Both the position numbers and the translations under genes were made by a program. This document shows, piece by piece, positions 1 through 64,000 of a stretch of DNA of 64,000 nucleotides. The notes beneath the pieces are model-generated. The model did not search any database and was not told the DNA's origin. It worked only from the letters and a program-made list of their open reading frames with translations. The stretch spans positions 1 through 64,000 of the forward strand of contig DUMB01000096.1 of assembly GCA_012840085.1 (NCBI GenBank), read 5' to 3'. Position 1 is the stretch's first letter. Each line of letters starts with the position of its first letter. The stretch is from Clostridiaceae bacterium. GTDB lineage: Bacteria > Bacillota > Clostridia > Acetivibrionales > DUMB01.

Positions 1-125
1 GGGCGGCAAAGGTGGCAAAGGCATTGTAGCTTGAACGAAGTGAAAGCCAGCGTCTTTAGGCGCTGGCCGGTAACTTGCCCTTATAGGGCTGAGCAAACCA
101 CCCGTTTTACGGGTGGTCATGATTT
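1..125 (+). mobile_element. Right-end remnant of an IS200/IS605-like element
   Basis: Three hairpins are packed in the first 120 bases: CCAGCG/CGCTGG (47-52/61-66), GCCC/GGGC (77-80/86-89) and the perfect 8-bp stem ACCACCCG/CGGGTGGT (97-104/110-117). Dense imperfect stems followed by a strong terminal hairpin are typical of the right end of IS200/IS605 tnpB elements, where this stretch also forms the guide-carrying omega RNA. A reading frame ends at TGA 32-34 after a Gly/Lys-rich tail and could be the last codons of a tnpB lying outside the window. The identification rests on structure and recall of similar ends; the transposase body is not visible. Confidence 0.4.
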
Positions 126-303
126 ATTCATTATCTTTTTGTTGCTGGTTCTCTAGTATTTAATTTGCATTACTTTCTTCATCCTTTTTAGACATCAATG
201 GCATCAAAGAAAAGCACAAATGTTGAAGGCCAGCAGTATGAATTAAAGTGAATTGATGGTTTTTGTTCTTCCCGTTACTCATGTTTCTGTATATGTGACT
301 GGA

Positions 304-375
304 ACGGTTGGACAATACAATACCATAAGTGCAGGTGGAGATCATTCAATGGCTATAAAAAACGGCGGGATATTT
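304..375 (+). pseudogene. RCC1-repeat protein fragment
   Basis: One frame reads ISAGGDHSMAIKNGG (about 325-369), the core of an RCC1/BNR-type beta-propeller blade (usual pattern: AGGxHSLALKxDGTVWAWG). The reading frame then runs into unrelated A/T-rich sequence and has no ribosome site. It is probably a leftover blade of a secreted or surface RCC1-repeat protein, disrupted next to the IS end on its left. Confidence 0.4.
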
Positions 376-453
376 TCAAAAAAGCTGCGGCCCGGAAGTT
401 TATATTTTTTTATGCAAAAAATAGAATTTTTTGGTTATTTTTTGAGGGATATA

Positions 454-462
454 TGTTATAAT
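454..462 (+). promoter_or_regulatory. Candidate extended -10 promoter for the MCP gene
   Basis: TGT followed by TATAAT (457-462) gives an extended -10 element, 76 bases ahead of the MCP start codon. No good -35 hexamer stands 16-18 bases upstream (T-rich DNA only), which an extended -10 can tolerate. The spacer 463-538 is AT-rich. Confidence 0.4.
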
Positions 463-538
463 GTGTATTAATAATTATGCTTATTAACATAACATAAATA
501 AAAAATACACAGATTACATATAATAGGAGAGATGTGAT

Positions 539-2266
539 ATGAGAAGTTTTTTAATGAAAAAGAGCATCAAGTTGCAAGTTACTGTTTTATTCCTAATTAT
601 TGCATTAATACTTCTCAATTTGTCTGCAGCATTGCTGTACAATCAAACAAAGTCACTGATAATAAGAGATACAACCAATAAGGCGTATAATGCAGCGGAG
701 CAAGCAAGTAGACTAATAGATATCGACGAATTCGTAAAGATTAAGACTATGGAAGACGAAGCTACTCCTGCCTATATTAAAATGAGGGAAGAACTTGCCA
801 AAATTCGTGAAATATGTGGTGCAAAATATGTTTATACCATGAGGAAAAAAGACGAAGGGAACTTTATGTATGTAATTGACGGCTCCTCCGATGAGGATTT
901 TTCACATGTAGGTGAAACTGAAGAAACTATACCAGGATATGAAACAGCATGGAGCGGTGAAGTTTATGCAGATAAAAATATTGTCCAGTATGAAAATTGG
1001 GGAACTATTCTCAGTATTTATTATCCATTAAAAAATAATGACGGAACTGTTGTCGGATTTGTAGGAGTTGATTACAATGCAGAATTTGTACATGAGGGAC
1101 TTATCAATTTTAGAACCATATGCATCATAATCATGGCCATATTCTCTGTGATAATTCTTATATGCGGATTACTGTTGTCCAATAGCATTTCAAGACCGAT
1201 AATAAAAGCAGTTGCCTATTCAAAACAATTAGCAGATTTAAATCTTGGAATGGAAGTTTCCCAAAAAGATCAAAAGCGGAATGACGAGCTCGGAGACCTG
1301 TTGCAATCTTTACATAGCATTAAAGAAAGTTTTAGGAGTGTTATCAGCAAAATAAGCTATTCATCTGAACAACTGGCGGCAACTTCACAAGAAATGGCTG
1401 CCTCATCAGAGGAAACATTAAATGCTATAGAGGAGGTCTCAAGAACTGTTGAAGAAATCGCCAAAGGCGCCTCAGAGCAGGCCCAAAGTACGGAAATGGG
1501 TACTTCAAAGGTGGTATTGTTAGGAAATATCATTGACAAAGATATCGAACAGACTAAGAATATCAGCGATATTGTAAATAATGTTACTGCTGTTGTTCAT
1601 GAGGGTCTTGCTGAAATTGAAAAGCTTATAAAGATCAACGAAGAGAACAACATAGCTAATAAGACTATTTCTGATGTAATAATAAAAACAAGCAATAGCG
1701 CGCAAAAGATAAGCCAGGCCAGCAACATTATTACTTCTATTGCGGAACAGACCAATCTTTTGGCTTTAAATGCCGCTATAGAGGCTGCAAGAGCGGGAGA
1801 ATCCGGAAAAGGCTTTGCGGTTGTGGCAGATGAGATAAGAAAATTGGCGGAGCAATCAGCAAACTCCACAAAAACAATAGGACAAATAGTTGAAGAACTG
1901 CAAATAAATTCACTAAATGCAGTAAGCGCTATGGAAAAGATATCCGAAATCACAAAGGTACAGACCGAAAGCGTTACAAAGAGCGGGGAAAAATATAAAT
2001 TGATTGATGATGCGATGAAAGGCTGCCAACAAGCAGTAAGGGAATTGAACTCATTAGGGCAGGAAATGGTTGAAATGAAAAATGTCATATTAAATACCAT
2101 GGAGGGGTTGTCTGCAATTGCAGAGGATAATTCAGCGGCTACCGAAGAAGTAAGTTCCCTGACATCACAACAAGCTGAATCTATAAGAGTTCTTTCAGAA
2201 GCCAGTGAGAATTTGTCTCAGCTTGCTCAGGATTTGCAAAGCACTGTTTTGAAGTTTAAAATGTGA
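539..2266 (+). CDS. Methyl-accepting chemotaxis protein, membrane type
   Basis: A 575-aa transmembrane chemoreceptor that passes a ligand signal to CheA/CheW. An N-terminal membrane helix (about 13-35) is followed by an extracytoplasmic sensing region (about 36-190) with a Cache-like [20 protein letters not shown] stretch, a second helix (about 195-220), a HAMP region and a long signalling coiled coil. The conserved hairpin tip [18 protein letters not shown] lies at about residues 402-420, followed by [23 protein letters not shown] stands 8 bases before the ATG. It stands alone, far from the che operon at 38-52 kb, so it could feed that kinase or another one. The ligand cannot be read from the sequence. 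Confidence 0.95.
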
Positions 2267-2309
2267 AAAGATTAACATACATCACCATTGTATAATACGA
2301 TGTATAATG

Positions 2310-2373
2310 CGAGCCGGCCTACATACACCGGGAAAAGCAATTTTCGCTCCTTGTTACACATAATGCCGGCTCG
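2310..2373 (+). repeat. Long-loop hairpin after the MCP gene
   Basis: CGAGCCGGC (2310-2318) and GCCGGCTCG (2365-2373) form a perfect 9-bp GC-rich stem enclosing 46 bases. No T-run follows on either strand, so this is not a classical terminator. It may be an mRNA 3'-end stabiliser or a remnant of a mobile element. The rest of 2267-2508 shows no gene. Confidence 0.35.
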
Positions 2374-2508
2374 AACCATATGGGCATAAACAGACTGCTG
2401 AAAAATGGATGATAAAAAATTTATATTAATTGATTGAAAAAGGGAAAAGGTAAGGTCTGTGAGACATATACTTTTTTAGATGAAAACTTTTATTTATAAG
2501 GGGTATCT

Positions 2509-3270
2509 ATGAAAAAAGCAATCAGTTTATTATTAGGAATTGTATTGATAACAAGCATAATCTTTTTATCAGCTTGTGGAGAAAAGAAATCCGGGGAAAA
2601 GAAATCCATTACAGATACTCACATGCCTGAAGAGAAAAGCACGGAAGAATTGATAACAGAGCAGACAGTACCTGACCCGGAAACAGATTCCCCGTCAGAT
2701 TCGCAGGAGAATTCAGGCGAAGTATTAAAAATTCAACCAGAAAGTCCGGACGAAGTGTTGAAAATTATGGAGATGCCTTTTGAAGACGGAAAGACACTAA
2801 CATTATTTGTGATTGGAAAAAAAGCAGAAGGTGATATCGGGCTGTACGGTGTACGTGAGGTTCGCGTCTATGAAGGGGAGAATCTGCTTCAATCAATTCT
2901 TGTTAAGGAAGCCATAGATATCGATGGTGTTGATGGAATTGATGAAGGCTATACGTCATGTTTTTCAAAAGTAGATTCAGCGGCATTGAAAGATGTTAAC
3001 TTTGATGGATATTTGGATCTGGAGGTTTGCGGATGGACTCCGAACAACAGTATCCCGTATTATTACTGGTGCTGGAATAATGACACACAGCAGTTTGAGT
3101 ATGGTTTTTGCTTGCAATTAACGGGAATAGATGAAGAAAACAAACTGCTAATAGCGTCGTATAAGGTAGAGAATGGTTTATATTACACTGACTATTATCG
3201 TGTTAACGAAAAAAAACAAGCTGGAGCTGGTAAAAAGAGAGATAGAAGATCTCAGACCAAACTAAAATGA
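2509..3270 (+). CDS. Putative lipoprotein, function unknown
   Basis: 253 aa. The N-terminus is a lipoprotein signal (basic MKK, hydrophobic 4-20, lipobox LSAC with Cys at about 23). A Ser/Glu/Thr/Pro-rich linker follows (about 25-85), then a folded part containing DVNFDGYLDL, an Asp-rich loop like the calcium-binding loops of FG-GAP/XAC2610-type domains. The ending (about 233-253) is unusually basic (KKRDRRSQTK), and the stop overlaps the start of a 39-aa ORF by ATGA, so either the two are translationally coupled or the natural C-terminus has been altered by a frameshift. The protein is expected on the outer face of the membrane. No specific function can be assigned. Confidence 0.75.
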   Translation: MKKAISLLLGIVLITSIIFLSACGEKKSGEKKSITDTHMPEEKSTEELITEQTVPDPETDSPSDSQENSGEVLKIQPESPDEVLKIMEMPFEDGKTLTLFVIGKKAEGDIGLYGVREVRVYEGENLLQSILVKEAIDIDGVDGIDEGYTSCFSKVDSAALKDVNFDGYLDLEVCGWTPNNSIPYYYWCWNNDTQQFEYGFCLQLTGIDEENKLLIASYKVENGLYYTDYYRVNEKKQAGAGKKRDRRSQTKLK

Positions 3271-3386
3271 CGGCAAAATTATTCTCAGAACTGCTTCAGG
3301 AAGAAATAAAACAATTAACATATTATAAAAAGAAATTAAAGAACTTAACCTATGACAAAATTGAAAAATTAATGAGAGGACAATAA
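3267..3386 (+). CDS. Small ORF (39 aa) overlapping the lipoprotein stop
   Basis: An ATG at 3267 inside the ATGA of the lipoprotein stop opens a 39-codon frame ending 3386, two bases before the AlkD-like start. The product would be charged and helical (FSELLQEEIKQLTYYKKKLK...). Its codon pattern looks coding and its end supplies the AGAGGA ribosome site of the next gene. It could be a real coupled small protein, or the displaced tail of another protein joined after a rearrangement. I do not recognise a family. Confidence 0.35.
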   Translation: MTAKLFSELLQEEIKQLTYYKKKLKNLTYDKIEKLMRGQ

Positions 3387-3388
3387 CA

Positions 3389-4063
3389 ATGAAAGAGATA
3401 CAGAAAAGGTTATTCTTCATGGCGGATAGTAAGTATGCAGAATTCCAGGCTAAATTGATTCCCACTGTACCACCGGACAAGTTTATTGGTGTCAGGGTTC
3501 CGGTGTTACGCAAGTTCAGCAAGGAATTTGAAAAAGATCCTATGTGCTGCGAATTCCTGAATACGCTGCCTCATGAGTATTTTGATGAAAATCTTCTTCA
3601 TTCTGTTCTGCTTGGGAGAATCAAAGATTATGACAAATGCATAGCGGCAGTTGAAGTATTTCTGCCATACATTGATAACTGGGCTGTATGTGATACGCTA
3701 AATCCTAAAGTATTCAGCAAGCATAAAAATGAGCTTCTTCAGAAAATCAAAGAGTGGGCCGCTTCTGAGAAAACATACACATGCCGCTTTGGTATAACTA
3801 TGTTAATGACGCATTATCTCGATAAGGATTTCAAAGAGGAGTATTTGGAGATTCCGGCAAGTGTCACAAGTGAAGAATATTATGTCAGAATGGTGGTAGC
3901 CTGGTATTTTGCAACCGCTCTGGCAAAGCAGTGGGATGCAACAATTCCGTACATTGAAGGGCGCAGGCTTCCGGAATGGACACATAACAAAACCATTCAA
4001 AAGGCTTGTGAGAGCTACCGGATAACGGATGAACAAAAAGCCTATCTTAAGACTTTAAGATAG
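3389..4063 (+). CDS. DNA alkylation repair protein, AlkD-like HEAT-fold glycosylase
   Basis: 224 aa, the normal length for the DNA_alkylation (PF08713) family. These monofunctional glycosylases remove N3- and N7-alkylated purines by trapping extruded bases, using a superhelix of HEAT-like helices. Family-like features are GVRVPVLRKFSKEF near residue 34, DNWAVCDTL near 108 (the conserved DNW/CD segment) and the C-terminal TIQKACESYRI pattern. AGAGGA lies 9 bases upstream of the ATG. It directly follows the 39-aa ORF. Paralogues in Firmicutes are often uncharacterised, so the exact substrate is inferred. Confidence 0.85.
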   Translation: MKEIQKRLFFMADSKYAEFQAKLIPTVPPDKFIGVRVPVLRKFSKEFEKDPMCCEFLNTLPHEYFDENLLHSVLLGRIKDYDKCIAAVEVFLPYIDNWAVCDTLNPKVFSKHKNELLQKIKEWAASEKTYTCRFGITMLMTHYLDKDFKEEYLEIPASVTSEEYYVRMVVAWYFATALAKQWDATIPYIEGRRLPEWTHNKTIQKACESYRITDEQKAYLKTLR

Positions 4064-4085
4064 AAAAGGTTCACTTTTTCGAAAA

Positions 4086-4164
4086 TTGACCTTTCCCACT
4101 TTAATTATATCATATAGAAAATCGTAAATGCAGACTATTACTTCTAATTTTCCAGTGCTATAAT
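4086..4164 (+). promoter_or_regulatory. Candidate promoters for the rifampicin phosphotransferase gene
   Basis: TTGACC (4086-4091) with TATCAT (4108-4113) at 16-base spacing is one candidate. A separate perfect TATAAT (4159-4164) lies 80 bases before the start codon but lacks a clear -35. Neither is proven. Confidence 0.35.
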
Positions 4165-4232
4165 GCAATAACATGCGAAAGAATGTTATCAAAATTATCA
4201 AAGATGGAATTTTTAAAAGAGTTACTATTTAA

Positions 4233-6860
<2,628 letters not shown>

Positions 6861-7036
6861 CGGAGAATACAAGGGGATAGAAAGTGATGAGTTGCTTTTA
6901 TTTCCAATTTAAATGGATAATGATATAATATGTTGTATATTTAGCCACAAGTAATTTAGCTCAGGTAATATAAATCATTGAATTGCATGAAAAATACAGT
7001 ATAAAGCCATTATAAGAGGAAAAGGGAGAAAGTATT

Positions 7037-7393
7037 ATGGTATTTGTATGTTACCCGAAATGCACCACCTGCCAGAAGGCCAGAAAGTGGCTTGAAGCAA
7101 ACGGTATAGCCTTTGAAGAAAGACATATTAAAGAAAAGAATCCTTCAATCGAGGAATTGAAGGAGTGGCATAAAATGAGCGGTTTGCCGCTAAGGAAGTT
7201 CTTCAATACCAGCGGCTTGCTGTATAAGGAATTGAAGCTGAAGGACAAGCTCCCGGCCATGAGTGAAGATGAACAGTATAACCTGTTGGCATCAGACGGC
7301 ATGATTGTGAAGCGTCCTATTCTCATCGGTGACGGATTTGTTCTGGTAGGTTTTAACGAAGCTGATTGGAAAGCGGCTCTTGGAATCGAATAA
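7037..7393 (+). CDS. ArsC/Spx-family thioredoxin-fold protein
   Basis: 118 aa, full length for the ArsC family (PF03960). The N-terminal CxxC motif (YPKCTTCQKARKWL, residues 6-19) and the conserved central KFFNTSGLLYKEL and KRPILI segments identify it. Members include arsenate reductases, the RNA-polymerase-binding regulator Spx and YusI/YffB-type proteins. The CTTC motif and the RPILI strand resemble the YusI group; nothing nearby is an ars gene, so a role in arsenate reduction is doubtful. GGGAG lies 9 bases upstream of the ATG. Monocistronic. Confidence 0.85.
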   Translation: MVFVCYPKCTTCQKARKWLEANGIAFEERHIKEKNPSIEELKEWHKMSGLPLRKFFNTSGLLYKELKLKDKLPAMSEDEQYNLLASDGMIVKRPILIGDGFVLVGFNEADWKAALGIE

Positions 7394-7454
7394 CCAGCCT
7401 TGATAACCGATTTCAAGACCATCGGAATTGATAAAACAAGCAGGTAAGTTACTA

Positions 7455-7494
7455 ATCGTAGTTGCTGATATCTTATCGAAGTTGCTAATATCCT
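7455..7494 (+). repeat. 20-bp tandem duplication
   Basis: ATCGTAGTTGCTGATATCTT is followed directly by ATCGAAGTTGCTAATATCCT (17 of 20 identical). It lies between the ArsC-family gene and the peptidase gene. Confidence 0.7.
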
Positions 7495-7536
7495 ATTGGC
7501 AAAATTAATTATAATAAAGAATCGGAGAAATGAGGA

Positions 7537-8703
7537 ATGGAACTATTAGCGAAAATTGCAAAACCTAGACCTGCAGGAACCATTCAAAACCAGGAGATTA
7601 CGGAATTTATCGGATCATACCTGGAAAGCTTAGGGTATAGAACGAGAAAGGTACCCTTTAGCTGTAAAGTATGGGAATCAAAAGAATCATTTTTACTGAT
7701 TGACGGAAATAAGTTGGCATTACAGGCAAGTCCCTTTTCACAGCCGTTTGCCGGCACAAGAAGGGCTATGGTTGTAAGAAATCTGGAAGAACTTGAAAGA
7801 GCGGAATGTGAAGGCAGAATATTATTTTTGACAGATGATTTGGCGCAAGAATCATTACAGCCTAAGGATTATCCATTCTATTATCCGGATGAGCATAAAG
7901 CAATTATTGATTGCCTGGAAGCCAAAAAACCTTGTGCAATTATAGCTGCTACAGGTGGAACGCCTATGAGTGGTCTTAAGCCCTTTCCTGTAATTGAAGA
8001 TGGAAATTTTCATATTCCTGTAGCCAGCCTTGATAAAGAGATTTTTTCAGAAATAGAAGATAAAGTATTGGAAAAAGATATGGAACTGTCTATTGCCTCG
8101 AAAAGCAATGTTGCAACAGCATATCAGCTGATTGCATCAAAAAAAGTTGCTGATCCTAAAGGTACAATTGCGATTTGTGCCCATATGGACAGTAAGTACA
8201 ATACAGACGGTGCGCTGGATAATGCTTCCGGAGTGGCAACAATGCTTTATGCTGCAAAGGCCATTGAAACTGAAAGATATGACATTGATATTGTTCCCTT
8301 TAATTCCGAAGAATACTATGACCCGCAAGGAGAACTTATCTATTTGGAAGATCTTCAGAAAAGGGGAAAAGAAGTATCGCTTCTTATTAATATTGACACA
8401 GTAGCACATGTAGGATCCCAGATGGCAGTTGCAACTTTTAATTTTGATGAGAAAGAACAGCTGGAACTGGATAACATAATGCGAAGTTGTACCAATATCG
8501 TTGGCGGTCAGCCTTGGTACGCCGGAGACCATTCAATTTTCGCCTTTGGCGGAACAAAATGTGTTTTGATTTATGCATCAGATTTATTTGAAGGATGTTT
8601 ATCCTATACCCATTGTCCGAAAGATACAATCGACCTGGTTGATAAAAAGTTAATTGAAAATGCAGCAGAGTATATATGTAAAGTAGTGAATACTTATAAA
8701 TAG
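7537..8703 (+). CDS. M28-family zinc aminopeptidase-like protein
   Basis: 388 aa. The C-terminal half is an M28 di-zinc peptidase domain: metal ligands appear as AHMDSK (His/Asp near 215), DGALDNASG (bridging Asp near 226), NSEEYYDPQGE (Glu pair near 255), INIDT (Asp near 288) and SYTHCPKDT (last His near 362). The N-terminal part (about 75-190) looks like the PA-type insert found in several M28 enzymes. No signal peptide is seen, so it is probably cytosolic. CGGAG lies 9 bases before the ATG. All ligands are present, so it is predicted active; the substrate is unknown. Confidence 0.88.
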   Translation: MELLAKIAKPRPAGTIQNQEITEFIGSYLESLGYRTRKVPFSCKVWESKESFLLIDGNKLALQASPFSQPFAGTRRAMVVRNLEELERAECEGRILFLTDDLAQESLQPKDYPFYYPDEHKAIIDCLEAKKPCAIIAATGGTPMSGLKPFPVIEDGNFHIPVASLDKEIFSEIEDKVLEKDMELSIASKSNVATAYQLIASKKVADPKGTIAICAHMDSKYNTDGALDNASGVATMLYAAKAIETERYDIDIVPFNSEEYYDPQGELIYLEDLQKRGKEVSLLINIDTVAHVGSQMAVATFNFDEKEQLELDNIMRSCTNIVGGQPWYAGDHSIFAFGGTKCVLIYASDLFEGCLSYTHCPKDTIDLVDKKLIENAAEYICKVVNTYK

Positions 8704-8787
8704 AAAAGCAGAAAATGTATCGTAACCCAATTTTGAATTTGTCTGGTGGCATTTTGCTGCAGATTATTTATAGAAAGGGGAAGTAAC

Positions 8788-9153
8788 ATGGAGTACAAAA
8801 TCTTAGGCAGGAAAAATGATATTGCACTGATTATAACTGATGAGATTGTTATCAAAGATGCCCAATCCGCATTAGATCTGATTGCGGCTGTACAATATGA
8901 AACCGATTGTGATAAACTTATAGTCCATAAGTCCTGTGTGGCTGATGATTTCTTTGTTTTAAGCACGGGAGTTGCAGGCGAAATATTGCAGAAGTTTATC
9001 AACTATCGCAAAAAAATTGCCATTGTCGGAGATTATTCAAAATACACAAGCAAAGCTCTTAAGGACTTTATATATGAATGCAATAAAGGAAACAGCATCT
9101 ATTTTGTACCGAGCGTAGATGAGGCACTGCTTAAGTTAGACAACGCTGAATAA
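8788..9153 (+). CDS. DUF4180 domain protein
   Basis: 121 aa from the ATG at 8788, preceded by AAAGGGG at 5-8 bases; the frame stays open 14 codons further upstream but without a ribosome site. It matches the DUF4180 family closely in pattern (SALDLIAAVQYETDCDKLI, ADDFFVLSTGVAGEILQKF, YRKKIAIVGDYSKYTSKAL, FIYECNKG). The fold predicted for this family is STAS-like alpha/beta. The function is unknown. It may be cotranscribed with the methyltransferase 134 bases downstream. Confidence 0.85.
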   Translation: MEYKILGRKNDIALIITDEIVIKDAQSALDLIAAVQYETDCDKLIVHKSCVADDFFVLSTGVAGEILQKFINYRKKIAIVGDYSKYTSKALKDFIYECNKGNSIYFVPSVDEALLKLDNAE

Positions 9154-9287
9154 GCTTTAGTTGAATGTACCTGATATGCAGCGGCTAAATTCAGCGGTCA
9201 ATTGATGTTATGTCTGGAAGAGGCCATCTGAATCCCGGGAGGTACTGCTACGTCAGCGGCAGCATGGAAGGTAAGAGAGGAATTATT

Positions 9288-9986
9288 ATGGATAGAGATT
9301 ATCTGGAACTGAAGAAATGGCTTGAGGAGACGAAAGACGAACCCCTTGAAACAATGTCAGGTTTCTTTGAAGCCCGTATCGACTCATATGAAGAACACAT
9401 GGCACGGTGGCAGGGCCATTATAAGTGGATGGCAGAATTATTGCCTGCATCTGTTGAAAGCCTTTTGGATATCGGATGCGGAAGCGGTCTTGAGCTGGAT
9501 TACATATTTAAACGCTTCCCCAATTTGCAAACGGTTGGAGTTGACCTATCCAAAAAGATGCTACAGAAGCTATACACAAAGCATCATGATAAAAATTTAT
9601 CTTTGGTTTGTGAGGATTATTTTACATATGATATGGGAAAAGAGCGTTTTGATGCAGTTGTCGCTTTTCAAACTTTACATCATTACACCATCGAAAGTAA
9701 GGAAATTCTGTTTAAGAAAATATTCGACTGCCTGAAGCAAGGCGGCGTATATCTTGAATGCGATTACATTGCTACATCACAGGAGATAGAAGACCTCGCA
9801 TTTTCTGAATGCAGGAGACGGCGGTTAAGAGATGGAATAAAAGATGATGCTTTTGTGCATTTTGATATACCTTTAACTCTTGAACACGAACTGAACGCTA
9901 TTAGAACAGCAGGATTCAGCATAGTTGAACTAGTGGGGTTTTTACCGGAAGATAATCATACTGCGATGATCAGAGCTATAAAATAA
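9288..9986 (+). CDS. Class I SAM-dependent methyltransferase
   Basis: 232 aa from the ATG at 9288 (GAGAGGA, 6 bases upstream), preferred over an in-frame start at 9210 that lacks a ribosome site. Motif I LLDIGCGSGLELDYI (residues 65-79) binds SAM; VGVDLSKKML carries the acidic residue for the ribose; FDAVVAFQTLHHY and LKQGGVYLECDY are motifs IV and V. The layout fits methyltransferase domain 25/31 families. The substrate is unknown. It ends 3 bases from the convergent MCP gene. Confidence 0.85.
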   Translation: MDRDYLELKKWLEETKDEPLETMSGFFEARIDSYEEHMARWQGHYKWMAELLPASVESLLDIGCGSGLELDYIFKRFPNLQTVGVDLSKKMLQKLYTKHHDKNLSLVCEDYFTYDMGKERFDAVVAFQTLHHYTIESKEILFKKIFDCLKQGGVYLECDYIATSQEIEDLAFSECRRRRLRDGIKDDAFVHFDIPLTLEHELNAIRTAGFSIVELVGFLPEDNHTAMIRAIK

Positions 9987-9989
9987 TGA

Positions 9990-11477
9990 TTAGTGGCTCT
10001 CCTGATACTTACACATATCCAATAACTCCTGGCTTAAATTCTTCAACTGCTGTATGGATTGTGAAATCATGTCAATAGACTCGTTTTCTGAGGAAATGGT
10101 AGATACAATTTCCTCCGTAGCTGCTGTATTTTCTTCGGTAATTGCTACAGTCAATTCGATTTGCTCTTTAAGCTTATGGAATTCATTGGTAGTTTGCCAA
10201 ATAATGTCCGTGCTGTTTTTCAGCTGACGGTTAATCATGTCAAAGGATTCTTTCATAGAGTTAAATGACTTGGTAATTTCTTGCAACAAAAATTGTCCAT
10301 TCTCGACAGCTTGCTTGCCTTCATGAGATTTCTCCTGAGCAGCTTTTGATTTTTCGAATATTTGATGTGTGACCTTCGTAATACGGGAAGTAATTTCACT
10401 GCTCTGTTCGGCAAGTTTGCGAACTTCGTCGGCCACAACAGCAAACCCTTTTCCTTGCTCACCTGCGCGGGCTGCTTCAATCGCTGCATTTAAGGCCAAC
10501 ATGTTGGTTTGCTTGGCAATATTTTGGATACCGAGTAATAAGGAATCAACCATCTCAAGGCTTTCTTGCAATTCATCCACAGTTGATGTGGCAGTCTGGA
10601 CCGAATCATTTAAGGTATTCATATATACACTGACCTGATTAACCCTGTGCCAGTTTTCTTGCATATTGAGGTTCATTTCCTGAGATTTTGCCGCCACCTC
10701 TTGTGATACTGCTGCTGTTTTATCCATGTTCTTTAATGAGAACAGAACTGAGTCATTGATTTGTGTAATATTTTGTGCTTCGCAGCTGATAGCCGTAGCC
10801 ATTTGTTCAACTGCCCCTAAAATAGACCGGCTGCTTTGATGGATTCTATCCATGTTCAGCTTTACATTATTAGTACTATCATTCAGCTTTACTGCACTTT
10901 GATCGATTGTATGAATAAGATCTGTCAATTGCTGAACAAGCTTTTGGGCTTCCTGTTCTTTTTGAATAGAGTTCAAAATTAGCTTGTTTCCCGCGTCCGC
11001 TAAAAAGTATAAAGCAGCCAGGGCACCACAAACTACTGAATATACTGTAATGAACAACGGTATATTGTATTCAGGGCCTAAAAAGCTGGTGGGGACACAA
11101 AGATATAAAATAATAATAAAAATGCTAACCACTGCACCGAAAATTAATATCAACTGTTTATCGAAATAAAGAGCGATAATGATTACAGTACAGAATAATA
11201 TATAATGCTTGTTTAAGGCGAATTTATCAAGAAAAAACAGCGCAAAAACAGTAATGAAGGGTAGTAGTGCGAAAAGCAAGCCTTTTACTTTATCAGGAGT
11301 TGGAATAAAATAGTTGAGAGTGGCTAACCCGCCCACAGCAACTCCGGCAATAATATAGAGCTTACTGGCTCCAAACCCGCGCAAGTAGATTAATGGAATT
11401 ACTATTAAAGCAATAAGGCAAAAGATTAAAAATAAATTAATTTTGTGTACCTTTTTACAGTGAAAAGTGTAATTCAT
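9990..11477 (-). CDS. Methyl-accepting chemotaxis protein with multi-helix membrane anchor
   Basis: 495 aa. Residues 12-165 are a bundle of about six hydrophobic helices with very short loops and no extracytoplasmic sensor domain. A coiled-coil signalling domain follows with no recognisable HAMP; the tip [36 protein letters not shown] lies at about residues 327-362 (quoted in parts). Such receptors are thought to sense membrane-linked signals such as energy state or hydrophobic ligands, or to bind through the helices. The gene is monocistronic and convergent with the methyltransferase gene. Confidence 0.92.
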
Positions 11478-12015
11478 TGTTTATCTCCTGCCATGAAGTA
11501 ATGCATGCTACATACTAAAGCTGCTATAAATTAATGCTGCAAATATTATCATTTTTTGATTATTCTATAATTTTTTAATTACATTTTCAATAACAATTTT
11601 AATAACAATTTCAATAAATAACAATTTTGAACTGAGGATTAAGTTTTAGTATAACCTTGATTTTACTGGATTTACCTAAATATATCCGTCTTGCTGTTTT
11701 TAGGATAATTGTCCTTGCGGCCGGGGTCATGTGGTTCTATAATTGTTATATTGAAATAAACGACAAATATGATAATGATATATATCATTATTTATTGAGC
11801 ACGCCCCATTGTTTAATCCCGGTGTGAATGTTAAAAAGATAACGATTTGAAAATAACTGACTGTGTTGATTATTGAAGGGGTTCCGGGGCTTTTACGATT
11901 ACCGGTATATAACGTTCATACTTTGGTTATTATGCCTGCGTTTATAAATTCAGTGGGATGACGAAATACAAAACCATAATTTGAAATACAAATTATGACT
12001 TAAGGAGGGGTATAT
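11478..12015. other. Gene-free spacer with short repeats and a 20-bp palindrome
   Basis: Upstream of the minus-strand MCP and of the plus-strand acetyltransferase. It holds A/T-rich repeats of the type TAACAATTT (about 11583-11630) and one perfect 20-bp palindrome (listed separately). No open frame or structured RNA was recognised. Confidence 0.6.
11772..11791. promoter_or_regulatory. Perfect 20-bp palindrome, operator candidate
   Basis: ATAATGATATATATCATTAT is a perfect inverted repeat. It loosely resembles Fur/PerR-type boxes (GATAATGAT half-site on the left) but lacks their exact spacing. It lies 225 bases before the acetyltransferase start and 294 bases from the MCP start. Confidence 0.3.
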
Positions 12016-12588
12016 ATGAAAATAGAAAAAGTCACTCTTGAAGATGCGTCGGAACTGCTTTCAATATATGAACCTTATGTCAGGGATACTGCAATTACAT
12101 TTGAATATGATGCGCCGACTTTAGAGGAATTTCAGAGCAGAATCATAAATATATCATCAAAATACCCTTATATAAAGGCAGTAGATAATGGTGAAATATT
12201 AGGATATGCATATGCCAATACTTTTAAGGATCGCAAAGCATATGACTGGTCTGTGGAAACATCCATCTATGTTAAACAGGGCAAGCATAAGATGGGCATA
12301 GGAAGGTTACTTTATAATAAATTGGAAAAATCTTTAAAAAACATGGGAATTCTAAATATGAATGCATGCATAGCTGTTCCTGTGAAAGAAGATGAACACC
12401 TTACCGACAATAGCTACCAATTTCATAAAAAAATGGGCTTTACTCTGGTAGGAAGATTTCATAAAATAGGTTACAAGTTTAATACCTGGTATGATATGAT
12501 TTGGATGGAAAAGATGATAGGAGAGCATTGTGATTTCCCACCAGAAGTACAATTCGGAAAATGGACTATTGCAGAGGATGAAGATTAA
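12016..12588 (+). CDS. GNAT acetyltransferase, phosphinothricin-acetyltransferase type
   Basis: 190 aa. The pattern LLSIYEPYVRDTAITFEYDAPT, DWSVETSIYVKQGKHKMGIGRLLY and YQFHKKMGFTLVGRFHKIGYKFNTWYDMIWM follows the PAT/Bar/YwnH group, which acetylates phosphinothricin or related amino acids such as methionine sulfoximine. The acetyl-CoA loop appears as KHKMGIGRLL, one residue off the usual Q/RxxGxG/A. AAGGAGGGG precedes the ATG. Monocistronic; the real substrate is not shown. Confidence 0.85.
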   Translation: MKIEKVTLEDASELLSIYEPYVRDTAITFEYDAPTLEEFQSRIINISSKYPYIKAVDNGEILGYAYANTFKDRKAYDWSVETSIYVKQGKHKMGIGRLLYNKLEKSLKNMGILNMNACIAVPVKEDEHLTDNSYQFHKKMGFTLVGRFHKIGYKFNTWYDMIWMEKMIGEHCDFPPEVQFGKWTIAEDED

Positions 12589-12667
12589 GATAAACAAACA
12601 GAGCTATCTCGTTAACCGGCACAACAAGTTTTATTTACAATTATAAAGAGAGCGAGGCGAATGTATC

Positions 12668-13069
12668 ATGTGGCAATGCCCTAAATGCAAACGGGAGTTC
12701 AAGAACACAAACCAGAAGCATCAATGCGGAGAGTTACCGAAAACAATTGATGCTTATATTGCTGCACAGCCGGAAGAAGTTCAGCCATTTTTAAATCAAG
12801 TGCGAGATACGCTCCGTGCCGCACTCCCGCATGCGGAAGAGCGTATATCATGGAGTATGCCAACTTTATGGCGTAAACGAAACATAATCCACTTTGCGGC
12901 ATTCAAAAAGCATATTGGGCTGTACCCCGGTGATAAGGCTGTTGAGCATTTCAAGGAAAGACTCACGGAATACAAGACGAGCAAAGGCGCGGTGCAGTTT
13001 CCGTACAACAAGCCGTTACCACTCCAGCTTATCGCAGAAATAGCGAAATGGTGTTACGATGAAAAATAA
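12668..13069 (+). CDS. DUF1801 (YdhG-like) protein with N-terminal zinc knuckle
   Basis: 133 aa. The first 20 residues (CPKCKREFKNTNQKHQC) form a likely zinc-binding knuckle. The rest is a DUF1801 domain (PF08818: IDAYIAAQPEEVQPFLNQVR, ISWSMPTLWRKRNIIHFAAF, HIGLYPG, AVQFPYNKPLP). YdhG/Fra of Bacillus has been described as a frataxin-like iron chaperone; an iron role here is inference. GCGAGGCG stands about 6-13 bases upstream. Confidence 0.8.
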   Translation: MWQCPKCKREFKNTNQKHQCGELPKTIDAYIAAQPEEVQPFLNQVRDTLRAALPHAEERISWSMPTLWRKRNIIHFAAFKKHIGLYPGDKAVEHFKERLTEYKTSKGAVQFPYNKPLPLQLIAEIAKWCYDEK

Positions 13070-13160
13070 AAAAGCAGGAGACATATTAGGCCAAGCCTTT
13101 TATGCTCCCTGCTGAGGTGTGTTTGTTGTATAGCTGAGACATACTTGTTGTATATTAATC

Positions 13161-14921
13161 CTATTCTTCATCCTCATCCTGCAATGCGTCGTAACCTTCC
13201 TCGCCGGTTCTGATTTTGATAACATTTTCAACGTCATAAATGAATATCTTACCGTCTCCCATATTGCCTGTGTACAGTGCCTTCTTTACAGTGTCAACCA
13301 ACGTATCGGTTGGTATCTTGCACACAACAATATCCACCTGAACCTTGGGAAGAAGTCTGGTTTTCACCGGTGCACCACGGAAGTACTCTGTATGCCCTTT
13401 CTGCATGCCGTAACCAAGGACGTTTGTGACTGTCAGACCTGTTATGCCGATTTTATCAAGGGCCGTCTGAAGTTGTGTAAATTTATCCTGGTTCGTGATG
13501 ACGGTAACTTTTGTCATCTTCGCTCCGGGACGTGCACGATTCACTACCGGGATTGCAGCCTCCGGAGATACTGTACCGGAAGAGGGCTTCGGTACTTCAA
13601 CCGGGCTTATTGGTGATACTTTGTCTCCAATTCCGTTGTCGGTAGCCAAAATAGGAGCTACGATTGCAAAATCAGGATAAGCGGAGTTGCCATGTTCACC
13701 AATGTCAAGACCCTGAATTTCTTCCTCAAGACTGACACGGATACCCATTGTTTGCTTAAGAATAAACCACACCAGACCGGACGAGATAAACACAAATATG
13801 CCAACAGCAATAATGCCGAGAACTTCTACTCCGAGTAATGACAGACCACCGCCGAAGAATAAGCCGTTGACTGTAGAAAGGCTGGTTACACCTTCCTGGG
13901 CAAAAAGCCCTACACAGATCGTGCCGAAAATACCGCAGACCAGATGTACGGAGGTGGCACCGACAGGGTCGTCAACTTTTATCCGGTCAAAGAAGAGTAC
14001 AGCGAACACGACAATAATACCAGCTATCGCACCAATGATTAGTGAACTTGTAACGCTTACATAAGCACAGCTGCCGGTGATACCTACAAGACCTGCAAGA
14101 CAGCCGTTGATGGTCATACCAAGATCCGGCTTGCCAATGAAGATCCATGATGTTGCAGTGGCGGTAAGCACAGCTGCAATGGCAGCAGTATTGGTGGTTA
14201 CCAGGATATGCATAACATCTGCCGGATTTTGGAAGCTCATAGTGGAGCCGGGGTTGAAACCGAACCATCCAAGCCATAAGACGAATAAACCGATAACTGC
14301 AAGAGACATGTTGTGGCCTGGGATCGCCTTTGGTTTTCCGTTTTTATCATACTTCCCATGACGGGGTCCAAGTATGATTGCTCCTGCAAGAGCTGCCCAG
14401 CCACCAACCGAGTGGACGACAGTATCGCCTGCAAAGTCCATGAAACCAAGGTTGGCCAGCCAGCCACCGCCCCATATCCAGTGACCGACGATTGGGTAAA
14501 TGAAAAGGGTCAGTACGAAGGAAAATACTATGAAGGATAGGTACTTCACGCGCTCTGCCACAGCACCGGATACAATGGTTGCCGCAGTGCCGCAGAAAAC
14601 CAGCTGGAAGAAGAATTTTCCCCAGAACGGTACGTTCGACGTCAGAGTATCTTTATAGAAGTCGAGATTGGGATTGCCTAAAATAAACAACTGCTGCGTA
14701 CCAACAAGCGGGTTATCACCGCCGAACATAAGTCCCCAGCCAAGCAACATGAAGCCGAGCGATGAAACCGCGAATACAATAAAGTTTTTTGATAGGATGT
14801 TGACTGTATTTTTTGATCTAGCAAAACCGGATTCGACTGCTGCGAAACCGAGATTCATAAAGAACACCAGAACAGCTGCGAGTAATACCCAAAGGGTATC
14901 AACTATCATTGTAACACTCAT
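13161..14921 (-). CDS. amt: Ammonium transporter fused to a P-II signal domain
   Basis: 586 aa: an Amt channel (residues 1-415, eleven predicted helices) joined by a Pro/Ser linker (about 430-465) to a GlnK-type P-II domain (about 468-575). The twin channel histidines are visible in DTVVHSVGG and SVHLVCGIFG. P-II normally docks on Amt in trans to close it according to ATP/ADP and 2-oxoglutarate; here the brake is tethered. The T-loop reads GYGMQKGHTEYFRGAPVKTR, so the Tyr uridylylated in proteobacterial P-II is absent. The C-terminus is acidic (DEDEE). AGGGGGG precedes the ATG. A hairpin lies about 270 bases upstream in its leader. Confidence 0.93.
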   Translation of the reverse strand: MSVTMIVDTLWVLLAAVLVFFMNLGFAAVESGFARSKNTVNILSKNFIVFAVSSLGFMLLGWGLMFGGDNPLVGTQQLFILGNPNLDFYKDTLTSNVPFWGKFFFQLVFCGTAATIVSGAVAERVKYLSFIVFSFVLTLFIYPIVGHWIWGGGWLANLGFMDFAGDTVVHSVGGWAALAGAIILGPRHGKYDKNGKPKAIPGHNMSLAVIGLFVLWLGWFGFNPGSTMSFQNPADVMHILVTTNTAAIAAVLTATATSWIFIGKPDLGMTINGCLAGLVGITGSCAYVSVTSSLIIGAIAGIIVVFAVLFFDRIKVDDPVGATSVHLVCGIFGTICVGLFAQEGVTSLSTVNGLFFGGGLSLLGVEVLGIIAVGIFVFISSGLVWFILKQTMGIRVSLEEEIQGLDIGEHGNSAYPDFAIVAPILATDNGIGDKVSPISPVEVPKPSSGTVSPEAAIPVVNRARPGAKMTKVTVITNQDKFTQLQTALDKIGITGLTVTNVLGYGMQKGHTEYFRGAPVKTRLLPKVQVDIVVCKIPTDTLVDTVKKALYTGNMGDGKIFIYDVENVIKIRTGEEGYDALQDEDEE

Positions 14922-15068
14922 AAATCATTCCCCCCTGAAAAAATTTAAAGGCGCGTATTTTACTGAGGTATCAATAAAACACACGCCTTTGTGCGATTTA
15001 AATTTTGATGATGGACTATTTTGATTATACAGGCAGGTGATGTTACACCTTGCCTAAAATCTCAAAAG

Positions 15069-15104
15069 TTAATAAGTTTAATAAGTTTAATAAGTTTAAT
15101 AAGT
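15069..15104. repeat. 9-bp tandem repeat, four exact copies
   Basis: TTAATAAGT is repeated four times without a mismatch in the amt upstream region. Confidence 0.9.
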
Positions 15105-15196
15105 TGCCAGGTGAAACTCTGTATAAAAGATTACAGTTCTGAAAAATCCAGATTATTTCTCATAACTATCCTCGACATTCCCCCCATAAAACAAGT

Positions 15197-15230
15197 AAGG
15201 ACGTTGTTGGTTATTACCAACAGCGCCCTT
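15197..15230 (-). promoter_or_regulatory. Hairpin in the amt leader, possible attenuator
   Basis: AAGG/CCTT ends and a perfect inner stem TGTTGGT/ACCAACA (15205-15211/15216-15222) around a TTAT loop form a strong hairpin about 270 bases before the amt start. Read toward amt it is followed by TTGTTTTA rather than a clean T-run. Nitrogen genes of Clostridia are sometimes controlled by leader hairpins (for example ANTAR antitermination), but the characteristic paired hexaloops are not evident. Confidence 0.4.
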
Positions 15231-15972
15231 GCTATTTCTTACTATTATAGCCAATGATTATTTATTTGTCAATAGAGAAATACGATAATGAAATAAAAAA
15301 TTATTTGCGTTATAGGGGGGAGATAGGATGGATGTACATTCTATGTTAGTGTGTCAATCCTCATAGATAGATGCAGTGAGAGACAAACATCTTTGTATAG
15401 CTCTGTCAGATAAGGTAATGGCCAATTTTTTAGCTTATCTAATTGATTTACTGATAAATCAATACATTTATATATTTCCTAAAGGATTAAGACAAAGGAT
15501 TAATACGCAATTTTAAAAACTCAACCTGAAAAAACTTAAATAGTGCCACACGCTAAAAAATCCGGTTCCAATGTGCAGAGGACAAAATCTGCAAAAGTAA
15601 TTATCAGTAATTTCACTTACTAACTTGAAAAGCCAATCCCAGGTTGAAAGGCTAATAAAGTCTAATGGAGCGACTATACAAAAGAAGAATTTGTAAAAAA
15701 AGAATGCCCCAGGGTTGTCAAGTTGGTTTACAATAGTAAACATAAATCAGTTATGATTAAACGTCATATACAACAAAGCTATATAATACCACTTCTAATA
15801 AGACAGAATAAATAAAGTCAACATAAAATTCAATTTTATAAATAAAAGACGGTACAAATTGCAACGATTTTTCATATTCTGAATTGTAATATTATTCATT
15901 TGGAGATGATTAATATCTACAGTTATCAGATGCATTGCAAGAGTCCGTACCGTCCAGGAGTATTTAACTGCA

Positions 15973-16749
15973 GTGGATACTGCTGCCCGCATGCTATGTG
16001 ATGCGAATCAGAATTGTGAACTTTGGTATAGGGGTCAAGTGCAAACCGGTTTTCAACTAATGCCAAGTATTTCGCGTTCGATTGATGGTATCCAGCTGAA
16101 TCCTGAACTGGAAATAGTCTTTCTGTCAAAATTCAAGTCTCTGGCTACACCATATATCGATAACCTGCCAACACCTCCACTGCCAAATGGGGTTGAATCT
16201 TACTGGAGCTGGCTATTCCAGATGCAGCATTATGGAGTGCCCACCCGGCTTCTTGACTGGTCACGAGATGCTTTAGTGGCACTATTCTTTGCAACCAACC
16301 CTGAAGACCATTCCTTGATGCCCGGAATTGATTCGGCAGTATGGGTTTTGAATCCTGTTACGTTAAACAAGGCATATAATTTCAATGAGTTTACTCAGGC
16401 AGGATATATCCCAAATGTGGAAGAGGCCGGATTTAATACGCTTTTTGGACCAGACAGTTTGCCGCTAAGTAATCCTAAACCGGCTGCCGCCATTGGTCCG
16501 TTAAACAGCAGCCGAATTACTGCTCAAAGAGGCGTATTCACTGTGTTTCCGCACCAAAAAAATCTGATTCCGTTGGAACAGTTTTCAGACAGCAGCACTT
16601 TCCTGATTAAGATCTGTATTGCTACCGAAAGCGCCGAAGAAATTTTCGCACAGCTGCAACGCTATGGAATCAACAAGATTGCACTCTTCCCGGAACTGCA
16701 ATCAATTGCCGGAGAAATCACCCGCCAGGTTATCGCGGAAAAAGTCTAG
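15973..16749 (+). CDS. FRG-domain protein
   Basis: 258 aa when counted from a GTG at 15973. The FRG domain (PF08867) is marked by WYRGQ (residues 19-23), QMQHYGVPTRLLDWSRDALVALFFA (about 85-110) and the late ITAQRGVFTVFP segment. Its biochemical function is unknown; FRG proteins occur in mobile and defence contexts. The frame is open back to 15910 and reads RTVQEYLTAVDTA, which looks like the normal domain start, yet no ATG/GTG with a ribosome site exists there; GGAGATG (15903) leads into an ATG in another frame. The true start is a rare codon or the 5' end is frameshifted. Confidence 0.75.
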   Translation: MDTAARMLCDANQNCELWYRGQVQTGFQLMPSISRSIDGIQLNPELEIVFLSKFKSLATPYIDNLPTPPLPNGVESYWSWLFQMQHYGVPTRLLDWSRDALVALFFATNPEDHSLMPGIDSAVWVLNPVTLNKAYNFNEFTQAGYIPNVEEAGFNTLFGPDSLPLSNPKPAAAIGPLNSSRITAQRGVFTVFPHQKNLIPLEQFSDSSTFLIKICIATESAEEIFAQLQRYGINKIALFPELQSIAGEITRQVIAEKV

Positions 16750-16837
16750 CTAAATGTTATTAAAAATTGCATTAGCAACAAAAAAGGCAAGAGCGGTGGA
16801 CTTAAAACAATTTATTTAAATAATTTTTCCTATATAG

Positions 16838-16866
16838 GCTTGGGGGCATGTCCCAAGCTTTTTTTT
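16838..16866 (+). terminator. Rho-independent terminator after the FRG gene
   Basis: GCTTGGG (16838-16844) pairs with CCCAAGC (16852-16858) and is followed by eight T. Confidence 0.9.
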
Positions 16867-16912
16867 GAGACCAGGTATCTGTATAATATTATTATAAACA
16901 AATTTAATATAA

Positions 16913-17008
16913 CCTAAAGAGACTATTCACGACGGGCACCTTTAGAGATATGCAGATTAATATGGCCTAAACAGACTATTCGTGATGAGTGCTTTCAGAG
17001 ATATGCAA
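16913..17008. repeat. Diverged direct repeat of about 43 bp with 53-bp period
   Basis: Copy A (16913-16955) and copy B (16966-17008) share CCTAAA-AGACTATTC and AGAGATATGCA with substitutions between. The rest of the spacer 16867-17170 has no other recognised feature. Confidence 0.65.
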
Positions 17009-17170
17009 AATACCGGTGCTCAAACTGTTTATGTTTAAATAGCATGGAGCAGACTACTGAGTGCAGCTTGACACTGTTTCGCATATCGTTTATATGAATG
17101 TGTGATGTTGATTGTCTGGGGTGGAGCTGTGAGTGTTCTGAAAAGGTAACAAATGAAGGAGCTGATATAC

Positions 17171-18262
17171 ATGATTGGTGAAAATGGTATACGTATTATT
17201 TATGGAGATGACCCTAAGCAAATGGTAAAAGAGTTGCTTGAAGTCATAAGACCTGAGGAAGAGATAGATAAAAACGCACTTATTGGAATCAAACCAAATC
17301 TGGTTGTAGCAAAGCCTTCGAGCTCTGGTGCAACAACCTCGCCCGAAATAGTGGCAGGGCTCATTGAATATTTACAATCAAAAGGACACGATAAAATAGT
17401 AATAATGGAAAGCTCCTGGGTGGGAGAAAGGACATCGGAAGCCTTTAAAGTATGCGGATATGAGAGCCTGTCGAAGAAATATAATGTTCCCCTAATTGAT
17501 CTTCAAAAAGACAAATATAAGGCATATGAAATAAATGATTTGAGGATAAACATTTGCGATTATGTTACAAAAGTTGATTATTTAATAAACATACCGGTCC
17601 TAAAAGGACACTGCCAGACTAATATGACCTGTGCTTTAAAAAATATGAAGGGCTGTATACCCAATTCCGAGAAGAGGAAATTTCACACCATGGGTTTACA
17701 CAAACCTATTGCATATTTGAACAAGCTTATAAAACAAAACCTCATAATTGTTGATGGTATGAATGGCGACCTTAACCTTGAAGAAGGCGGTAATCCGGTT
17801 CAGATGAACATGATAATCGCGGGAAAGGATCCTGTGCTGATAGACACATATGCAGCAAATTTGATGGGATTTAGTATTGAGGAAATTCCGTATATTGCTA
17901 TGGCCGAAGGCATCGGTGCAGGTACTACTGATTTGGAAAATGCTGATATTATTGAATTGAATAAGGATAATGGATTAAGAAAATTAACTCCTTCAAGAAG
18001 AGTTCAACAGTTAGCAAAGCATATTGTCGAGGACAGTGCCTGCTCAGCATGTTATGGAAGCCTTGTCCATGCATTGGAAAGGCTGGATGAAAAAGGCCTT
18101 TTGAATAAATTAAAAGAAAAAATTTACATCGGACAGAATTTTAAAAATAAGCAGTATGACGGGATAGGTATCGGTGCATGTACTTCAGGATTTGTTAAAT
18201 GTATAAAAGGCTGTCCGCCAAAAGCCAGAGATATTGTAGAATATCTGGAAGGACTTATATAA
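17171..18262 (+). CDS. DUF362 domain protein
   Basis: 363 aa from the ATG at 17171, which has AAGGAG 9 bases upstream; an in-frame ATG at 17153 is possible. The DUF362 pattern (PF04015) is clear: IGIKPNLVVAKPSSSGATTSPEIV, DYLINIPVLKGHCQTNMTCALKNMKGC, IVDGMNG and DPVLIDTYAANLMG. The C-terminal part has two Cys clusters (DSACSACYG and GACTSGFVKCIKGCPPKA), suggestive of a metal or Fe-S site. Members are uncharacterised, often linked to ferredoxin-like proteins. Monocistronic. Confidence 0.85.
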   Translation: MIGENGIRIIYGDDPKQMVKELLEVIRPEEEIDKNALIGIKPNLVVAKPSSSGATTSPEIVAGLIEYLQSKGHDKIVIMESSWVGERTSEAFKVCGYESLSKKYNVPLIDLQKDKYKAYEINDLRINICDYVTKVDYLINIPVLKGHCQTNMTCALKNMKGCIPNSEKRKFHTMGLHKPIAYLNKLIKQNLIIVDGMNGDLNLEEGGNPVQMNMIIAGKDPVLIDTYAANLMGFSIEEIPYIAMAEGIGAGTTDLENADIIELNKDNGLRKLTPSRRVQQLAKHIVEDSACSACYGSLVHALERLDEKGLLNKLKEKIYIGQNFKNKQYDGIGIGACTSGFVKCIKGCPPKARDIVEYLEGLI

Positions 18263-18445
18263 ACAAATGATATGAGCAAATATATAAACAAAATATTTAA
18301 GCAAAAGATATAAACGAAAGAGCTATGCTAAAATAATACATATAGATATTTTGCATTTGAGTATTATAAAAAGCAAGAAGTTGTAAATTACGGAAAGGCA
18401 AAAAAGTAAATATAAAATTCATGAACCACGACTAAAAAGAAAGAG

Positions 18446-18478
18446 ACCAGGCTGTTTAAAACATGCCTGGTTATGTTT
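18446..18478 (+). terminator. Terminator-like hairpin
   Basis: ACCAGGC (18446-18452) pairs with GCCTGGT (18465-18471), followed by TATGTTTT. It is 184 bases after the DUF362 gene; the intervening DNA is A-rich and gene-free. The remaining spacer to 18682 shows nothing recognisable. Confidence 0.6.
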
Positions 18479-18682
18479 TGCAAATTAAGTCAACGGATAA
18501 AAGGTTGCAACGTTGGGTTGAGGGCGTCTGCCAGCCATAAGGGATGCATTTCTAAGATATCAACTGGTAAACAATCAATAGGGAAATAAGCTAAAAGTCA
18601 TATTATTGAGAAGCCAAATCAATATGATATATTGCCAAAGTTAACAGAATATCTTATGCTTTAATAAAGAGGGGGTATTGGT

Positions 18683-19516
18683 TTGAAGTTTATTTCATGG
18701 AATATTGATTCATTAAATTCAGCATTAACAGGTGCTTCGGAACGAGCCGTATTAAGCCGTAAAGTAATAAACTCCATTATAGAAGAGCAGCCGGAAGTTA
18801 TTGCCTTACAGGAAACAAAGCTGCCAGGCGATGGACCTGCTAAAAAGCAATTAGAAATATTAAATGATATTTTTCCGGAATATGAAATTGTGTGGAATAG
18901 TTCAGTAGAACCGGCACGCAAAGGTTATGCCGGCACCATGTTTTTATATAAGAATAATTTGAAGCCAAGAGCGAGCTTTCCCAAAATCGGTGCACCTGGC
19001 ACCATGGATTTTGAAGGTAGAATTATCACATTAGAGTTCGATGACTTTTACTTGACGCAAGTATATACTCCCAACGCGGGGGAAGGTTTAAACCGTTTAA
19101 GGGAACGGCAGATTTGGGATATAAAATATGCTGACTATCTGGAAAACCTGGACAAAGAAAAATATGTTGTTGCAGCAGGTGATTTTAATGTAGCCCATAG
19201 AGAAATTGATTTGGCTCATCCTGATAGCAATCATAATTCAGCCGGCTTTACCGATGAAGAGCGTGAAGGTTTTACTAATCTTCTAAAGAGAGGCTTTACA
19301 GATACATTCCGTTATATACATGGAGATGTTACAGGTATTTATACCTGGTGGTCACAGCGTGTTAAAACAAGCAAAATCAATAATTCCGGATGGAGAATTG
19401 ATTATTGGCTGGTGAGTAATAGGATTGCAGACAGAGTACTGAAATCTGAAATGATTGATTCAGGGCCAAGACAAGACCACACGCCTATATTGCTGGAAAT
19501 TGACTTGCAGATATAA
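18683..19516 (+). CDS. Exodeoxyribonuclease III-family AP endonuclease
   Basis: 277 aa from a TTG start with GAGGGGG 6-12 bases upstream. It is an Mg-dependent EEP-fold nuclease that cuts 5' of abasic sites and degrades from 3' ends. Motifs: KFISWNIDSLNS (Asn), VIALQETKL (metal Glu near 41), YTPN, GDFNVAHREIDLAHP (catalytic Asp/Asn near 173), GFTDTFR, YTWWSQR, WRIDYWLVS and the final QDHTPILLEI (Asp-His). The length fits the family. Monocistronic; terminator not evident downstream. Confidence 0.93.
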   Translation: MKFISWNIDSLNSALTGASERAVLSRKVINSIIEEQPEVIALQETKLPGDGPAKKQLEILNDIFPEYEIVWNSSVEPARKGYAGTMFLYKNNLKPRASFPKIGAPGTMDFEGRIITLEFDDFYLTQVYTPNAGEGLNRLRERQIWDIKYADYLENLDKEKYVVAAGDFNVAHREIDLAHPDSNHNSAGFTDEEREGFTNLLKRGFTDTFRYIHGDVTGIYTWWSQRVKTSKINNSGWRIDYWLVSNRIADRVLKSEMIDSGPRQDHTPILLEIDLQI

Positions 19517-19599
19517 AGTGTAATTGCAAGGATGCACTTGTGCCAAGAAACATACATTTCATGTATATTACTGATCATATACATTTACAATATGGATAG

Positions 19600-20012
19600 G
19601 GAAAATTTGACCGATGGATTGTTTCTTTGATTCCAAATGACGTTGATAAAAATTCTTATTTCAAAGGTTTTGTTAAGATACCAGGGGGATATGAAATGAG
19701 ATATACTTACTATGGACAGAAAATAAGTGTAAAGACAAGAATTATTGTTGGGATTGATGGTGCCTCTTCTAAATTGAGAAATTTTATTAACAAAGATGTA
19801 AATGTTCCTGAAGATAATGTTGCCATTCAGGAATAGTTTAGATGCTCATATCCAATGCTTATTATACAGCAGTTTTTGATGAAGAAATCAGCGATTTATA
19901 TTCATGGTTAATGCCAAAAGAGAATTATCTGTTATTAGGATTGGCTCTTAGGCCTATGTATAACCTATTATTAAGACAGTTGGCCATGAGATCAGGCCTG
20001 AAATGTATCAAG
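19600..20012 (+). pseudogene. Decayed FAD-dependent geranylgeranyl-reductase-family oxidoreductase
   Basis: Pieces of one protein can be read in changing frames: GKFDRWIVSLIPNDVD then GYEMRYTYYGQ and RIIVGIDGASSKLRNF (19600-19790), AIQE followed by an in-frame TAG (about 19825-19836), and, one frame over, YYTAVFDEEISDLYSW and MPKENYLLLGLALRP (about 19860-19957). This is the order seen in the middle of geranylgeranyl-reductase-type flavoproteins (VGADGAxSxVR, IPKxxYLxxGxAL). The N-terminal GxGxxG part and the C-terminus are missing. At least one stop and one frameshift make it non-functional. Confidence 0.75.
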
Positions 20013-20073
20013 TAGTAAAGATAGCTCATAGTTACGGCAAACTGACTTTATTCCCGGGAAGGAGCATAAGTAA

Positions 20074-20595
20074 ATGAAACTTGTTTTCAGAGAATGTGTG
20101 ATGGATGACCTGTTTACACTTCGAGAACTATCCTGTAAGACTTTCGGCGATACCTTTGGGCACATGAATACACCGTCAAATATGAAAGCTTATCTTGAAC
20201 GGGCTTATAATATTGATAAATTGTGTGGCGAATTATCAAACAGCAATTCGGCCTTTTATTTCCTATATGCCGATGAAAAATTGGCAGGTTATTTAAAATT
20301 GAATGAATACAAGGCACAAACCGATATCTTTGACCCACAGTCTTTAGAAATAGAAAGAATATATTTACTAAAAAAATTTCAGGGGAAAGGTTTGGGCAGT
20401 TTTCTGATAAAAAAGGCAATTGACATTGCAAATATGCGAAAAAAATCATATGTTTGGCTTGGTGTATGGGAAAGAAACCATAAAGCTATTTCATTTTATA
20501 AAAAGCATGGGTTTTATGTAATAGGCACACATCCATTTATTATGGGAGAAGAAGAACAAACTGACTTTATTATGCGTAAAGATTTAATGCTTTAA
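20074..20595 (+). CDS. GNAT acetyltransferase, PaiA-like
   Basis: 173 aa. The pattern CKTFGDTFGHMNTPSNMKAYLE, AGYLKLNEYKAQTD, SLEIERIYLLKKFQGKGLGSFL (acetyl-CoA loop QGKGLG) and WLGVWERNHKAISFYKKHGF closely follows Bacillus PaiA, a spermidine/spermine N-acetyltransferase. GGGAAGGAG precedes the ATG. No paiB neighbour is present, so the polyamine role is inferred. Confidence 0.85.
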   Translation: MKLVFRECVMDDLFTLRELSCKTFGDTFGHMNTPSNMKAYLERAYNIDKLCGELSNSNSAFYFLYADEKLAGYLKLNEYKAQTDIFDPQSLEIERIYLLKKFQGKGLGSFLIKKAIDIANMRKKSYVWLGVWERNHKAISFYKKHGFYVIGTHPFIMGEEEQTDFIMRKDLML

Positions 20596-20709
20596 ACTTG
20601 AAAAACAATTCATGTGTGTAACGCTTCAGATAATGCTTTGTCAAAAAGTTTGCAGATGGTGATTTGCAAAAGTTTAAAGCTTGATTTGTTTCCCATGAGA
20701 TTACGTGCT

Positions 20710-20835
20710 TGAAAGCCACTGCTAAAAAGTTGAAAGCCACAGCTTAAAAGTTGAAAGCTGCGGCTTAAATGTTGCAAGCCATTGCATAAATGTTTAAGTT
20801 GCAGCTTGAATGTTGAAAGTTATGCTGAAAGTTTG
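20710..20835. repeat. 21-bp degenerate tandem repeat, about 5.5 copies
   Basis: Units start at 20710, 20731, 20752, 20773, 20794 and 20814, each like TGAAAGCCACAGCTTAAAAGT. The period is exactly 21 for the first four copies. One frame reads as a heptapeptide repeat (KVESHSL) but is broken by stops. Nothing else was recognised in the spacer 20596-21020. Confidence 0.85.
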
Positions 20836-21020
20836 TATTTTTTCTTTAAACTTGTCTTTTTTCTTTGAAGAAGCAGGTCAAAGTTATTATTTTCCATTGT
20901 GACAAAGCAGGTTTGATTCTATTGATTATTAAAAACCGGGTTGATATAATAGTTACATAACTAGTTACCAACATTATACTTATATATTTAAGTTTAAATA
21001 TCCATAATAGGAGTGAGGAA

Positions 21021-21077
21021 ATGGATACAAATATATATTTTATTGCATCACTTTTTTATTGCAACATCTATAGCTAA
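21021..21077 (+). CDS. Possible 18-aa leader peptide ahead of the MFS gene
   Basis: ATG at 21021 follows GGAGTGAGGAA and opens a 19-codon frame whose TAA is embedded in the TAAGGAGG ribosome site of the MFS gene. This arrangement suggests translational coupling. The peptide is hydrophobic and has no known match. Confidence 0.3.
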   Translation: MDTNIYFIASLFYCNIYS

Positions 21078-21088
21078 GGAGGCAAAAT

Positions 21089-22285
21089 ATGAACAAAGTA
21101 AATTACAAAAGCACACTTCATGCCTGTTATCTAGGGTACATAACTCAAGCTCTTATCGTAAATCTCCCGCCGTTGCTTTTTGTAGTTTTTCAGGGAAAAT
21201 TCGGTCTTAACTATACCATGCTCGGAAGCCTGGTCGTGACTATCTTTGTAACACAACTTATAGTTGATGCGCTTGCCATCAAATTTGTCGACAGAATAGG
21301 TCAGCGCATGTCGGCGGTGATTGCACATGCGTTTGCTGCTGTCGGTATGATTACCTTGGCTTTTTTGCCTAGGGTGTTGCCGTTGCCTTACATAGGACTC
21401 ATTATATCATGTATATTGTTTTCAATAGGCGGCGGTCTTATCGAAGTGCTTATCAGTCCTATCGTTGAGAGTCTGCCCGGTGATGCGAAAGCCTCTGCGA
21501 TGAGCCTGTTGCACTCGTTTTACAGCTGGGGACAAGTTCTGGTAATTATCGTGTCTACTCTGGCGCTGCTTTTTGTTGGCCAGGATTTATGGTTTCTCCT
21601 TCCGCTTGTGTGGTCGTTGCTGCCGCTGTTCACTATGTTCAAATTCATGAAAGTGCCGCTTGTGCCGCCTATAGAGGAAGACAAGAGAACACCGCTGAAA
21701 ACGCTGTTCAGGTCTAAAGTCTTTCTGGTTGCGTTGCTTTTGATGGTTTGCTCCGGTGCCAGTGAGCAGTCTATGAGTCAATGGGCTTCACTTTTTGCCG
21801 AGAAAGGTCTGGGTATCTCAAAAACCCTTGGAGATATATTGGGGCCTTGTATGTTTGCTGTAATGATGGGAATTGTACGTACGTGGTACGGGGTAAAAGG
21901 TCAAAATATTAATATGCAAAATATATTAGTGGTTTGCTCTGCTTTATGCATAGCGTCATTTGTCATAACAGCCTTAGCACCGATACCGGCAATTTCATTG
22001 TTGGGCTGTGCCTTGTGCGGACTAAGCGTGAGCTTAATGTGGCCGGGAATGTTAAGTATAACCGCAGCAGGTTATCCCGCAGGCGGTGTTGCCATGTTTG
22101 CAATTCTGGCCCTTGGCGGAGATTTGGGTTGTTCCTTGGGACCGCAGTTTACCGGAATTGTTGCGGATGCCAGCAGCCTGAACTGGGGACTTTTAGCAGC
22201 AATAATCTTTCCTACCATTATGTTGATTGGTTTAGTCCTCTTAAAATCCATGCTAAATTCAAAAGAAGCCAAAGAGAACTCTTAA
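21089..22285 (+). CDS. Major facilitator superfamily transporter
   Basis: 398 aa with about 12 hydrophobic segments, two six-helix halves and a short central loop (about 195-210, PPIEEDKRTP). The start has AAGGAGG 7 bases upstream. The architecture, with YITQALIVNLPPLLFVVFQ in helix 1 and LIEVLISPIVESLP in helix 4, resembles FucP/YfkF-type sugar or drug permeases. The substrate is unknown. A perfect terminator follows, so the unit is monocistronic (plus the possible leader ORF). Confidence 0.88.
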   Translation: MNKVNYKSTLHACYLGYITQALIVNLPPLLFVVFQGKFGLNYTMLGSLVVTIFVTQLIVDALAIKFVDRIGQRMSAVIAHAFAAVGMITLAFLPRVLPLPYIGLIISCILFSIGGGLIEVLISPIVESLPGDAKASAMSLLHSFYSWGQVLVIIVSTLALLFVGQDLWFLLPLVWSLLPLFTMFKFMKVPLVPPIEEDKRTPLKTLFRSKVFLVALLLMVCSGASEQSMSQWASLFAEKGLGISKTLGDILGPCMFAVMMGIVRTWYGVKGQNINMQNILVVCSALCIASFVITALAPIPAISLLGCALCGLSVSLMWPGMLSITAAGYPAGGVAMFAILALGGDLGCSLGPQFTGIVADASSLNWGLLAAIIFPTIMLIGLVLLKSMLNSKEAKENS

Positions 22286-22375
22286 TGTGAAAACAAATTG
22301 AATACATTTAATGTGAAAATAAATTGTATACATAACTGTAATGAGCAACAAAACTATGAACGACAAAAAACAACC

Positions 22376-22435
22376 AAGCTATTTTTGCCAGGCAAGTGCT
22401 TCAATCTTTCTTGCTGCAGCAAAAATAGCTTTTTT
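22376..22435 (+). terminator. Terminator with 13-bp perfect stem and structured loop
   Basis: AAGCTATTTTTGC (22376-22388) pairs exactly with GCAAAAATAGCTT (22419-22431), followed by T. The 30-base loop holds its own GCAAG/CTTGC stem. A further overlap, GTGCTTCAA in the loop with TTGAAGCAC near 22476, could form an alternative pairing. Confidence 0.85.
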
Positions 22436-22668
22436 ACTTGTCCGGTTTTTCTTACCTGATTTTTTTCTGAAGGGCTTGAAGCACCACTCTAGTGAACGTT
22501 AAGCAGCTATTCCGGAAGATGATAATGCAGCACAATTTGTGGATAACTTTACTTTACCGCTTTTCAGCCTTATCATGACCGCTTTTTAACCTTATCGTGG
22601 CAAGAAGAGGGGAAGCTGCGTGAAAAGGCCGAAGACAGGTTCTTTTGCTTTGCGCTTTCTGTTTAGAA

Positions 22669-22697
22669 TTGACCAATTCTGGCAGTATGTATACAAT
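22669..22697 (+). promoter_or_regulatory. Promoter of the two-component/ABC operon
   Basis: TTGACC (22669-22674), 17-base spacer, TACAAT (22692-22697), 118 bases before the response regulator start. Confidence 0.55.
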
Positions 22698-22814
22698 CTT
22701 ATTAACAAAGTTGTTGATAATTTTACTGATAATGAGAGGGCAATGTGGATAACTAAGCTTGAGAAAAACTTGAGAATTACGTGCAATAATTGTTCGCAGA
22801 AAGGAGGGTGTTCC

Positions 22815-23489
22815 TTGAAGAATAAAATTCTGATCGTAGATGATGAAAAGGGCATCGTAACAATGATGAGGAATTATTTTGAGATGTCGGGATATCAAGT
22901 ATATTGTGCTTATGATGGTAAAGAAGCCCTTGAAAAAGTTGCCTGCCAACCGGACATCATTCTGCTGGACATTAATATGCCCAAGATGGATGGCTTTACA
23001 GTTTGCCAGCGTATTCGTGAATATATTACCTGTCCGATCATTTTTCTGACTGCACGTGTTGAGAGCAAGGATAAAATAGAAGGGTTTAGAGCAGGTGCGG
23101 ATGATTACATTGTCAAGCCTTTTGACATAGATGAATTGGGTGCACGGGTGGCAGCACACCTGCGCCGTGAGAAGCGAAGGCAAGAACAGTCTGTTGTGCG
23201 ATTTTTTGGAGAGCTTTCTATTGACTACTCAAAAAGGGAGTTAAAAATTAATGGCAATCTTGTCCCATTGACAAAAAGGGAATTTGACATTGTGGAGCTG
23301 CTTTCCATGAATGCCGGGCAAGTTTTTGACCGGGAGCGAATTTATGAATCAGTTTGGGGTATTGATGGGGACGGTAACAGTGACACCATTATGGAGCATG
23401 TTCGAAAAATCCGTTCCAAATTAGCTGTGTATAATTCACACAATTATATTGATACGGTATGGGGGGTGGGGTATAAATGGAATGGTTGA
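22815..23489 (+). CDS. OmpR-family response regulator
   Basis: 224 aa from TTG 22815 with AAGGAGGG 6-13 bases upstream; the longer frame from 22620 lacks this site and would add a non-family extension. Receiver domain 1-118: acidic pair in ILIVDDEKG, phosphorylated Asp in IILLDINMPKMDG (about 51), Thr in FLTARV, Lys in DDYIVKPFDIDEL. Winged-helix DNA-binding domain about 130-224 (LTKREFDIVELL, VFDRERIYESVWG, HVRKIRSKL, VWGVGYKW). It overlaps the kinase gene by 13 bases and probably controls the downstream ABC exporter. Confidence 0.95.
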   Translation: MKNKILIVDDEKGIVTMMRNYFEMSGYQVYCAYDGKEALEKVACQPDIILLDINMPKMDGFTVCQRIREYITCPIIFLTARVESKDKIEGFRAGADDYIVKPFDIDELGARVAAHLRREKRRQEQSVVRFFGELSIDYSKRELKINGNLVPLTKREFDIVELLSMNAGQVFDRERIYESVWGIDGDGNSDTIMEHVRKIRSKLAVYNSHNYIDTVWGVGYKWNG

Positions 23490-24691
23490 AGCAAATGAGT
23501 TTGAAAAAATCATTCTTTTTCATTACGATGTTGTTTTTATTGGCTGCCCTTATCCTTAGCATCTTTTCCATATTAGGCATAAGCAATATTCTGCAGCATT
23601 TCGGGTCGCCGATGGAAATAAAAATTGACGGCAATAATGGCATAATCCCGCCCTCTGCGACGATTAACAGTTCTTTTCCGCTATGGTATGATATTTTAGG
23701 AATTCTGCAATTTGTGTTTCCTATTGTTTTTGTAACAGCAGCTTTACTTTCAGCTGTTATTTTATTTTATCACTTGAAACTGAAAGAGCCCCTTGCCCGG
23801 TTACAAACGGGAGCGGAGAGAATAATGCAAAATGACCTGGACTTTTCTATTCATTCCACTTCCAAAGATGAGCTTGGTCAGCTTTGCAATGCATTTGAAA
23901 AAATGCGCCTGGAACTTTTAAAGAGCAACCGGGAGCTTTGGAGGCAGATGGAAGAACGTAAGCGCCTCAATGCGGCTTTCTCCCACGACCTTCGCAATCC
24001 GGTTACCGTGCTGAAAGGTTCGGCAAAAATAGTTAAAAAAGCATTATTCGACGGCACGCCTGCATTACAAAATGTCCGGGATTCCATTTTGCTGATTGAA
24101 GAATACGCCGGAAGAATCGAAACATATATCAATGCCATGAGCGGCGTTCAGCGTTTGGAGGAATTGCAATGCTGCCCTGATAACATTAATTACGAAACAT
24201 TGATTAAGGAATTATCGGATAGCGCGCGTCTTCTTGCAATGAATTCGGACATTAAAGCAACAGTGGTAGACCGGTATGAAAATATACGTAATAAAAATGT
24301 ACAAAAAAATGTTTGGATTGACAAGGTAATTGTGTTCAATGTAGCCGAAAACCTGATTGCGAATGCATTAAGATTTGCAAAATCTGAAATACAGATCAGC
24401 TTAACAGTGGAGGGAGAAACACTTGAACTGTCTGTACAGGATGATGGAACCGGTTTTCCGCAAGAAATCCTTCAGAAGGGAGCAGAACCGTTCCTTCGCG
24501 CCAATCAAAACATTGCTAATGCCAATAAAAGCTGTGTTAATGCTAATGAAAGCAATGAAGAGGGTTTCCATTTTGGTATGGGGCTTTATGTCTGCCGCTT
24601 ATTATGCGAAAAGCATAACGGTTCATTAAAGTTGCAAAATAACTCAAAAGGAGCATTGACAACAGCAACATTTAAAATTTCGAAAACTTGA
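23477..24691 (+). CDS. Membrane sensor histidine kinase
   Basis: 404 aa. Two membrane helices (about 12-35 and 72-98) enclose a short outer loop of about 35 residues. HAMP follows (KEPLARLQTGAERIMQNDLDFSI). The phospho-acceptor His lies in AAFSHDLRNPVTVLKGSAK (about residue 173). The ATPase domain has the N box ENLIANALRF, G1 DDGTGF and G2 FGMGLYVCRLLCEKHNG. A small sensor loop beside an FtsX-type exporter is typical of peptide-sensing systems. Cognate partner of the upstream regulator. Confidence 0.93.
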   Translation: MEWLKQMSLKKSFFFITMLFLLAALILSIFSILGISNILQHFGSPMEIKIDGNNGIIPPSATINSSFPLWYDILGILQFVFPIVFVTAALLSAVILFYHLKLKEPLARLQTGAERIMQNDLDFSIHSTSKDELGQLCNAFEKMRLELLKSNRELWRQMEERKRLNAAFSHDLRNPVTVLKGSAKIVKKALFDGTPALQNVRDSILLIEEYAGRIETYINAMSGVQRLEELQCCPDNINYETLIKELSDSARLLAMNSDIKATVVDRYENIRNKNVQKNVWIDKVIVFNVAENLIANALRFAKSEIQISLTVEGETLELSVQDDGTGFPQEILQKGAEPFLRANQNIANANKSCVNANESNEEGFHFGMGLYVCRLLCEKHNGSLKLQNNSKGALTTATFKISKT

Positions 24692-24714
24692 GCGATTTTT
24701 GAGAATTTCCTTAT

Positions 24715-24747
24715 AAACTCTCCTAATAAACGAAAGGAGAGTTTTTT
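24715..24747 (+). promoter_or_regulatory. Terminator-like hairpin masking the exporter ribosome site
   Basis: AAACTCTCCT (24715-24724) pairs perfectly with AGGAGAGTTT (24735-24744), and six T run straight into the ATG at 24748. The 3' arm AGGAGAG is the only ribosome site of the ATPase gene. The element can therefore act as an intrinsic terminator, as a translation block, or both, between sensor genes and exporter genes. Confidence 0.7.
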
Positions 24748-25422
24748 ATGATTATTGAAGGAAAAGATTTGTCGAAGTACTACGGGAATGGTGAAAATAA
24801 AATAGTTGCCCTGAATAAAGCCAATCTAAAAATCGCATCCGGAGACTTTATTTCCATAATGGGGCCGTCGGGCAGCGGGAAAAGCACATTGCTTCATATA
24901 ATCAGCGGACTGGATATGCCAAGCTCCGGTACGGTTACCTTTGACGGAAAGAATATTTATGAAATGGATGATAAAGACCTTTCTGCTTTTCGCCGCCGCA
25001 AGATTGGCTTCATCTTCCAGCAATTCAATCTGCTGCCTGTTTTGACTGCAAAGGAGAATATCATCATGCCCTTGCTTTTGGACAGGCGTCAGCCGGATGA
25101 ATCCTATATGAAACAGATTACCGAGCTTTTAGGCATCAGTAACAGGTTATCTCATCTTCCAGGCGAACTCTCGGGAGGCCAGCAGCAACGTGTTGCCATT
25201 GCCCGTGCATTGATTGCAAAGCCGGATGTCATCTTTGCTGATGAACCTACAGGAAATCTGGACAGTAAAAGTGGCAATGAGGTCATGGAAATGCTTAAAA
25301 GCATTTGGAAAGAACTTGGCAAAGCACTTGTCATTATTACACATGACAGCCGCGTAGCACAAATGGCAGAGCGCCGGTTTACCATTGCAGACGGGGTGCT
25401 TTCGGAGGTGACAGCAGGATGA
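24748..25422 (+). CDS. ABC exporter ATPase (MacB/BceA type)
   Basis: 224 aa. Walker [10 protein letters not shown] (about 39-47), Q-loop [10 protein letters not shown], signature [15 protein letters not shown] (about 138-152), Walker [14 protein letters not shown]-loop ITHD. This is the LolD/MacB/BceA subfamily that works with FtsX-like permeases in antimicrobial-peptide resistance or lipoprotein/peptide export. Its stop overlaps the permease start by ATGA. Confidence 0.95.
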
Positions 25423-27899
25423 AATCATATCATGCTTTTGCCTGGAAAGAGCTTAAAACTCAAAAAACAACATCCACACTTATTTTAATTGCCATTATAC
25501 TGTCTACCATGATGACAACAGTTATCGGCCAATCCTGGGGAATTTTGCAGGCCTTAAGGGAGCAGCAGGCTCAAACTATGAATGGAAACCGCTATGCGGC
25601 CTTTCACAATTTGACTAAGGAACAGAAAATGCTTCTTGAGGATGATGACCGCCTGTCTTTTGCCGGAAGCAATATAACTCTTGGGACAGCAAGGTTAAAA
25701 AACAGCGGCATCTCTTTACAGATTAAAGAATATGATGAGAAGGGCTTATCAATTTATCCGACCGTTTCACAGCTTGTCAAAGGCCGCCTGCCCCAGAAGG
25801 CAGGAGAAGTCGCCCTGCCCCAGGATGCACTTGATTACCTGGGTTTCTCAGGTGGTTTGGGTGACAGCATTACTCTTGATTTAAGGATTTCGCTCTTTAA
25901 AGATGCAGAGGTATATCACGAATACCAAGCGGATTTTACTTTAACCGGAATTTTGAAAAACAATTATCTTGGCTACAGTTCCGGGATTGTAACCGGAATT
26001 GCAGGGCAGGGGAGCGCTGAAAAATTGCTTCCTGAAAAGTATCAAGTCTATTCGGTTGATTTTCGTACAGCCGATAAGCGCAGTTTCCAGCAAACAGTCA
26101 ATAGTATTGCTGAAAAAATTGAAATTTCCGGCGACCATATTCAATACAACTGGATATATTTAGACGTACTGGGCATCCGCTATGATAAAGAAGGTAGTGA
26201 TGAAAGCATTGCCGGAGGCTTTTCCTATATGACTGCAGCCGGTATTTTGATTGGTGCATTGGTTTTGCTGGCAGCAGGGCTTGTTATCTACAACATTCTG
26301 AAAATTGCGGTAAGCAAACGGATAAAGGAATATGGAATACTGAGGGCAATGGGTGCCCGGCAGGGACAGCTTTACCGCCTGGTTGCTGAACAGCTTGCCC
26401 TGCTATGTCTTGCAGGTATCCCTTCAGGTGCTGTTCTGGGAATAATATCAGCGGAGGGCATTACAAAAGCAGCTTCCAGCCTGTTCTCACCGGAAATATT
26501 TATGGTGCAGAATACGGAAGAGTTAAATACATTGATCGCACAGAACAGTTCAGGCAGACTGCTCCCACTGCTTGTCAGCGCTGCGATTACTTCAGCATTT
26601 GCTTTTATTGCCGCCATGCCTGCTGCGAGATATGCCGCAAGGGTTTCCCCTACTGTAGTCATTAGGGGGATAAAAAGCAAAGTGAAGCGGAGAAACCGAA
26701 AGGAAAAGAAAATCCGGAATTTTGAAGCATTTTATGCAAGATTAAACATGAAACGAAATGCCGGCAGAACAGTTATCACAATCTTGTCCCTGGTGATGAG
26801 CATTACGGTGTTTGTGGCAATTCAAGCCTTTTCCGGCTTGCTTGATGCTTCCAGGGAGCTGCAAAAGCTTCATTTGGGGGATTACTCCATTACCAATGAT
26901 TCAACCGGTTTTAAGCCATCTGTTGTGGAGGAACTGAAATCCATGGAAGGGGTTGCTTCGGTATCCACTTTAAAATTTAGCCTGTATACGCAAGAAAAGG
27001 ATGGCACTTTGCCTGCTGCAGCCGGATTCAAATTGAACCCGGGGGAAACGCTGCAAATTGCAGGGGTTGATGAGGAACGTCTGAAAGCACTCATGCCGTC
27101 ACTCACAAAAGATGATATGCAAGCTTTGAAGGAGGGAAAAGCCTGCCTGGTCAAAAATCCTGTGATTATAGCTTATGAAGGGAAACAAGGGCCGGCAACT
27201 TCCTTTACAGCCGGGGATACTGTTTCAGTTGCAAATAAGGAATTGAAAGTACTTGGCAATTGCGGAATCGTCGGATTGGATAATGAGGGTTTTGTAAATG
27301 GCGTTCAAGTGGTGGTGTTTGATAAGGTTTATGACCAGCTGACCGGAAAGGATACTTACACGGAATTGTATCCGGTTTTGGAAGACGGAGCGGACAGGCT
27401 GGCTGTGGAAGAAAAAATAAAGGAAATCTGCGGGCAAACAGCCGGAAGCCGGTGGATATCCTATCAGAACACCGATAAACAGTTGGAGGAAAGCTATCAA
27501 CAGATTAAGCTGATTTCATGGGGACTGATTCTTTTTATCGGGATAATCGGACTTTTGAATATTGTCAATACAACCTGCACCAATATTCACACCCGAATTG
27601 GTGAAATCGGGATGCAACGCGCAATCGGCATGAGTACAGCAAGCCTGTACAAGACCTTTCTGTGGGAGGGCGCATATTACGGCATGATAGCAAGCGTTAT
27701 TGGCTCTGTGGCAGGATATATCTGCACTATTTTTGCAGAAGCTGCGGCAACGAATCAAATCAAACTTGCAGCTTTGCCAATCATACCTATACTTCAGGCG
27801 GCCACTGCATCCGTAGCTGCCTGCTTAGCAGCGACATGTGTCCCACTAAGCCAGATTGCAAAGTTGAGTATTGTTGAATCAATTGAGTATGTTGAATAA
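25419..27899 (+). CDS. FtsX-like ABC permease
   Basis: 826 aa with two FtsX modules: a first helix at about 18-38, a large outer domain (about 40-275), three helices (about 280-415), then a second copy with a helix near 455, an outer domain (about 480-700) and three helices near the C-terminus. This long two-module form resembles exporter permeases placed next to two-component systems. GGAGG lies 11-15 bases before the start, inside the ATPase gene. The substrate is unknown; peptide antibiotics are the likeliest class. Confidence 0.9.
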
Positions 27900-27919
27900 A
27901 GCTATCCATCGAAGGCTTT

Positions 27920-28273
27920 TTACTTTCTTAATATTTTTTCCATTGGCTTACCTTTGGCCAGTTCATCGATTAGTTTATCCAGATATCGAATATTCCTCAT
28001 TAAATCATCTTCTATTTCTTCTACACGGTATCCGCAAATAACGCCTTTGATGAGTGAAGCATTGGGATTAATTTGGGGTGCTTCGTTGAAGAAGGCTTCC
28101 AAACTGGTCCCATTCTCCAGGTGTTGTTGTAATGATTGCTCATCATAGCCGGTAAGCCAAAAAATAATTTCATCTACTTCTTCTTTTGTCCGGCCTTTTC
28201 TCTCAGCTTTTTGTATATAAAGTGGATAGACACTTGAAAAAGGCATTGCAAAAATTCGCGAATTATTCTTCAT
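27920..28273 (-). CDS. DUF2200 family protein
   Basis: 117 aa, full length for DUF2200 (PF09966). The pattern [39 protein letters not shown] and [39 protein letters not shown] is characteristic. Function unknown. The gene converges on the ABC permease, 20 bases apart. Two palindromes lie 54-95 bases upstream of its start. Confidence 0.88.
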
Positions 28274-28326
28274 TGTTAATTCTCCTTGTACAGTTAATAT
28301 AGTATTAAATCAGCATAATATTAAAT

Positions 28327-28368
28327 CAGCGACATAAGTCGCTGTTTAAACTATAGAATTCTATAGTT
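28327..28368. promoter_or_regulatory. Two adjacent palindromes upstream of DUF2200
   Basis: CAGCGAC/GTCGCTG (28327-28333/28338-28344) and the perfect 20-bp palindrome AACTATAGAATTCTATAGTT (28349-28368). Their position suggests operator sites for the minus-strand DUF2200 gene; the regulator is unknown. Confidence 0.4.
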
Positions 28369-29060
28369 AACATAACAACGCTTTTTATAGCTTTTTATAT
28401 TTCTTATCATTCGATTTTTTAGATAATAAATTATGTACTATATCATTGTATAGCATACCGTACCACTGATTCAATAGAAATGCGATGTAGTAGTTTCTGA
28501 ATTATAGAAAAGGAGATTTAGTTTCCAGGAAAGCGCGCGCTTTTAGGTCTACCTGGATGCCAGCTCTGATTATATGAATTGATGGGGCGCTTGCTCTCAA
28601 CTTTATATCAAAACGGAGTCCTCTTTAGTATTGCTACCCAAAAAATGTATGCGGAGCTTTGCCCAGCATTTTTCGCCGTTGTAAGGCTACATCCTGGTAA
28701 TTTGAAAGGAAGATGGCATTCTGAAGTTCTTGACAAATTAAAGCTTATTTTTTAATATATTGTTGCCAATTAAATACTGTTACCATTTAACAAAACATAG
28801 ATTAAATAAAGTGTTTAATAAGCCTTTTACTTTTGAGATATGTATTTATAACGTCAGCTGTAACGGCAGAGGTTATCAATATTTATCCATGGAATTAAAA
28901 GGATTTTGAACACTTTTTTCTTTACGGCTCAAGTGTAATGCAATATTGAAACTTAATAATGAAACTTAATAATGAAACTTTAAGTATTAATAATGCAATA
29001 TTGAACAATAAAAATCATGAATTTGTAAAGATGTTGCTTGTGAAAAGGAGTGAAAAACTG
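28369..29060. other. Gene-free spacer before the GH130 gene
   Basis: No supported gene. The stretch 28520-28740 is less AT-rich and may be decayed coding DNA of unknown origin. At 28947-28980 a 13-bp unit (TGAAACTTAATAA) is repeated 2.6 times. An open frame from 28959 joins the GH130 frame but lies within this repeat and is not a credible N-terminus. Confidence 0.5.
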
Positions 29061-30062
29061 ATGGCAAGGAGATTTGAGACAAAACTCATGGGTCCTGACA
29101 AACATTCATACAGAGAGCTTTTTAAAAGAGCTTCCTGTAATCCAATTCTTACAGTAAAGGATTGGCCTTATGCGGCAAATTCAGTTTTCAATCCTGCAGC
29201 AACAATGTATAAGGGAAAAGTACTGCTTCTGGCAAGGGTAGAGGACAGAAGAGGTTTTTCCCACCTGACCAAGGCTGTCAGTGATGACGGCATAAGTAAT
29301 TGGGTTATTGATGAAAAGCCCACTATTGAGCCTGATCCTGAAAGGTATCCGGAAGAAGAATGGGGGATTGAAGATCCGAGGATTACCTGGGTGGAGGAGC
29401 TTGGAAAGTATGTTATAGTATACACCGCGTACTCTAAAGGTGGTCCTCTGGTATCAATGGCTTTGACGGAAGATTTCGAAAATTTTGTAAGGCTCGGACC
29501 GGTAATGCCGCCGGAAGATAAAGATGCTGCGTTGTTTCCCAAAAGGATTAACGGTAAATGGCTGCTTATACACAGGCCTATTCCAGCACATACAGAGCCG
29601 GGAGCACATATATGGATTTCAATGTCGGAAGATTTAAAATACTGGGGACAGCATCAAATATTAATTAATGCCAGAAAGGGCGGATGGTGGGATGCCAATA
29701 AAGTGGGGCTCAATACTCCGCCGCTCGAAACTCCTGAAGGCTGGCTAATACTGTATCACGGCGTCAGACAAACTGCTGCCGGATCTATATATAGGCTTGG
29801 GCTTGCTCTTCTGGACCTCGAAAATCCTTTCAGGGTTTTAAGAAGGAGTGATGAGTGGGTATTTGGACCCTATGAATTTTATGAAAGGGAAGGGGATGTA
29901 GATGATGTAGTGTTCCCCTGCGGATGGGTCTATAACGATAAGACAGGAGAAATAAAAATGTACTATGGAGCAGCGGATACGTGTATTGCCATGGCTACTA
30001 CCAATATATCGGATTTGCTGGAATACATCAAAAGATGTCCTGAGCCTAAAAACGCTGATTAA
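29061..30062 (+). CDS. GH130 beta-mannoside phosphorylase-like glycosidase
   Basis: 333 aa from ATG 29061 (AAAGGAG about 12 bases upstream). Five-bladed propeller family GH130, which phosphorolyses beta-1,2- or beta-1,4-mannosides. Family features: NPILTVKDWPYAANSVFNPAA, LLLARVEDRRG, WGIEDPRI (the conserved EDPR motif), LFPKRINGKWLLIHRP, GWWDANKVG and ILYHGV. It is probably intracellular, with no signal peptide. Which linkage is used cannot be decided here. No transporter adjoins it. Confidence 0.9.
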   Translation: MARRFETKLMGPDKHSYRELFKRASCNPILTVKDWPYAANSVFNPAATMYKGKVLLLARVEDRRGFSHLTKAVSDDGISNWVIDEKPTIEPDPERYPEEEWGIEDPRITWVEELGKYVIVYTAYSKGGPLVSMALTEDFENFVRLGPVMPPEDKDAALFPKRINGKWLLIHRPIPAHTEPGAHIWISMSEDLKYWGQHQILINARKGGWWDANKVGLNTPPLETPEGWLILYHGVRQTAAGSIYRLGLALLDLENPFRVLRRSDEWVFGPYEFYEREGDVDDVVFPCGWVYNDKTGEIKMYYGAADTCIAMATTNISDLLEYIKRCPEPKNAD

Positions 30063-30392
30063 TAAAACATATATTAAACAGTTCCTGGTTGTCATGGGAG
30101 TATGTTTGATTCTGAATATTATTTATTTTGTCAGTGTTCGCTTAAGGTATGTAAATTATTTGAAGCGGATTATTGTGCAATAATTGTTTATTGGCATAAT
30201 GGAAATTGTCCGCCGGGAGGCAGAGAGGCCAAAAAATCTGGCTGTTCCTGTATACTGGTGCCTGTAGACCGGAAAGTCACCTGTATATGCTTCGAAGTCC
30301 ATTTATGTTATAACTCACTTGTCCTGCTAAGCATATTAATGATATCATAATTAAGAAAAGTTGATATCATAATTTTAATAAGAGTTCTCATT

Positions 30393-30446
30393 CGCAATAA
30401 GAATTAAATACGCAATGAGAATCAAATATGCAGTGAGAATCAACAT
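30393..30446. repeat. 18-bp tandem repeat, three copies
   Basis: CGCAATAAGAATTAAATA, CGCAATGAGAATCAAATA and TGCAGTGAGAATCAACAT follow each other exactly and end where the regulator ORF opens. The rest of the spacer 30063-30392 includes two copies of TGATATCATAATT (near 30338 and 30361) and no gene. Confidence 0.8.
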
Positions 30447-30458
30447 TTGTGGGACAGG

Positions 30459-31217
30459 ATGAAATCTCTTATGGAAAAAAACGATAACTCGAAAAAGACC
30501 TATGAGGCCATAATAGATTCAATAAAAACCTATATAATGAACGGCAAAATTAAAGCTGGGCAAAAGTTGCCGCCGGAGCGCGAACTTGCCAAAAAGTTCA
30601 ATGTCAGCCGTACATCAATCCGTGAAGCGTTGCGTACACTGGAAATACTTGGTGCCATTAAAAGCGTTCAGGGTTCCGGCAACTATATTACAGGAGATTT
30701 CGAGAAAAGCCTGATTGAATCCATGTCCATGATGTTTTTACTTCAGCAGATTGACAGTCTCGAGTTTTACCAGTTCCGTGAGGCGCTTGAACTGAAGGCT
30801 GCAATGCTGGCAGTCCGGAATATTGATGATGAAAAGATCAGGAAGCTTGAGGAAATTTTGGCGGAAATGGCTCGCTCGGAAGATGAAGCCACCCGGTCGG
30901 CATTGGATAAGCAGCTTCATGAAACCATTGCGGCTGCCTCCAAAAATTCAATGATTATACAAATACTTAATATCCTTTCCGAGGTCATCAGCCAGGATAT
31001 TAAACAAAGACGTTCTGAGATACTAAGTGACCCCCGGAACATCAATCGTCTTCAAAAGATTCATGAAGAAATGGTATTCAGCCTGAAGCAGAGAGATGCA
31101 CAGGCGACTTATGCCGCATTCACCAAGCATTTCGATATTATCGCAGAATATATCAGAACCAACGAAAATAACCAAATAAATAATCAAATAAATAACCTAT
31201 ATAATGAAAATAGTTAA
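30459..31217 (+). CDS. FadR-type GntR regulator, LldR/PdhR-like
   Basis: 252 aa counted from ATG 30459; TTG 30447 and ATG 30471 are also in frame, and ribosome sites are weak for all (AGGA precedes 30471 by 11 bases). The winged helix (about 12-78) has LPPERELAKKFNVSRTSIREALRTLEILG, typical of FadR-subfamily GntR proteins. The FCD ligand domain (about 95-230) has FREALELKAA, LDKQLHETIAAASKN and the late H of AAFTKHFDIIAEY, matching metal-dependent acid sensors. It precedes a lactate permease carrying TTGGT-N3-ACCAA operators, so lactate sensing is likely. Confidence 0.88.
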   Translation: MKSLMEKNDNSKKTYEAIIDSIKTYIMNGKIKAGQKLPPERELAKKFNVSRTSIREALRTLEILGAIKSVQGSGNYITGDFEKSLIESMSMMFLLQQIDSLEFYQFREALELKAAMLAVRNIDDEKIRKLEEILAEMARSEDEATRSALDKQLHETIAAASKNSMIIQILNILSEVISQDIKQRRSEILSDPRNINRLQKIHEEMVFSLKQRDAQATYAAFTKHFDIIAEYIRTNENNQINNQINNLYNENS

Positions 31218-31318
31218 TTACATAACCAATATATCTAAATAAATAACCATATCAATTAAAGAAATAACTATTGTAGACAAGTCTGTCAGCATATTGTAAT
31301 ATATAATTAAGTTACGAT

Positions 31319-31333
31319 ATTGGTATGACCAAT
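31319..31333. promoter_or_regulatory. FadR/PdhR/LldR-type operator 1
   Basis: ATTGGTATGACCAAT is a perfect 6-3-6 dyad with the TGGT-N3-ACCA core known for PdhR, LldR and GlcC. It is 211 bases before lctP and 102 bases after the regulator gene. Confidence 0.75.
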
Positions 31334-31422
31334 TGTTTGATATAACATTTATCTTCATGAAGATACCTCATATGAATCTTGTTAATAATATGGCAGTCCG
31401 GGTGCCTTTATTTTTTGCACCT

Positions 31423-31441
31423 AAATTGGTTATACCAATTT
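31423..31441. promoter_or_regulatory. FadR/PdhR/LldR-type operator 2
   Basis: AAATTGGTTATACCAATTT is a perfect 8-3-8 dyad with the same core, 104 bases downstream of operator 1 (about ten helical turns), a spacing compatible with looping. Confidence 0.78.
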
Positions 31442-31543
31442 TGCTAAATGCATATTTGACGGAATTATACCTAAAATACAACAGGAAAATTATGCCCCAA
31501 ATACAACGGGAAGCGGAAAATGCTAATTTAAGGAGTGTATGGC

Positions 31544-33115
31544 ATGAATATCACGATATTATTTTTTTTGGCACTTGTGCCAATCCTGTGGCTTATAGTA
31601 TCTCTTGGAATTTTAAAATGGCCGGGTTATAAGGCTTGTCCCATTGCCCTTGGATTGACAGTGGTACTTTCAATACTGGTATGGAAAATGAGTGTGATTG
31701 ACAGCCTGACAGCGGGACTGGAAGGTGTTGCTCTTGCTTTATGGCCAATAACCCTGATTATTATTGCAGCAGTTTTTACCTACAATTTATCCGTTCATAC
31801 CGGCAGTATGGATTTAATCAAAAATATGATTACCGGTGTCACTAGCGATAAGAGAATCCTGGTGCTCATTCTTGCCTGGGGCTTCGGGGGCTTTCTTGAA
31901 GCAATAGCCGGCTTCGGAACTGCAGTTGCCATACCGGCCAGCATAATGATTGCGCTGGGGTTTGAACCACTGTTTGCCGCCGTGATTTGTCTTGTTTCCA
32001 ATACCATAGCTACCGCTTTCGGAGCTATCGGCACCCCGGTAATTACATTGGCTAAAGTTACCGAACTGGAAACCACACAGCTCACCTATGCGGTTGCCCT
32101 TCAACTGCTTCCGCTTATCATCCTGCTGCCCTTTGCCCTTGTAATGATCACAGGCAAATCTGTAAAGGCGGTTAGAGGCGTATTTATTGTAACTCTTATA
32201 TCCGGTGTTTCCTTTGCTGTTCCGCAGCTTTTCATTGCCAGATACCTCGGACCTGAGTTACCGGCTGTTGTTGGTTCTGTTTGTTCCATGGCTTCTACAA
32301 TAATTGCGGCAAGGCTTATGAACAGGAAATCCAAAGGGTCAAACTCTTCCCAGGAGGAATATCAGATTGAAGCGGCAAAGGCCAGTGGCCGGCAAAAGCC
32401 TGTTTCCTTCAAAGAAGGCTTTAAGGCGTGGCTGCCGTTCATACTGGTTTTCATCTTCATTCTTGGCTCCTCAACCCTTATACCGCCGGTAAATAAGATA
32501 TTATCAGCCATTAAAACCGACGTACCCATTTATACAGGTGAAGGAGCAAAACCCTATACTTTCAGCTGGCTGGCAACCCCCGGAACACTGATTATTATTG
32601 CGACTTATCTGGGAGGATTGCTCCAGGGCGTGAAGTTCAGTGAGATAACAAAGCTTTTGGTTAAAACGGTAAAACAGATGACTAAGTCCGCCATAACCAT
32701 TGTATCCATTATTGCTCTGGCAAAAATCATGGGCTACAGCGGAATGATCGGTTCCATCGCAACCGTGCTTGTTATGATTACCGGTTCTTTCTACCCGCTG
32801 ATCGCCCCAATTATCGGTGCTTTGGGAACCTTTGTCACCGGGAGTGATACTTCTGCAAATGTGCTTTTCGGCAGACTTCAGGCTGAAGCCGCAAAAGCAT
32901 GCGGAGCCAACCCATACTGGATAGCTGCCGTCAATACAGGCGGTGCTACTGCGGGTAAGATGATTTCACCTCAAAGCATAGCAATCGCAGTGGCAGCAAC
33001 AAATCTTCCGGGAAGCGAAGGCAAGATTCTTGGAAGCACCATCAAGGTTTGTATCGTCTATGTAATCATTCTTGGGCTGATCAGCTATTTCTGCGGTCCA
33101 TTGTTCGGTTATTAG
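31544..33115 (+). CDS. lctP: L-lactate permease
   Basis: 523 aa from ATG 31544 (AAGGAG, 8-base spacing). A LctP-family transporter of about 12-14 helices importing lactate with protons. Family signatures: FGGFLEAIAGFGTAVAIPA (about 105-125), NTIATAFGAIGTPVITLA, TGSDTSANVLFGRLQ and NTGGATAGKMISPQSIAIA (near 455). Length is normal. It is flanked by a FadR-type regulator and by fragments of electron-transfer flavoprotein genes, as in the lct operons of acetogens. Confidence 0.93.
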   Translation: MNITILFFLALVPILWLIVSLGILKWPGYKACPIALGLTVVLSILVWKMSVIDSLTAGLEGVALALWPITLIIIAAVFTYNLSVHTGSMDLIKNMITGVTSDKRILVLILAWGFGGFLEAIAGFGTAVAIPASIMIALGFEPLFAAVICLVSNTIATAFGAIGTPVITLAKVTELETTQLTYAVALQLLPLIILLPFALVMITGKSVKAVRGVFIVTLISGVSFAVPQLFIARYLGPELPAVVGSVCSMASTIIAARLMNRKSKGSNSSQEEYQIEAAKASGRQKPVSFKEGFKAWLPFILVFIFILGSSTLIPPVNKILSAIKTDVPIYTGEGAKPYTFSWLATPGTLIIIATYLGGLLQGVKFSEITKLLVKTVKQMTKSAITIVSIIALAKIMGYSGMIGSIATVLVMITGSFYPLIAPIIGALGTFVTGSDTSANVLFGRLQAEAAKACGANPYWIAAVNTGGATAGKMISPQSIAIAVAATNLPGSEGKILGSTIKVCIVYVIILGLISYFCGPLFGY

Positions 33116-33117
33116 TT

Positions 33118-33681
33118 TGGAAAGCAGATGAGGGAATTCTTCTGTCGGACAGAAAGTTTGCAGGTGCAGATGTTCTGGTAACCAGCTATACTCTGTCCCA
33201 GGGTGTCAGGGAAGCCGGTGAGTTTGATCTTATTCTCTGCGGCAAGCAGACCACAGACGGAGATACTGCACAGGTGGGACCGGAAATGGCGGAGTACCTG
33301 AAGATACCAAATGTATCGAATGTCAAGAGAATAGTAAGCGTTGAAGATGATGCCATAACCGTTGAAATGGATATGGCGAATACCGTTGAGATAGCCAGGG
33401 TTAAATTCCCATGCCTCCTTTCAGTGGAAAAGGATATCTTTATGCCGCGGCTTCCGTCCTATGTAAAGATGAGGGCGACAAAAGGCAAGGAAATAAAAGT
33501 CATGGGCTTTTCAAGCCTGAAGGATCAGGATGAGATGAAATACGGCCTTAATGGCTCGCCCACTCAGGTTCAAAGAATTTTCCATCCTGAATCCAATATT
33601 AAGCGTGAGCTCTGGAATGATTCAGCAGAGGAGCTGGCAGACAAACTGTTCAACAAGATTAAAGAAAGCAAGTTTGTTTGA
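33118..33681 (+). pseudogene. 5'-truncated electron transfer flavoprotein beta subunit
   Basis: Homology starts abruptly 3 bases after the lctP stop with WKADEGILLSDRKFAGADVLVTSYTLSQG, a stretch that normally lies about 75-95 residues into EtfB. The remainder is well preserved (LILCGKQTTDGDTAQVGPEMAEYL, PCLLSVEKD, MRATKGKEIKVM). The N-terminal part of the nucleotide-binding fold is gone and no ribosome site exists at the new 5' end. It is best explained by a deletion that removed the etfB start and everything between it and lctP. Confidence 0.85.
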
Positions 33682-33696
33682 TTGGGGGGCAATAAA

Positions 33697-33897
33697 ATGG
33701 CAAGATTAGTGATTCATAACGGAAAGATAACCGACAGGGATGCCTTTATAAAGATTTGTCCTTTTAATGCCCTGGAGATTAAGAGCGGGGTTGCCGAAGT
33801 CAATAGTTCGTGCAAAATGTACAGGCTCTGTGTCAGAAAAGGTCCTGAGGGGGCTGCTGAAATTGTGGAGGATCTAAATTTTCCGCTTTTTTACTGA
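33697..33897 (+). pseudogene. 3'-truncated EtfA-like subunit, ferredoxin-like N-terminus only
   Basis: ATG 33697 with GGGGGG 7 bases upstream begins MARLVIHNGKITDRDAF, KICPFNALEI, SSCKMYRLCVRKGPEGAAEIVED, the N-terminal ferredoxin-like domain seen on LctC/EtfA of lactate-dehydrogenase Etf complexes. One of the expected cysteines is Tyr (CKMYRLC). The frame stops after about 66 codons in unrelated DNA; the flavin-binding body (about 330 aa) is missing and an IS fragment follows. Confidence 0.8.
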
Positions 33898-34260
33898 ATA
33901 TTGTAACTGCTCTGTTGATAAGCAAATATACCGCGACAGCAATGCCACTAATAGCATTGCAATGCCGCTCAGACACATTGCGGCGCCGACGCAATCATAT
34001 GAATCAGCCAGATCCCATACACCATTGCAGTCATCAATATTAGCAGGTGTAATTACAAAATCAGTCATAAAACCATCCAGGGCTGCAAGCATATGCAGCT
34101 TATAGCCCGGATAAGTTTCTTTCTTAAAAGGACATTTCCCGTAAGTTGCTCCAAAACCCCGGAATGCCTTATGGAACTTAACCCTTCTAAACTTACACAC
34201 TCTCTGATAGAATACATTCTGCCAAGCTCCATCATGTATTGTGACTCCCTATCATTAGTT
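33898..34260 (-). pseudogene. IS982-like transposase fragment
   Basis: The minus strand reads VCKFRRVKFHKAFRGFGA, YGKCPFKKETYPGYKLHML and LDGFMTDFVITPANIDDCNGVWDLAD (about 34200 down to 34000), the central DDE region of IS982-type transposases with the conserved TPANxDD. Both ends of the transposase are missing or scrambled. Terminal repeats were not identified. It lies directly after the break in etfA and probably mediated the operon's decay. Confidence 0.65.
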
Positions 34261-34458
34261 TGGCGATTAATGACAGGTTACAATATTATGCTGGAGTTTT
34301 TCATTCGCAAATTTTACCTGTAAATAAAGCCAGCACAACAAGTTAAATTATTATATATTTTGTGCATGAGTAATAAATTGTTAGAAGAAAGAAAATTTTC
34401 TACAATAGAAGAATTCTCTTATGAACCTGGGCGTTATAAGAACGGAGGCGTTTATAAA

Positions 34459-36255
34459 ATGAAGAGATCGATTTTTATATTATTGATGGCATGCATGCTG
34501 TTGGCTTCCGGGTGCAGTTATGGAAACAGAGCAGATAATAAGCAGAAAAATTCTACCGACACCAAAACATCAGACAACAATTCGTCCATTGATTCTTCAA
34601 AGCTGTTCTCTTCCAGAGACTTTGAAGCGGGTTACGATGAAAGTACAAGTACCATTATTCAACTCAATAGTGACACAGCAACCAGTACTTCCAGCGCTGT
34701 TAAAATCTCCGGAAGCACCGTGACTATAACTGATGAAGGCACCTATATTCTTGCGGGCACCCTCAATGATGGAATAATCATTGTAGACTCGGAGAAAACA
34801 GATAAGGTCCAACTGGTGCTTAATAATGTTTCTATTAATAGCGAAACATCTGCACCCATTTATATCCGGCAGTCGGATAAGGTGTTTATTACCCTTGCTC
34901 AGGATTCTGTCAATACCCTCACTAATGGCGGGACTTTTACTGCCATTGACGAAAACAACATAGATGCGGCCATTTTTTCAAAGGAGGATTTGACGCTGAA
35001 CGGCTCCGGCATCCTGACAATTACCTCTCCTGCAGGACATGGTATTGTTTCCAAGGACGAGTTGACCCTGACCGGGGGTACCTATTATATCATCTCGGCT
35101 TCCCATGGTTTGGAAGGCAAGGACAATATATGCATTGCCAATGCCGAGATAAATATCACCTCGGGCAAAGATGGAATTCATGCAGAAAACGCAGAGGATA
35201 CCTCTCTTGGATTTATATATATCCAAAGCGGCACTTTTAATATTTTTTCCGATGGTGACGGCATTGCTGCTTCTGACCGGATGCAGATTGATGACGGTAC
35301 TTTTTACATTATTTCCGGCAGCGGAAGTTGGAATCCGGAAAAGAAGGGTTCCGATTTCCGGGGCAGCTTCCTGGAAGACGGTGGCCGTCAGGGGAAAGGC
35401 TTCAAAGGTGGCAATACTGCCAACAGTACCAAAAGTACTGACACAAAGGATAACAGCACCAGCTGCAAGGGTATTAGAGCAACCGGCAATCTTATTATCA
35501 ACGGAGGTAGCTTTACCGTTGACACAGCAGATGATGCGGTTCATTCCAATGCTTCAATTACCATTAGCGGCGGCACTTTTCAAATTGCGGCGAATGATGA
35601 CGGCTTCCATGCAGATGAAACTCTGGCGATATCCTCGGGTACCATCAACATTGCCGAATGTTATGAAGGCCTGGAAGGATTCCATGTGAAAATTTCAGGA
35701 GGTGACATCACCATATATGCCAGCGACGATGGCATCAACGCTGCAGGTGGTACTGATCAGAGCGGTATCGGCGGAATACGCGGCAAAGACAAGTTTGGCG
35801 GCAGAAGAGGAGGAGGTTCTTCTTCCAACGGCAGCATTGCCATCTCGGGCGGAAAACTGTATATCAACGCCGGTGGTGACGGTATTGATGCCAATGGAAC
35901 GCTGATGATTTCCGGGGGCTATGCCGTTGTATGCAGCCCAACCGACGGCGATACAGCTACCCTTGACTACGATGTCAGCGGAACTATAACAGGCGGTACA
36001 TTCATCGGTACCGGCGCATCAAGCATGGCTAAGAGCTTTAGCGATTCCGAACAAGGTGTCATTGCCGTGAGAGTAGGCAAACAGCCCGCAGGTACTGCCA
36101 TTACTCTGACAGATTCTGATGGAAATACGGTAATTTCTTCATATGCACCTGAGCTTGACTTTGCAGTTGTGATTCTCAGCAGTCCTGATATTGTCAAGGG
36201 TAAGACCTATACGCTTACCGTTGGTTCTTACAGCGAAGAATTTACTGCAAGTTAA
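34459..36255 (+). CDS. Cthe_2159-like carbohydrate-binding lipoprotein (beta-helix)
   Basis: 598 aa from ATG 34459 (GGAGG 11 bases upstream). A lipoprotein signal (MKRSIF..., lipobox LASGC with Cys about 20), a Ser/Asn/Lys-rich linker, then a DUF4353-type (PF14262) right-handed parallel beta-helix formed by repeats such as LTLNGSGILTITSPAGHGI, ISGGTFQIAANDDGFHADE, ISGGDITIYASDDGINA and ISGGKLYINAGGDGIDANG. The Asp-Gly turns (DDGxxA) are predicted calcium sites. Cthe_2159 of Clostridium thermocellum binds cellulose and polygalacturonate. A Gly/Ser/Lys-rich insert sits at about 290-330. The protein is expected to be surface anchored. Confidence 0.88.
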   Translation: MKRSIFILLMACMLLASGCSYGNRADNKQKNSTDTKTSDNNSSIDSSKLFSSRDFEAGYDESTSTIIQLNSDTATSTSSAVKISGSTVTITDEGTYILAGTLNDGIIIVDSEKTDKVQLVLNNVSINSETSAPIYIRQSDKVFITLAQDSVNTLTNGGTFTAIDENNIDAAIFSKEDLTLNGSGILTITSPAGHGIVSKDELTLTGGTYYIISASHGLEGKDNICIANAEINITSGKDGIHAENAEDTSLGFIYIQSGTFNIFSDGDGIAASDRMQIDDGTFYIISGSGSWNPEKKGSDFRGSFLEDGGRQGKGFKGGNTANSTKSTDTKDNSTSCKGIRATGNLIINGGSFTVDTADDAVHSNASITISGGTFQIAANDDGFHADETLAISSGTINIAECYEGLEGFHVKISGGDITIYASDDGINAAGGTDQSGIGGIRGKDKFGGRRGGGSSSNGSIAISGGKLYINAGGDGIDANGTLMISGGYAVVCSPTDGDTATLDYDVSGTITGGTFIGTGASSMAKSFSDSEQGVIAVRVGKQPAGTAITLTDSDGNTVISSYAPELDFAVVILSSPDIVKGKTYTLTVGSYSEEFTAS

Positions 36256-36351
36256 TATGAATTTACCGCACGCTTATCACAAATTAATATAATGAGGTAT
36301 GACAGGGGCACCAGGTAAAACGATAAAATACTTAACCACGCCCAAAATTGG

Positions 36352-36381
36352 TTGACATTGCCGGGCGTAAAAGTGTAATAT
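36352..36381 (+). promoter_or_regulatory. Candidate promoter with flanking inverted repeat
   Basis: TTGACA (36352-36357), 18-base spacer, TAATAT (36376-36381). ACGCCC (36338-36343) and GGGCGT (36363-36368) form a dyad across the -35 box that could be an operator. Confidence 0.5.
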
Positions 36382-36407
36382 AAAAATAATCAGGTAAGGA
36401 GGGCAGA

Positions 36408-36832
36408 ATGAGGAATCAGGCATAAGCGATATTTTTGATATCAATGCTTTGAAAACTAAATTAATAAAGCAAGTTGAAGATTACATAATCCCTTCCGCCT
36501 GGCAATTATCTGATATATCGTATATAGCAGATGGTAGCAAAAAGCACGAAGAGGCCGTAAACTGGCCGCATTTCACAAAAAAGCTGACAGGAATTGGAGC
36601 ATATCAGAGCAAAGAATTCGAAAACCGGTCTATGAAGTATGCATTAAATAAGGTATCTGTTCCGGCAAAGCTTTCTCAGGAAACCTCAAGTTTTATTTTT
36701 TACAGAATTGTATATGGCGCTCTAAAAATGGCCACCCTGCAGGACAGCCATTTTTTCAAGGGATTATCAGCCGTTAAAGAGTTTTCGCGTAATCGCCTAT
36801 TTTCTTGTCCATATTTATTATGTGATTTGTAA
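36408..36832 (+). pseudogene. Hypothetical gene, frameshifted at its start
   Basis: A strong ribosome site (AAGGAGGG, 36396-36403) precedes ATG 36408, but that frame stops after 5 codons. One base over, an open frame reads NEESGISDIFDINALKTKL and continues for about 125 residues, so a single-base loss near codon 3 is likely. The last 20 codons overlap the antisense hemerythrin gene and do not look like a natural C-terminus. No domain recognised. A decent promoter stands upstream. Confidence 0.4.
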
Positions 36833-37175
36833 GCCAGCTAATAACCATTTTATTGGCATTAAGTATAACCAGAATATTGCCGCCGGTCTCTTCATAATCG
36901 CTTTTCAACTTGGCAAGCTCATTAATGAAGCCGGCATGTGCTTTCTTTTGAGCATCAATCTCAGGATAGCGGATTTCTTCCATATAAGCTTCTTCATCTC
37001 TGAAGTGTTGCTTTGTATATTCATCCAAGAAATCAAGCATTGTATTAATGTAATCTTTTGCTCTCCGTTCTTTTCCGGCTTCAAACAGTTCATTGGCCTT
37101 TTCAAACCATATTTTGTGCTGTTCATCGATATGTTTAACACCGACAGACAAGTTAGGAGTCCATGCTATTGACAT
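36774..37175 (-). CDS. Bacteriohemerythrin
   Basis: 133 aa, normal for single-domain bacteriohemerythrins, four-helix proteins that bind O2 at a di-iron centre. Ligands are visible: His in VGVKHIDEQHK (about 15), HxxxE in QHFRDEEAYM (about 56/60), HxxxH-type AHAGF (about 75) and NHIINMDKKI (His/Asp about 117/122). In anaerobes they act in O2 sensing, storage or detoxification. The minus strand has a 37-bp conserved block 67-103 bases upstream (see regulatory entry). Its 3' end overlaps the decayed gene on the other strand by about 59 bases. Confidence 0.93.
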   Translation of the reverse strand: MSIAWTPNLSVGVKHIDEQHKIWFEKANELFEAGKERRAKDYINTMLDFLDEYTKQHFRDEEAYMEEIRYPEIDAQKKAHAGFINELAKLKSDYEETGGNILVILNANKMVISWLTNHIINMDKKIGDYAKTL

Positions 37176-37241
37176 ATAAACCCTCCTTCTAAATTATTCA
37201 TATTACATAAATTTTATAGTTTTTCTTGGACAATTTCAATA

Positions 37242-37278
37242 GATTTCCAGAATAATGACGTATTGTGTCGATATCATG
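37242..37278 (-). promoter_or_regulatory. 37-bp block shared with the upstream region of the DNRLRE gene
   Basis: 32 of 37 bases match 57133-57169; both lie upstream of minus-strand genes (67 and 90 bases from the start codons). The core CGTATTGTG-CGATAT is nearly invariant. Between the block and the hemerythrin start a TTGAAA...TATAAA pair (15-base spacer) may be the promoter. Probably a regulator site. Confidence 0.5.
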
Positions 37279-37465
37279 AAAGATACTGTTGGTATAAATT
37301 TACTTTCTGCTTCAGCAAATTTGATGTGGTTAATTTATTTTACAGATAGTGGAACTTTTTGTGACATATATATTTCAACATAACAAGCGGTAGTTAATGC
37401 AATTCAACATTGAAAAAAACCTTGAAAAACTAAAAATGCCTGCCTGACGGGAAAAAACGCAGGTC

Positions 37466-37501
37466 AAAAAAGTTATGTTTCTTGAGAGGGAACTTTTTTT
37501 T
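37466..37501. terminator. Terminator-like A/T hairpin
   Basis: AAAAAAGTT (37466-37474) pairs with AACTTTTTTTT (37491-37501). Both arms end in A/T runs, so it could act on either strand. No plus-strand gene directly precedes it. Confidence 0.4.
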
Positions 37502-37545
37502 GGAATTGATAACCAATTATTTTTCCAAATTCAACCTGTAAATGT

Positions 37546-37565
37546 AACATATTATTTAAAATGTT
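37546..37565. promoter_or_regulatory. Leader dyad site 1
   Basis: AACATATTATTTAAAATGTT, an imperfect palindrome (AACAT...ATGTT). It is an exact reverse complement of site 2, 267 bp downstream. GACACTATTCGACA follows at 37571-37584 and is conserved in the second leader. Confidence 0.55.
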
Positions 37566-37812
37566 GTTTATGACACTATTCGACAGAAATACAGTTTTTC
37601 CTGCCCTGAATTAAAAAAATTTTATTCATTTTTATGATTATTACTGCATTTCCGCCTAATTCAACTGTTATAAGATGTCTAGGCTTAATGTAACAAATTA
37701 TAATTATTTTCGACAAAATCATACATTTATTTTTATGGCAATTTCAATGGAACTTGACTTTTTAAAATTAAGAATGCTGCTATATAAATAATTGCGCAGC
37801 ATTTACGAATGT

Positions 37813-37832
37813 AACATTTTAAATAATATGTT
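37813..37832. promoter_or_regulatory. Leader dyad site 2
   Basis: AACATTTTAAATAATATGTT, the exact inverted copy of site 1. It lies about 70 bases before the c-di-GMP riboswitch. Confidence 0.55.
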
Positions 37833-37903
37833 GCATATTTGCTTGAAATACAGTAACTGTAAGGACCAGAGTCCTGAAATACTAATTTAATAAAACACCA
37901 TAG

Positions 37904-38005
37904 TAAAACACTATGAAAAAGGCAAACTTATTGAAAAATAAGGACGCAAAGCCACGAGTCTAAGGTGTAAAGCACTATGATAGTCGGGTTGCCAGGGTGT
38001 ATTTG
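37904..38005 (+). ncRNA. c-di-GMP-I (GEMM) riboswitch, chemosensory unit 1
   Basis: Aptamer landmarks in order: AAACAC (P1 5' side), AAGGCAAAC, a GAAA tetraloop in TTATTGAAAAATAA (P2), GGACGCAAAGCCACGAGTCTAAGG, GATAGTCGGGTTGCC (P3 with its receptor) and GTGTATTT (P1 3' side). These are the conserved elements of class-I c-di-GMP riboswitches. A terminator follows at once, so c-di-GMP should control read-through into the che operon. The sign (on or off) cannot be read with certainty. Confidence 0.93.
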
Positions 38006-38020
38006 AATAGTGGTATTTAA

Positions 38021-38053
38021 AGCCATGGCAAACAAGATTGCTATGGTTTTTTT
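38021..38053 (+). terminator. Expression-platform terminator of riboswitch 1
   Basis: AGCCATGGCA (38021-38030) pairs with TGCTATGGTT (38039-38048) with two G-U pairs, followed by T (to 38053). Confidence 0.8.
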
Positions 38054-38109
38054 AGTTACTGTAAATAAATTACTGGCGGATTCTGCCTGTAACCTTGAAA
38101 GGAGCAAGT

Positions 38110-38133
38110 ATGACAGCAGTAATGAATTATTAG
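38110..38133 (+). CDS. Seven-codon ORF behind a strong ribosome site
   Basis: GAAAGGAG (38096-38103) and ATG 38110 open a 7-aa frame ending TAG 38133. The same leader position and ribosome site in unit 2 start a cheY gene. It may be a leader peptide or the stump of a lost gene. Confidence 0.3.
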   Translation: MTAVMNY

Positions 38134-38213
38134 AGCAAGTTTAAACAGTGAGCAACAGCCGCAGAAACCTAATAGTTGGAAATTTGACAATTAGACAAAG
38201 GAGTTGGGGAAAC

Positions 38214-38462
38214 ATGCTTCAATTAACTGATGAAGAATTGTTGAGGTATATAAAGAGTTGTGAAACTGAGGTCAATACATTGGCTGAAATTCACAAAGCC
38301 TTGATTCAAAAAAACATAAAGTGCAATATTGAAGAACTCCGGCAGAAGGTATTTCTTTTGCACCGCGATGGTTATATAGGAAATGAGCCAACCGTTGACG
38401 GTGTGAATATGTACTACATAATTTTCAACCCCGAGGTTGCAAATGAAAATCCTGTAACTTAA
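38214..38462 (+). CDS. 82-aa protein, possible winged-helix, first gene of the che unit
   Basis: ATG 38214 has GGAG 10 and GGGGA 3 bases upstream; a GTG at 38148 is in frame but lacks a site. The protein (LTDEELLRYIKSCETEVNTLAEIHKALIQ, IEELRQKVFLLHRDGYIGNEPTVDGVNMYYIIF) has a helix-helix-strand order with a GY-containing wing typical of small winged-helix folds. No family recognised. It is the first gene after the riboswitch, 115 bases before the receptor gene. Confidence 0.65.
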   Translation: MLQLTDEELLRYIKSCETEVNTLAEIHKALIQKNIKCNIEELRQKVFLLHRDGYIGNEPTVDGVNMYYIIFNPEVANENPVT

Positions 38463-38577
38463 CCAGAATTAGGATGTACAGTGAATTGGGAAAGATAAAG
38501 TTTTTCTGATTATTGTACATTTTACTAAATAAATTCCAAAAAATTTTTAACAAAAGAATTCAGGAGGTCGAATTGCT

Positions 38578-40524
38578 ATGGAAAAAAAACTTGCAAAGCC
38601 CTCGAGTGCTGGAAATGAAAAGGGAGCAGCACAGGTATCAGCATCTATAACAGATGAAATGGAGAAAAAAAGAGAACTTGCCAGAAAGCATGCTCAAGAT
38701 AAAGTGAGGGCAAGGACACTGGCCAAGCAGCAACAATTGGCTGAAAGGATTGCAGTTGCAACAGAGCAACTTGCTTCAGGTATCGAAGAAGCAAGCAGCG
38801 CCGCTGAAGAGCTTAGCACAACCATGGCTCAGATTGCCAAAGGGGCAAACGAAGCATCTTCTGCAGCAGAAGAGTCAAGAGCTGCAATCAACCAGATAGA
38901 AAAGGCTTCGGATGTAGCCGAAAAGAATGCAAAGGAATCCCTTGAAAGGGTGGATATATTAAAGGAATTAATTGAGAATACATCAAATGATATTGAGCTA
39001 ATGATTAAAGGAATTCAGGAATCAGCCAACACCAACCTGGAATCCGTGAAACTGGTAGGCGAACTGGAGAAGCAGTCCAATGAGATAGGGGAAATTGTAC
39101 AGGCGGTGGTAAGAATTGCCGACCAGACCAACCTGCTTGCTCTGAATGCAGCTATAGAAGCCGCCAGGGCCGGTGAGCATGGAAAGGGTTTTGCTGTCGT
39201 AGCGGATGAAGTCAGAAATCTGGCAGAGATATCAGAAAAATCAGCCAGAAATATCAGAGAACTTGTAAATGAAATACAGAATAATGTAAAAATCGTTGTG
39301 GCTGATATAGAAAATGCAGGCAAGGCCGCCAATGAAGAGGTTGAGAAAGCAAAGAGAACCACTGATGACCTTGTGAAAATAAATGAGGAAATTACCTCAG
39401 TACAAGCAGGGGTTGCAGAAATATACCAAAATGCTGTGGATGCAAACAAGGGAGCAAGTGAGTTCCTGGCAATAGCCGAACAGATTGCAGCGGCTGCTGA
39501 GCAGCAAAGCAGTGCTGCAGAGGAAGTGGAAAAGTCAATCGGCATGCAGAACAGGGCTTTCGATGAATTAAATGCGGGTGCTTCCGATTTGGCCCAGATG
39601 GCTGAATATTTAAAGGTATCTACAGATACGCAAAAATCCTCAGAATCCCTTGCAGCTGCTTCTGAAGAACTGTCAGCTAACGTGGAGGAGGCAAGTTCGA
39701 CTGCAAATGAGATAATGAAGGCCATGCAGCAGATATCCTCCGGTGCCCAGGCCCAGGCTGAACTAACTGATAGAGCTGCAAAACTTGCAGAAAGGCTTGT
39801 TGTAGCAGCAACTCAAATGAGTGAAAGAGCAGCATATTCCGCAGATAAGATAGCAGAACTTCAGAAGCTGTTGGAAGCAAATAAAACTGCAGTTGATAAT
39901 CTGATTACCGGTATATCGGCTTCTGCAGAATCCAGCATAGTGTCAGCTAAGAACATAAAGAATCTTGAGGAAACCACCAGGAAAATTGATAAGATTGTAG
40001 ATGCCATAGTAAATGTATCTATTCAAACGAATATGCTGGCTGTAAACGGCTCAATTGAAGCTGCAAGAGCTGGGGAATTCGGAAGAGGTTTCTCTGTAGT
40101 TGCCGGGGATATAAGGGCTCTTGCCAACGAGTCTGCAGAAAACACAGACAAAATCAAGGACCTTGTAAGAGGCATACAGAACCAGATTCAAAGGGTTGCA
40201 GCTGATATTGACCTTTCCAGCAAGACCTCCTTTGCGGAAGTGGAAAAGGCAAAGAAAACCACTCATAATCTCAATGTAATTGAAGAAAGCATGATAAAGA
40301 TTCTTGCAGGATCAAGGGAAATCAAGAAAGGTTCGGATGAGTCGTTGGTAGCCCTGGAACAGGCAAAGAAGGGCGTTGACCAGATTGCTATCGCTGCCCA
40401 GGAAGCCAGCAGCGGAGCCGAACAGGCAGCAGCAGCGGCAAGTCAGCAGGCAAAAGGCATGCAGGAACTTGCTGAAGCTATTGAAGAGATATCAGGATTG
40501 GCTGATGAGCTTCAGAATATGTAA
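38578..40524 (+). CDS. Soluble chemoreceptor with two tandem MCP signalling modules
   Basis: 648 aa with no membrane helix and no sensor domain. Two complete receptor hairpins follow each other: tip 1 [20 protein letters not shown] (from about residue 181) then [16 protein letters not shown]; tip 2 [20 protein letters not shown] (from about 481) then [18 protein letters not shown]. Each is flanked by Glu/Gln/Ala-rich methylation-type helices ([26 protein letters not shown]). The second tip is diverged (LAVNGS for LALNAA), so it may bind CheA/CheW differently. A short basic N-terminus (1-60) precedes. AGGAGGT lies 9 bases upstream. It is the only receptor in the cluster. Confidence 0.93.
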
Positions 40525-40542
40525 AGAATGGAGGGGATAGTA

Positions 40543-42024
40543 ATGGCTACTGGTATAAACAATGCCAGCTTTAACGAGCGCCAGCTAGTTACCTTCCAGC
40601 TTGGAGAGGATGAGTTCGGGGTCGATATCATGGATGTGAAGGAGATCATCCGGGTTCCTGATATCACAAGAGTACCCAATGCTCCCAGTTATGTCGAAGG
40701 CGCATGTAACCTGAGAGGGAATGTTCTTCCTATCATTGATGGAAGGACCTGGCTTAATCTGGAGAGAAAATTGAAGGATGAAAACAGCAGGGTGCTTGTC
40801 ATCGATGTTGGTGGTAAGGCTACCGGAATTATTGTAGACAAGGTGTCGGAGGTGGTGAGGGTAAATACCGTAGATATTGAAGAACCACCGCAAATCGTTA
40901 AAAACGTAGATTCCGACTATTTGAACGGTGTTGTGAAGCTGGACAATGGAAACAGGCTTATCATGCTATTAGATGTTGTAAAGGCCTTATGCGTAAATAG
41001 TACCGGAAAAGAACAGGTAAACGGACAGGACGAAAATTTGCAAAAAAACATGACAGTGCAAAATAGCTCCGGTACCGAGGCCATCGATGAGGAACAACTG
41101 GTTTCCTTCATCCTGGACAAAGAGGAATATGCCATTGGAATCATGGAGGTTAAAGAAATCATCCGGGTACCTCAAATAGTAAAGGTTCCAAACTGCGAGG
41201 CCTATATTGAGGGTGTGGTTTCCATACGCAATAACCTGCTGCCCATTATAAACCTGAGGACATATTTCGGAATGGAACACCTGGACCTCAGTGATCATAC
41301 CAGAATACTTGTGGTGGATATGGGTAATTTTACTGCGGGTATTATGGTAGACAAGGTTTTAGAAGTTTTGAGAGTTCCAACGAGCGTTATCCAGCCTCCG
41401 CCGAGATTCTCCACTCAAAGCGGGGAACTGCTAAAGGGAGTGGCAAAGCTTGATAACGGAAAGCGCATGATTCTGATGCTTGAACCATCTAAACTGGTTT
41501 CAGCTGACGAGATCAGTGGAATCAGCGGAATTGACGGAACTTATGAACAGGATACATATGAGATGAGTATAACAAGACAAGTGCTTGACGAAGAACAGTT
41601 GGTAGCATTCAAAATAGATTCGGAGGAGTATGGGGTTAAGATAGCCAATGTTCAGGAAATCAACAGGATGACCGATGTTACCAAGGTACCCAGGGCTCCT
41701 TACTATATAGATGGAATTGTAAACTTAAGAGGGAATGTAATCCCCGTGCTGAATCTTAGAAGGTTTTTCAAGCTCCCGGATAAACAGGCGACTGATGCCA
41801 CAAGAATTATTATTGTCGATTTCAATGGGAAAAGAACGGGAATTGTGGTAGATTCGGTTTCGGAAGTGCTCAGATTTGAAAAAACACTGATAGAGGCGAC
41901 ACCGGATGTGTTAAGCAGCGGAATTGACAGCGATTATGTGGAAGGCGTTGGAAAACTCGACGGTGGTAAAAGAATGATTTTGATACTGGATATCAGCAAA
42001 ATACTGAGTTTTAGTGAAGCGTAA
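40543..42024 (+). CDS. Triple-CheW coupling protein
   Basis: 493 aa from ATG 40543 (GGAGGGG, 6-base spacing). Three complete CheW domains: about 12-145 (QLVTFQLGEDEFGVDIMDVKEIIRV), 181-315 (QLVSFILDKEEYAIGIMEVKEIIRV) and 349-485 (QLVAFKIDSEEYGVKIANVQEINRM), each with VPNAP/VPNCE, LRG/IRN and a late KLD-GKRMI segment. Short acidic linkers separate them. CheW joins receptor tips and CheA in hexagonal arrays; a three-in-one protein could bridge several rings. It follows the receptor gene by 18 bases. Confidence 0.93.
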   Translation: MATGINNASFNERQLVTFQLGEDEFGVDIMDVKEIIRVPDITRVPNAPSYVEGACNLRGNVLPIIDGRTWLNLERKLKDENSRVLVIDVGGKATGIIVDKVSEVVRVNTVDIEEPPQIVKNVDSDYLNGVVKLDNGNRLIMLLDVVKALCVNSTGKEQVNGQDENLQKNMTVQNSSGTEAIDEEQLVSFILDKEEYAIGIMEVKEIIRVPQIVKVPNCEAYIEGVVSIRNNLLPIINLRTYFGMEHLDLSDHTRILVVDMGNFTAGIMVDKVLEVLRVPTSVIQPPPRFSTQSGELLKGVAKLDNGKRMILMLEPSKLVSADEISGISGIDGTYEQDTYEMSITRQVLDEEQLVAFKIDSEEYGVKIANVQEINRMTDVTKVPRAPYYIDGIVNLRGNVIPVLNLRRFFKLPDKQATDATRIIIVDFNGKRTGIVVDSVSEVLRFEKTLIEATPDVLSSGIDSDYVEGVGKLDGGKRMILILDISKILSFSEA

Positions 42025-42049
42025 GATTTGAAAGGATTACTGAATTTTG

Positions 42050-42165
42050 GTTTTTAGACGAATGCCAAAGCCGGGCTTTAAAGGAATTACCAAAGTTTAG
42101 GTTTTAAAGAAATTACCAGAGTTTAGACTATTAGGAATTAACAAAGCTGAGATTTTTAATGAAAT
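42050..42165. repeat. About 26-bp degenerate tandem repeat between cheW and cheB
   Basis: Five units of the type GAATTACCAAAGTTTAGGTTTTAAAG succeed each other in the only long gap (240 bp) of the operon. Confidence 0.75.
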
Positions 42166-42166
42166 T

Positions 42167-42215
42167 ACCCCGGAGGAAATCACCCGGAAGTAATGGTAAA
42201 CTTCTACTCCGGGGT
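42167..42215 (+). ncRNA. Strong intercistronic hairpin
   Basis: ACCCCGGAG (42167-42175) pairs perfectly with CTCCGGGGT (42207-42215), and inside it GAAGT (42187-42191) pairs with ACTTC (42200-42204). No T-run follows, so mRNA processing or stabilisation is likelier than termination. Confidence 0.6.
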
Positions 42216-42264
42216 GCGCCCCCGTTTTCAAACAATTACGACATAATCATGACAGGTGATGTTT

Positions 42265-43344
42265 GTGACCGACAGAACAAGAGTGTTGATTGTAGATGAT
42301 TCAGCCCTTATGAGAAAGGTACTTAAAGAGATCATCATGACCGACCCAAGTCTTGAGGTGGTGGGAACGGCAAGGGATGGACAGGATGCTGTTGAAAAAG
42401 TGCATGAGCTGAATCCGGATGTAATTACCATGGATATCAATATGCCGGTTATGGACGGCTTGACTTCCATGCAGTACATTCTGAACGATTATCCCGAACT
42501 GCCTGTTTTAATCATAAGTTCTCTTACCACAGAAGGAGCCTTGACTACTTTTGAAGCTTTGGAGCTTGGAGCCTTTGACTATGTGGCCAAGCCTTCAGGG
42601 ACGGTATCCTCGAATATACATATTATTGGAAGAGAAATTATACAAAAGATTAAGCTGGCGTATAAGAGCGCAAATAGAAAAAGCATAAAAGATAGAGCTA
42701 AGAGGCTGAGTTACGCAACTGCAGCAAAAAGAACGGTGCCTGAAATAAAGACAGGCATACAAAAAAGCGAAGGCCTGTCAAAAATAGTTGTCATCGGTGT
42801 TTCAACAGGCGGTCCCAGCACATTGATGGAGGTTCTCCCGATGCTTCCTCCCAAACTGAAGGCGGCATTGATTGTAGTACAGCATATGCCTCCGTCCTTT
42901 ACATCATCTTTTGCCAAAAGACTGAACGGAGCCTGCCAGTTTCCATTTAAGGAAGCAAAGGCAGGGGATGTCCTTCAGGATGGAATAGGCTACCTTGCTC
43001 CGGGGGGTTACCAACTGAAGGTGAGAAGGGAAGGAGGAATGCTTCGCATTTCAGACAGTCCCAAAACCCTTTTTATGCCCTCGGTTAATGTAACGATGGA
43101 ATCTGTTTTAGAGGCATATGGAGGAAAAAATGTGATAGGAGTTCTTATGACCGGAATGGGAGACGATGGAGCGGATGCCATGGTAAAGATAAGAAAGGCA
43201 GGAGGCATTACCATAGCTGAGGATGAGTCCACAGCAGTAGTTTTCGGTATGCCAAGGGAAGCAATAGAAAGAGGTGGCGCTGAGATTGTTGTGCCGTCCT
43301 ACATGATAGCTGATGAGATTGTAAAAGCAGTAAACAGAAAATAG
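42265..43344 (+). CDS. cheB: CheB, receptor methylesterase/deamidase
   Basis: 359 aa from GTG 42265 (AGGTGAT just upstream); GTG 42256 and ATG 42259 are in frame. Receiver domain 1-125 (VLIVDDSALMRKVL, phosphorylated Asp in VITMDINMPVMDG, Lys in YVAKPSG), then a linker and the esterase domain (about 165-355) with the catalytic Ser of GVSTGGPSTL (about 180), His of VVQHMPPSFTSSFAKRLN (about 206) and Asp of GMGDDGADAM (about 299). It removes methyl groups from the receptor; it is the partner of CheR two genes on. Confidence 0.95.
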   Translation: MTDRTRVLIVDDSALMRKVLKEIIMTDPSLEVVGTARDGQDAVEKVHELNPDVITMDINMPVMDGLTSMQYILNDYPELPVLIISSLTTEGALTTFEALELGAFDYVAKPSGTVSSNIHIIGREIIQKIKLAYKSANRKSIKDRAKRLSYATAAKRTVPEIKTGIQKSEGLSKIVVIGVSTGGPSTLMEVLPMLPPKLKAALIVVQHMPPSFTSSFAKRLNGACQFPFKEAKAGDVLQDGIGYLAPGGYQLKVRREGGMLRISDSPKTLFMPSVNVTMESVLEAYGGKNVIGVLMTGMGDDGADAMVKIRKAGGITIAEDESTAVVFGMPREAIERGGAEIVVPSYMIADEIVKAVNRK

Positions 43345-43420
43345 CTCGAAAAACAGAAAACAGACTGAAATGATGGAAACGGCAAAGTATCGTAAAGTTG
43401 TCTGTAGAGAGGGTGTGTAC

Positions 43421-45283
43421 ATGGACAAGGATAAAACAGCGTTTGATGAAAAGGAACTGGCGACCCTCATTGAAAGGTTGACAGGAGAAAAAGAAAGGTA
43501 TCAGCAGGAGAAGATTGCACGAAAAATCGGAATGATGAAATATGAAGAGACTGCGGAATCTATTGCCGAACTTCTTTATTCCGATGATGCATATATACGC
43601 AATATTGCCATTGAGATATTGGCTTCTCTGGGCGAAAAGGCACTGCCGGTTCTGGAAAGGAAGCTGCAGGATAAGGATAGAAATATACGGAAGTTTTCGC
43701 TGGACGCATTAATGAATATAAGAATGGCCAAAAGTTGTGAAATAGCATTGAATGCCCTTGATGACCCTGATGAAAATGTCGTGGAGGCGGCTGTTGAGGT
43801 AATTGCGGAACAGCAATATACTGAGGCGTCAGGCAGACTTATCGGCATGTTGAAGAGGACAGACAGCATATGGATTCTAAATGCGCTGATCAGGGCATTT
43901 GCCAGGCTTGGTGTAAAAGGTATTGTATGTGAAATTTACGAAAAAATATTAAGCCTCAGAGCAACTACTATTGAAAAAGGTATTCTGGTGAATACACTGG
44001 TTAAAAGCATGGGAACCATTGGCTCATCCAAGGATATAGAAAAGGTTTTGAATACATATACGGTTGAATACAGGGTGGATGATTCCAATCTGCTCTTTGG
44101 GTTAAGCGGGTTGATAGTGAATAATGACGTATCCATGCTTCCAAAGGAACTTGTTGCAAATATTGACAGAGTTTTCAGGGAGTACAGGGATTACAGCGAT
44201 GCTGAACTGACACTGCTTTTAATAGCGGCTTCAGTCAAACTGCAGCTTGTGTTTTTCCTGGAGGATATTAAAGAAATAATTTTTTTGCATAAAGGAGAGG
44301 AATTCTTTATTGAGAACCTTCTTGACCTCATTTGCATGTTAAATAATATTCCTCATGATTTTATCAGAAAGATGTTGAACAGTGCTGAGCCTGAATTAAT
44401 GCTGATGGGGCTTAATTTAATATATAAGAAGCATATATGCGGATTTAACAGCATTGTTGAAGAACTGTGTGATTCCGCAGACAGTGAGATATCGAATTTG
44501 GCGATAAACATTATTTCGGACCTGGATTGTTACAAGAATATTGGCTTACTTGAGAGTTTAACTGATTTTAATGAAGAAGCGGCGATAATTGCTATTAAAG
44601 GAATAAACATGCCGGATGCTAAGTCGGTTGATTTTCTTCTTTCAAAACTTGAACATAAGAGCCGGAATGTCAGAAAGGCTGCGTCGGTAAAGCTGGTTTC
44701 CATTACAAGTGAAATATGTATTGAAAGGCTTGAGGATATTGTTAAGCGCAACTTGGGAGAAGAAGGAATTGAAGCGCTGGAAGTTATGTTCGGATTTGAC
44801 AAAAAACTTGCATGGAAATACATTACCGCCAGACTGGACAGCAGAGATGACAAAGTCAGAACCAGGCTTGTGGATATTGTAGAAGGAGAGAATGACCACA
44901 ATTATTACAGCTTTATGGAAACAATGATCAATGATCCTTCGGCTATTGTAAGAAAAAAGGTGATAAAGAGTTTGTGCAGGAGGATCGAAGACAGAAGTCT
45001 GCAACTGCTGGAAAAATTGTTACAGGGAGAATCGGACATTGGAAACAGGAAGGATATTATTTCAAACATGTATAGGTTTAACAATGATAAAGCGCTAAAC
45101 ATAACAATTGAGGCAGCAGGAAACAGCAATACATTGATCCGTTTGGCTGCTGTGAGGTCATTGGCGTTGTTTGGCGATGAGCGGGCAAATGATGTGATGA
45201 GAGAAATGTTGAAGGATCAGGTCTTAGAGGTGAGAGAAGCGGTAGAAGAAGTCTTACGCAGCAGGGTAGAGGTGATTAAATGA
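43421..45283 (+). CDS. HEAT-repeat protein of the chemosensory operon
   Basis: 620 aa from ATG 43421 (GAGGGTG 6-12 bases upstream). Nearly the whole length is HEAT-type helical repeats, for example AESIAELLYSDDAYIRNIAIEILASLGEKALPVLERKL and NIRKFSLDALMNIR near the start and DSRDDKVRTRLVDIVEG, DPSAIVRKKVIKSLC, NTLIRLAAVRSLALFGDERAND near the end (quoted in parts). No catalytic motif. HEAT solenoids are protein-binding scaffolds; here it sits between cheB and cheR and overlaps cheR by ATGA, so it may recruit or place the methylation enzymes. This is inference. Confidence 0.85.
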   Translation: MDKDKTAFDEKELATLIERLTGEKERYQQEKIARKIGMMKYEETAESIAELLYSDDAYIRNIAIEILASLGEKALPVLERKLQDKDRNIRKFSLDALMNIRMAKSCEIALNALDDPDENVVEAAVEVIAEQQYTEASGRLIGMLKRTDSIWILNALIRAFARLGVKGIVCEIYEKILSLRATTIEKGILVNTLVKSMGTIGSSKDIEKVLNTYTVEYRVDDSNLLFGLSGLIVNNDVSMLPKELVANIDRVFREYRDYSDAELTLLLIAASVKLQLVFFLEDIKEIIFLHKGEEFFIENLLDLICMLNNIPHDFIRKMLNSAEPELMLMGLNLIYKKHICGFNSIVEELCDSADSEISNLAINIISDLDCYKNIGLLESLTDFNEEAAIIAIKGINMPDAKSVDFLLSKLEHKSRNVRKAASVKLVSITSEICIERLEDIVKRNLGEEGIEALEVMFGFDKKLAWKYITARLDSRDDKVRTRLVDIVEGENDHNYYSFMETMINDPSAIVRKKVIKSLCRRIEDRSLQLLEKLLQGESDIGNRKDIISNMYRFNNDKALNITIEAAGNSNTLIRLAAVRSLALFGDERANDVMREMLKDQVLEVREAVEEVLRSRVEVIK

Positions 45284-46104
45284 TTTTAAGCGATGAATTG
45301 TTCGACAAGTTTGCCAGGCTGGTTTACATGAGGACTGGAATATATTATGACATCAATAAAAAGTACTATGTCCAGAAAAGGGTTGAAAAACGCGCTGAAG
45401 CCCTGGAAATGGAAACATTAAATGAATATTACTATATGTTAAAGTTTTCCGACGACTCGTCTGAGTTTGAAAAACTGGTTAATGACCTTACAGTGAATGA
45501 AACGTATTTTTTTCGGGATTTTCCACAGCTTAGAAACTTCGCCGAGGATGTTCTGCCTGTGGTCGTAAGAGAAAAAAAGAACAGTAAAAAAATCAAAGTG
45601 TGGAGTGCAGCGTGCTCTACGGGAGAAGAACCCTATACATTGTCAATTATTCTCCAGGAAATGTTGGACAGGCCTGAGGAATGGGATATACAGATCATTG
45701 CTTCCGACATAAACACGGAAGTGCTGGAATTTGCGAAAATCGGACTGTACGAGACCAGGTCTGTCAAGGATGTACCGCCTGAATACCTGGAAAAATACTT
45801 TACAAAACGCAATGACAAGTATCTTGTTAACCTGAATATCCGTAAGCCGGTTGTATTCAAACGGATTAATCTGGTGTGTGAAGATGAAACGAGCGCTGTC
45901 AATGGATGCGATTTTATATTTTGCAGAAACTGTCTGATTTATTTTGATGATGAATCAAGGAGGAACGTAATAAGCAGCTTATATGAAGCTTTAAATCCAG
46001 GAGGTTTTATCTTCCTCGGACACTCGGAATCGGTGGGAAGGATATCCTCTGCTTTCAAGGTGCAAAGAATAGGAGGCGCCATTGTTTATTCAAAGCCGAA
46101 GTGA
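45280..46104 (+). CDS. cheR: CheR, receptor methyltransferase
   Basis: 274 aa. An N-terminal helical domain (1-75, LVYMRTGIYYDINKKYYVQKR) and a SAM-binding catalytic domain with VNETYFFRD, WSAACSTGEEPYTL (motif I), IIASDINTEVLEFA (Asp for SAM ribose), DFIFCRNCLIYFD and LNPGGFIFLGHSESV. It lacks the C-terminal TPR of CheR-TPR fusions. It methylates the receptor glutamates opposed by CheB. Translationally coupled to the HEAT gene. Confidence 0.95.
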   Translation: MILSDELFDKFARLVYMRTGIYYDINKKYYVQKRVEKRAEALEMETLNEYYYMLKFSDDSSEFEKLVNDLTVNETYFFRDFPQLRNFAEDVLPVVVREKKNSKKIKVWSAACSTGEEPYTLSIILQEMLDRPEEWDIQIIASDINTEVLEFAKIGLYETRSVKDVPPEYLEKYFTKRNDKYLVNLNIRKPVVFKRINLVCEDETSAVNGCDFIFCRNCLIYFDDESRRNVISSLYEALNPGGFIFLGHSESVGRISSAFKVQRIGGAIVYSKPK

Positions 46105-46116
46105 AGGAGGGGTATT

Positions 46117-46485
46117 ATGAAGCAGAATAGCGGAAAAAGAGTCCTGATTGTCGATGATTCTGAAATGGTCAGAAATTTTCACAGCTATATTATTAGAATG
46201 TTCGGTTACCAGACAGAGACTGCTGAAAATGGAGCAATTGCTCTGGAAAAATTGCTTGCTGAAGAGTACCAGCTGCTTATAACGGATATTAACATGCCCA
46301 AAATGGACGGTTACGAATTGATAAGGAATGTACGTGAAAATGGAATTTCTATTCCTGTCATTGTAGTTTCTACGGAAGAAGAATACAGATCAAGATTCAG
46401 TGGTGTGGAAGCCGGTCCCAGTTTACATATGGTAAAGCCTACTGACCCTGAAAAACTGATTACGACTATCAAAATGCTTCTTTAG
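46117..46485 (+). CDS. CheY-like response regulator 1
   Basis: 122 aa, a lone receiver: VLIVDDSEMVR, phosphorylated Asp in LLITDINMPKMDG (about 57), Ser/Thr in VIVVSTEE and Lys in HMVKPTDPE. The segment GVEAGPSLHMVKP is slightly unusual compared with the common GAxDYxxKP. GGAGGGG precedes the ATG. It lies between cheR and cheA and is a likely phosphate acceptor or sink of CheA. Confidence 0.9.
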   Translation: MKQNSGKRVLIVDDSEMVRNFHSYIIRMFGYQTETAENGAIALEKLLAEEYQLLITDINMPKMDGYELIRNVRENGISIPVIVVSTEEEYRSRFSGVEAGPSLHMVKPTDPEKLITTIKMLL

Positions 46486-46503
46486 GACTGAGGAGTGCAT
46501 ATA

Positions 46504-48738
46504 ATGAGCGGTGGATTTTATCTGGATGATATTGATTTGACTAAAATGTTTATAGATGAATGGACCGAATGCCTGGAAGGACTTGAGAAGGAAATACTGA
46601 AGCTTGAAGTTCATTCTGACGACAGCGAGCTTTTAAATGATATTTTCAGGAGGGTTCACAGTATAAAAGGAGGCTCCTCCTTTGTGGGGCTGTCCGGTAT
46701 AACAAGGCTCAGCCATGAAATAGAGTTTACGCTGGATGCAATACGAAAGAAGAAAGTATCTGTTAATATGGAACTTATCGATAGTTTGCTGCAGGCTGTA
46801 GACTTTTTAAATGGTTACATCAGCCGGATTTACAATAAATTAAAAGAATATGATTCTTCAGGCGGAAACGGGACGATTTATATAGAATTCGGGGAAGAGG
46901 AGAAAGAAAAGTCAGTTCTGGAAGGCTTAAGGCAGGCACTGGAAAAGCGTGAAAACAATGATGAAGAAGACGGGAAAACAGGGGAAACAGGCGGACAGGA
47001 AGATGCAGAACTGGGTCTGCTGCAGACAGAGGAGTTTAAAAGCAAACTGGCAGAAGAATTGAAGGAACAGTTCCTTCTTGAAAATACGGAGCATATAGAT
47101 CGAATTGAGAACCAATTATTAATACAATTGGAAAGTAGCGGGAACGACAAGGACGCTGTTCTTGAAATGTTCAGGTCTATTCACAGTATTAAGGGTGGAA
47201 TAGGTTTTTACCTGGCAACAATATCCAATCAAAGTCCATATTATCCTACGTTAAAAGGGTTTTCTGAAGTGGTGCACACTTTTGAAAGCTTGCTGGCGCT
47301 GGTTAGGGACAGAGGACTTACCTATGGTAATAAACTCATTGATTTGAGTTATGAGGTGATGGATTATTTAAAGACTTCCATGAATGCTGTTGCTTCCGAA
47401 GAGTGCAATGATGTTCCAACAGCCCACATTCTTGATAAAATTGAAAGGTTTTTATCAAACCTTCAATCCGTATCCGGCAATGATACGGAGAGTTATGCCA
47501 AAACTTTAAGACCCGAACCCGGAAAGATTGCCGACATGCAGCAGAAAAGCAATATAATGCAGAGCATCAGGGTCAGCCAGGAAAAGCTGGACAAGATGAT
47601 GAACATGATTTCAGAGTTGCTTATTGCTAAAAACACTTTCATGCATATTGCATCCAGGCTGAATCTTGATTATAACCTTCCCGAAATGTCGAAGGAAGTA
47701 AAAGAAGTGGGAGCTTATATCAACAGGATCTCTGATGATCTTCAAAACGCGATTATGTCAATAAGAATGGTGGAGATTAAAACAATATTCCAAAGAATGC
47801 CCAGGGTTGTAAGAGATATATCCCAGAGCACCGGAAAGAAGATGGAATTGATTATGGAGGGTGAGGACACAGAGATCGATAAGACAATTATTGAACAGAT
47901 CAGCGATCCTTTGGTGCATTTGATACGTAATGCCGCGGACCATGGTATAGAGGCACCGGAAGAGCGGTTGTCCAAAGGTAAGAACGAGACTGGAAGAATT
48001 GTATTAAGAGCTTATAACAAGAACAAGCATGTGTATATTGAAATTGAAGACGACGGTAAGGGAATAGATGCGGAAAGTTTGAAGAAAAAAGCCATTGAAA
48101 AAGGCTTCATTACTAAAGCAGAAGCGGAAAGCATGAGCAGAGGCCAATTGATAAACCTTATATTCCTCCCGGGCTTCAGCACTGCAAAACAGATTACTGA
48201 AGTGTCGGGGCGGGGAGTAGGAATGGATATAGTAAAAAGCAATATAGAAAAGATTAATGGAAATATCACAATAGAAAGCGAAGTGGATAAAGGAACGAAA
48301 ATGATTATTCAACTGCCGCTTACTCTTGCAGTTTCGCGCGGCTTAACCGTTGAGGCTTCCGGAGAAACATATATTTTCCCTTTGGAGTATATCGTTGAAA
48401 CTGTAAAGATTTCCCGGAACAATATTCACACATTTAACGATAAGTACTTTACTCATTTAAGGGGAGATGTTATAGGAGTTGAATGGCTATCCAGAATTTT
48501 CCTTACAGGAAGATGTGATGACGAAAAAGAAGAGCTGAATGCCGTGATAATATCAAACGGTGCAGAAAAATACGCAATTATTGTGGACAAGCTAAAAAGC
48601 GAGCAGGAATTTGTTGTAAAGACATTGGACGGACACCTGTCGTCCATACCTGGAATATCCGGCTCAACCCTATTAGGTAACGGACGGGTTGTGCTGATTG
48701 TAAATCCGGCAGATATCATACAACTTGCACAGAAGTAG
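46504..48738 (+). CDS. cheA: CheA histidine kinase with two HPt domains
   Basis: 744 aa from ATG 46504 (GAGGAG, 8-base spacing). Two P1/HPt domains are present: His52 in RVHSIKGGSS and His227 in SIHSIKGGIG, separated by an acidic linker (about 125-180). A P3 dimerisation helix pair follows (about 350-420), then the P4 ATPase (HLIRNAADHGIEAPEERLSKG, DDGKGID, GRGVGMDIV) and a CheW-like P5 domain (about 610-740). No classical P2 domain is evident. With two phospho-sites and two or three CheY-type proteins, the kinase may drive separate branches. Confidence 0.95.
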   Translation: MSGGFYLDDIDLTKMFIDEWTECLEGLEKEILKLEVHSDDSELLNDIFRRVHSIKGGSSFVGLSGITRLSHEIEFTLDAIRKKKVSVNMELIDSLLQAVDFLNGYISRIYNKLKEYDSSGGNGTIYIEFGEEEKEKSVLEGLRQALEKRENNDEEDGKTGETGGQEDAELGLLQTEEFKSKLAEELKEQFLLENTEHIDRIENQLLIQLESSGNDKDAVLEMFRSIHSIKGGIGFYLATISNQSPYYPTLKGFSEVVHTFESLLALVRDRGLTYGNKLIDLSYEVMDYLKTSMNAVASEECNDVPTAHILDKIERFLSNLQSVSGNDTESYAKTLRPEPGKIADMQQKSNIMQSIRVSQEKLDKMMNMISELLIAKNTFMHIASRLNLDYNLPEMSKEVKEVGAYINRISDDLQNAIMSIRMVEIKTIFQRMPRVVRDISQSTGKKMELIMEGEDTEIDKTIIEQISDPLVHLIRNAADHGIEAPEERLSKGKNETGRIVLRAYNKNKHVYIEIEDDGKGIDAESLKKKAIEKGFITKAEAESMSRGQLINLIFLPGFSTAKQITEVSGRGVGMDIVKSNIEKINGNITIESEVDKGTKMIIQLPLTLAVSRGLTVEASGETYIFPLEYIVETVKISRNNIHTFNDKYFTHLRGDVIGVEWLSRIFLTGRCDDEKEELNAVIISNGAEKYAIIVDKLKSEQEFVVKTLDGHLSSIPGISGSTLLGNGRVVLIVNPADIIQLAQK

Positions 48739-48770
48739 CATTAAATTTTATTGAGATGGGAGATGTTGGA

Positions 48771-49151
48771 ATGAAAGGCGTAAAATTAATGATTGTGGAT
48801 GATTCCCCCGCGATTCATGTAATTATAGAAAGGGCAGCTATTGCAAATGGATATGAAGTATGCGCACATGCGAAGAACGGAGATGAAGCAGTGAAGCTTT
48901 ATGAATCGACCAGGCCGGATGTTATAACAATGGACATTACAATGCCTGTAAAAGACGGTTTGACTGCTTCAAAAGAGATACTTGCACAGAATCCCTGTGC
49001 AAAAATATTGATGCTCAGTGCAATGGGAGACGAGGAAATAGTAAAAGAAGCAAAGGATATTGGAATCACACACTTTATGAAAAAGCCGTTCAAAGGCGAG
49101 GATATAGTGAATGCAATAAACAATATGATATTGGGAGAAACAGGAGAGTAA
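48771..49151 (+). CDS. cheY: CheY-like response regulator 2
   Basis: 126 aa from ATG 48771 (GGGAG, 8-base spacing); an in-frame ATG at 48756 is less well placed. Receiver features: LMIVDDSPAIHVIIERA, Asp in VITMDITMPVKDG, Ser in LMLSAMG and Lys in HFMKKPFKGEDI. It follows cheA by 32 bases and precedes two cheX genes, so it is the best candidate for the main output regulator with dedicated phosphatases. Confidence 0.9.
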   Translation: MKGVKLMIVDDSPAIHVIIERAAIANGYEVCAHAKNGDEAVKLYESTRPDVITMDITMPVKDGLTASKEILAQNPCAKILMLSAMGDEEIVKEAKDIGITHFMKKPFKGEDIVNAINNMILGETGE

Positions 49152-49152
49152 T

Positions 49153-49608
49153 ATGAATTATATTGAGTTTTTTAAATATTCTGTCAAAGAATCTTTTGAG
49201 AATATGTTTGGAGAAAAGATAATATTGAGAAACGAGACTAAGGCTCCAGGATGGATAACATCAAAGGGAGCTGCTGTCGTTGTAGGGATATCAGGTGAAA
49301 AAAAAGGAAGGCTTCTCATTGACATGTGTCTTGACACAGCGTTGGAGCTTTCTAAAATACTCATTCCCGAGATGGAGGATGAAGATTTTGCCCTTTTTAC
49401 CATTGCGGAGTTATGCAATATTGTATCGGGAGGAGCTACAACTCTTATAAATGACACATTGAGGAGACGGGCTTTAAGACTTGCCCCACCAAGCATTTTT
49501 GCCGGGAGCAATTTCAAGCTTTTTTCTCCAAAGCTTAATTCAGTATTGTTAAGTTATGATACCAGATTTGGAGAGATTGATTTTCATATTGGTTTTGAAG
49601 GAGAATGA
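49153..49608 (+). CDS. cheX: CheX-family phosphatase 1
   Basis: 151 aa of the CheX/CheC fold. The active-site pattern E-x2-N appears in TIAELCNIVSGGATTLIN (Glu/Asn about 89/92), followed by the Pro of APPSIFAG. The domain dephosphorylates CheY-P. The stop overlaps the next cheX by 4 bases or abuts it, depending on the start chosen. Confidence 0.85.
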   Translation: MNYIEFFKYSVKESFENMFGEKIILRNETKAPGWITSKGAAVVVGISGEKKGRLLIDMCLDTALELSKILIPEMEDEDFALFTIAELCNIVSGGATTLINDTLRRRALRLAPPSIFAGSNFKLFSPKLNSVLLSYDTRFGEIDFHIGFEGE

Positions 49609-49610
49609 AA

Positions 49611-50072
49611 ATGGACGCTAAATATATAAATCCTTTTATTAATTCTGTTTCAGGAGTATTTGCCAGTTTAGGACTGGGGGAAATTGCAACAGGAAATATT
49701 TTCAGGAAAGAAACCTTTATCTGCAGGTATAACCTTACCACCATTTTAGGTATATCAGGAAGTATAAATGGAAATGTTGCATTAAGCATGCCATATGATA
49801 CAGCTAAAAAAATTGCATCTGCCATGATGATGGGAATGGACGTTACAGAGATAGATGAAATGTCGGTTAGCGCATTGGGAGAACTGACTAACATGATCTG
49901 CGGGCAGGCTGCCACTGAGTTTTCATTGCAAAATCTGGTTGCAGAAATTACTCCGCCAACAATTATTCATGGGGACAATATGAAGGTTATTATCAGCCAG
50001 GTTGAGACGACGGCAGTTGAATTGAGTTCGCTTTTGGGAAGTATTGAGCTGAATCTTGGTCTTGAAATTTAA
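49611..50072 (+). CDS. cheX: CheX-family phosphatase 2
   Basis: 153 aa from ATG 49611, which has GAAGGAGA 6 bases upstream; ATG 49605 is also in frame. A standard CheX: NPFINSVSGVFASLG, ALGELTNMICGQAATEFS (Glu/Asn motif about 88/91), EITPPTIIHG. More canonical than its upstream neighbour. Two CheX proteins with two or more CheY proteins suggest matched pairs. Confidence 0.9.
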   Translation: MDAKYINPFINSVSGVFASLGLGEIATGNIFRKETFICRYNLTTILGISGSINGNVALSMPYDTAKKIASAMMMGMDVTEIDEMSVSALGELTNMICGQAATEFSLQNLVAEITPPTIIHGDNMKVIISQVETTAVELSSLLGSIELNLGLEI

Positions 50073-50093
50073 CTTATCAGGAGGTTTATTCAA

Positions 50094-50870
50094 ATGCCCG
50101 GAAAAGTGAGAAAATATGCTGTGCTCAACAATAAGGGCGGTGTGGGTAAAAGCACAATTGCGGTACATGTTGCACACGGTCTTGCCATCAAAGGGAAAAA
50201 AGTATTGCTGGTGGATATGGATGGGCAAAATGATGCAAGCCTTTTCCTTGGATTTACTTCAGAAGATTATAATAACAGCCTTTATGATATTCTGACGGGG
50301 CGGGAGGGCATAAATCTTTCAGAATGTATTATCAATGCAAGAGATAATCTTGATTTGCTGCCGTCAAGAAATATAGACCGGATTAACTCTGAACTATATA
50401 AAGAGACCAGGATAGACCTGTTTTTAAAAGAAAAATTGAAGGGTTTGGAGGAAATGTCTTACGATTACGTGATTATTGATTGCGGACCCCAGCGGAGCAA
50501 AATCAATGATGCGATTTTGTATTTTGTTGACGGTATTATTGTGCCGGTTCAGGTGGAAACGGCTTCTGTAAGGGCCATAGGGAATATTTATGAGTACCTT
50601 GCGGATTTGCACCTGAACTCAGACCTGGTTTCTCTGATAGTACCGAACATGTATGATCAGAGAACTGTTGACGGAAAAGAAAATCTGGAGTTTATTAAAG
50701 AGTTTTTTGCAGGTACTGATTTGCTGGTTCAGCCTGTACACAGGAGGATTAAGATTGCAGAGGTTGGCAAGCTTGGGAAAACAGTTTATGAATTTGATGA
50801 AGAGTCTTCAAAGCAATTTAACCGTATTGTTGAAAGGCTGGTGAACAGTGATGCCGAGGCGAAGCAGTAA
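50094..50870 (+). CDS. ParA-family ATPase, array-positioning type
   Basis: 258 aa. Deviant Walker A NNKGGVGKSTIAVHVAHGLA (Lys14 and Lys19), switch I VDMDGQNDAS, Walker B YVIIDCGPQ, then VPVQVETASVRAI. ParA-like ATPases (ParC of Vibrio, PpfA of Rhodobacter) place cytoplasmic or polar chemoreceptor arrays and are coded inside che operons, as here. No ParB is present. AGGAGG precedes the ATG, and the 3' end overlaps the next gene by 20 bases. Confidence 0.92.
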   Translation: MPGKVRKYAVLNNKGGVGKSTIAVHVAHGLAIKGKKVLLVDMDGQNDASLFLGFTSEDYNNSLYDILTGREGINLSECIINARDNLDLLPSRNIDRINSELYKETRIDLFLKEKLKGLEEMSYDYVIIDCGPQRSKINDAILYFVDGIIVPVQVETASVRAIGNIYEYLADLHLNSDLVSLIVPNMYDQRTVDGKENLEFIKEFFAGTDLLVQPVHRRIKIAEVGKLGKTVYEFDEESSKQFNRIVERLVNSDAEAKQ

Positions 50871-52521
50871 AAAGAACAAAAATAATTTAGAAAAGATAAA
50901 GAGGGAAATGAGCAGGAAAAAACAAAAAGCCGAAGACAGAAATGAACCGGTTGATTCATCTGCAGATATAGGGAAAACTGCTATAGAGAAAACTGCTGGG
51001 CGGCAGGCTTTGCAGATTGAGGCCCAAAAAGGGACAGGGAATGAATGCGTGCCGGAAGAGACGGATAACGAGAAAATTGAAATGTTGGTGTTCCGTATAG
51101 GAGAAGAAGAATTTGCACTGAGGATCACAAGCATAAAAGAAATTATCAGGATTCCTTCAATGACAAAAGTTCCAAATACGCCACAGTATATAAGCGGTTT
51201 GTGCAGCCTGAGAGGTGAACTGCTGCCTGTTGTTGACTGCAGGAAATTGTTCGGTATTCCTGAACAGGAACTTGGCGAAAGCAGCAGAATCATTGTGGCA
51301 GATATTCATGAAAAGAAGATTGGATTGATATCTGACAAAGTTTTAGAAGTGATAAACGTTGAAGAGGCAGATGTAAAAGAACCTCCCGCCGGTATTAGAG
51401 GGGCTGATGGAGGAGTTGTAAACGGTATTCTGATACTTAATAACGGAAAAAGAGTAATTATGATTCTCGATGCTGAGAAAATTATTAAAACGGGGGATCT
51501 TGATACAGCCGCAAAACAGCAGCATACACATGTGGATAAATTAACGGATTCAGAAAAGAAAGAGGATGAAGAAGAGCAAATTGTTGTATTTAATATTGGC
51601 ACAGGAGAGTATGGGTTCAATATTAATTGTATAAAGGAAATAATCAGGCTGCCTGACGTCATGAAGGCACCCAATACAGCAAGCTATATTGAGGGTGTGC
51701 TTTCTGTCAGAAACCGCCTTCTGGCGGTTATCAATCCGGGCAGGCTCCTTGGTATAAACTGCAAACAGCCGGACGAAAACAGCCGTGTCATAGTTATAGA
51801 CAATGGGAACTTTTCATATGGAGTAATAGTTGATAAAGTGTCCCAGGTTGTGCGGGTGAGGAAGGAATTATTCAAAGAGAACATTCAGAATGCAAGTTTT
51901 GCCGGAATAGAGTTTGTCAAAGGAATATTAAATCTAAATAACGGTCAAAGGCTGATAATGATTCTGGAGCCTGACAAACTGATAAGCCTGGAAGACGTAA
52001 AAGGTGTTTCGGACGTTGATTATAAGAAAACAGCAAATGATAAATCAGCACATGATAAATCATTATATGCCGGTGAAGCAGATGACAGTCTCGAATATGT
52101 TGTTTTTAAGCTGGGTGAGGAAGAGTACGGAATAGAAATTAACAGTGTACAGGAAGTTAACAGAATTGACGGGATTACCCGTTTCCCCGGTGCTCCTGTG
52201 TTTATTGCAGGGATGGTTGATTTACGGGGTGAAATAATACCCGTACTGAATCTCAGAAGACTGTTTGGCATGGATGATTCAGACTCTTATAACGTGTCCA
52301 GGTTTTTAGTTGCCGAGTCCGGAAATAAAAAAACAGGTATCCTGATAGATTCAGTATCCGGTGTTCTGAGATTCTCAAAGGCTTATCTTGAAGAAGCCCC
52401 GGGAGCATTAAAAGAAAAAGGTCAGGAATGCTATATAGATAAGATAGCGAAATTGAATGATGGCAAAAGAATTGTTTTGGTATTGGATCTTTCAACAATG
52501 CTGAGTTTTATGCAAGATTGA
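50851..52521 (+). CDS. Second triple-CheW protein with basic N-terminal tail
   Basis: 556 aa from ATG 50851 (GTG 50848 also possible). Residues 1-75 are Lys/Arg-rich then acidic and look disordered (MPRRSSKKNKNNLEKIKRE...). Three CheW domains follow at about 76-215 (MLVFRIGEEEFALRITSIKEIIRI), 241-380 (IVVFNIGTGEYGFNINCIKEIIRL) and 413-550 (YVVFKLGEEEYGIEINSVQEVNRI). The gene overlaps parA by 20 bases, a layout like parC-parP, where ParP has an array-integrating CheW-like domain and a ParC-binding tail. That parallel is inference; ParP has a single such domain. Confidence 0.92.
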   Translation: MPRRSSKKNKNNLEKIKREMSRKKQKAEDRNEPVDSSADIGKTAIEKTAGRQALQIEAQKGTGNECVPEETDNEKIEMLVFRIGEEEFALRITSIKEIIRIPSMTKVPNTPQYISGLCSLRGELLPVVDCRKLFGIPEQELGESSRIIVADIHEKKIGLISDKVLEVINVEEADVKEPPAGIRGADGGVVNGILILNNGKRVIMILDAEKIIKTGDLDTAAKQQHTHVDKLTDSEKKEDEEEQIVVFNIGTGEYGFNINCIKEIIRLPDVMKAPNTASYIEGVLSVRNRLLAVINPGRLLGINCKQPDENSRVIVIDNGNFSYGVIVDKVSQVVRVRKELFKENIQNASFAGIEFVKGILNLNNGQRLIMILEPDKLISLEDVKGVSDVDYKKTANDKSAHDKSLYAGEADDSLEYVVFKLGEEEYGIEINSVQEVNRIDGITRFPGAPVFIAGMVDLRGEIIPVLNLRRLFGMDDSDSYNVSRFLVAESGNKKTGILIDSVSGVLRFSKAYLEEAPGALKEKGQECYIDKIAKLNDGKRIVLVLDLSTMLSFMQD

Positions 52522-52800
52522 TGGCAAATGGAGGGCAGTTTCCCCCAACCGCCCGTCCATTCAAAGGATCATGACGGCCGCCTATTGAGAAGGAGGATTA
52601 TATTGCACAGAAAGAAGTTTTTTATGCAGTTGCAGTAGAGGCGAAGGGAAAGCTCTGACGAAGCGGCAGGACATAGGCGTTTCATATATTTTTGGCGGGA
52701 AAACCAGGCTGGACCTTGCAGTCGTCTTTAAAAAACTTAGTGGCGAATATGTTAAGTAAGACATTGTTATGTATAGCGGCGGGGTTGAAGCTGGAAATTG
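52522..52800. other. Decayed coding DNA between the two che units
   Basis: A short frame starts at TTG 52602 behind AGGAGG and stops after 11 codons. In other frames 52680-52765 reads GVSYIFGGKTRLDLAVVFKK (in part), which looks like protein sequence but could not be assigned. A hairpin-like GGAGGGC...CCGCCCGTCC lies at about 52531-52558, without a T-run, just after the second triple-CheW gene. Confidence 0.45.
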
Positions 52801-52826
52801 TCTTTCCAAGAAAAACCTGTGCATGT

Positions 52827-52846
52827 AACATATTATCTAAAATGTT
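52827..52846. promoter_or_regulatory. Leader dyad site 3
   Basis: AACATATTATCTAAAATGTT, equal to site 1 except for one base (T to C). The conserved GACACTATTCGACA follows (52852-52865). Confidence 0.55.
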
Positions 52847-53094
52847 GTCTATGACACTATTCGACAAATTAACATTTTTTCCTCCTTTTTTATTTTAAAA
52901 TTTTTGTTCCTTTTCTTGATTATTACTGTACTTATAATTGACTCATCTGTCATAAAACGTTCTTCAACAATGTAATAAAATATAATTATTATCGATAAAT
53001 TAATACATCTGCTTTTATGGTTATTTCTATAGAATATCTTCATTACAAATTAAACAGTTCATTATGCAGATAATTGCCTAACATTTAGTAACGC

Positions 53095-53114
53095 AACATT
53101 TTAGATAATATGTT
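53095..53114. promoter_or_regulatory. Leader dyad site 4
   Basis: AACATTTTAGATAATATGTT, the exact inverted copy of site 3, 268 bp downstream of it, and carrying the matching base change relative to site 2. Confidence 0.55.
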
Positions 53115-53184
53115 GCATAACTGTATAATTAAAATAACAGTAAATAGCTAAAATCCAATAATACCTATTAAAAAAACGTTGTTA

Positions 53185-53286
53185 AAAAAACACTATGAAA
53201 AAGGCAAACTTATTGAAAAATAAGGACGCAAAGCCACGAGTCTAAGGTGGAAACACTATGATGGTCGGGTTGCCAGGGTGTATTTG
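53185..53286 (+). ncRNA. c-di-GMP-I (GEMM) riboswitch, chemosensory unit 2
   Basis: Almost identical to the unit 1 aptamer: AAGGCAAAC, P2 with GAAA loop, GGACGCAAAGCCACGAGTC, CTATGATGGTCGGGTTGCC and GTGTATTT. Differences fall in P3 (GGTGGAAACAC against GGTGTAAAGCAC) and in the P3 receptor strand (GATGG against GATAG). A terminator follows. It implies that the same second messenger controls both che units. Confidence 0.93.
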
Positions 53287-53302
53287 AATAATGTGAATTA
53301 AT

Positions 53303-53334
53303 GCCATGGCCAGAAAGATTGCCGTGGCTTTTTT
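53303..53334 (+). terminator. Expression-platform terminator of riboswitch 2
   Basis: GCCATGGC (53303-53310) pairs with GCCGTGGC (53321-53328) with one G-U pair, followed by six T. Confidence 0.85.
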
Positions 53335-53404
53335 CGATTGATAATTCAATTACTGTAAGTGAGTAAATTACAGGATTCTACCTGTATCATTGAAAGGAGT
53401 AAAT

Positions 53405-53761
53405 ATGAAAAAGGTGTTGATAGTAGACGATGCTGCGTTTATTCGGCTGCAGCTGAAACAATTACTTGAGGAGAATGGTTTTGAGGTTGTTGGTGAAGCT
53501 GATAATGGAAAAGCGGCATTAAAAAAAATTCAGGAATTAAAGCCGGATATTGTCACTCTTGACATCACTATGCCGGAAATGAACGGCATTGAGTGTATGA
53601 TTGAAATTAACAAAATGGAATATAAGCCTACCGTTATAATGGTTTCTGCGATGGGACAGGAAGCTTTTGTGCAGAAAGCAATAATTAACGGGGCAAAAGG
53701 CTTTATTGTTAAGCCATACAAGCCGGAAGTAGTCATAAATTATCTGAATAAGTTTAAATGA
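53405..53761 (+). CDS. cheY: CheY-like response regulator 3, unit 2
   Basis: 118 aa from ATG 53405 (AAAGGAG, 8-base spacing). Receiver features: VLIVDDAAFIRLQLKQLL, Asp in IVTLDITMPEMNG (about 54), Ser in MVSAMG, Lys in FIVKPYKPE. It is closest in pattern to Firmicute CheY. It is the first gene behind riboswitch 2. Confidence 0.93.
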   Translation: MKKVLIVDDAAFIRLQLKQLLEENGFEVVGEADNGKAALKKIQELKPDIVTLDITMPEMNGIECMIEINKMEYKPTVIMVSAMGQEAFVQKAIINGAKGFIVKPYKPEVVINYLNKFK

Positions 53762-53863
53762 AGCAGTGATAAATTGTTTGAATAAGTCAATTATTGCACC
53801 GTCATACAGGATAGCTGAAGAAATAATTAAATATGTATCTTATAAATTGTAGGGAGGTTTCTT

Positions 53864-54274
53864 ATGAAGAATAAATATAAGGTTTTGATAGTTGATAAAG
53901 AAGAAGAAATACTGCACACCCTTAAAGAATTTCTGGAGCAAGAAACCTATACTGTTGAAACTACCCGAAGCTCTGTTGATGCTATTGAAAAAATAAAAAG
54001 TGATAAATACCACATTGTATTGATTGATACAGATATGCCTGAAATGAACGGAGTTGAGCTTTTAAAGGAGATAAAAAGCTATGATGCCTTAACACAGGTC
54101 ATCATGATGTCGGGGCATTCTACAATGGAAAAAATATTAAGTTCTCTTGAATATGGTGCCAATGATTACATACAAAAGCCTTTTACAAATATGGATCATG
54201 TCATGCAGGTCATTGATTATTCTGTTCAGAAACTGGAGCGGTGGAGGCAGTCAATTATTCAGATAGTAAAATAG
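53864..54274 (+). CDS. Receiver-domain protein, unit 2
   Basis: 136 aa: YKVLIVDKEEEILHTLKEFL (the first acidic pair is DK rather than DD, with E-E following), Asp in IVLIDTDMPEMNG, MMSGHSTMEKIL and Lys in DYIQKPFTN. The pattern resembles NtrC-type receivers, with a short C-terminal helix and no output domain. TAGGGAGG precedes the ATG. It may be a phosphate sink or relay for the downstream HPt protein. Confidence 0.85.
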   Translation: MKNKYKVLIVDKEEEILHTLKEFLEQETYTVETTRSSVDAIEKIKSDKYHIVLIDTDMPEMNGVELLKEIKSYDALTQVIMMSGHSTMEKILSSLEYGANDYIQKPFTNMDHVMQVIDYSVQKLERWRQSIIQIVK

Positions 54275-54321
54275 CCAACATGTAAATGATTGCTGTTACG
54301 TTGTATCAGGAGGTGAGTTTT

Positions 54322-55782
54322 ATGGATACCATGGTCCAGTTCTATATGGAAGAAACGGAAGATTTGCTTCAAAAAGCAGAAGAATGCCTTATCAGGCTTG
54401 AGACTGAATATTCATCTGTTGATGTCAATGAGTTATTCAGAATAGCTCATACAATTAAAGGTTCTTCCCAGATGGTAGGATACGAGGACATTGGAAATGT
54501 TATGCACAAAATTGAGGATATGCTTGACTGCGCAAGGAACGGCACAATCCTGTTTGACCAGGGCATGGTGTCTCTTTGCTTCAAGGGCCTGGATATCGTT
54601 AAAAAGATGCTGCGATACAAAAAAGGGCAGAGGTCCGGGGAGGTGATGGAGGACTTCACCAATGATGTTTCAAGAATCAACGAAATGTTTGAAGCCTTTA
54701 TCAGCGCCAATAAGAAGGAAGAGGAAAATACTGCAGCTGAACAGCCTGCTATGGGAATAGTTGCTTCTCTCCTGAATAAAAAACCTGAAAGTAAAAACAA
54801 GTATTATATTAGCTTCTTCATAGAAAAGGACGCTCCTATGGTATCTCCCGTATTCATAATGATCTTAAAATGCGTTGAGGATATTGGCTCTCTTGTGTAT
54901 TCCAGCGTGACAGACAGCTATTTTTCAGAATCTCCTGAAGATAATGAAATAAGAACTTTTGACATCATTCTATGTACAGATGTTGAGGAAGCTGAACTAT
55001 ATACTTATTTTGACCTGTCTTATGTTGAAAAGATAAACATAGTGGATTTAACCAGAAGCAAGCTTGAGGATAATGACTATTACTTCAATAACAGCGACAA
55101 TACCTTCTATATTGCTGTTTTAGGAGTCTTTATAAAGCTGTACAATATATTTTTCAGCCGCCCTAAAGAACTTAAAGTGAACAAAGAAGAGCTTCATATT
55201 ATAGAATCTTTGCGCAGCAAAGCTGTCAACGCTTTTGAAAAAATAAACAACAAAAATAAACTCAGCGCGTTTATAAATGATTTCAATGAGTTTTTCTCCA
55301 TTGTCACTAAAATGTATGAAGGGCAATCAGAGGCTGGTGAAGAGCTTTGCTCCAATATCCGGACTCATTTGTTGAAGCTGATGGAGAGAGCCAATAACTA
55401 TGCAAAAGGCAAACATGTATTTAGAGTTTTAAAACCCGAAAAGAACGATTTTATCAACAGACTGAAGAATTTTACAGGAATGGTGAATAACTCCTCAACC
55501 TTAGTTATTTTTATTGATTTGAGCAATCTGGATATATTGCATGAGAATGAAGTAAAGGCTCTGATTGAAGTAAAAAAACAAATGGAGGAAAAGAATATAA
55601 AAATAGGCATCATAGCAGGGGGGTGCTACTCCAGAAGAATTATTAATATTTTTGATTCTATAAAACCCGTTGAGGAATTTAATCTTTTTAGTTCTGAGCT
55701 TGATGCAATTTTAGGGATGCTCTATTCCCAGGATTCTTTTCAAAGAATCATTAGAAAGGTAAAGAGCGAACAGTACGAATAA
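54322..55782 (+). CDS. HPt protein with central P2-like and C-terminal STAS-like domains, no kinase
   Basis: 486 aa from ATG 54322 (AGGAGGTGA). An N-terminal HPt domain has His43 in RIAHTIKGSSQMVGY. The middle (about 150-240, KNKYYISFFIEKDAPMVSP, FDIILCTDVEEAELY) resembles CheA P2/receiver-binding folds. A helical part follows, and residues about 385-470 (STLVIFIDLSNLDILHENEV, KNIKIGIIAGG) look like a STAS-type fold. CheA P4/P5 domains are absent. With the two receivers upstream it suggests a phosphorelay branch fed by the CheA of unit 1. The order of domains is inferred by eye. Confidence 0.75.
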   Translation: MDTMVQFYMEETEDLLQKAEECLIRLETEYSSVDVNELFRIAHTIKGSSQMVGYEDIGNVMHKIEDMLDCARNGTILFDQGMVSLCFKGLDIVKKMLRYKKGQRSGEVMEDFTNDVSRINEMFEAFISANKKEEENTAAEQPAMGIVASLLNKKPESKNKYYISFFIEKDAPMVSPVFIMILKCVEDIGSLVYSSVTDSYFSESPEDNEIRTFDIILCTDVEEAELYTYFDLSYVEKINIVDLTRSKLEDNDYYFNNSDNTFYIAVLGVFIKLYNIFFSRPKELKVNKEELHIIESLRSKAVNAFEKINNKNKLSAFINDFNEFFSIVTKMYEGQSEAGEELCSNIRTHLLKLMERANNYAKGKHVFRVLKPEKNDFINRLKNFTGMVNNSSTLVIFIDLSNLDILHENEVKALIEVKKQMEEKNIKIGIIAGGCYSRRIINIFDSIKPVEEFNLFSSELDAILGMLYSQDSFQRIIRKVKSEQYE

Positions 55783-55810
55783 TTGCTACATGAATAATAA
55801 CATAAATCAA

Positions 55811-55873
55811 GCCGACCTTCTTTGCTCAAATGATGCATATGTACGCAACATTGCAATTGAAAGAGAGTATTGA
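55811..55873 (+). pseudogene. Fragment of a second HEAT-repeat chemosensory gene
   Basis: The frame reads ADLLCSNDAYVRNIAIERE then TGA, matching AELLYSDDAYIRNIAIEIL of the HEAT protein at 43566-43622 at both protein and DNA level. It lies 28 bases after the HPt gene. It indicates that unit 2 was once a longer copy of unit 1. Confidence 0.65.
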
Positions 55874-55905
55874 TGAAACTAATACTGAAGAGGAAGAATA
55901 AAAGC

Positions 55906-55945
55906 AGCAAGAGTACTGTGGGTTATTACCCTTAGCACCCTTGCT
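55906..55945. terminator. Bidirectional terminator-like hairpin
   Basis: AGCAAG/CTTGCT outer stem and GGGT/ACCC inner stem around TTAT lie between two converging genes. The design resembles the hairpin at 15197-15230 (shared GTTATTACC and CCCTTGCT). Confidence 0.65.
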
Positions 55946-55960
55946 GTTTGCTTTGCCAGG

Positions 55961-57043
55961 TTATTGCGCCTTTACTTCCACGCTAACTTTGGATGTTCCG
56001 GTTTTAGACGAACTAGTCGTAGAAAATGCCGGAAGAATAACATTGGCATTTAATACAGGGATAAAGATAGGTGTATTGCCTTCTGTATCGGACAATACGA
56101 TAATTCCGTATTCATTCTTATAAACCATTCCTGATGCATGTATATTCGAACCCATAAATATATCTATTTCTGTTGAAACAGGCAAGTATTCGTGATAAGC
56201 GCTCAACAGATTTGTATCAAAGCCCGGAGCAAGTCCTGATGGCGTAAGGTACGTAATAGACGGATTATAAACGCTACCTGCTCCCAGATAAATTGCTGCG
56301 ATGGCATTCAAGGGTATTGCTTCTTTCTGACCTACATCATCTAGAATAAACAACGTTCCAAAGGTTCCGGATGATGATTTGAACAGCTCATAAGGAGTGC
56401 CTGTTACAGAGGAAGCTGTCAGCCCCCGTGTAAAGACGGTGATTACATTTGTGGGGTACAGGTTGATAATCTGCTCAATAACATGAGCCAGTTGGGCATA
56501 GGCGAAATTATATCCTGTGTTGTCTGAAGGAGCTTCGGAATAGGTCAGAGTCAGCTTGGGGAAGTAGGGTTCGTAAACAATATTATTGTTAGCAAACTGG
56601 ACAACTGTGGCACCATCGTTGTTAGTAAGGGCTATTCCGAAATTCTGGCTCGTTCCATTCAGCCATTCATTAACAAGCGAGGTTATATCAATTTCAACAG
56701 CCTTGAACAAGTCCGTTGTTGTGACGGAAATTTGCGAGGTTGTGGCAGTATAAGTGGGCAATGTGTTATACGTTACTGTTGCTGCACTAAAGGGACTTGT
56801 TACTTTATTTACGACAACAGGGCTTGGAGCATCCCCGCTTTTTGCGATGACGGATAACTGAAGAATGGCGCTGTCTACTGTTGTTACCGGCAATGTGGGC
56901 AATTCAACTTCCAGGAGACTGATGCAATTCTGAAAATTCGGGTCTGTGCCGGTATAAAGCAACGGATAAAAGGAATTATTGTTATCCGGCATTGCAGATG
57001 ATACAAATGTAGTGCGCGGTAAATTTATCGTAACAGTCGGCAT
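55961..57043 (-). CDS. DNRLRE-domain protein
   Basis: 360 aa. Residues about 1-170 form a DNRLRE/CBM96-like beta-sandwich (LPVTTVDSAILQLSVIAK, VTYNTLPTYT, VEIDITSLVNEWLNGTSQNFGIALTNN, PKLTLTYSE). Residues about 180-360 are a separate region rich in Ile/Thr (LIHVFTRGL-type segments, YLTPSGLAPGFDTNLL). There is no signal peptide or sorting motif, unusual for a family that is mostly extracellular. AGAAGG lies about 6-11 bases upstream. It shares a 37-bp upstream block with the hemerythrin gene. Confidence 0.75.
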   Translation of the reverse strand: MPTVTINLPRTTFVSSAMPDNNNSFYPLLYTGTDPNFQNCISLLEVELPTLPVTTVDSAILQLSVIAKSGDAPSPVVVNKVTSPFSAATVTYNTLPTYTATTSQISVTTTDLFKAVEIDITSLVNEWLNGTSQNFGIALTNNDGATVVQFANNNIVYEPYFPKLTLTYSEAPSDNTGYNFAYAQLAHVIEQIINLYPTNVITVFTRGLTASSVTGTPYELFKSSSGTFGTLFILDDVGQKEAIPLNAIAAIYLGAGSVYNPSITYLTPSGLAPGFDTNLLSAYHEYLPVSTEIDIFMGSNIHASGMVYKNEYGIIVLSDTEGNTPIFIPVLNANVILPAFSTTSSSKTGTSKVSVEVKAQ

Positions 57044-57132
57044 TTATCAAACCTTCTTTCTTTTAAAAAATATTAGTTTACATAACCAAGATATGCCCGG
57101 TCTGCTTATTTTGTTACTGCATGAAAAAAATG

Positions 57133-57169
57133 GATTTCCGGAATAACGTCGTATTGTGCCGATATAATG
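57133..57169 (-). promoter_or_regulatory. 37-bp block shared with the hemerythrin upstream region
   Basis: 32 of 37 bases match 37242-37278. It includes TTTCCGGAA and GTATTGTGCCGATAT. It is 90-126 bases before the DNRLRE gene on the minus strand; on the plus strand it also contains TATAAT (57163-57168) ahead of mscL, so either gene could be concerned. Confidence 0.5.
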
Positions 57170-57310
57170 GGATAATACAATAATACAAAATAAAAACAGG
57201 AAGAGGTATTTGATATAATATTTACTTGAGAAGTTTTTTTTTCAGAAAAATGGGGCATTTGAAGTATTACAGGGTATAAATATAATTTAATAAAAAAAGG
57301 TGGGGATCAA

Positions 57311-57709
57311 ATGCTAAAAGAATTTAAGGAATTTGCAATAAAAGGAAATGTTATTGACCTTGCAGTCGGTGTGATTATTGGCGGGGCATTTGGCAAAATT
57401 GTTTCATCTCTTGTTAATGACATACTTATGCCGGTTTTTGGTTTTATTTTGAGCGGGATAAACATATCAGATTTAAAATTTGTGATTAAACCGGCAAGCG
57501 GCGATATTCCGGAAGTGGCCATCCTTTACGGTTCATTCATTCAATCTATTGTAGATTTCCTGATAATTTCTTTTTCGATTTTTCTGTTTATAAAGCTTTT
57601 ATTATTTTTGAAAAAGAAGAAACAGGAAGAGTCATCTGCTTCAAAGGAACCATCGCCGGAAGTCAAGCTTCTTGAAGAAATACGCGATCTATTGAAAGAA
57701 AAACAGTAA
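57311..57709 (+). CDS. mscL: Large-conductance mechanosensitive channel
   Basis: 132 aa, normal for MscL. An amphipathic N-terminal helix (LKEFKEFAIKGN), TM1 with VIDLAVGVIIGGAFGKIVSSLVNDILMP (quoted in part; the pore-lining Gly/Ala pattern), an outer loop (about 45-70), TM2 (about 75-98) and a charged C-terminal helix (LLEEIRDLLKEK). It opens under hypo-osmotic stress. AAAGGTGGGG precedes the ATG. An inverted repeat ATAATGCGC/GCGCATTAT (57728-57736/57773-57781) lies just downstream. Confidence 0.95.
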   Translation: MLKEFKEFAIKGNVIDLAVGVIIGGAFGKIVSSLVNDILMPVFGFILSGINISDLKFVIKPASGDIPEVAILYGSFIQSIVDFLIISFSIFLFIKLLLFLKKKKQEESSASKEPSPEVKLLEEIRDLLKEKQ

Positions 57710-57894
57710 TTTAGTGAACTTGCTGTAATAATGCGCTTTCTTCGCCCTCAAATTTTTTGTTGGCTGAGAAATGCGCATTATATCTATTTGTTCCGTATTT
57801 TCCACAGTTTATTTTATTCTTCCAAGTTCATATCATAGCTACATGTATATGTTTCTTTGAACACAAGGTTTAAAAACAGCACAGAAATTTTCAT

Positions 57895-57956
57895 GGAAAG
57901 TAAACTTGACATTTTGGTATTATTTGTTATAATAATTGATGTAAAGTAAACTTTCC
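57895..57956 (+). promoter_or_regulatory. Strong promoter flanked by repeated operator half-sites
   Basis: TTGACA (57906-57911), 16-base spacer and TATAAT (57928-57933) preceded by TG. AAAGTAAACTT occurs on both sides (57897-57907 and 57943-57953), and GGAAAG/CTTTCC (57895-57900/57951-57956) makes the outer ends symmetric. The small XRE regulator encoded 23 bases downstream is the likely binder, giving autoregulation. Confidence 0.7.
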
Positions 57957-57978
57957 ATTTAGGAGTGGGGGAGTAAAT

Positions 57979-58191
57979 TTGAAGAATCGTCTGGAAGAAA
58001 TACGCAAGCAAAGAGGATTGAAACAAGAGGAACTTGCCGCGGCATTGCAGGTATCCAGACAAACAATAGGTTCGCTGGAAAATGGGCGATACAATCCGTC
58101 TATCATACTCGCTTTTAAGATTGCCAGATTTTTTGGGATGAGCATAGAAGAAATATTTATTTATGAGGAGGAAGAAAGCAATGAAAAGTGA
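57979..58191 (+). CDS. XRE-family helix-turn-helix regulator
   Basis: 70 aa from a TTG start with GGGGGAG 6 bases upstream. It is almost only an HTH_3 domain (LEEIRKQRGLKQEELAAALQVSRQTIGSLENGRYNPSIILAFKIARFFGMSIEEIF, quoted in pieces: recognition helix SRQTIGSLENG). This YozG-like type is commonly paired with a small membrane protein, as here, with an 11-base overlap. Confidence 0.93.
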   Translation: MKNRLEEIRKQRGLKQEELAAALQVSRQTIGSLENGRYNPSIILAFKIARFFGMSIEEIFIYEEEESNEK

Positions 58192-58618
58192 AGGTATGGC
58201 AAAAAATATTGCTCTTTCTGCATTCGGATTTGTAATTCTGATTACGGGCTTTGTGCTTGCAAAATTATTGCCGGACACCCGGGGTATTATGCGTACTTTG
58301 CCATATATCTGCATAGGAATTGGTGCAGGTGTATTTGGAGGAAATCTTGGCACCTTGATAAAGAAACTTATTCTGAAAAAAGATCCCAAGGCTGCCAAGG
58401 AAATTGAAATTGAAGCAAAAGATGAACGTAACATAGCTATCAATAACAAAGCAAAAGCAAAAGCGTATGACCTGATGCAAATAGTATTTGGCTCATTAAT
58501 TCTTGTATTTGCATTAATGCAGGTTGACATGTATGTGGTATTGGCTTTTATTGCTGCCTACTTATTCATTATTTTTTCTATGATTTACTATCTAAATAAA
58601 TACTGCAAGGAAATGTAG
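58181..58618 (+). CDS. Small membrane protein paired with the XRE regulator
   Basis: 145 aa from ATG 58181 (GAGGAGG, 7 bases upstream). Four hydrophobic segments (about 8-27, 38-58, 97-115, 119-138) and a charged cytoplasmic loop with KDERNIAINNKAKAKAYDLM, a pattern of the DUF2178/DUF6442 group. The function is unknown; such pairs are thought to sense membrane or stress signals. Confidence 0.8.
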   Translation: MKSEGMAKNIALSAFGFVILITGFVLAKLLPDTRGIMRTLPYICIGIGAGVFGGNLGTLIKKLILKKDPKAAKEIEIEAKDERNIAINNKAKAKAYDLMQIVFGSLILVFALMQVDMYVVLAFIAAYLFIIFSMIYYLNKYCKEM

Positions 58619-58667
58619 CTGCAACTTTTTCGCTGACATCTTTTTGTCATATAAGTTTTGTCATATT

Positions 58668-58689
58668 GACCGCATAGACGGTCTTTTTT
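58668..58689 (+). terminator. Rho-independent terminator
   Basis: GACCG (58668-58672) pairs with CGGTC (58679-58683) around CATAGA, followed by six T. Confidence 0.9.
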
Positions 58690-58788
58690 ATTTAAATGCC
58701 TTTTTATATTATTTAAAGTAAATTATGGCTACAATTAGAAATGTTTGTGATAAAATTTAATTCAAGAAATAAAGAAAGGGAATTGTCC

Positions 58789-59247
58789 ATGAAATCTTTG
58801 ATTATTTATTGTTCTGTATATAGAAAAAATACTGAGAAGATTGCGAGGCTGTTTGCTGAAAAGTGTGGCTGTGAGCTAACAAACATAAAAAATTTTGATA
58901 AGGCCGGTGTCAATGATTATGACCTTATTGGATTTGGATCCGGGGTATACAGGGAAAACTTATCTCCGGAATTATTTCGGCTGGTTGAAAATTTGGACTT
59001 AAAAGATAAAAATGTTTTTGTATTTTCTACCAGCGGAGTTGGAATGAAATTTTACAATAATAAATTAATCAGATTGTTGGAATCAAAAGGAGCAATAATT
59101 AAAGGCAGCTTTGCCTGCAAGGGCAGCTTTGATGCAAGCGAATTTACCAATAAAAAGATTTTTAACATTTTTGGGAAGTTATCACAGGGGCATCCAAATA
59201 GCAAAGACTTTGAGAATGCGGAAAGGTTTATAAAAAGCATATTATAG
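58789..59247 (+). CDS. Flavodoxin-family protein
   Basis: 152 aa from ATG 58789 (AAAGGG 8-13 bases upstream). The FMN phosphate loop is IIYCSVYRKNTEKIARLFA (residues 4-22; S/T-x-x-x-N-T), followed by YDLIGFGSGVYREN (about 43-56) and VFSTSGVG (about 82). The order fits the flavodoxin_5/short flavodoxin group. It likely carries electrons or reduces a quinone-like partner. A decayed flavodoxin tail lies directly behind it. Confidence 0.88.
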   Translation: MKSLIIYCSVYRKNTEKIARLFAEKCGCELTNIKNFDKAGVNDYDLIGFGSGVYRENLSPELFRLVENLDLKDKNVFVFSTSGVGMKFYNNKLIRLLESKGAIIKGSFACKGSFDASEFTNKKIFNIFGKLSQGHPNSKDFENAERFIKSIL

Positions 59248-59393
59248 CTATTTTCGGGAAGGAAGCGGAATTTTGGGTATGTAGAGGCATTGACACATTT
59301 GGCCTTGTTGAGTTGGCCGGTGGAATTGCAAAAGGACACCGGAATGAGAAAGATGTGATGGATGCAATCGAGTTCTTCAAGAATACTATTTAA
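59248..59393 (+). pseudogene. C-terminal remnant of a second flavodoxin
   Basis: An open frame immediately after the flavodoxin stop reads WVCRGIDTFGLVELAGGIAK then GHRNEKDVMDAIEFFKNTI and TAA. This is the usual end of short flavodoxins (CRGxDTxGP...GGxxKGHPNexD). The intact gene upstream ends in the equivalent QGHPNSKDFENAERFIKSI, so this is a second, paralogous tail. Confidence 0.7.
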
Positions 59394-59419
59394 AATGAAG
59401 AATGAAGTGGGGGAAACTA

Positions 59420-59926
59420 ATGATTTACAGGCTTCCTAGAATTAATGATAAAGAAATTATAAGTGATTATGTCAAGGAACATTACGAAAATGGAGAAAAA
59501 ACTATAAGTGCGAGTCATGGATTGATATTATCAGAATATGATGAGTGGGTCGAAAAGATAAACCGCAATGCTCTCATAGGTGATGAAGCCTATGGTAAAT
59601 CACTCTTGTTACTATGCTTTGATGAAAACCGCCTTGTCGGATTTCTCAGCATACGATATGAACTACCTTTGGAACTGTCATATGTTATCGGTGATATTGG
59701 TTATGGAGTCCGTCCTTCGGAAAGAAACAAAGGATATGCCAAAGTCATGCTGAAACATGCCTTGGATGTATGCAGGGAAAAAGGCAAGACAAAGGTTATA
59801 CTTGGATGTTTTAAAGATAATATAGCTTCAGCAAGAACTATAATAAAAAATGGCGGGGTCCTTTTATGTGAAAATGACAATTATGAAAAAGGGCGGTTAA
59901 GCCAATATTATGTTATTGAATTATAG
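59420..59926 (+). CDS. GNAT-family acetyltransferase
   Basis: 168 aa from ATG 59420 (TGGGGGA, 6-base spacing). The GNAT core is visible as NRLVGFLSIRYELP, IGDIGYGVRPSERNKGYAKVML (acetyl-CoA loop ERNKGYA, about 105-111) and VILGCFKDNIASARTIIKNGG. It resembles uncharacterised YidJ-type acetyltransferases. The substrate is unknown. It converges on the M50-like gene. Confidence 0.87.
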   Translation: MIYRLPRINDKEIISDYVKEHYENGEKTISASHGLILSEYDEWVEKINRNALIGDEAYGKSLLLLCFDENRLVGFLSIRYELPLELSYVIGDIGYGVRPSERNKGYAKVMLKHALDVCREKGKTKVILGCFKDNIASARTIIKNGGVLLCENDNYEKGRLSQYYVIEL

Positions 59927-59934
59927 TACCAAGG

Positions 59935-60978
59935 TTACTGAATAACTGCTGAAAATGAAACAGGGATAAACTCCTCATTGCGTTTTTTGGCTAACAATTT
60001 TTTAAGTCCGTCTAACTCTTCTTGAGAAAACTCATATCCTTTTTCTTCAAAGTATTGAGCCATAACTTCAGGATTTCTGATAAAAGTGAGTACGAATTGA
60101 TAATTTCCCGCATTTAAACTAAGATGAGAGTCATATGTAAACCATTCGCAGATATTCTGATATACTTTGTTGCCCTTATCATCGTAAATCTGAATATCCG
60201 TAAGCATGCCTTCGGCATCCAGCTTCATGTTCATTTTATAGGTTTTATTTGTATCAACTGCAAAAGACATTTTCACATCCTTCAGATCATCATGTACATT
60301 CATCGAAAAGGAAGTTTCAAATACTTTGTTCCGTAACAGTGTTTGATTAAAAACAAATATGGCTGATCCAAAAAGTATGAAAACCAGCACCACAACAACC
60401 GTTTGCCGTTTATTAAGGTTGCGATGTCTGACTTGCGATAAAGCGCTTAAATTCTCTTTAATCTTTGAATATAAGCCCTTTTTACATGCCACTAATACAA
60501 GCAAAAACATTAACAGAAATGCAATGAGCGATATCAGTAATGGATTGAGTCCGGATACATTCAGAAACTTGCTTACATCATCACCGGCAGGAAGTGTGGT
60601 AAACAGGGATATTACAGGTATGGCTACCCAGGCAAAAAATGAGCCGGTAATCATAATTGAGCATATGGCATATAAGTAATGATAAATTATACTTTTTACG
60701 TTCCGGTTGTAAAATATTAAAGCAACAGCCAAACATATCGCAGGCAACAAAACTCCGGCTGCATTGAACAGAGATTCTCCAATTTGAGTGAAGTTAGCCC
60801 CGGATACTGCAACATGAGCGTCAAAGCCCAAAACAAAATTGTTTATTCTTCCGCCGTATATAATTCCTACAAGCGCATGACCACCCTCGTGCAATAAGGT
60901 ATACAGATAGACAAGCAAGAAAAATATAAGCAGTGATGCAGCAGTTTTTATTATTGTTTTTTCTGTACCGGTTTTCAT
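59935..60978 (-). CDS. M50-like membrane metalloprotease
   Basis: 347 aa from ATG 60978 (AAAGGA, 8-base spacing), chosen over ATG 60996. The zinc motif HEGGH is at the end of helix 1 (YTLLHEGGHALVGIIYGG, about residue 30-47). Further helices are at about 75-95, 105-130, 145-175 and 205-225, and a non-membrane C-terminal domain (about 230-347) is rich in charged residues. This matches DUF-type M50 relatives (PF13398 group). Intramembrane protease activity is inferred; the second metal-ligand motif (NxxPxxxxDG) is not clear, so it may act differently. Confidence 0.75.
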   Translation of the reverse strand: MKTGTEKTIIKTAASLLIFFLLVYLYTLLHEGGHALVGIIYGGRINNFVLGFDAHVAVSGANFTQIGESLFNAAGVLLPAICLAVALIFYNRNVKSIIYHYLYAICSIMITGSFFAWVAIPVISLFTTLPAGDDVSKFLNVSGLNPLLISLIAFLLMFLLVLVACKKGLYSKIKENLSALSQVRHRNLNKRQTVVVVLVFILFGSAIFVFNQTLLRNKVFETSFSMNVHDDLKDVKMSFAVDTNKTYKMNMKLDAEGMLTDIQIYDDKGNKVYQNICEWFTYDSHLSLNAGNYQFVLTFIRNPEVMAQYFEEKGYEFSQEELDGLKKLLAKKRNEEFIPVSFSAVIQ

Positions 60979-61181
60979 ATCAGACATCCTTTGCATTTTT
61001 ATATTTTGATTATATCAAACATATACTTGCCGAATAAAGGATAATCTTACATTAAGGCAATTTTACATGGGAATAGTCTATAGTAACCATGTTAAGGTTG
61101 TATGATCTGATGAAATGGTAATCTATGAAGCGTTATATCAAGGCTTGGTTAATTAACGCTGTCATATCAGAGAAAAAGTAT

Positions 61182-61209
61182 TTGCTTTATCACTTTAATG
61201 TGATATAAT
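61182..61209 (+). promoter_or_regulatory. Promoter of the amino-acid ABC operon with overlapping dyad
   Basis: TTGCTT (61182-61187) and TATAAT (61204-61209) at 16-base spacing. TATCAC (61188-61193) and GTGATA (61200-61205) form a 6-6-6 dyad that covers the spacer and part of the -10, a good place for a repressor. The rest of 60979-61284 has no gene. Confidence 0.55.
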
Positions 61210-61284
61210 AAGAAAGTGATTTACAGAATAAATTTTATAAAAGTAATTTTAAAGAAATTTTTGATTGAAATTGGGGGAATTAAA

Positions 61285-62172
61285 ATGAGGACATTAAAAA
61301 TGAAGAAATTACTGTCGCTGCTTTTAGCGCTGACTATGATTTTTGCTTTGGCGGCTTGTGGCAACAAGCAAGCATCCAAGTCTCAGAATGAAAGTGATGT
61401 AAGTTCTGATAACAAACAAACTGAAACTAATGAGTCTAAGGCAGATGAGTCTCAGGAAGAACAGGCAGAAAGTGATTTGGATTATGTTAAGGGCAATGGC
61501 AAGCTGGTCATTGGCTACACTAATTACGCACCCATGAATTATTTTGATGAAAGTGGCAATTTTACCGGTTTTGATACAGAGTTGGCAATCTTAACATGTG
61601 AGAAGCTTGGTCTTAAGCCTGAATTTGTTGAGATTAACTGGGATACCAAGGAAGTGGAGCTGAATGCAAAGACCATTGACTGCATTTGGAACGGCATGAC
61701 AATAACTCCCGAGCGTCAGGAAACAATGGAAGTTACCAAGCCTTACGTAAAGAATGCACAAGTGGTTCTAATGAAGAAAGGGGCTACATACAACGGTACT
61801 GAATCCTTAATAGGAAAGACTGTAGTAGCTGAGCAGGGTTCTGCAGGTGAAGAAACCGTTATGGCTGATGAAAACCTGAAGCAGGCTAACTTTGTTCCCA
61901 AGAACCTGCAGACAGATTGCTTGCTGGAACTGAAATCCGGTACTGCTGATGCAGCTGTATTAGATTTAACTTTGGCTAAAACCATGACCGGAAAAGGAAC
62001 CAGCTATGAGGATATTGTTATAGTAGATCACCTGGCAGAAGAGGATTATGGTGTTGCCTTCCGCAAGGGTTCCGATATTTGTGCGGAAGTGAACAAGATT
62101 TTCGACGAACTTGTTGCAGACGGTACCATGGCTGCATTGGCCGATAAGTACGGGCTGGAACTGGCTGAATAA
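61285..62172 (+). CDS. Polar amino-acid ABC transporter, substrate-binding lipoprotein
   Basis: 295 aa from ATG 61285 (GGGGGAA upstream). Lipobox LAAC (Cys about 25), a Ser/Glu/Asn linker to about 60, then an SBP_bac_3 domain: LVIGYTNYAPMNYFDESGNFTGFDTELA, IDCIWNGMTITPERQ, VAEQGSAGEETVM, and EEDYGVAFRKGSD near the end (quoted in part). The family binds polar amino acids such as cystine, glutamine or arginine. First gene of the importer. Confidence 0.93.
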   Translation: MRTLKMKKLLSLLLALTMIFALAACGNKQASKSQNESDVSSDNKQTETNESKADESQEEQAESDLDYVKGNGKLVIGYTNYAPMNYFDESGNFTGFDTELAILTCEKLGLKPEFVEINWDTKEVELNAKTIDCIWNGMTITPERQETMEVTKPYVKNAQVVLMKKGATYNGTESLIGKTVVAEQGSAGEETVMADENLKQANFVPKNLQTDCLLELKSGTADAAVLDLTLAKTMTGKGTSYEDIVIVDHLAEEDYGVAFRKGSDICAEVNKIFDELVADGTMAALADKYGLELAE

Positions 62173-62229
62173 GATAGTGGCAAATATGGAAATAAGATAT
62201 ACTTATTAACACATAAAATAATGAAATGA

Positions 62230-62269
62230 GGGGCAGAGGGCTAATCCTCTGTCCCATTGCTTGTTTTTT
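62230..62269 (+). terminator. Terminator-like hairpin after the binding-protein gene
   Basis: GGGGCAGAGG (62230-62239) pairs with CCTCTGTCCC (62246-62255) with one G-U pair; TTGTTTTTT follows 5 bases later. It may lower expression of the permease and ATPase genes relative to the binding protein. Confidence 0.65.
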
Positions 62270-62317
62270 GAGTAAAAAAGAGAGTTTGTGCAGTGGAATA
62301 AAGCAGTAAAATAAAAT

Positions 62318-62366
62318 AGATATTGTGTAAACTCAGATATTGTGTAAAATAGATATTGTGCAAATG
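62318..62366. repeat. 16-17-bp tandem repeat, three copies
   Basis: Units AGATATTGTGTAAACTC, AGATATTGTGTAAAAT and AGATATTGTGCAAATG follow each other in the 412-bp gap between binding-protein and permease genes. No gene is seen in the gap. Confidence 0.8.
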
Positions 62367-62584
62367 AACTTTGTTGTGCCAGGTAATGATACAGCATTGT
62401 GGAGAGCTTTGGAATCCCCTCTGCACTCCTCGTGTTAAAGGAAGTATTCCTTTAAAACAGGCGGATTGTTTTGCCTCTAACGTATTTATTAGCTCTAATA
62501 ATCGATATATCAGCACAACAAGTTAAATCTAATAATGTATGATAATGTTATAAAAGAAAGAATGTGTATTGAGGTAAGAGAGAG

Positions 62585-63247
62585 ATGAATGAGATTCCAG
62601 TGATTATTAACCGGCTATCGCAAAGCTTTTTGCTCAATTGCAGACTGTTTATACTGACACTTTTGTTTGCGCTGCCCTTAGGGATGTTGATTGCTTTTGG
62701 TTCCATGAGCCGCTTTCGGCCTCTTAGGTGGGTAATGCGGACTTTCGTCTGGGTCATCAGAGGAACGCCGCTGATGCTGCAGCTTATTGTAATCTTTTTC
62801 GGACCAGGATTGTTAAATATGTCTTTTTCCTGGCCAAATGGTGAGGCGGGACGTTTTACAGCAGCAGTCGTTGCTTTTGTTATTAATTATGCCTGCTATT
62901 TTTCGGAGATCTATAGAGGCGGTATTGAGAGCGTGCCGGTAGGTCAATATGAAGCGGGCCTGGTTTTGGGCATGACAAAGAGGCAGATCTTTTTCAATGT
63001 AACGCTGCTCCAGGTAGTAAAGCGCATATTGCCTCCTATTGGTAATGAGGTTATTACCCTTGTAAAGGATACGGCTCTTGCCCGCATCATTGCAAATAAA
63101 GAAATTATAATGATGGCTGGAGAATATAGCAACAAAGGACTTATTTGGCCCCTCTTTGCCACAGGTATTTATTTCCTTGTCTTTGTTGGGGCGTTGACTA
63201 TACTACTTGACTGGCTGGAAAAGAAACTGGGTTATTTCCGTGTGTGA
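62585..63247 (+). CDS. Polar amino-acid ABC transporter, permease
   Basis: 220 aa, HisM/ArtQ type with five helices. RGTPLMLQL (about 59-67) and the EAA-type loop PVGQYEAGLVLGMTKRQIFFNVTLLQV (quoted; about residues 118-144) are the ATPase contact features. GAGAGAG precedes the ATG. It is followed 16 bases later by the ATPase gene. Confidence 0.93.
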   Translation: MNEIPVIINRLSQSFLLNCRLFILTLLFALPLGMLIAFGSMSRFRPLRWVMRTFVWVIRGTPLMLQLIVIFFGPGLLNMSFSWPNGEAGRFTAAVVAFVINYACYFSEIYRGGIESVPVGQYEAGLVLGMTKRQIFFNVTLLQVVKRILPPIGNEVITLVKDTALARIIANKEIIMMAGEYSNKGLIWPLFATGIYFLVFVGALTILLDWLEKKLGYFRV

Positions 63248-63263
63248 AAGGAGGGGGATTTGA

Positions 63264-64000
63264 TTGGCGTTTTTAGAAGTTCAAGGTATTGAGAAATGTT
63301 TCGGAAACCTCAAGGTTTTGAATAAGATTGATTTTTCTTTGGAAAAAGGAGAGGTAATCGCAATTATAGGTTCTTCCGGAAGCGGTAAGACTACGTTGCT
63401 GCGGTGTCTTAACTTCCTGGAACGGCCTGATAAGGGAAGGATTATCGTTAATAATAAAGTGATTTTTGACGCATCGGATCCCACTACCCAGCGGGAAAGT
63501 GAAGTGCGGAAAAAACGCCTGCATTTTGGTTTGGTTTTTCAAAACTTTAATCTGTTTCCTCAATATACAGTTCTAAAAAATGTTACATTGGCAGCAGAAC
63601 TGTTAGCGAGAGAACGCCCTGATTTCAAACAGGAGAAAAAGGCTATATTAAAAGAGATTCAGGAACGGGGCAAACTGCTTCTTTCCCAGGTCGGTCTATC
63701 GGATAAGCTGGATTATTATCCTCATATGATATCCGGTGGACAGCAGCAGCGTGTAGCCATTGCCCGGGCTCTGGCACTGGAGCCGGATATTTTGTGTTTT
63801 GATGAGCCTACTTCCGCCTTAGACCCTGAGCTCACAGGGGAAGTGCTGAAGGTAATTAAGAATTTGGCAGAGCGCAACACTACTATGATTATTGTCACTC
63901 ATGAGATGGATTTTGCCCGGGATGTGGCTGATCGTGTTATCTTTATGGATGACGGTGTAATTGTGGAACAGGGTCCACCTGAGGAAGTGTTTGGAAATCC
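63264..64000 (+). CDS. Polar amino-acid ABC transporter, ATPase (cut by window end)
   Basis: Open to the window end (about 245 codons seen). TTG 63264 follows AAAGGAGGGGG. Walker [10 protein letters not shown] (about 35-43), Q-loop [11 protein letters not shown], signature [14 protein letters not shown] (about 149-162), Walker [15 protein letters not shown]-loop [14 protein letters not shown]. This is the GlnQ/HisP/TcyN subfamily. The last residues seen ([12 protein letters not shown]) are near the normal C-terminus, so only a few codons are missing. Confidence 0.93.

Follow-up and report, generated by a model that had tools for sequence, protein, structure and literature searches.

A cytoplasmic chemosensory module of Clostridia, split behind two c-di-GMP-I riboswitches and likely invertible leader segments

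The window analysed in this study, a stretch of 64,000 nt of contig DUMB01000096.1 from the Clostridiaceae bacterium assembly GCA_012840085.1, carries a locus of two che units with the following features.

37544..37567, unstranded: unit 1 left recombinase-type site, arms GTAACATAT / AAATGTTGT, spacer TATTTA
37811..37834, unstranded: unit 1 right inverted site, spacer TAAATA, the reverse complement of TATTTA
37911..37996, + strand: c-di-GMP-I riboswitch aptamer 1 (RF01051, 89.1 bits, E 2.4e-16)
38019..38050, + strand: intrinsic terminator 1, 13-bp stem followed by a T run
38110..38145, + strand: CheY gene remnant, AGTAATGAATTATTAGAGCAAGTTTAAA compared with the CheY end AGTCATAAATTATCTGAATAAGTTTAAA
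38214..38459, + strand: 82-residue winged-helix protein (orthologues in the cluster; AlphaFold)
38578..40521, + strand: soluble chemoreceptor, signalling domain present twice in tandem (PF00015 twice; halves collinear in alignment)
40528..42021, + strand: triple-CheW protein 1, CheW1 (PF01584, three stretches)
42256..43341, + strand: CheB (PF01339 and PF00072)
43370..45280, + strand: HEAT-repeat protein (PF13646, six stretches)
45280..46101, + strand: CheR (PF01739)
46117..46482, + strand: CheY-type receiver (a) (PF00072)
46495..48735, + strand: CheA with two HPt domains (PF01627 twice, PF02895, PF02518, PF01584)
48756..49148, + strand: CheY-type receiver (b) (PF00072)
49153..49605, + strand: CheX-type phosphatase 1 (PF13690)
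49605..50069, + strand: CheX-type phosphatase 2 (PF13690)
50094..50867, + strand: ParA-type ATPase (PF13614; Walker A KGGVGKST)
50848..52518, + strand: triple-CheW protein 2, CheW2 (PF01584 three times; overlaps the ParA gene; conserved basic N-terminal helix)
52825..52848, unstranded: unit 2 left recombinase-type site, spacer TATCTA
53093..53116, unstranded: unit 2 right inverted site, spacer TAGATA
53193..53277, + strand: c-di-GMP-I riboswitch aptamer 2 (RF01051, 86.7 bits)
53302..53336, + strand: intrinsic terminator 2, a predicted hairpin and T run missed by the consensus scan
53390..53758, + strand: unit 2 CheY, near flagellar CheY; the operon's first gene in many relatives
53864..54271, + strand: single receiver domain protein (PF00072)
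54286..55779, + strand: HPt - P2-like - STAS protein (PF01627; predicted structure)

A Pfam profile search bore out the gene content that an earlier note on this DNA had listed for both units. The inverted sites, the winged-helix gene and the CheY remnant were all absent from that note.

The chemoreceptor consists of two complete MCP signalling domains and is soluble, with no transmembrane stretch (maximum 19-residue hydropathy 1.06), and CheA, CheW, CheB and CheR are encoded in the same cluster. By domain layout it can be likened to DosM of the Vibrio cholerae cluster I (F9) array, a soluble receptor with two signalling domains and no membrane anchor, which bridges two CheA/CheW layers (PMC7534058). 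Unlike in DosM, the first signalling domain here aligns over 220 residues, at equal length, with a Thermotoga receptor, and the module adds triple-CheW scaffolds, ParA, HEAT and HPt-P2-STAS proteins to the cluster I parts. Together with CheA and both triple-CheW proteins, this receptor would assemble into a membrane-free array that CheB and CheR would adapt. The ParA ATPase has a deviant Walker A motif. A tail of the type FEKxKxEMxxKKQKA is conserved in 11 CheW2 proteins and absent from CheW1, and in Pseudobacteroides the single-CheW partner of ParA carries a similar tail. The array placement by ParA suggested earlier is plausible, and ParA and the basic tail of CheW2 would together place the array. 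A ParA-type ATPase gene beside that of a CheW-domain protein is also known from Vibrio ParC/ParP (PMC7534058, PMC5706961) and other ParA-placed arrays, whereas the partner found here is a triple-CheW protein with a basic helix at its N-terminus, and the array is predicted to be soluble and belongs to a Gram-positive lineage.

The earlier note knew of no described system with exactly this set of genes and suggested a search for the same gene order. Such a search recovered the cluster from approximately 28 other Clostridia and Bacilli, and the set is accordingly a conserved cluster of some 29 genomes. In these approximately 28 other genomes the unit 2 genes (CheY, receiver and HPt-P2-STAS) mostly form part of one operon with those of unit 1, supporting the view that both units form one system, and unit 2 as an independent system was rejected on this ground. 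The leader of unit 1 keeps a CheY fragment, in which the start codon is fused to former C-terminal codons. Judged by these sequence comparisons, the two units are one module that has been split here into two transcription units by leader duplication. The locus is a phylogenetic mosaic. When plasmids were searched for CheA, all relatives recovered were below 60%. The first gene of unit 1, which is kept across the cluster, encodes the 82-residue protein, predicted to be a winged helix of the Fur/MecI type (AlphaFold pLDDT 82).

Each riboswitch is preceded by a pair of dif-like sites of 24 bp, inverted relative to each other, approximately 245 bp apart and each palindromic in itself. With up to one mismatch allowed, the genome has such sites solely at these two leaders, and five shuffles of 34 kb contained no comparable sites; the repeats were accordingly rejected as chance matches. 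The 6-bp spacer is identical within 15 of 15 site pairs and varies between pairs (12 distinct spacers), and mismatches within these pairs amounted to 0/90 in the spacers versus 26/270 in the arms. Since the duplication, the two pairs of the window have come to differ by one spacer base, altered in both sites of the pair together. Equality within pairs and difference between them would be expected if paired sites recombine. Eight relatives have a 186-residue tyrosine recombinase enclosed by such sites ahead of the same operon. Neither pair in the window encloses a recombinase gene, and no recombinase remnant was found inside the elements; the genome's own recombinase (PF00589), 78% identical to the Lutispora enzyme, is encoded at G000 C17:40002-40556 and presumably acts on the window's sites. 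An invertible, phase-variable promoter ahead of the units is likely from these patterns. A tyrosine recombinase whose gene lies elsewhere in the genome would invert the short segment between the sites, and inversion would place a heritable on/off control above that of the riboswitch. The opposite orientation of the elements was seen in none of the genomes compared, as assemblies only.

Alternatively, the sites could have a fixed regulatory role or be left over from a mobile element, with the palindromes bound by the recombinase or by a dedicated repressor such as the winged-helix protein. The palindromic nature of each site, the lack of a recombinase between the window's sites and the conserved winged-helix gene at the head of unit 1 are consistent with this explanation, as is the direction of the recombinase genes beside che-type genes, which all point away from the che genes, an arrangement unexpected for freely inverting DNA. 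On the other hand, spacers that match within every pair and differ among pairs argue against it, as does the occurrence of the winged-helix gene in genomes without the sites. We regard this explanation as possible, though rather doubtful. Regarding an invertible promoter, inversions near chemotaxis genes have been detected from reads in C. thermocellum DSM 1313 and other Clostridia, and in Providencia one 844-bp segment encloses a recombinase (PMC5903667); the site family, the spacer rule and the link to this module are described in the present study and come from sequence only.

On the output side, CheA would phosphorylate the CheY proteins, the receiver and CheB, and the two CheX proteins would take the phosphate off again. 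The unit 2 CheY is closest to flagellar-type CheY and may act on the flagellar motor. For the last protein of unit 2, described earlier as HPt/STAS-like, Pfam confirmed the HPt domain and detected no STAS domain, which is supported by the predicted structure, with matches to CheA P1, CheA P2 (1u0s) and anti-sigma antagonists. The HPt histidine is present in all HPt sequences compared and the STAS domain is without the usual Ser/Thr acceptor; the protein might pass or buffer phosphoryl groups. The operon of six relatives includes a complete RsbR-S-T-X stressosome cassette, and that of a seventh includes a partial one. Like the RsbRST stressosome with two-component output (PMC9237108), this cassette comprises RsbR, RsbS, RsbT, an RsbX-like phosphatase and a histidine kinase, but it sits within a chemosensory operon, next to the HPt-P2-STAS gene. 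Such cassettes would suit a signalling hub that feeds mainly stressosome or gene-expression output and has no part in motility. However, the window lacks the cassette and its genome gave no RsbS match, FliG was found in 10 of 10 cluster holders tested, and the unit 2 CheY is of the flagellar kind, so that a hub of this sort appears unlikely.

An Rfam search at the gathering threshold (RF01051) returned exactly two c-di-GMP-I riboswitches in the window, and a genome-wide RF01051 search gave no third. They are near-identical, one ahead of each che unit, and both aptamers cover model positions 1-87 with scores far above the gathering score of 35. A terminator-type hairpin and T run follows 3' of both aptamers, in agreement with the two terminator-bearing GEMM riboswitches recognised earlier. 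In layout the leaders correspond to the C. difficile Cd1 OFF switch, for which the T+A+H logic has been published (PMC9262584), and in 5/5 leaders compared the 5' arm of the terminator (UGGC) is pairable with the 3' end of the aptamer (GCCA). Because the terminator stands apart from the aptamer and this alternative pairing exists, the arrangement is of the OFF type. Against OFF switching, the terminator forms in the full-length minimum-energy fold whether or not the aptamer is enforced, and the OFF logic therefore depends on the alternative pairing and the parallel to Cd1. In the five leaders, an uninformative sample for covariation, the core antiterminator pairs are invariant and the terminator helix scores no better than shuffles. 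A consensus scan did not place the promoter, being at chance level for leader 1 and giving no position for leader 2. GGDEF proteins are encoded in the genome. Each leader would act as a Cd1-like OFF switch in which bound c-di-GMP frees the terminator hairpin, and we therefore propose that high c-di-GMP would silence units 1 and 2 together. The c-di-GMP control of both units put forward earlier is thus supported, with its direction corrected to most likely OFF at high c-di-GMP. Motility is normally lowered by c-di-GMP and the genome has flagellar genes, which, together with the separate terminator and the alternative pairing, makes ON switches by which high c-di-GMP builds the array, e.g. for life on surfaces or for type IV pili, quite improbable. 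GEMM-type aptamers do exist in both switch types, and pilM, a closely related riboswitch, is an ON switch (PMC9262584).

With regard to the proposed OFF switches, a GEMM-I aptamer, a terminator and an inverted-repeat-flanked segment also share one leader at C. difficile flgB, where a 154-bp segment lies between the riboswitch and the first gene of the flagellar operon (PMC5386303, PMC9262584). In contrast, the segment found here is upstream of the riboswitch and belongs to a chemosensory module, and the repeats look unrelated in sequence. Since 4 of the approximately 29 cluster holders have a riboswitch, it is a rare add-on, and its membership in the ancestral module was rejected.

We consider it reasonably probable that the locus represents one cytoplasmic module, conserved in Firmicutes and split behind duplicated leaders, in which array, phosphorelay, OFF switches and inverton belong together. 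The array could be switched off by the second messenger, and DNA inversion may possibly also flip it on or off. Cytoplasmic arrays are known from few models, mostly Gram-negative. The module would provide a conserved Gram-positive counterpart that combines a large scaffold of soluble proteins with an ATPase for positioning, and in this lineage the two units stand behind c-di-GMP-I riboswitches of which the genome has no others. Should the inverted sites be active, phase variation would extend beyond flagella or surface structures to sensing itself, and clone-mates would differ in owning the array. Through the stressosome cassette, the operon of the relatives links two of the large sensory complexes known from bacteria. 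For a module widespread in Firmicutes, a two-layer switch is also conceivable, if open to some doubt, in which a che-associated family of tyrosine recombinases would invert a promoter segment ahead of it and thereby set a heritable on/off state, the downstream c-di-GMP riboswitch would serve as a fast override in some lineages, and the ancestral output would also run through the stressosome cassette of the same operon. Such a switch would extend inversion by this recombinase family to other che and receptor genes.

Pfam backed every gene named in the earlier note. Within the window, the two c-di-GMP-I riboswitches proposed there fit the complete Rfam model, and behind each come a terminator hairpin and a che unit. 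The receptor lacks a membrane segment, and its two signalling domains can be aligned to one another over nearly their full length. A P2-like domain between the HPt and STAS domains of the last unit-2 protein had been missed, as had the second of the following features:

36774-37175, minus strand, hemerythrin-like gene upstream of the cluster
38214-38459, 82-residue protein conserved in the cluster, predicted winged helix

A hemerythrin-like match is likewise found upstream in Clostridium bowmanii (locus L087, 6661-7044). Between triple CheW 2 and the leader of unit 2, about 270 bp of the window (52540-52810) show no clear gene.

Relatives were sought with the triple-CheW protein among named genomes and within the order and the class to which the window's genome belongs. 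The cluster is present in about 29 genomes, the window counted, and its holders include Lutispora, Acetobacterium, Clostridium, Pseudobacteroides, Heliobacterium, Paenibacillus, Cohnella and Aneurinibacillus. A search for the gene order elsewhere, suggested in the earlier note, revealed a shared order, subject to losses and shifts among relatives: CheY, winged helix, double receptor, triple CheW, CheB, receiver and HPt-P2-STAS, (HEAT), CheR, CheY, CheA, (CheY, CheX, CheX), ParA, triple CheW. The two-unit system thus stands as a split seen in the window, but relatives carry the three unit-2 genes inside a single cluster, and these are therefore ordinary members of it. The chemosensory module is real and conserved, with an unusually layered leader; each part is of a kind already known, and, within the reach of the searches made, novelty lies in how the parts are combined and in the link with the recombinase.

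Ahead of each riboswitch, 24-bp inverted sites enclose about 245 bp of DNA; in each site a 6-bp spacer separates two 9-bp arms, which is how a tyrosine-recombinase core site is built. Sites of this kind also occur in Lutispora, two further genomes (G178 and G053) and five Bacilli, where they lie about 850 bp apart upstream of the operon and enclose a tyrosine-recombinase gene whose product has 186 residues; the Gordonibacillus copy is in two pieces. Further copies of the element in relatives lie between cheB and cheA and before a Cache receptor gene, a cheW-receptor pair and a FapA-type gene (loci L173, L179, L184, L190). The recombinase gene was looked for in the window's two elements and is absent from both; contig C17 of the same assembly encodes a recombinase that shares 78% identity with that of Lutispora. 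On that contig (locus L186, 4003-4557 and about 5405-5470), the recombinase gene has with it an intact site and a degenerate second one, close to a stretch that by eye looks like a broken CheR fragment.

Twelve different spacers occur across the 15 pairs compared, and the two sites of a pair always share theirs exactly. Mismatches affect 26 of 270 arm positions and 0 of 90 spacer positions, which at the arm rate has a chance of about 1e-4, a somewhat flattering figure because the search that found the pairs relied on similarity. The window's two pairs differ by one spacer base, changed jointly in both sites, and this sequence pattern suggests that recombination took place after leader duplication. 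Read-based detection has reported inversions near chemotaxis genes in Clostridia (PMC5903667). The recombinase genes found beside che-type genes are all oriented away from those genes, which counts against free inversion.

Over the 355 bp that precede the aptamers the duplicated leaders share 72% identity, and the two aptamers are almost identical. Directly after the leader, unit 1 retains a short fragment of a deleted CheY gene; a similar remnant of a lost CheY gene is found in Lutispora (locus L086, 7600-7650). At the same Lutispora locus, the ParA and second triple-CheW genes appear broken (18027-18831). The receptor and HPt-P2-STAS (support 99 each), triple CheW 1 (93/83) and the receiver (99/95) group with Lutispora, whereas CheR groups with the clostridial genomes G046 and G178 (98/94), to which CheA is also nearest. 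These conflicting groupings indicate that the present locus was assembled piecewise by exchange. A grouping of CheA with Lutispora was rejected (p-AU 9e-5). Elsewhere in the genome, on contig C28 (63-143 kb), CheA, CheY and FliG are each present as two mirror-image copies, with start and mirrored end adding up to 205651 in every case; this inverted duplication is probably an artefact of assembly.

A genome-wide search found no third c-di-GMP-I riboswitch. A riboswitch precedes the cluster in only four holders (the window, Lutispora and two metagenome assemblies), a lower bound because some loci sit close to a contig end. Pairing between GCCA at the aptamer 3' end and UGGC in the terminator 5' arm is possible in all five leaders, and this is the layout published for the C. 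difficile OFF switch Cd1 (PMC9262584). Energy folding alone is not decisive on direction, since the complete terminator hairpin comes out as most stable every time, and covariation across the five leaders yielded nothing usable. The best reading, which we consider quite probable, is that high c-di-GMP turns expression off. Six GGDEF matches in the genome indicate that the cell is able to make c-di-GMP.

In chemotaxis families, CheA phosphorylates CheY, receiver proteins and CheB, and CheX is a phosphatase. By family membership, CheA of the module would phosphorylate its CheY, receiver and CheB, and CheX would dephosphorylate them. The HPt histidine is conserved in every relative compared; the STAS domain of the same protein has no Ser/Thr acceptor, and docking is its more likely role. 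The nearest relatives of the unit-2 CheY are the flagellar CheY of its own genome and Thermotoga CheY, which makes an effect on the flagellar motor plausible; FliG was present in 10 of 10 holders tested. A conserved basic helix stands at the N-terminus of the triple-CheW protein whose gene overlaps that of ParA. By analogy with known partners of ParA proteins, this helix is likely the peptide that stimulates the ATPase; the other triple CheW has no such helix.

A stressosome cassette inside a chemosensory operon, for which a limited literature search found no published description, occurs in Pseudobacteroides, its sister genome, two further relatives (G177 and G208) and two Heliobacterium species. 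It comprises RsbR, RsbS, RsbT, an RsbX-like phosphatase and a histidine kinase. The window's genome has no RsbS relative, and G053 retains the cassette in part. In the relatives the cassette adjoins the HPt-P2-STAS gene, lying between cheB and the receiver gene or nearby (loci L036, L032, L034, L042, L105 and L106).
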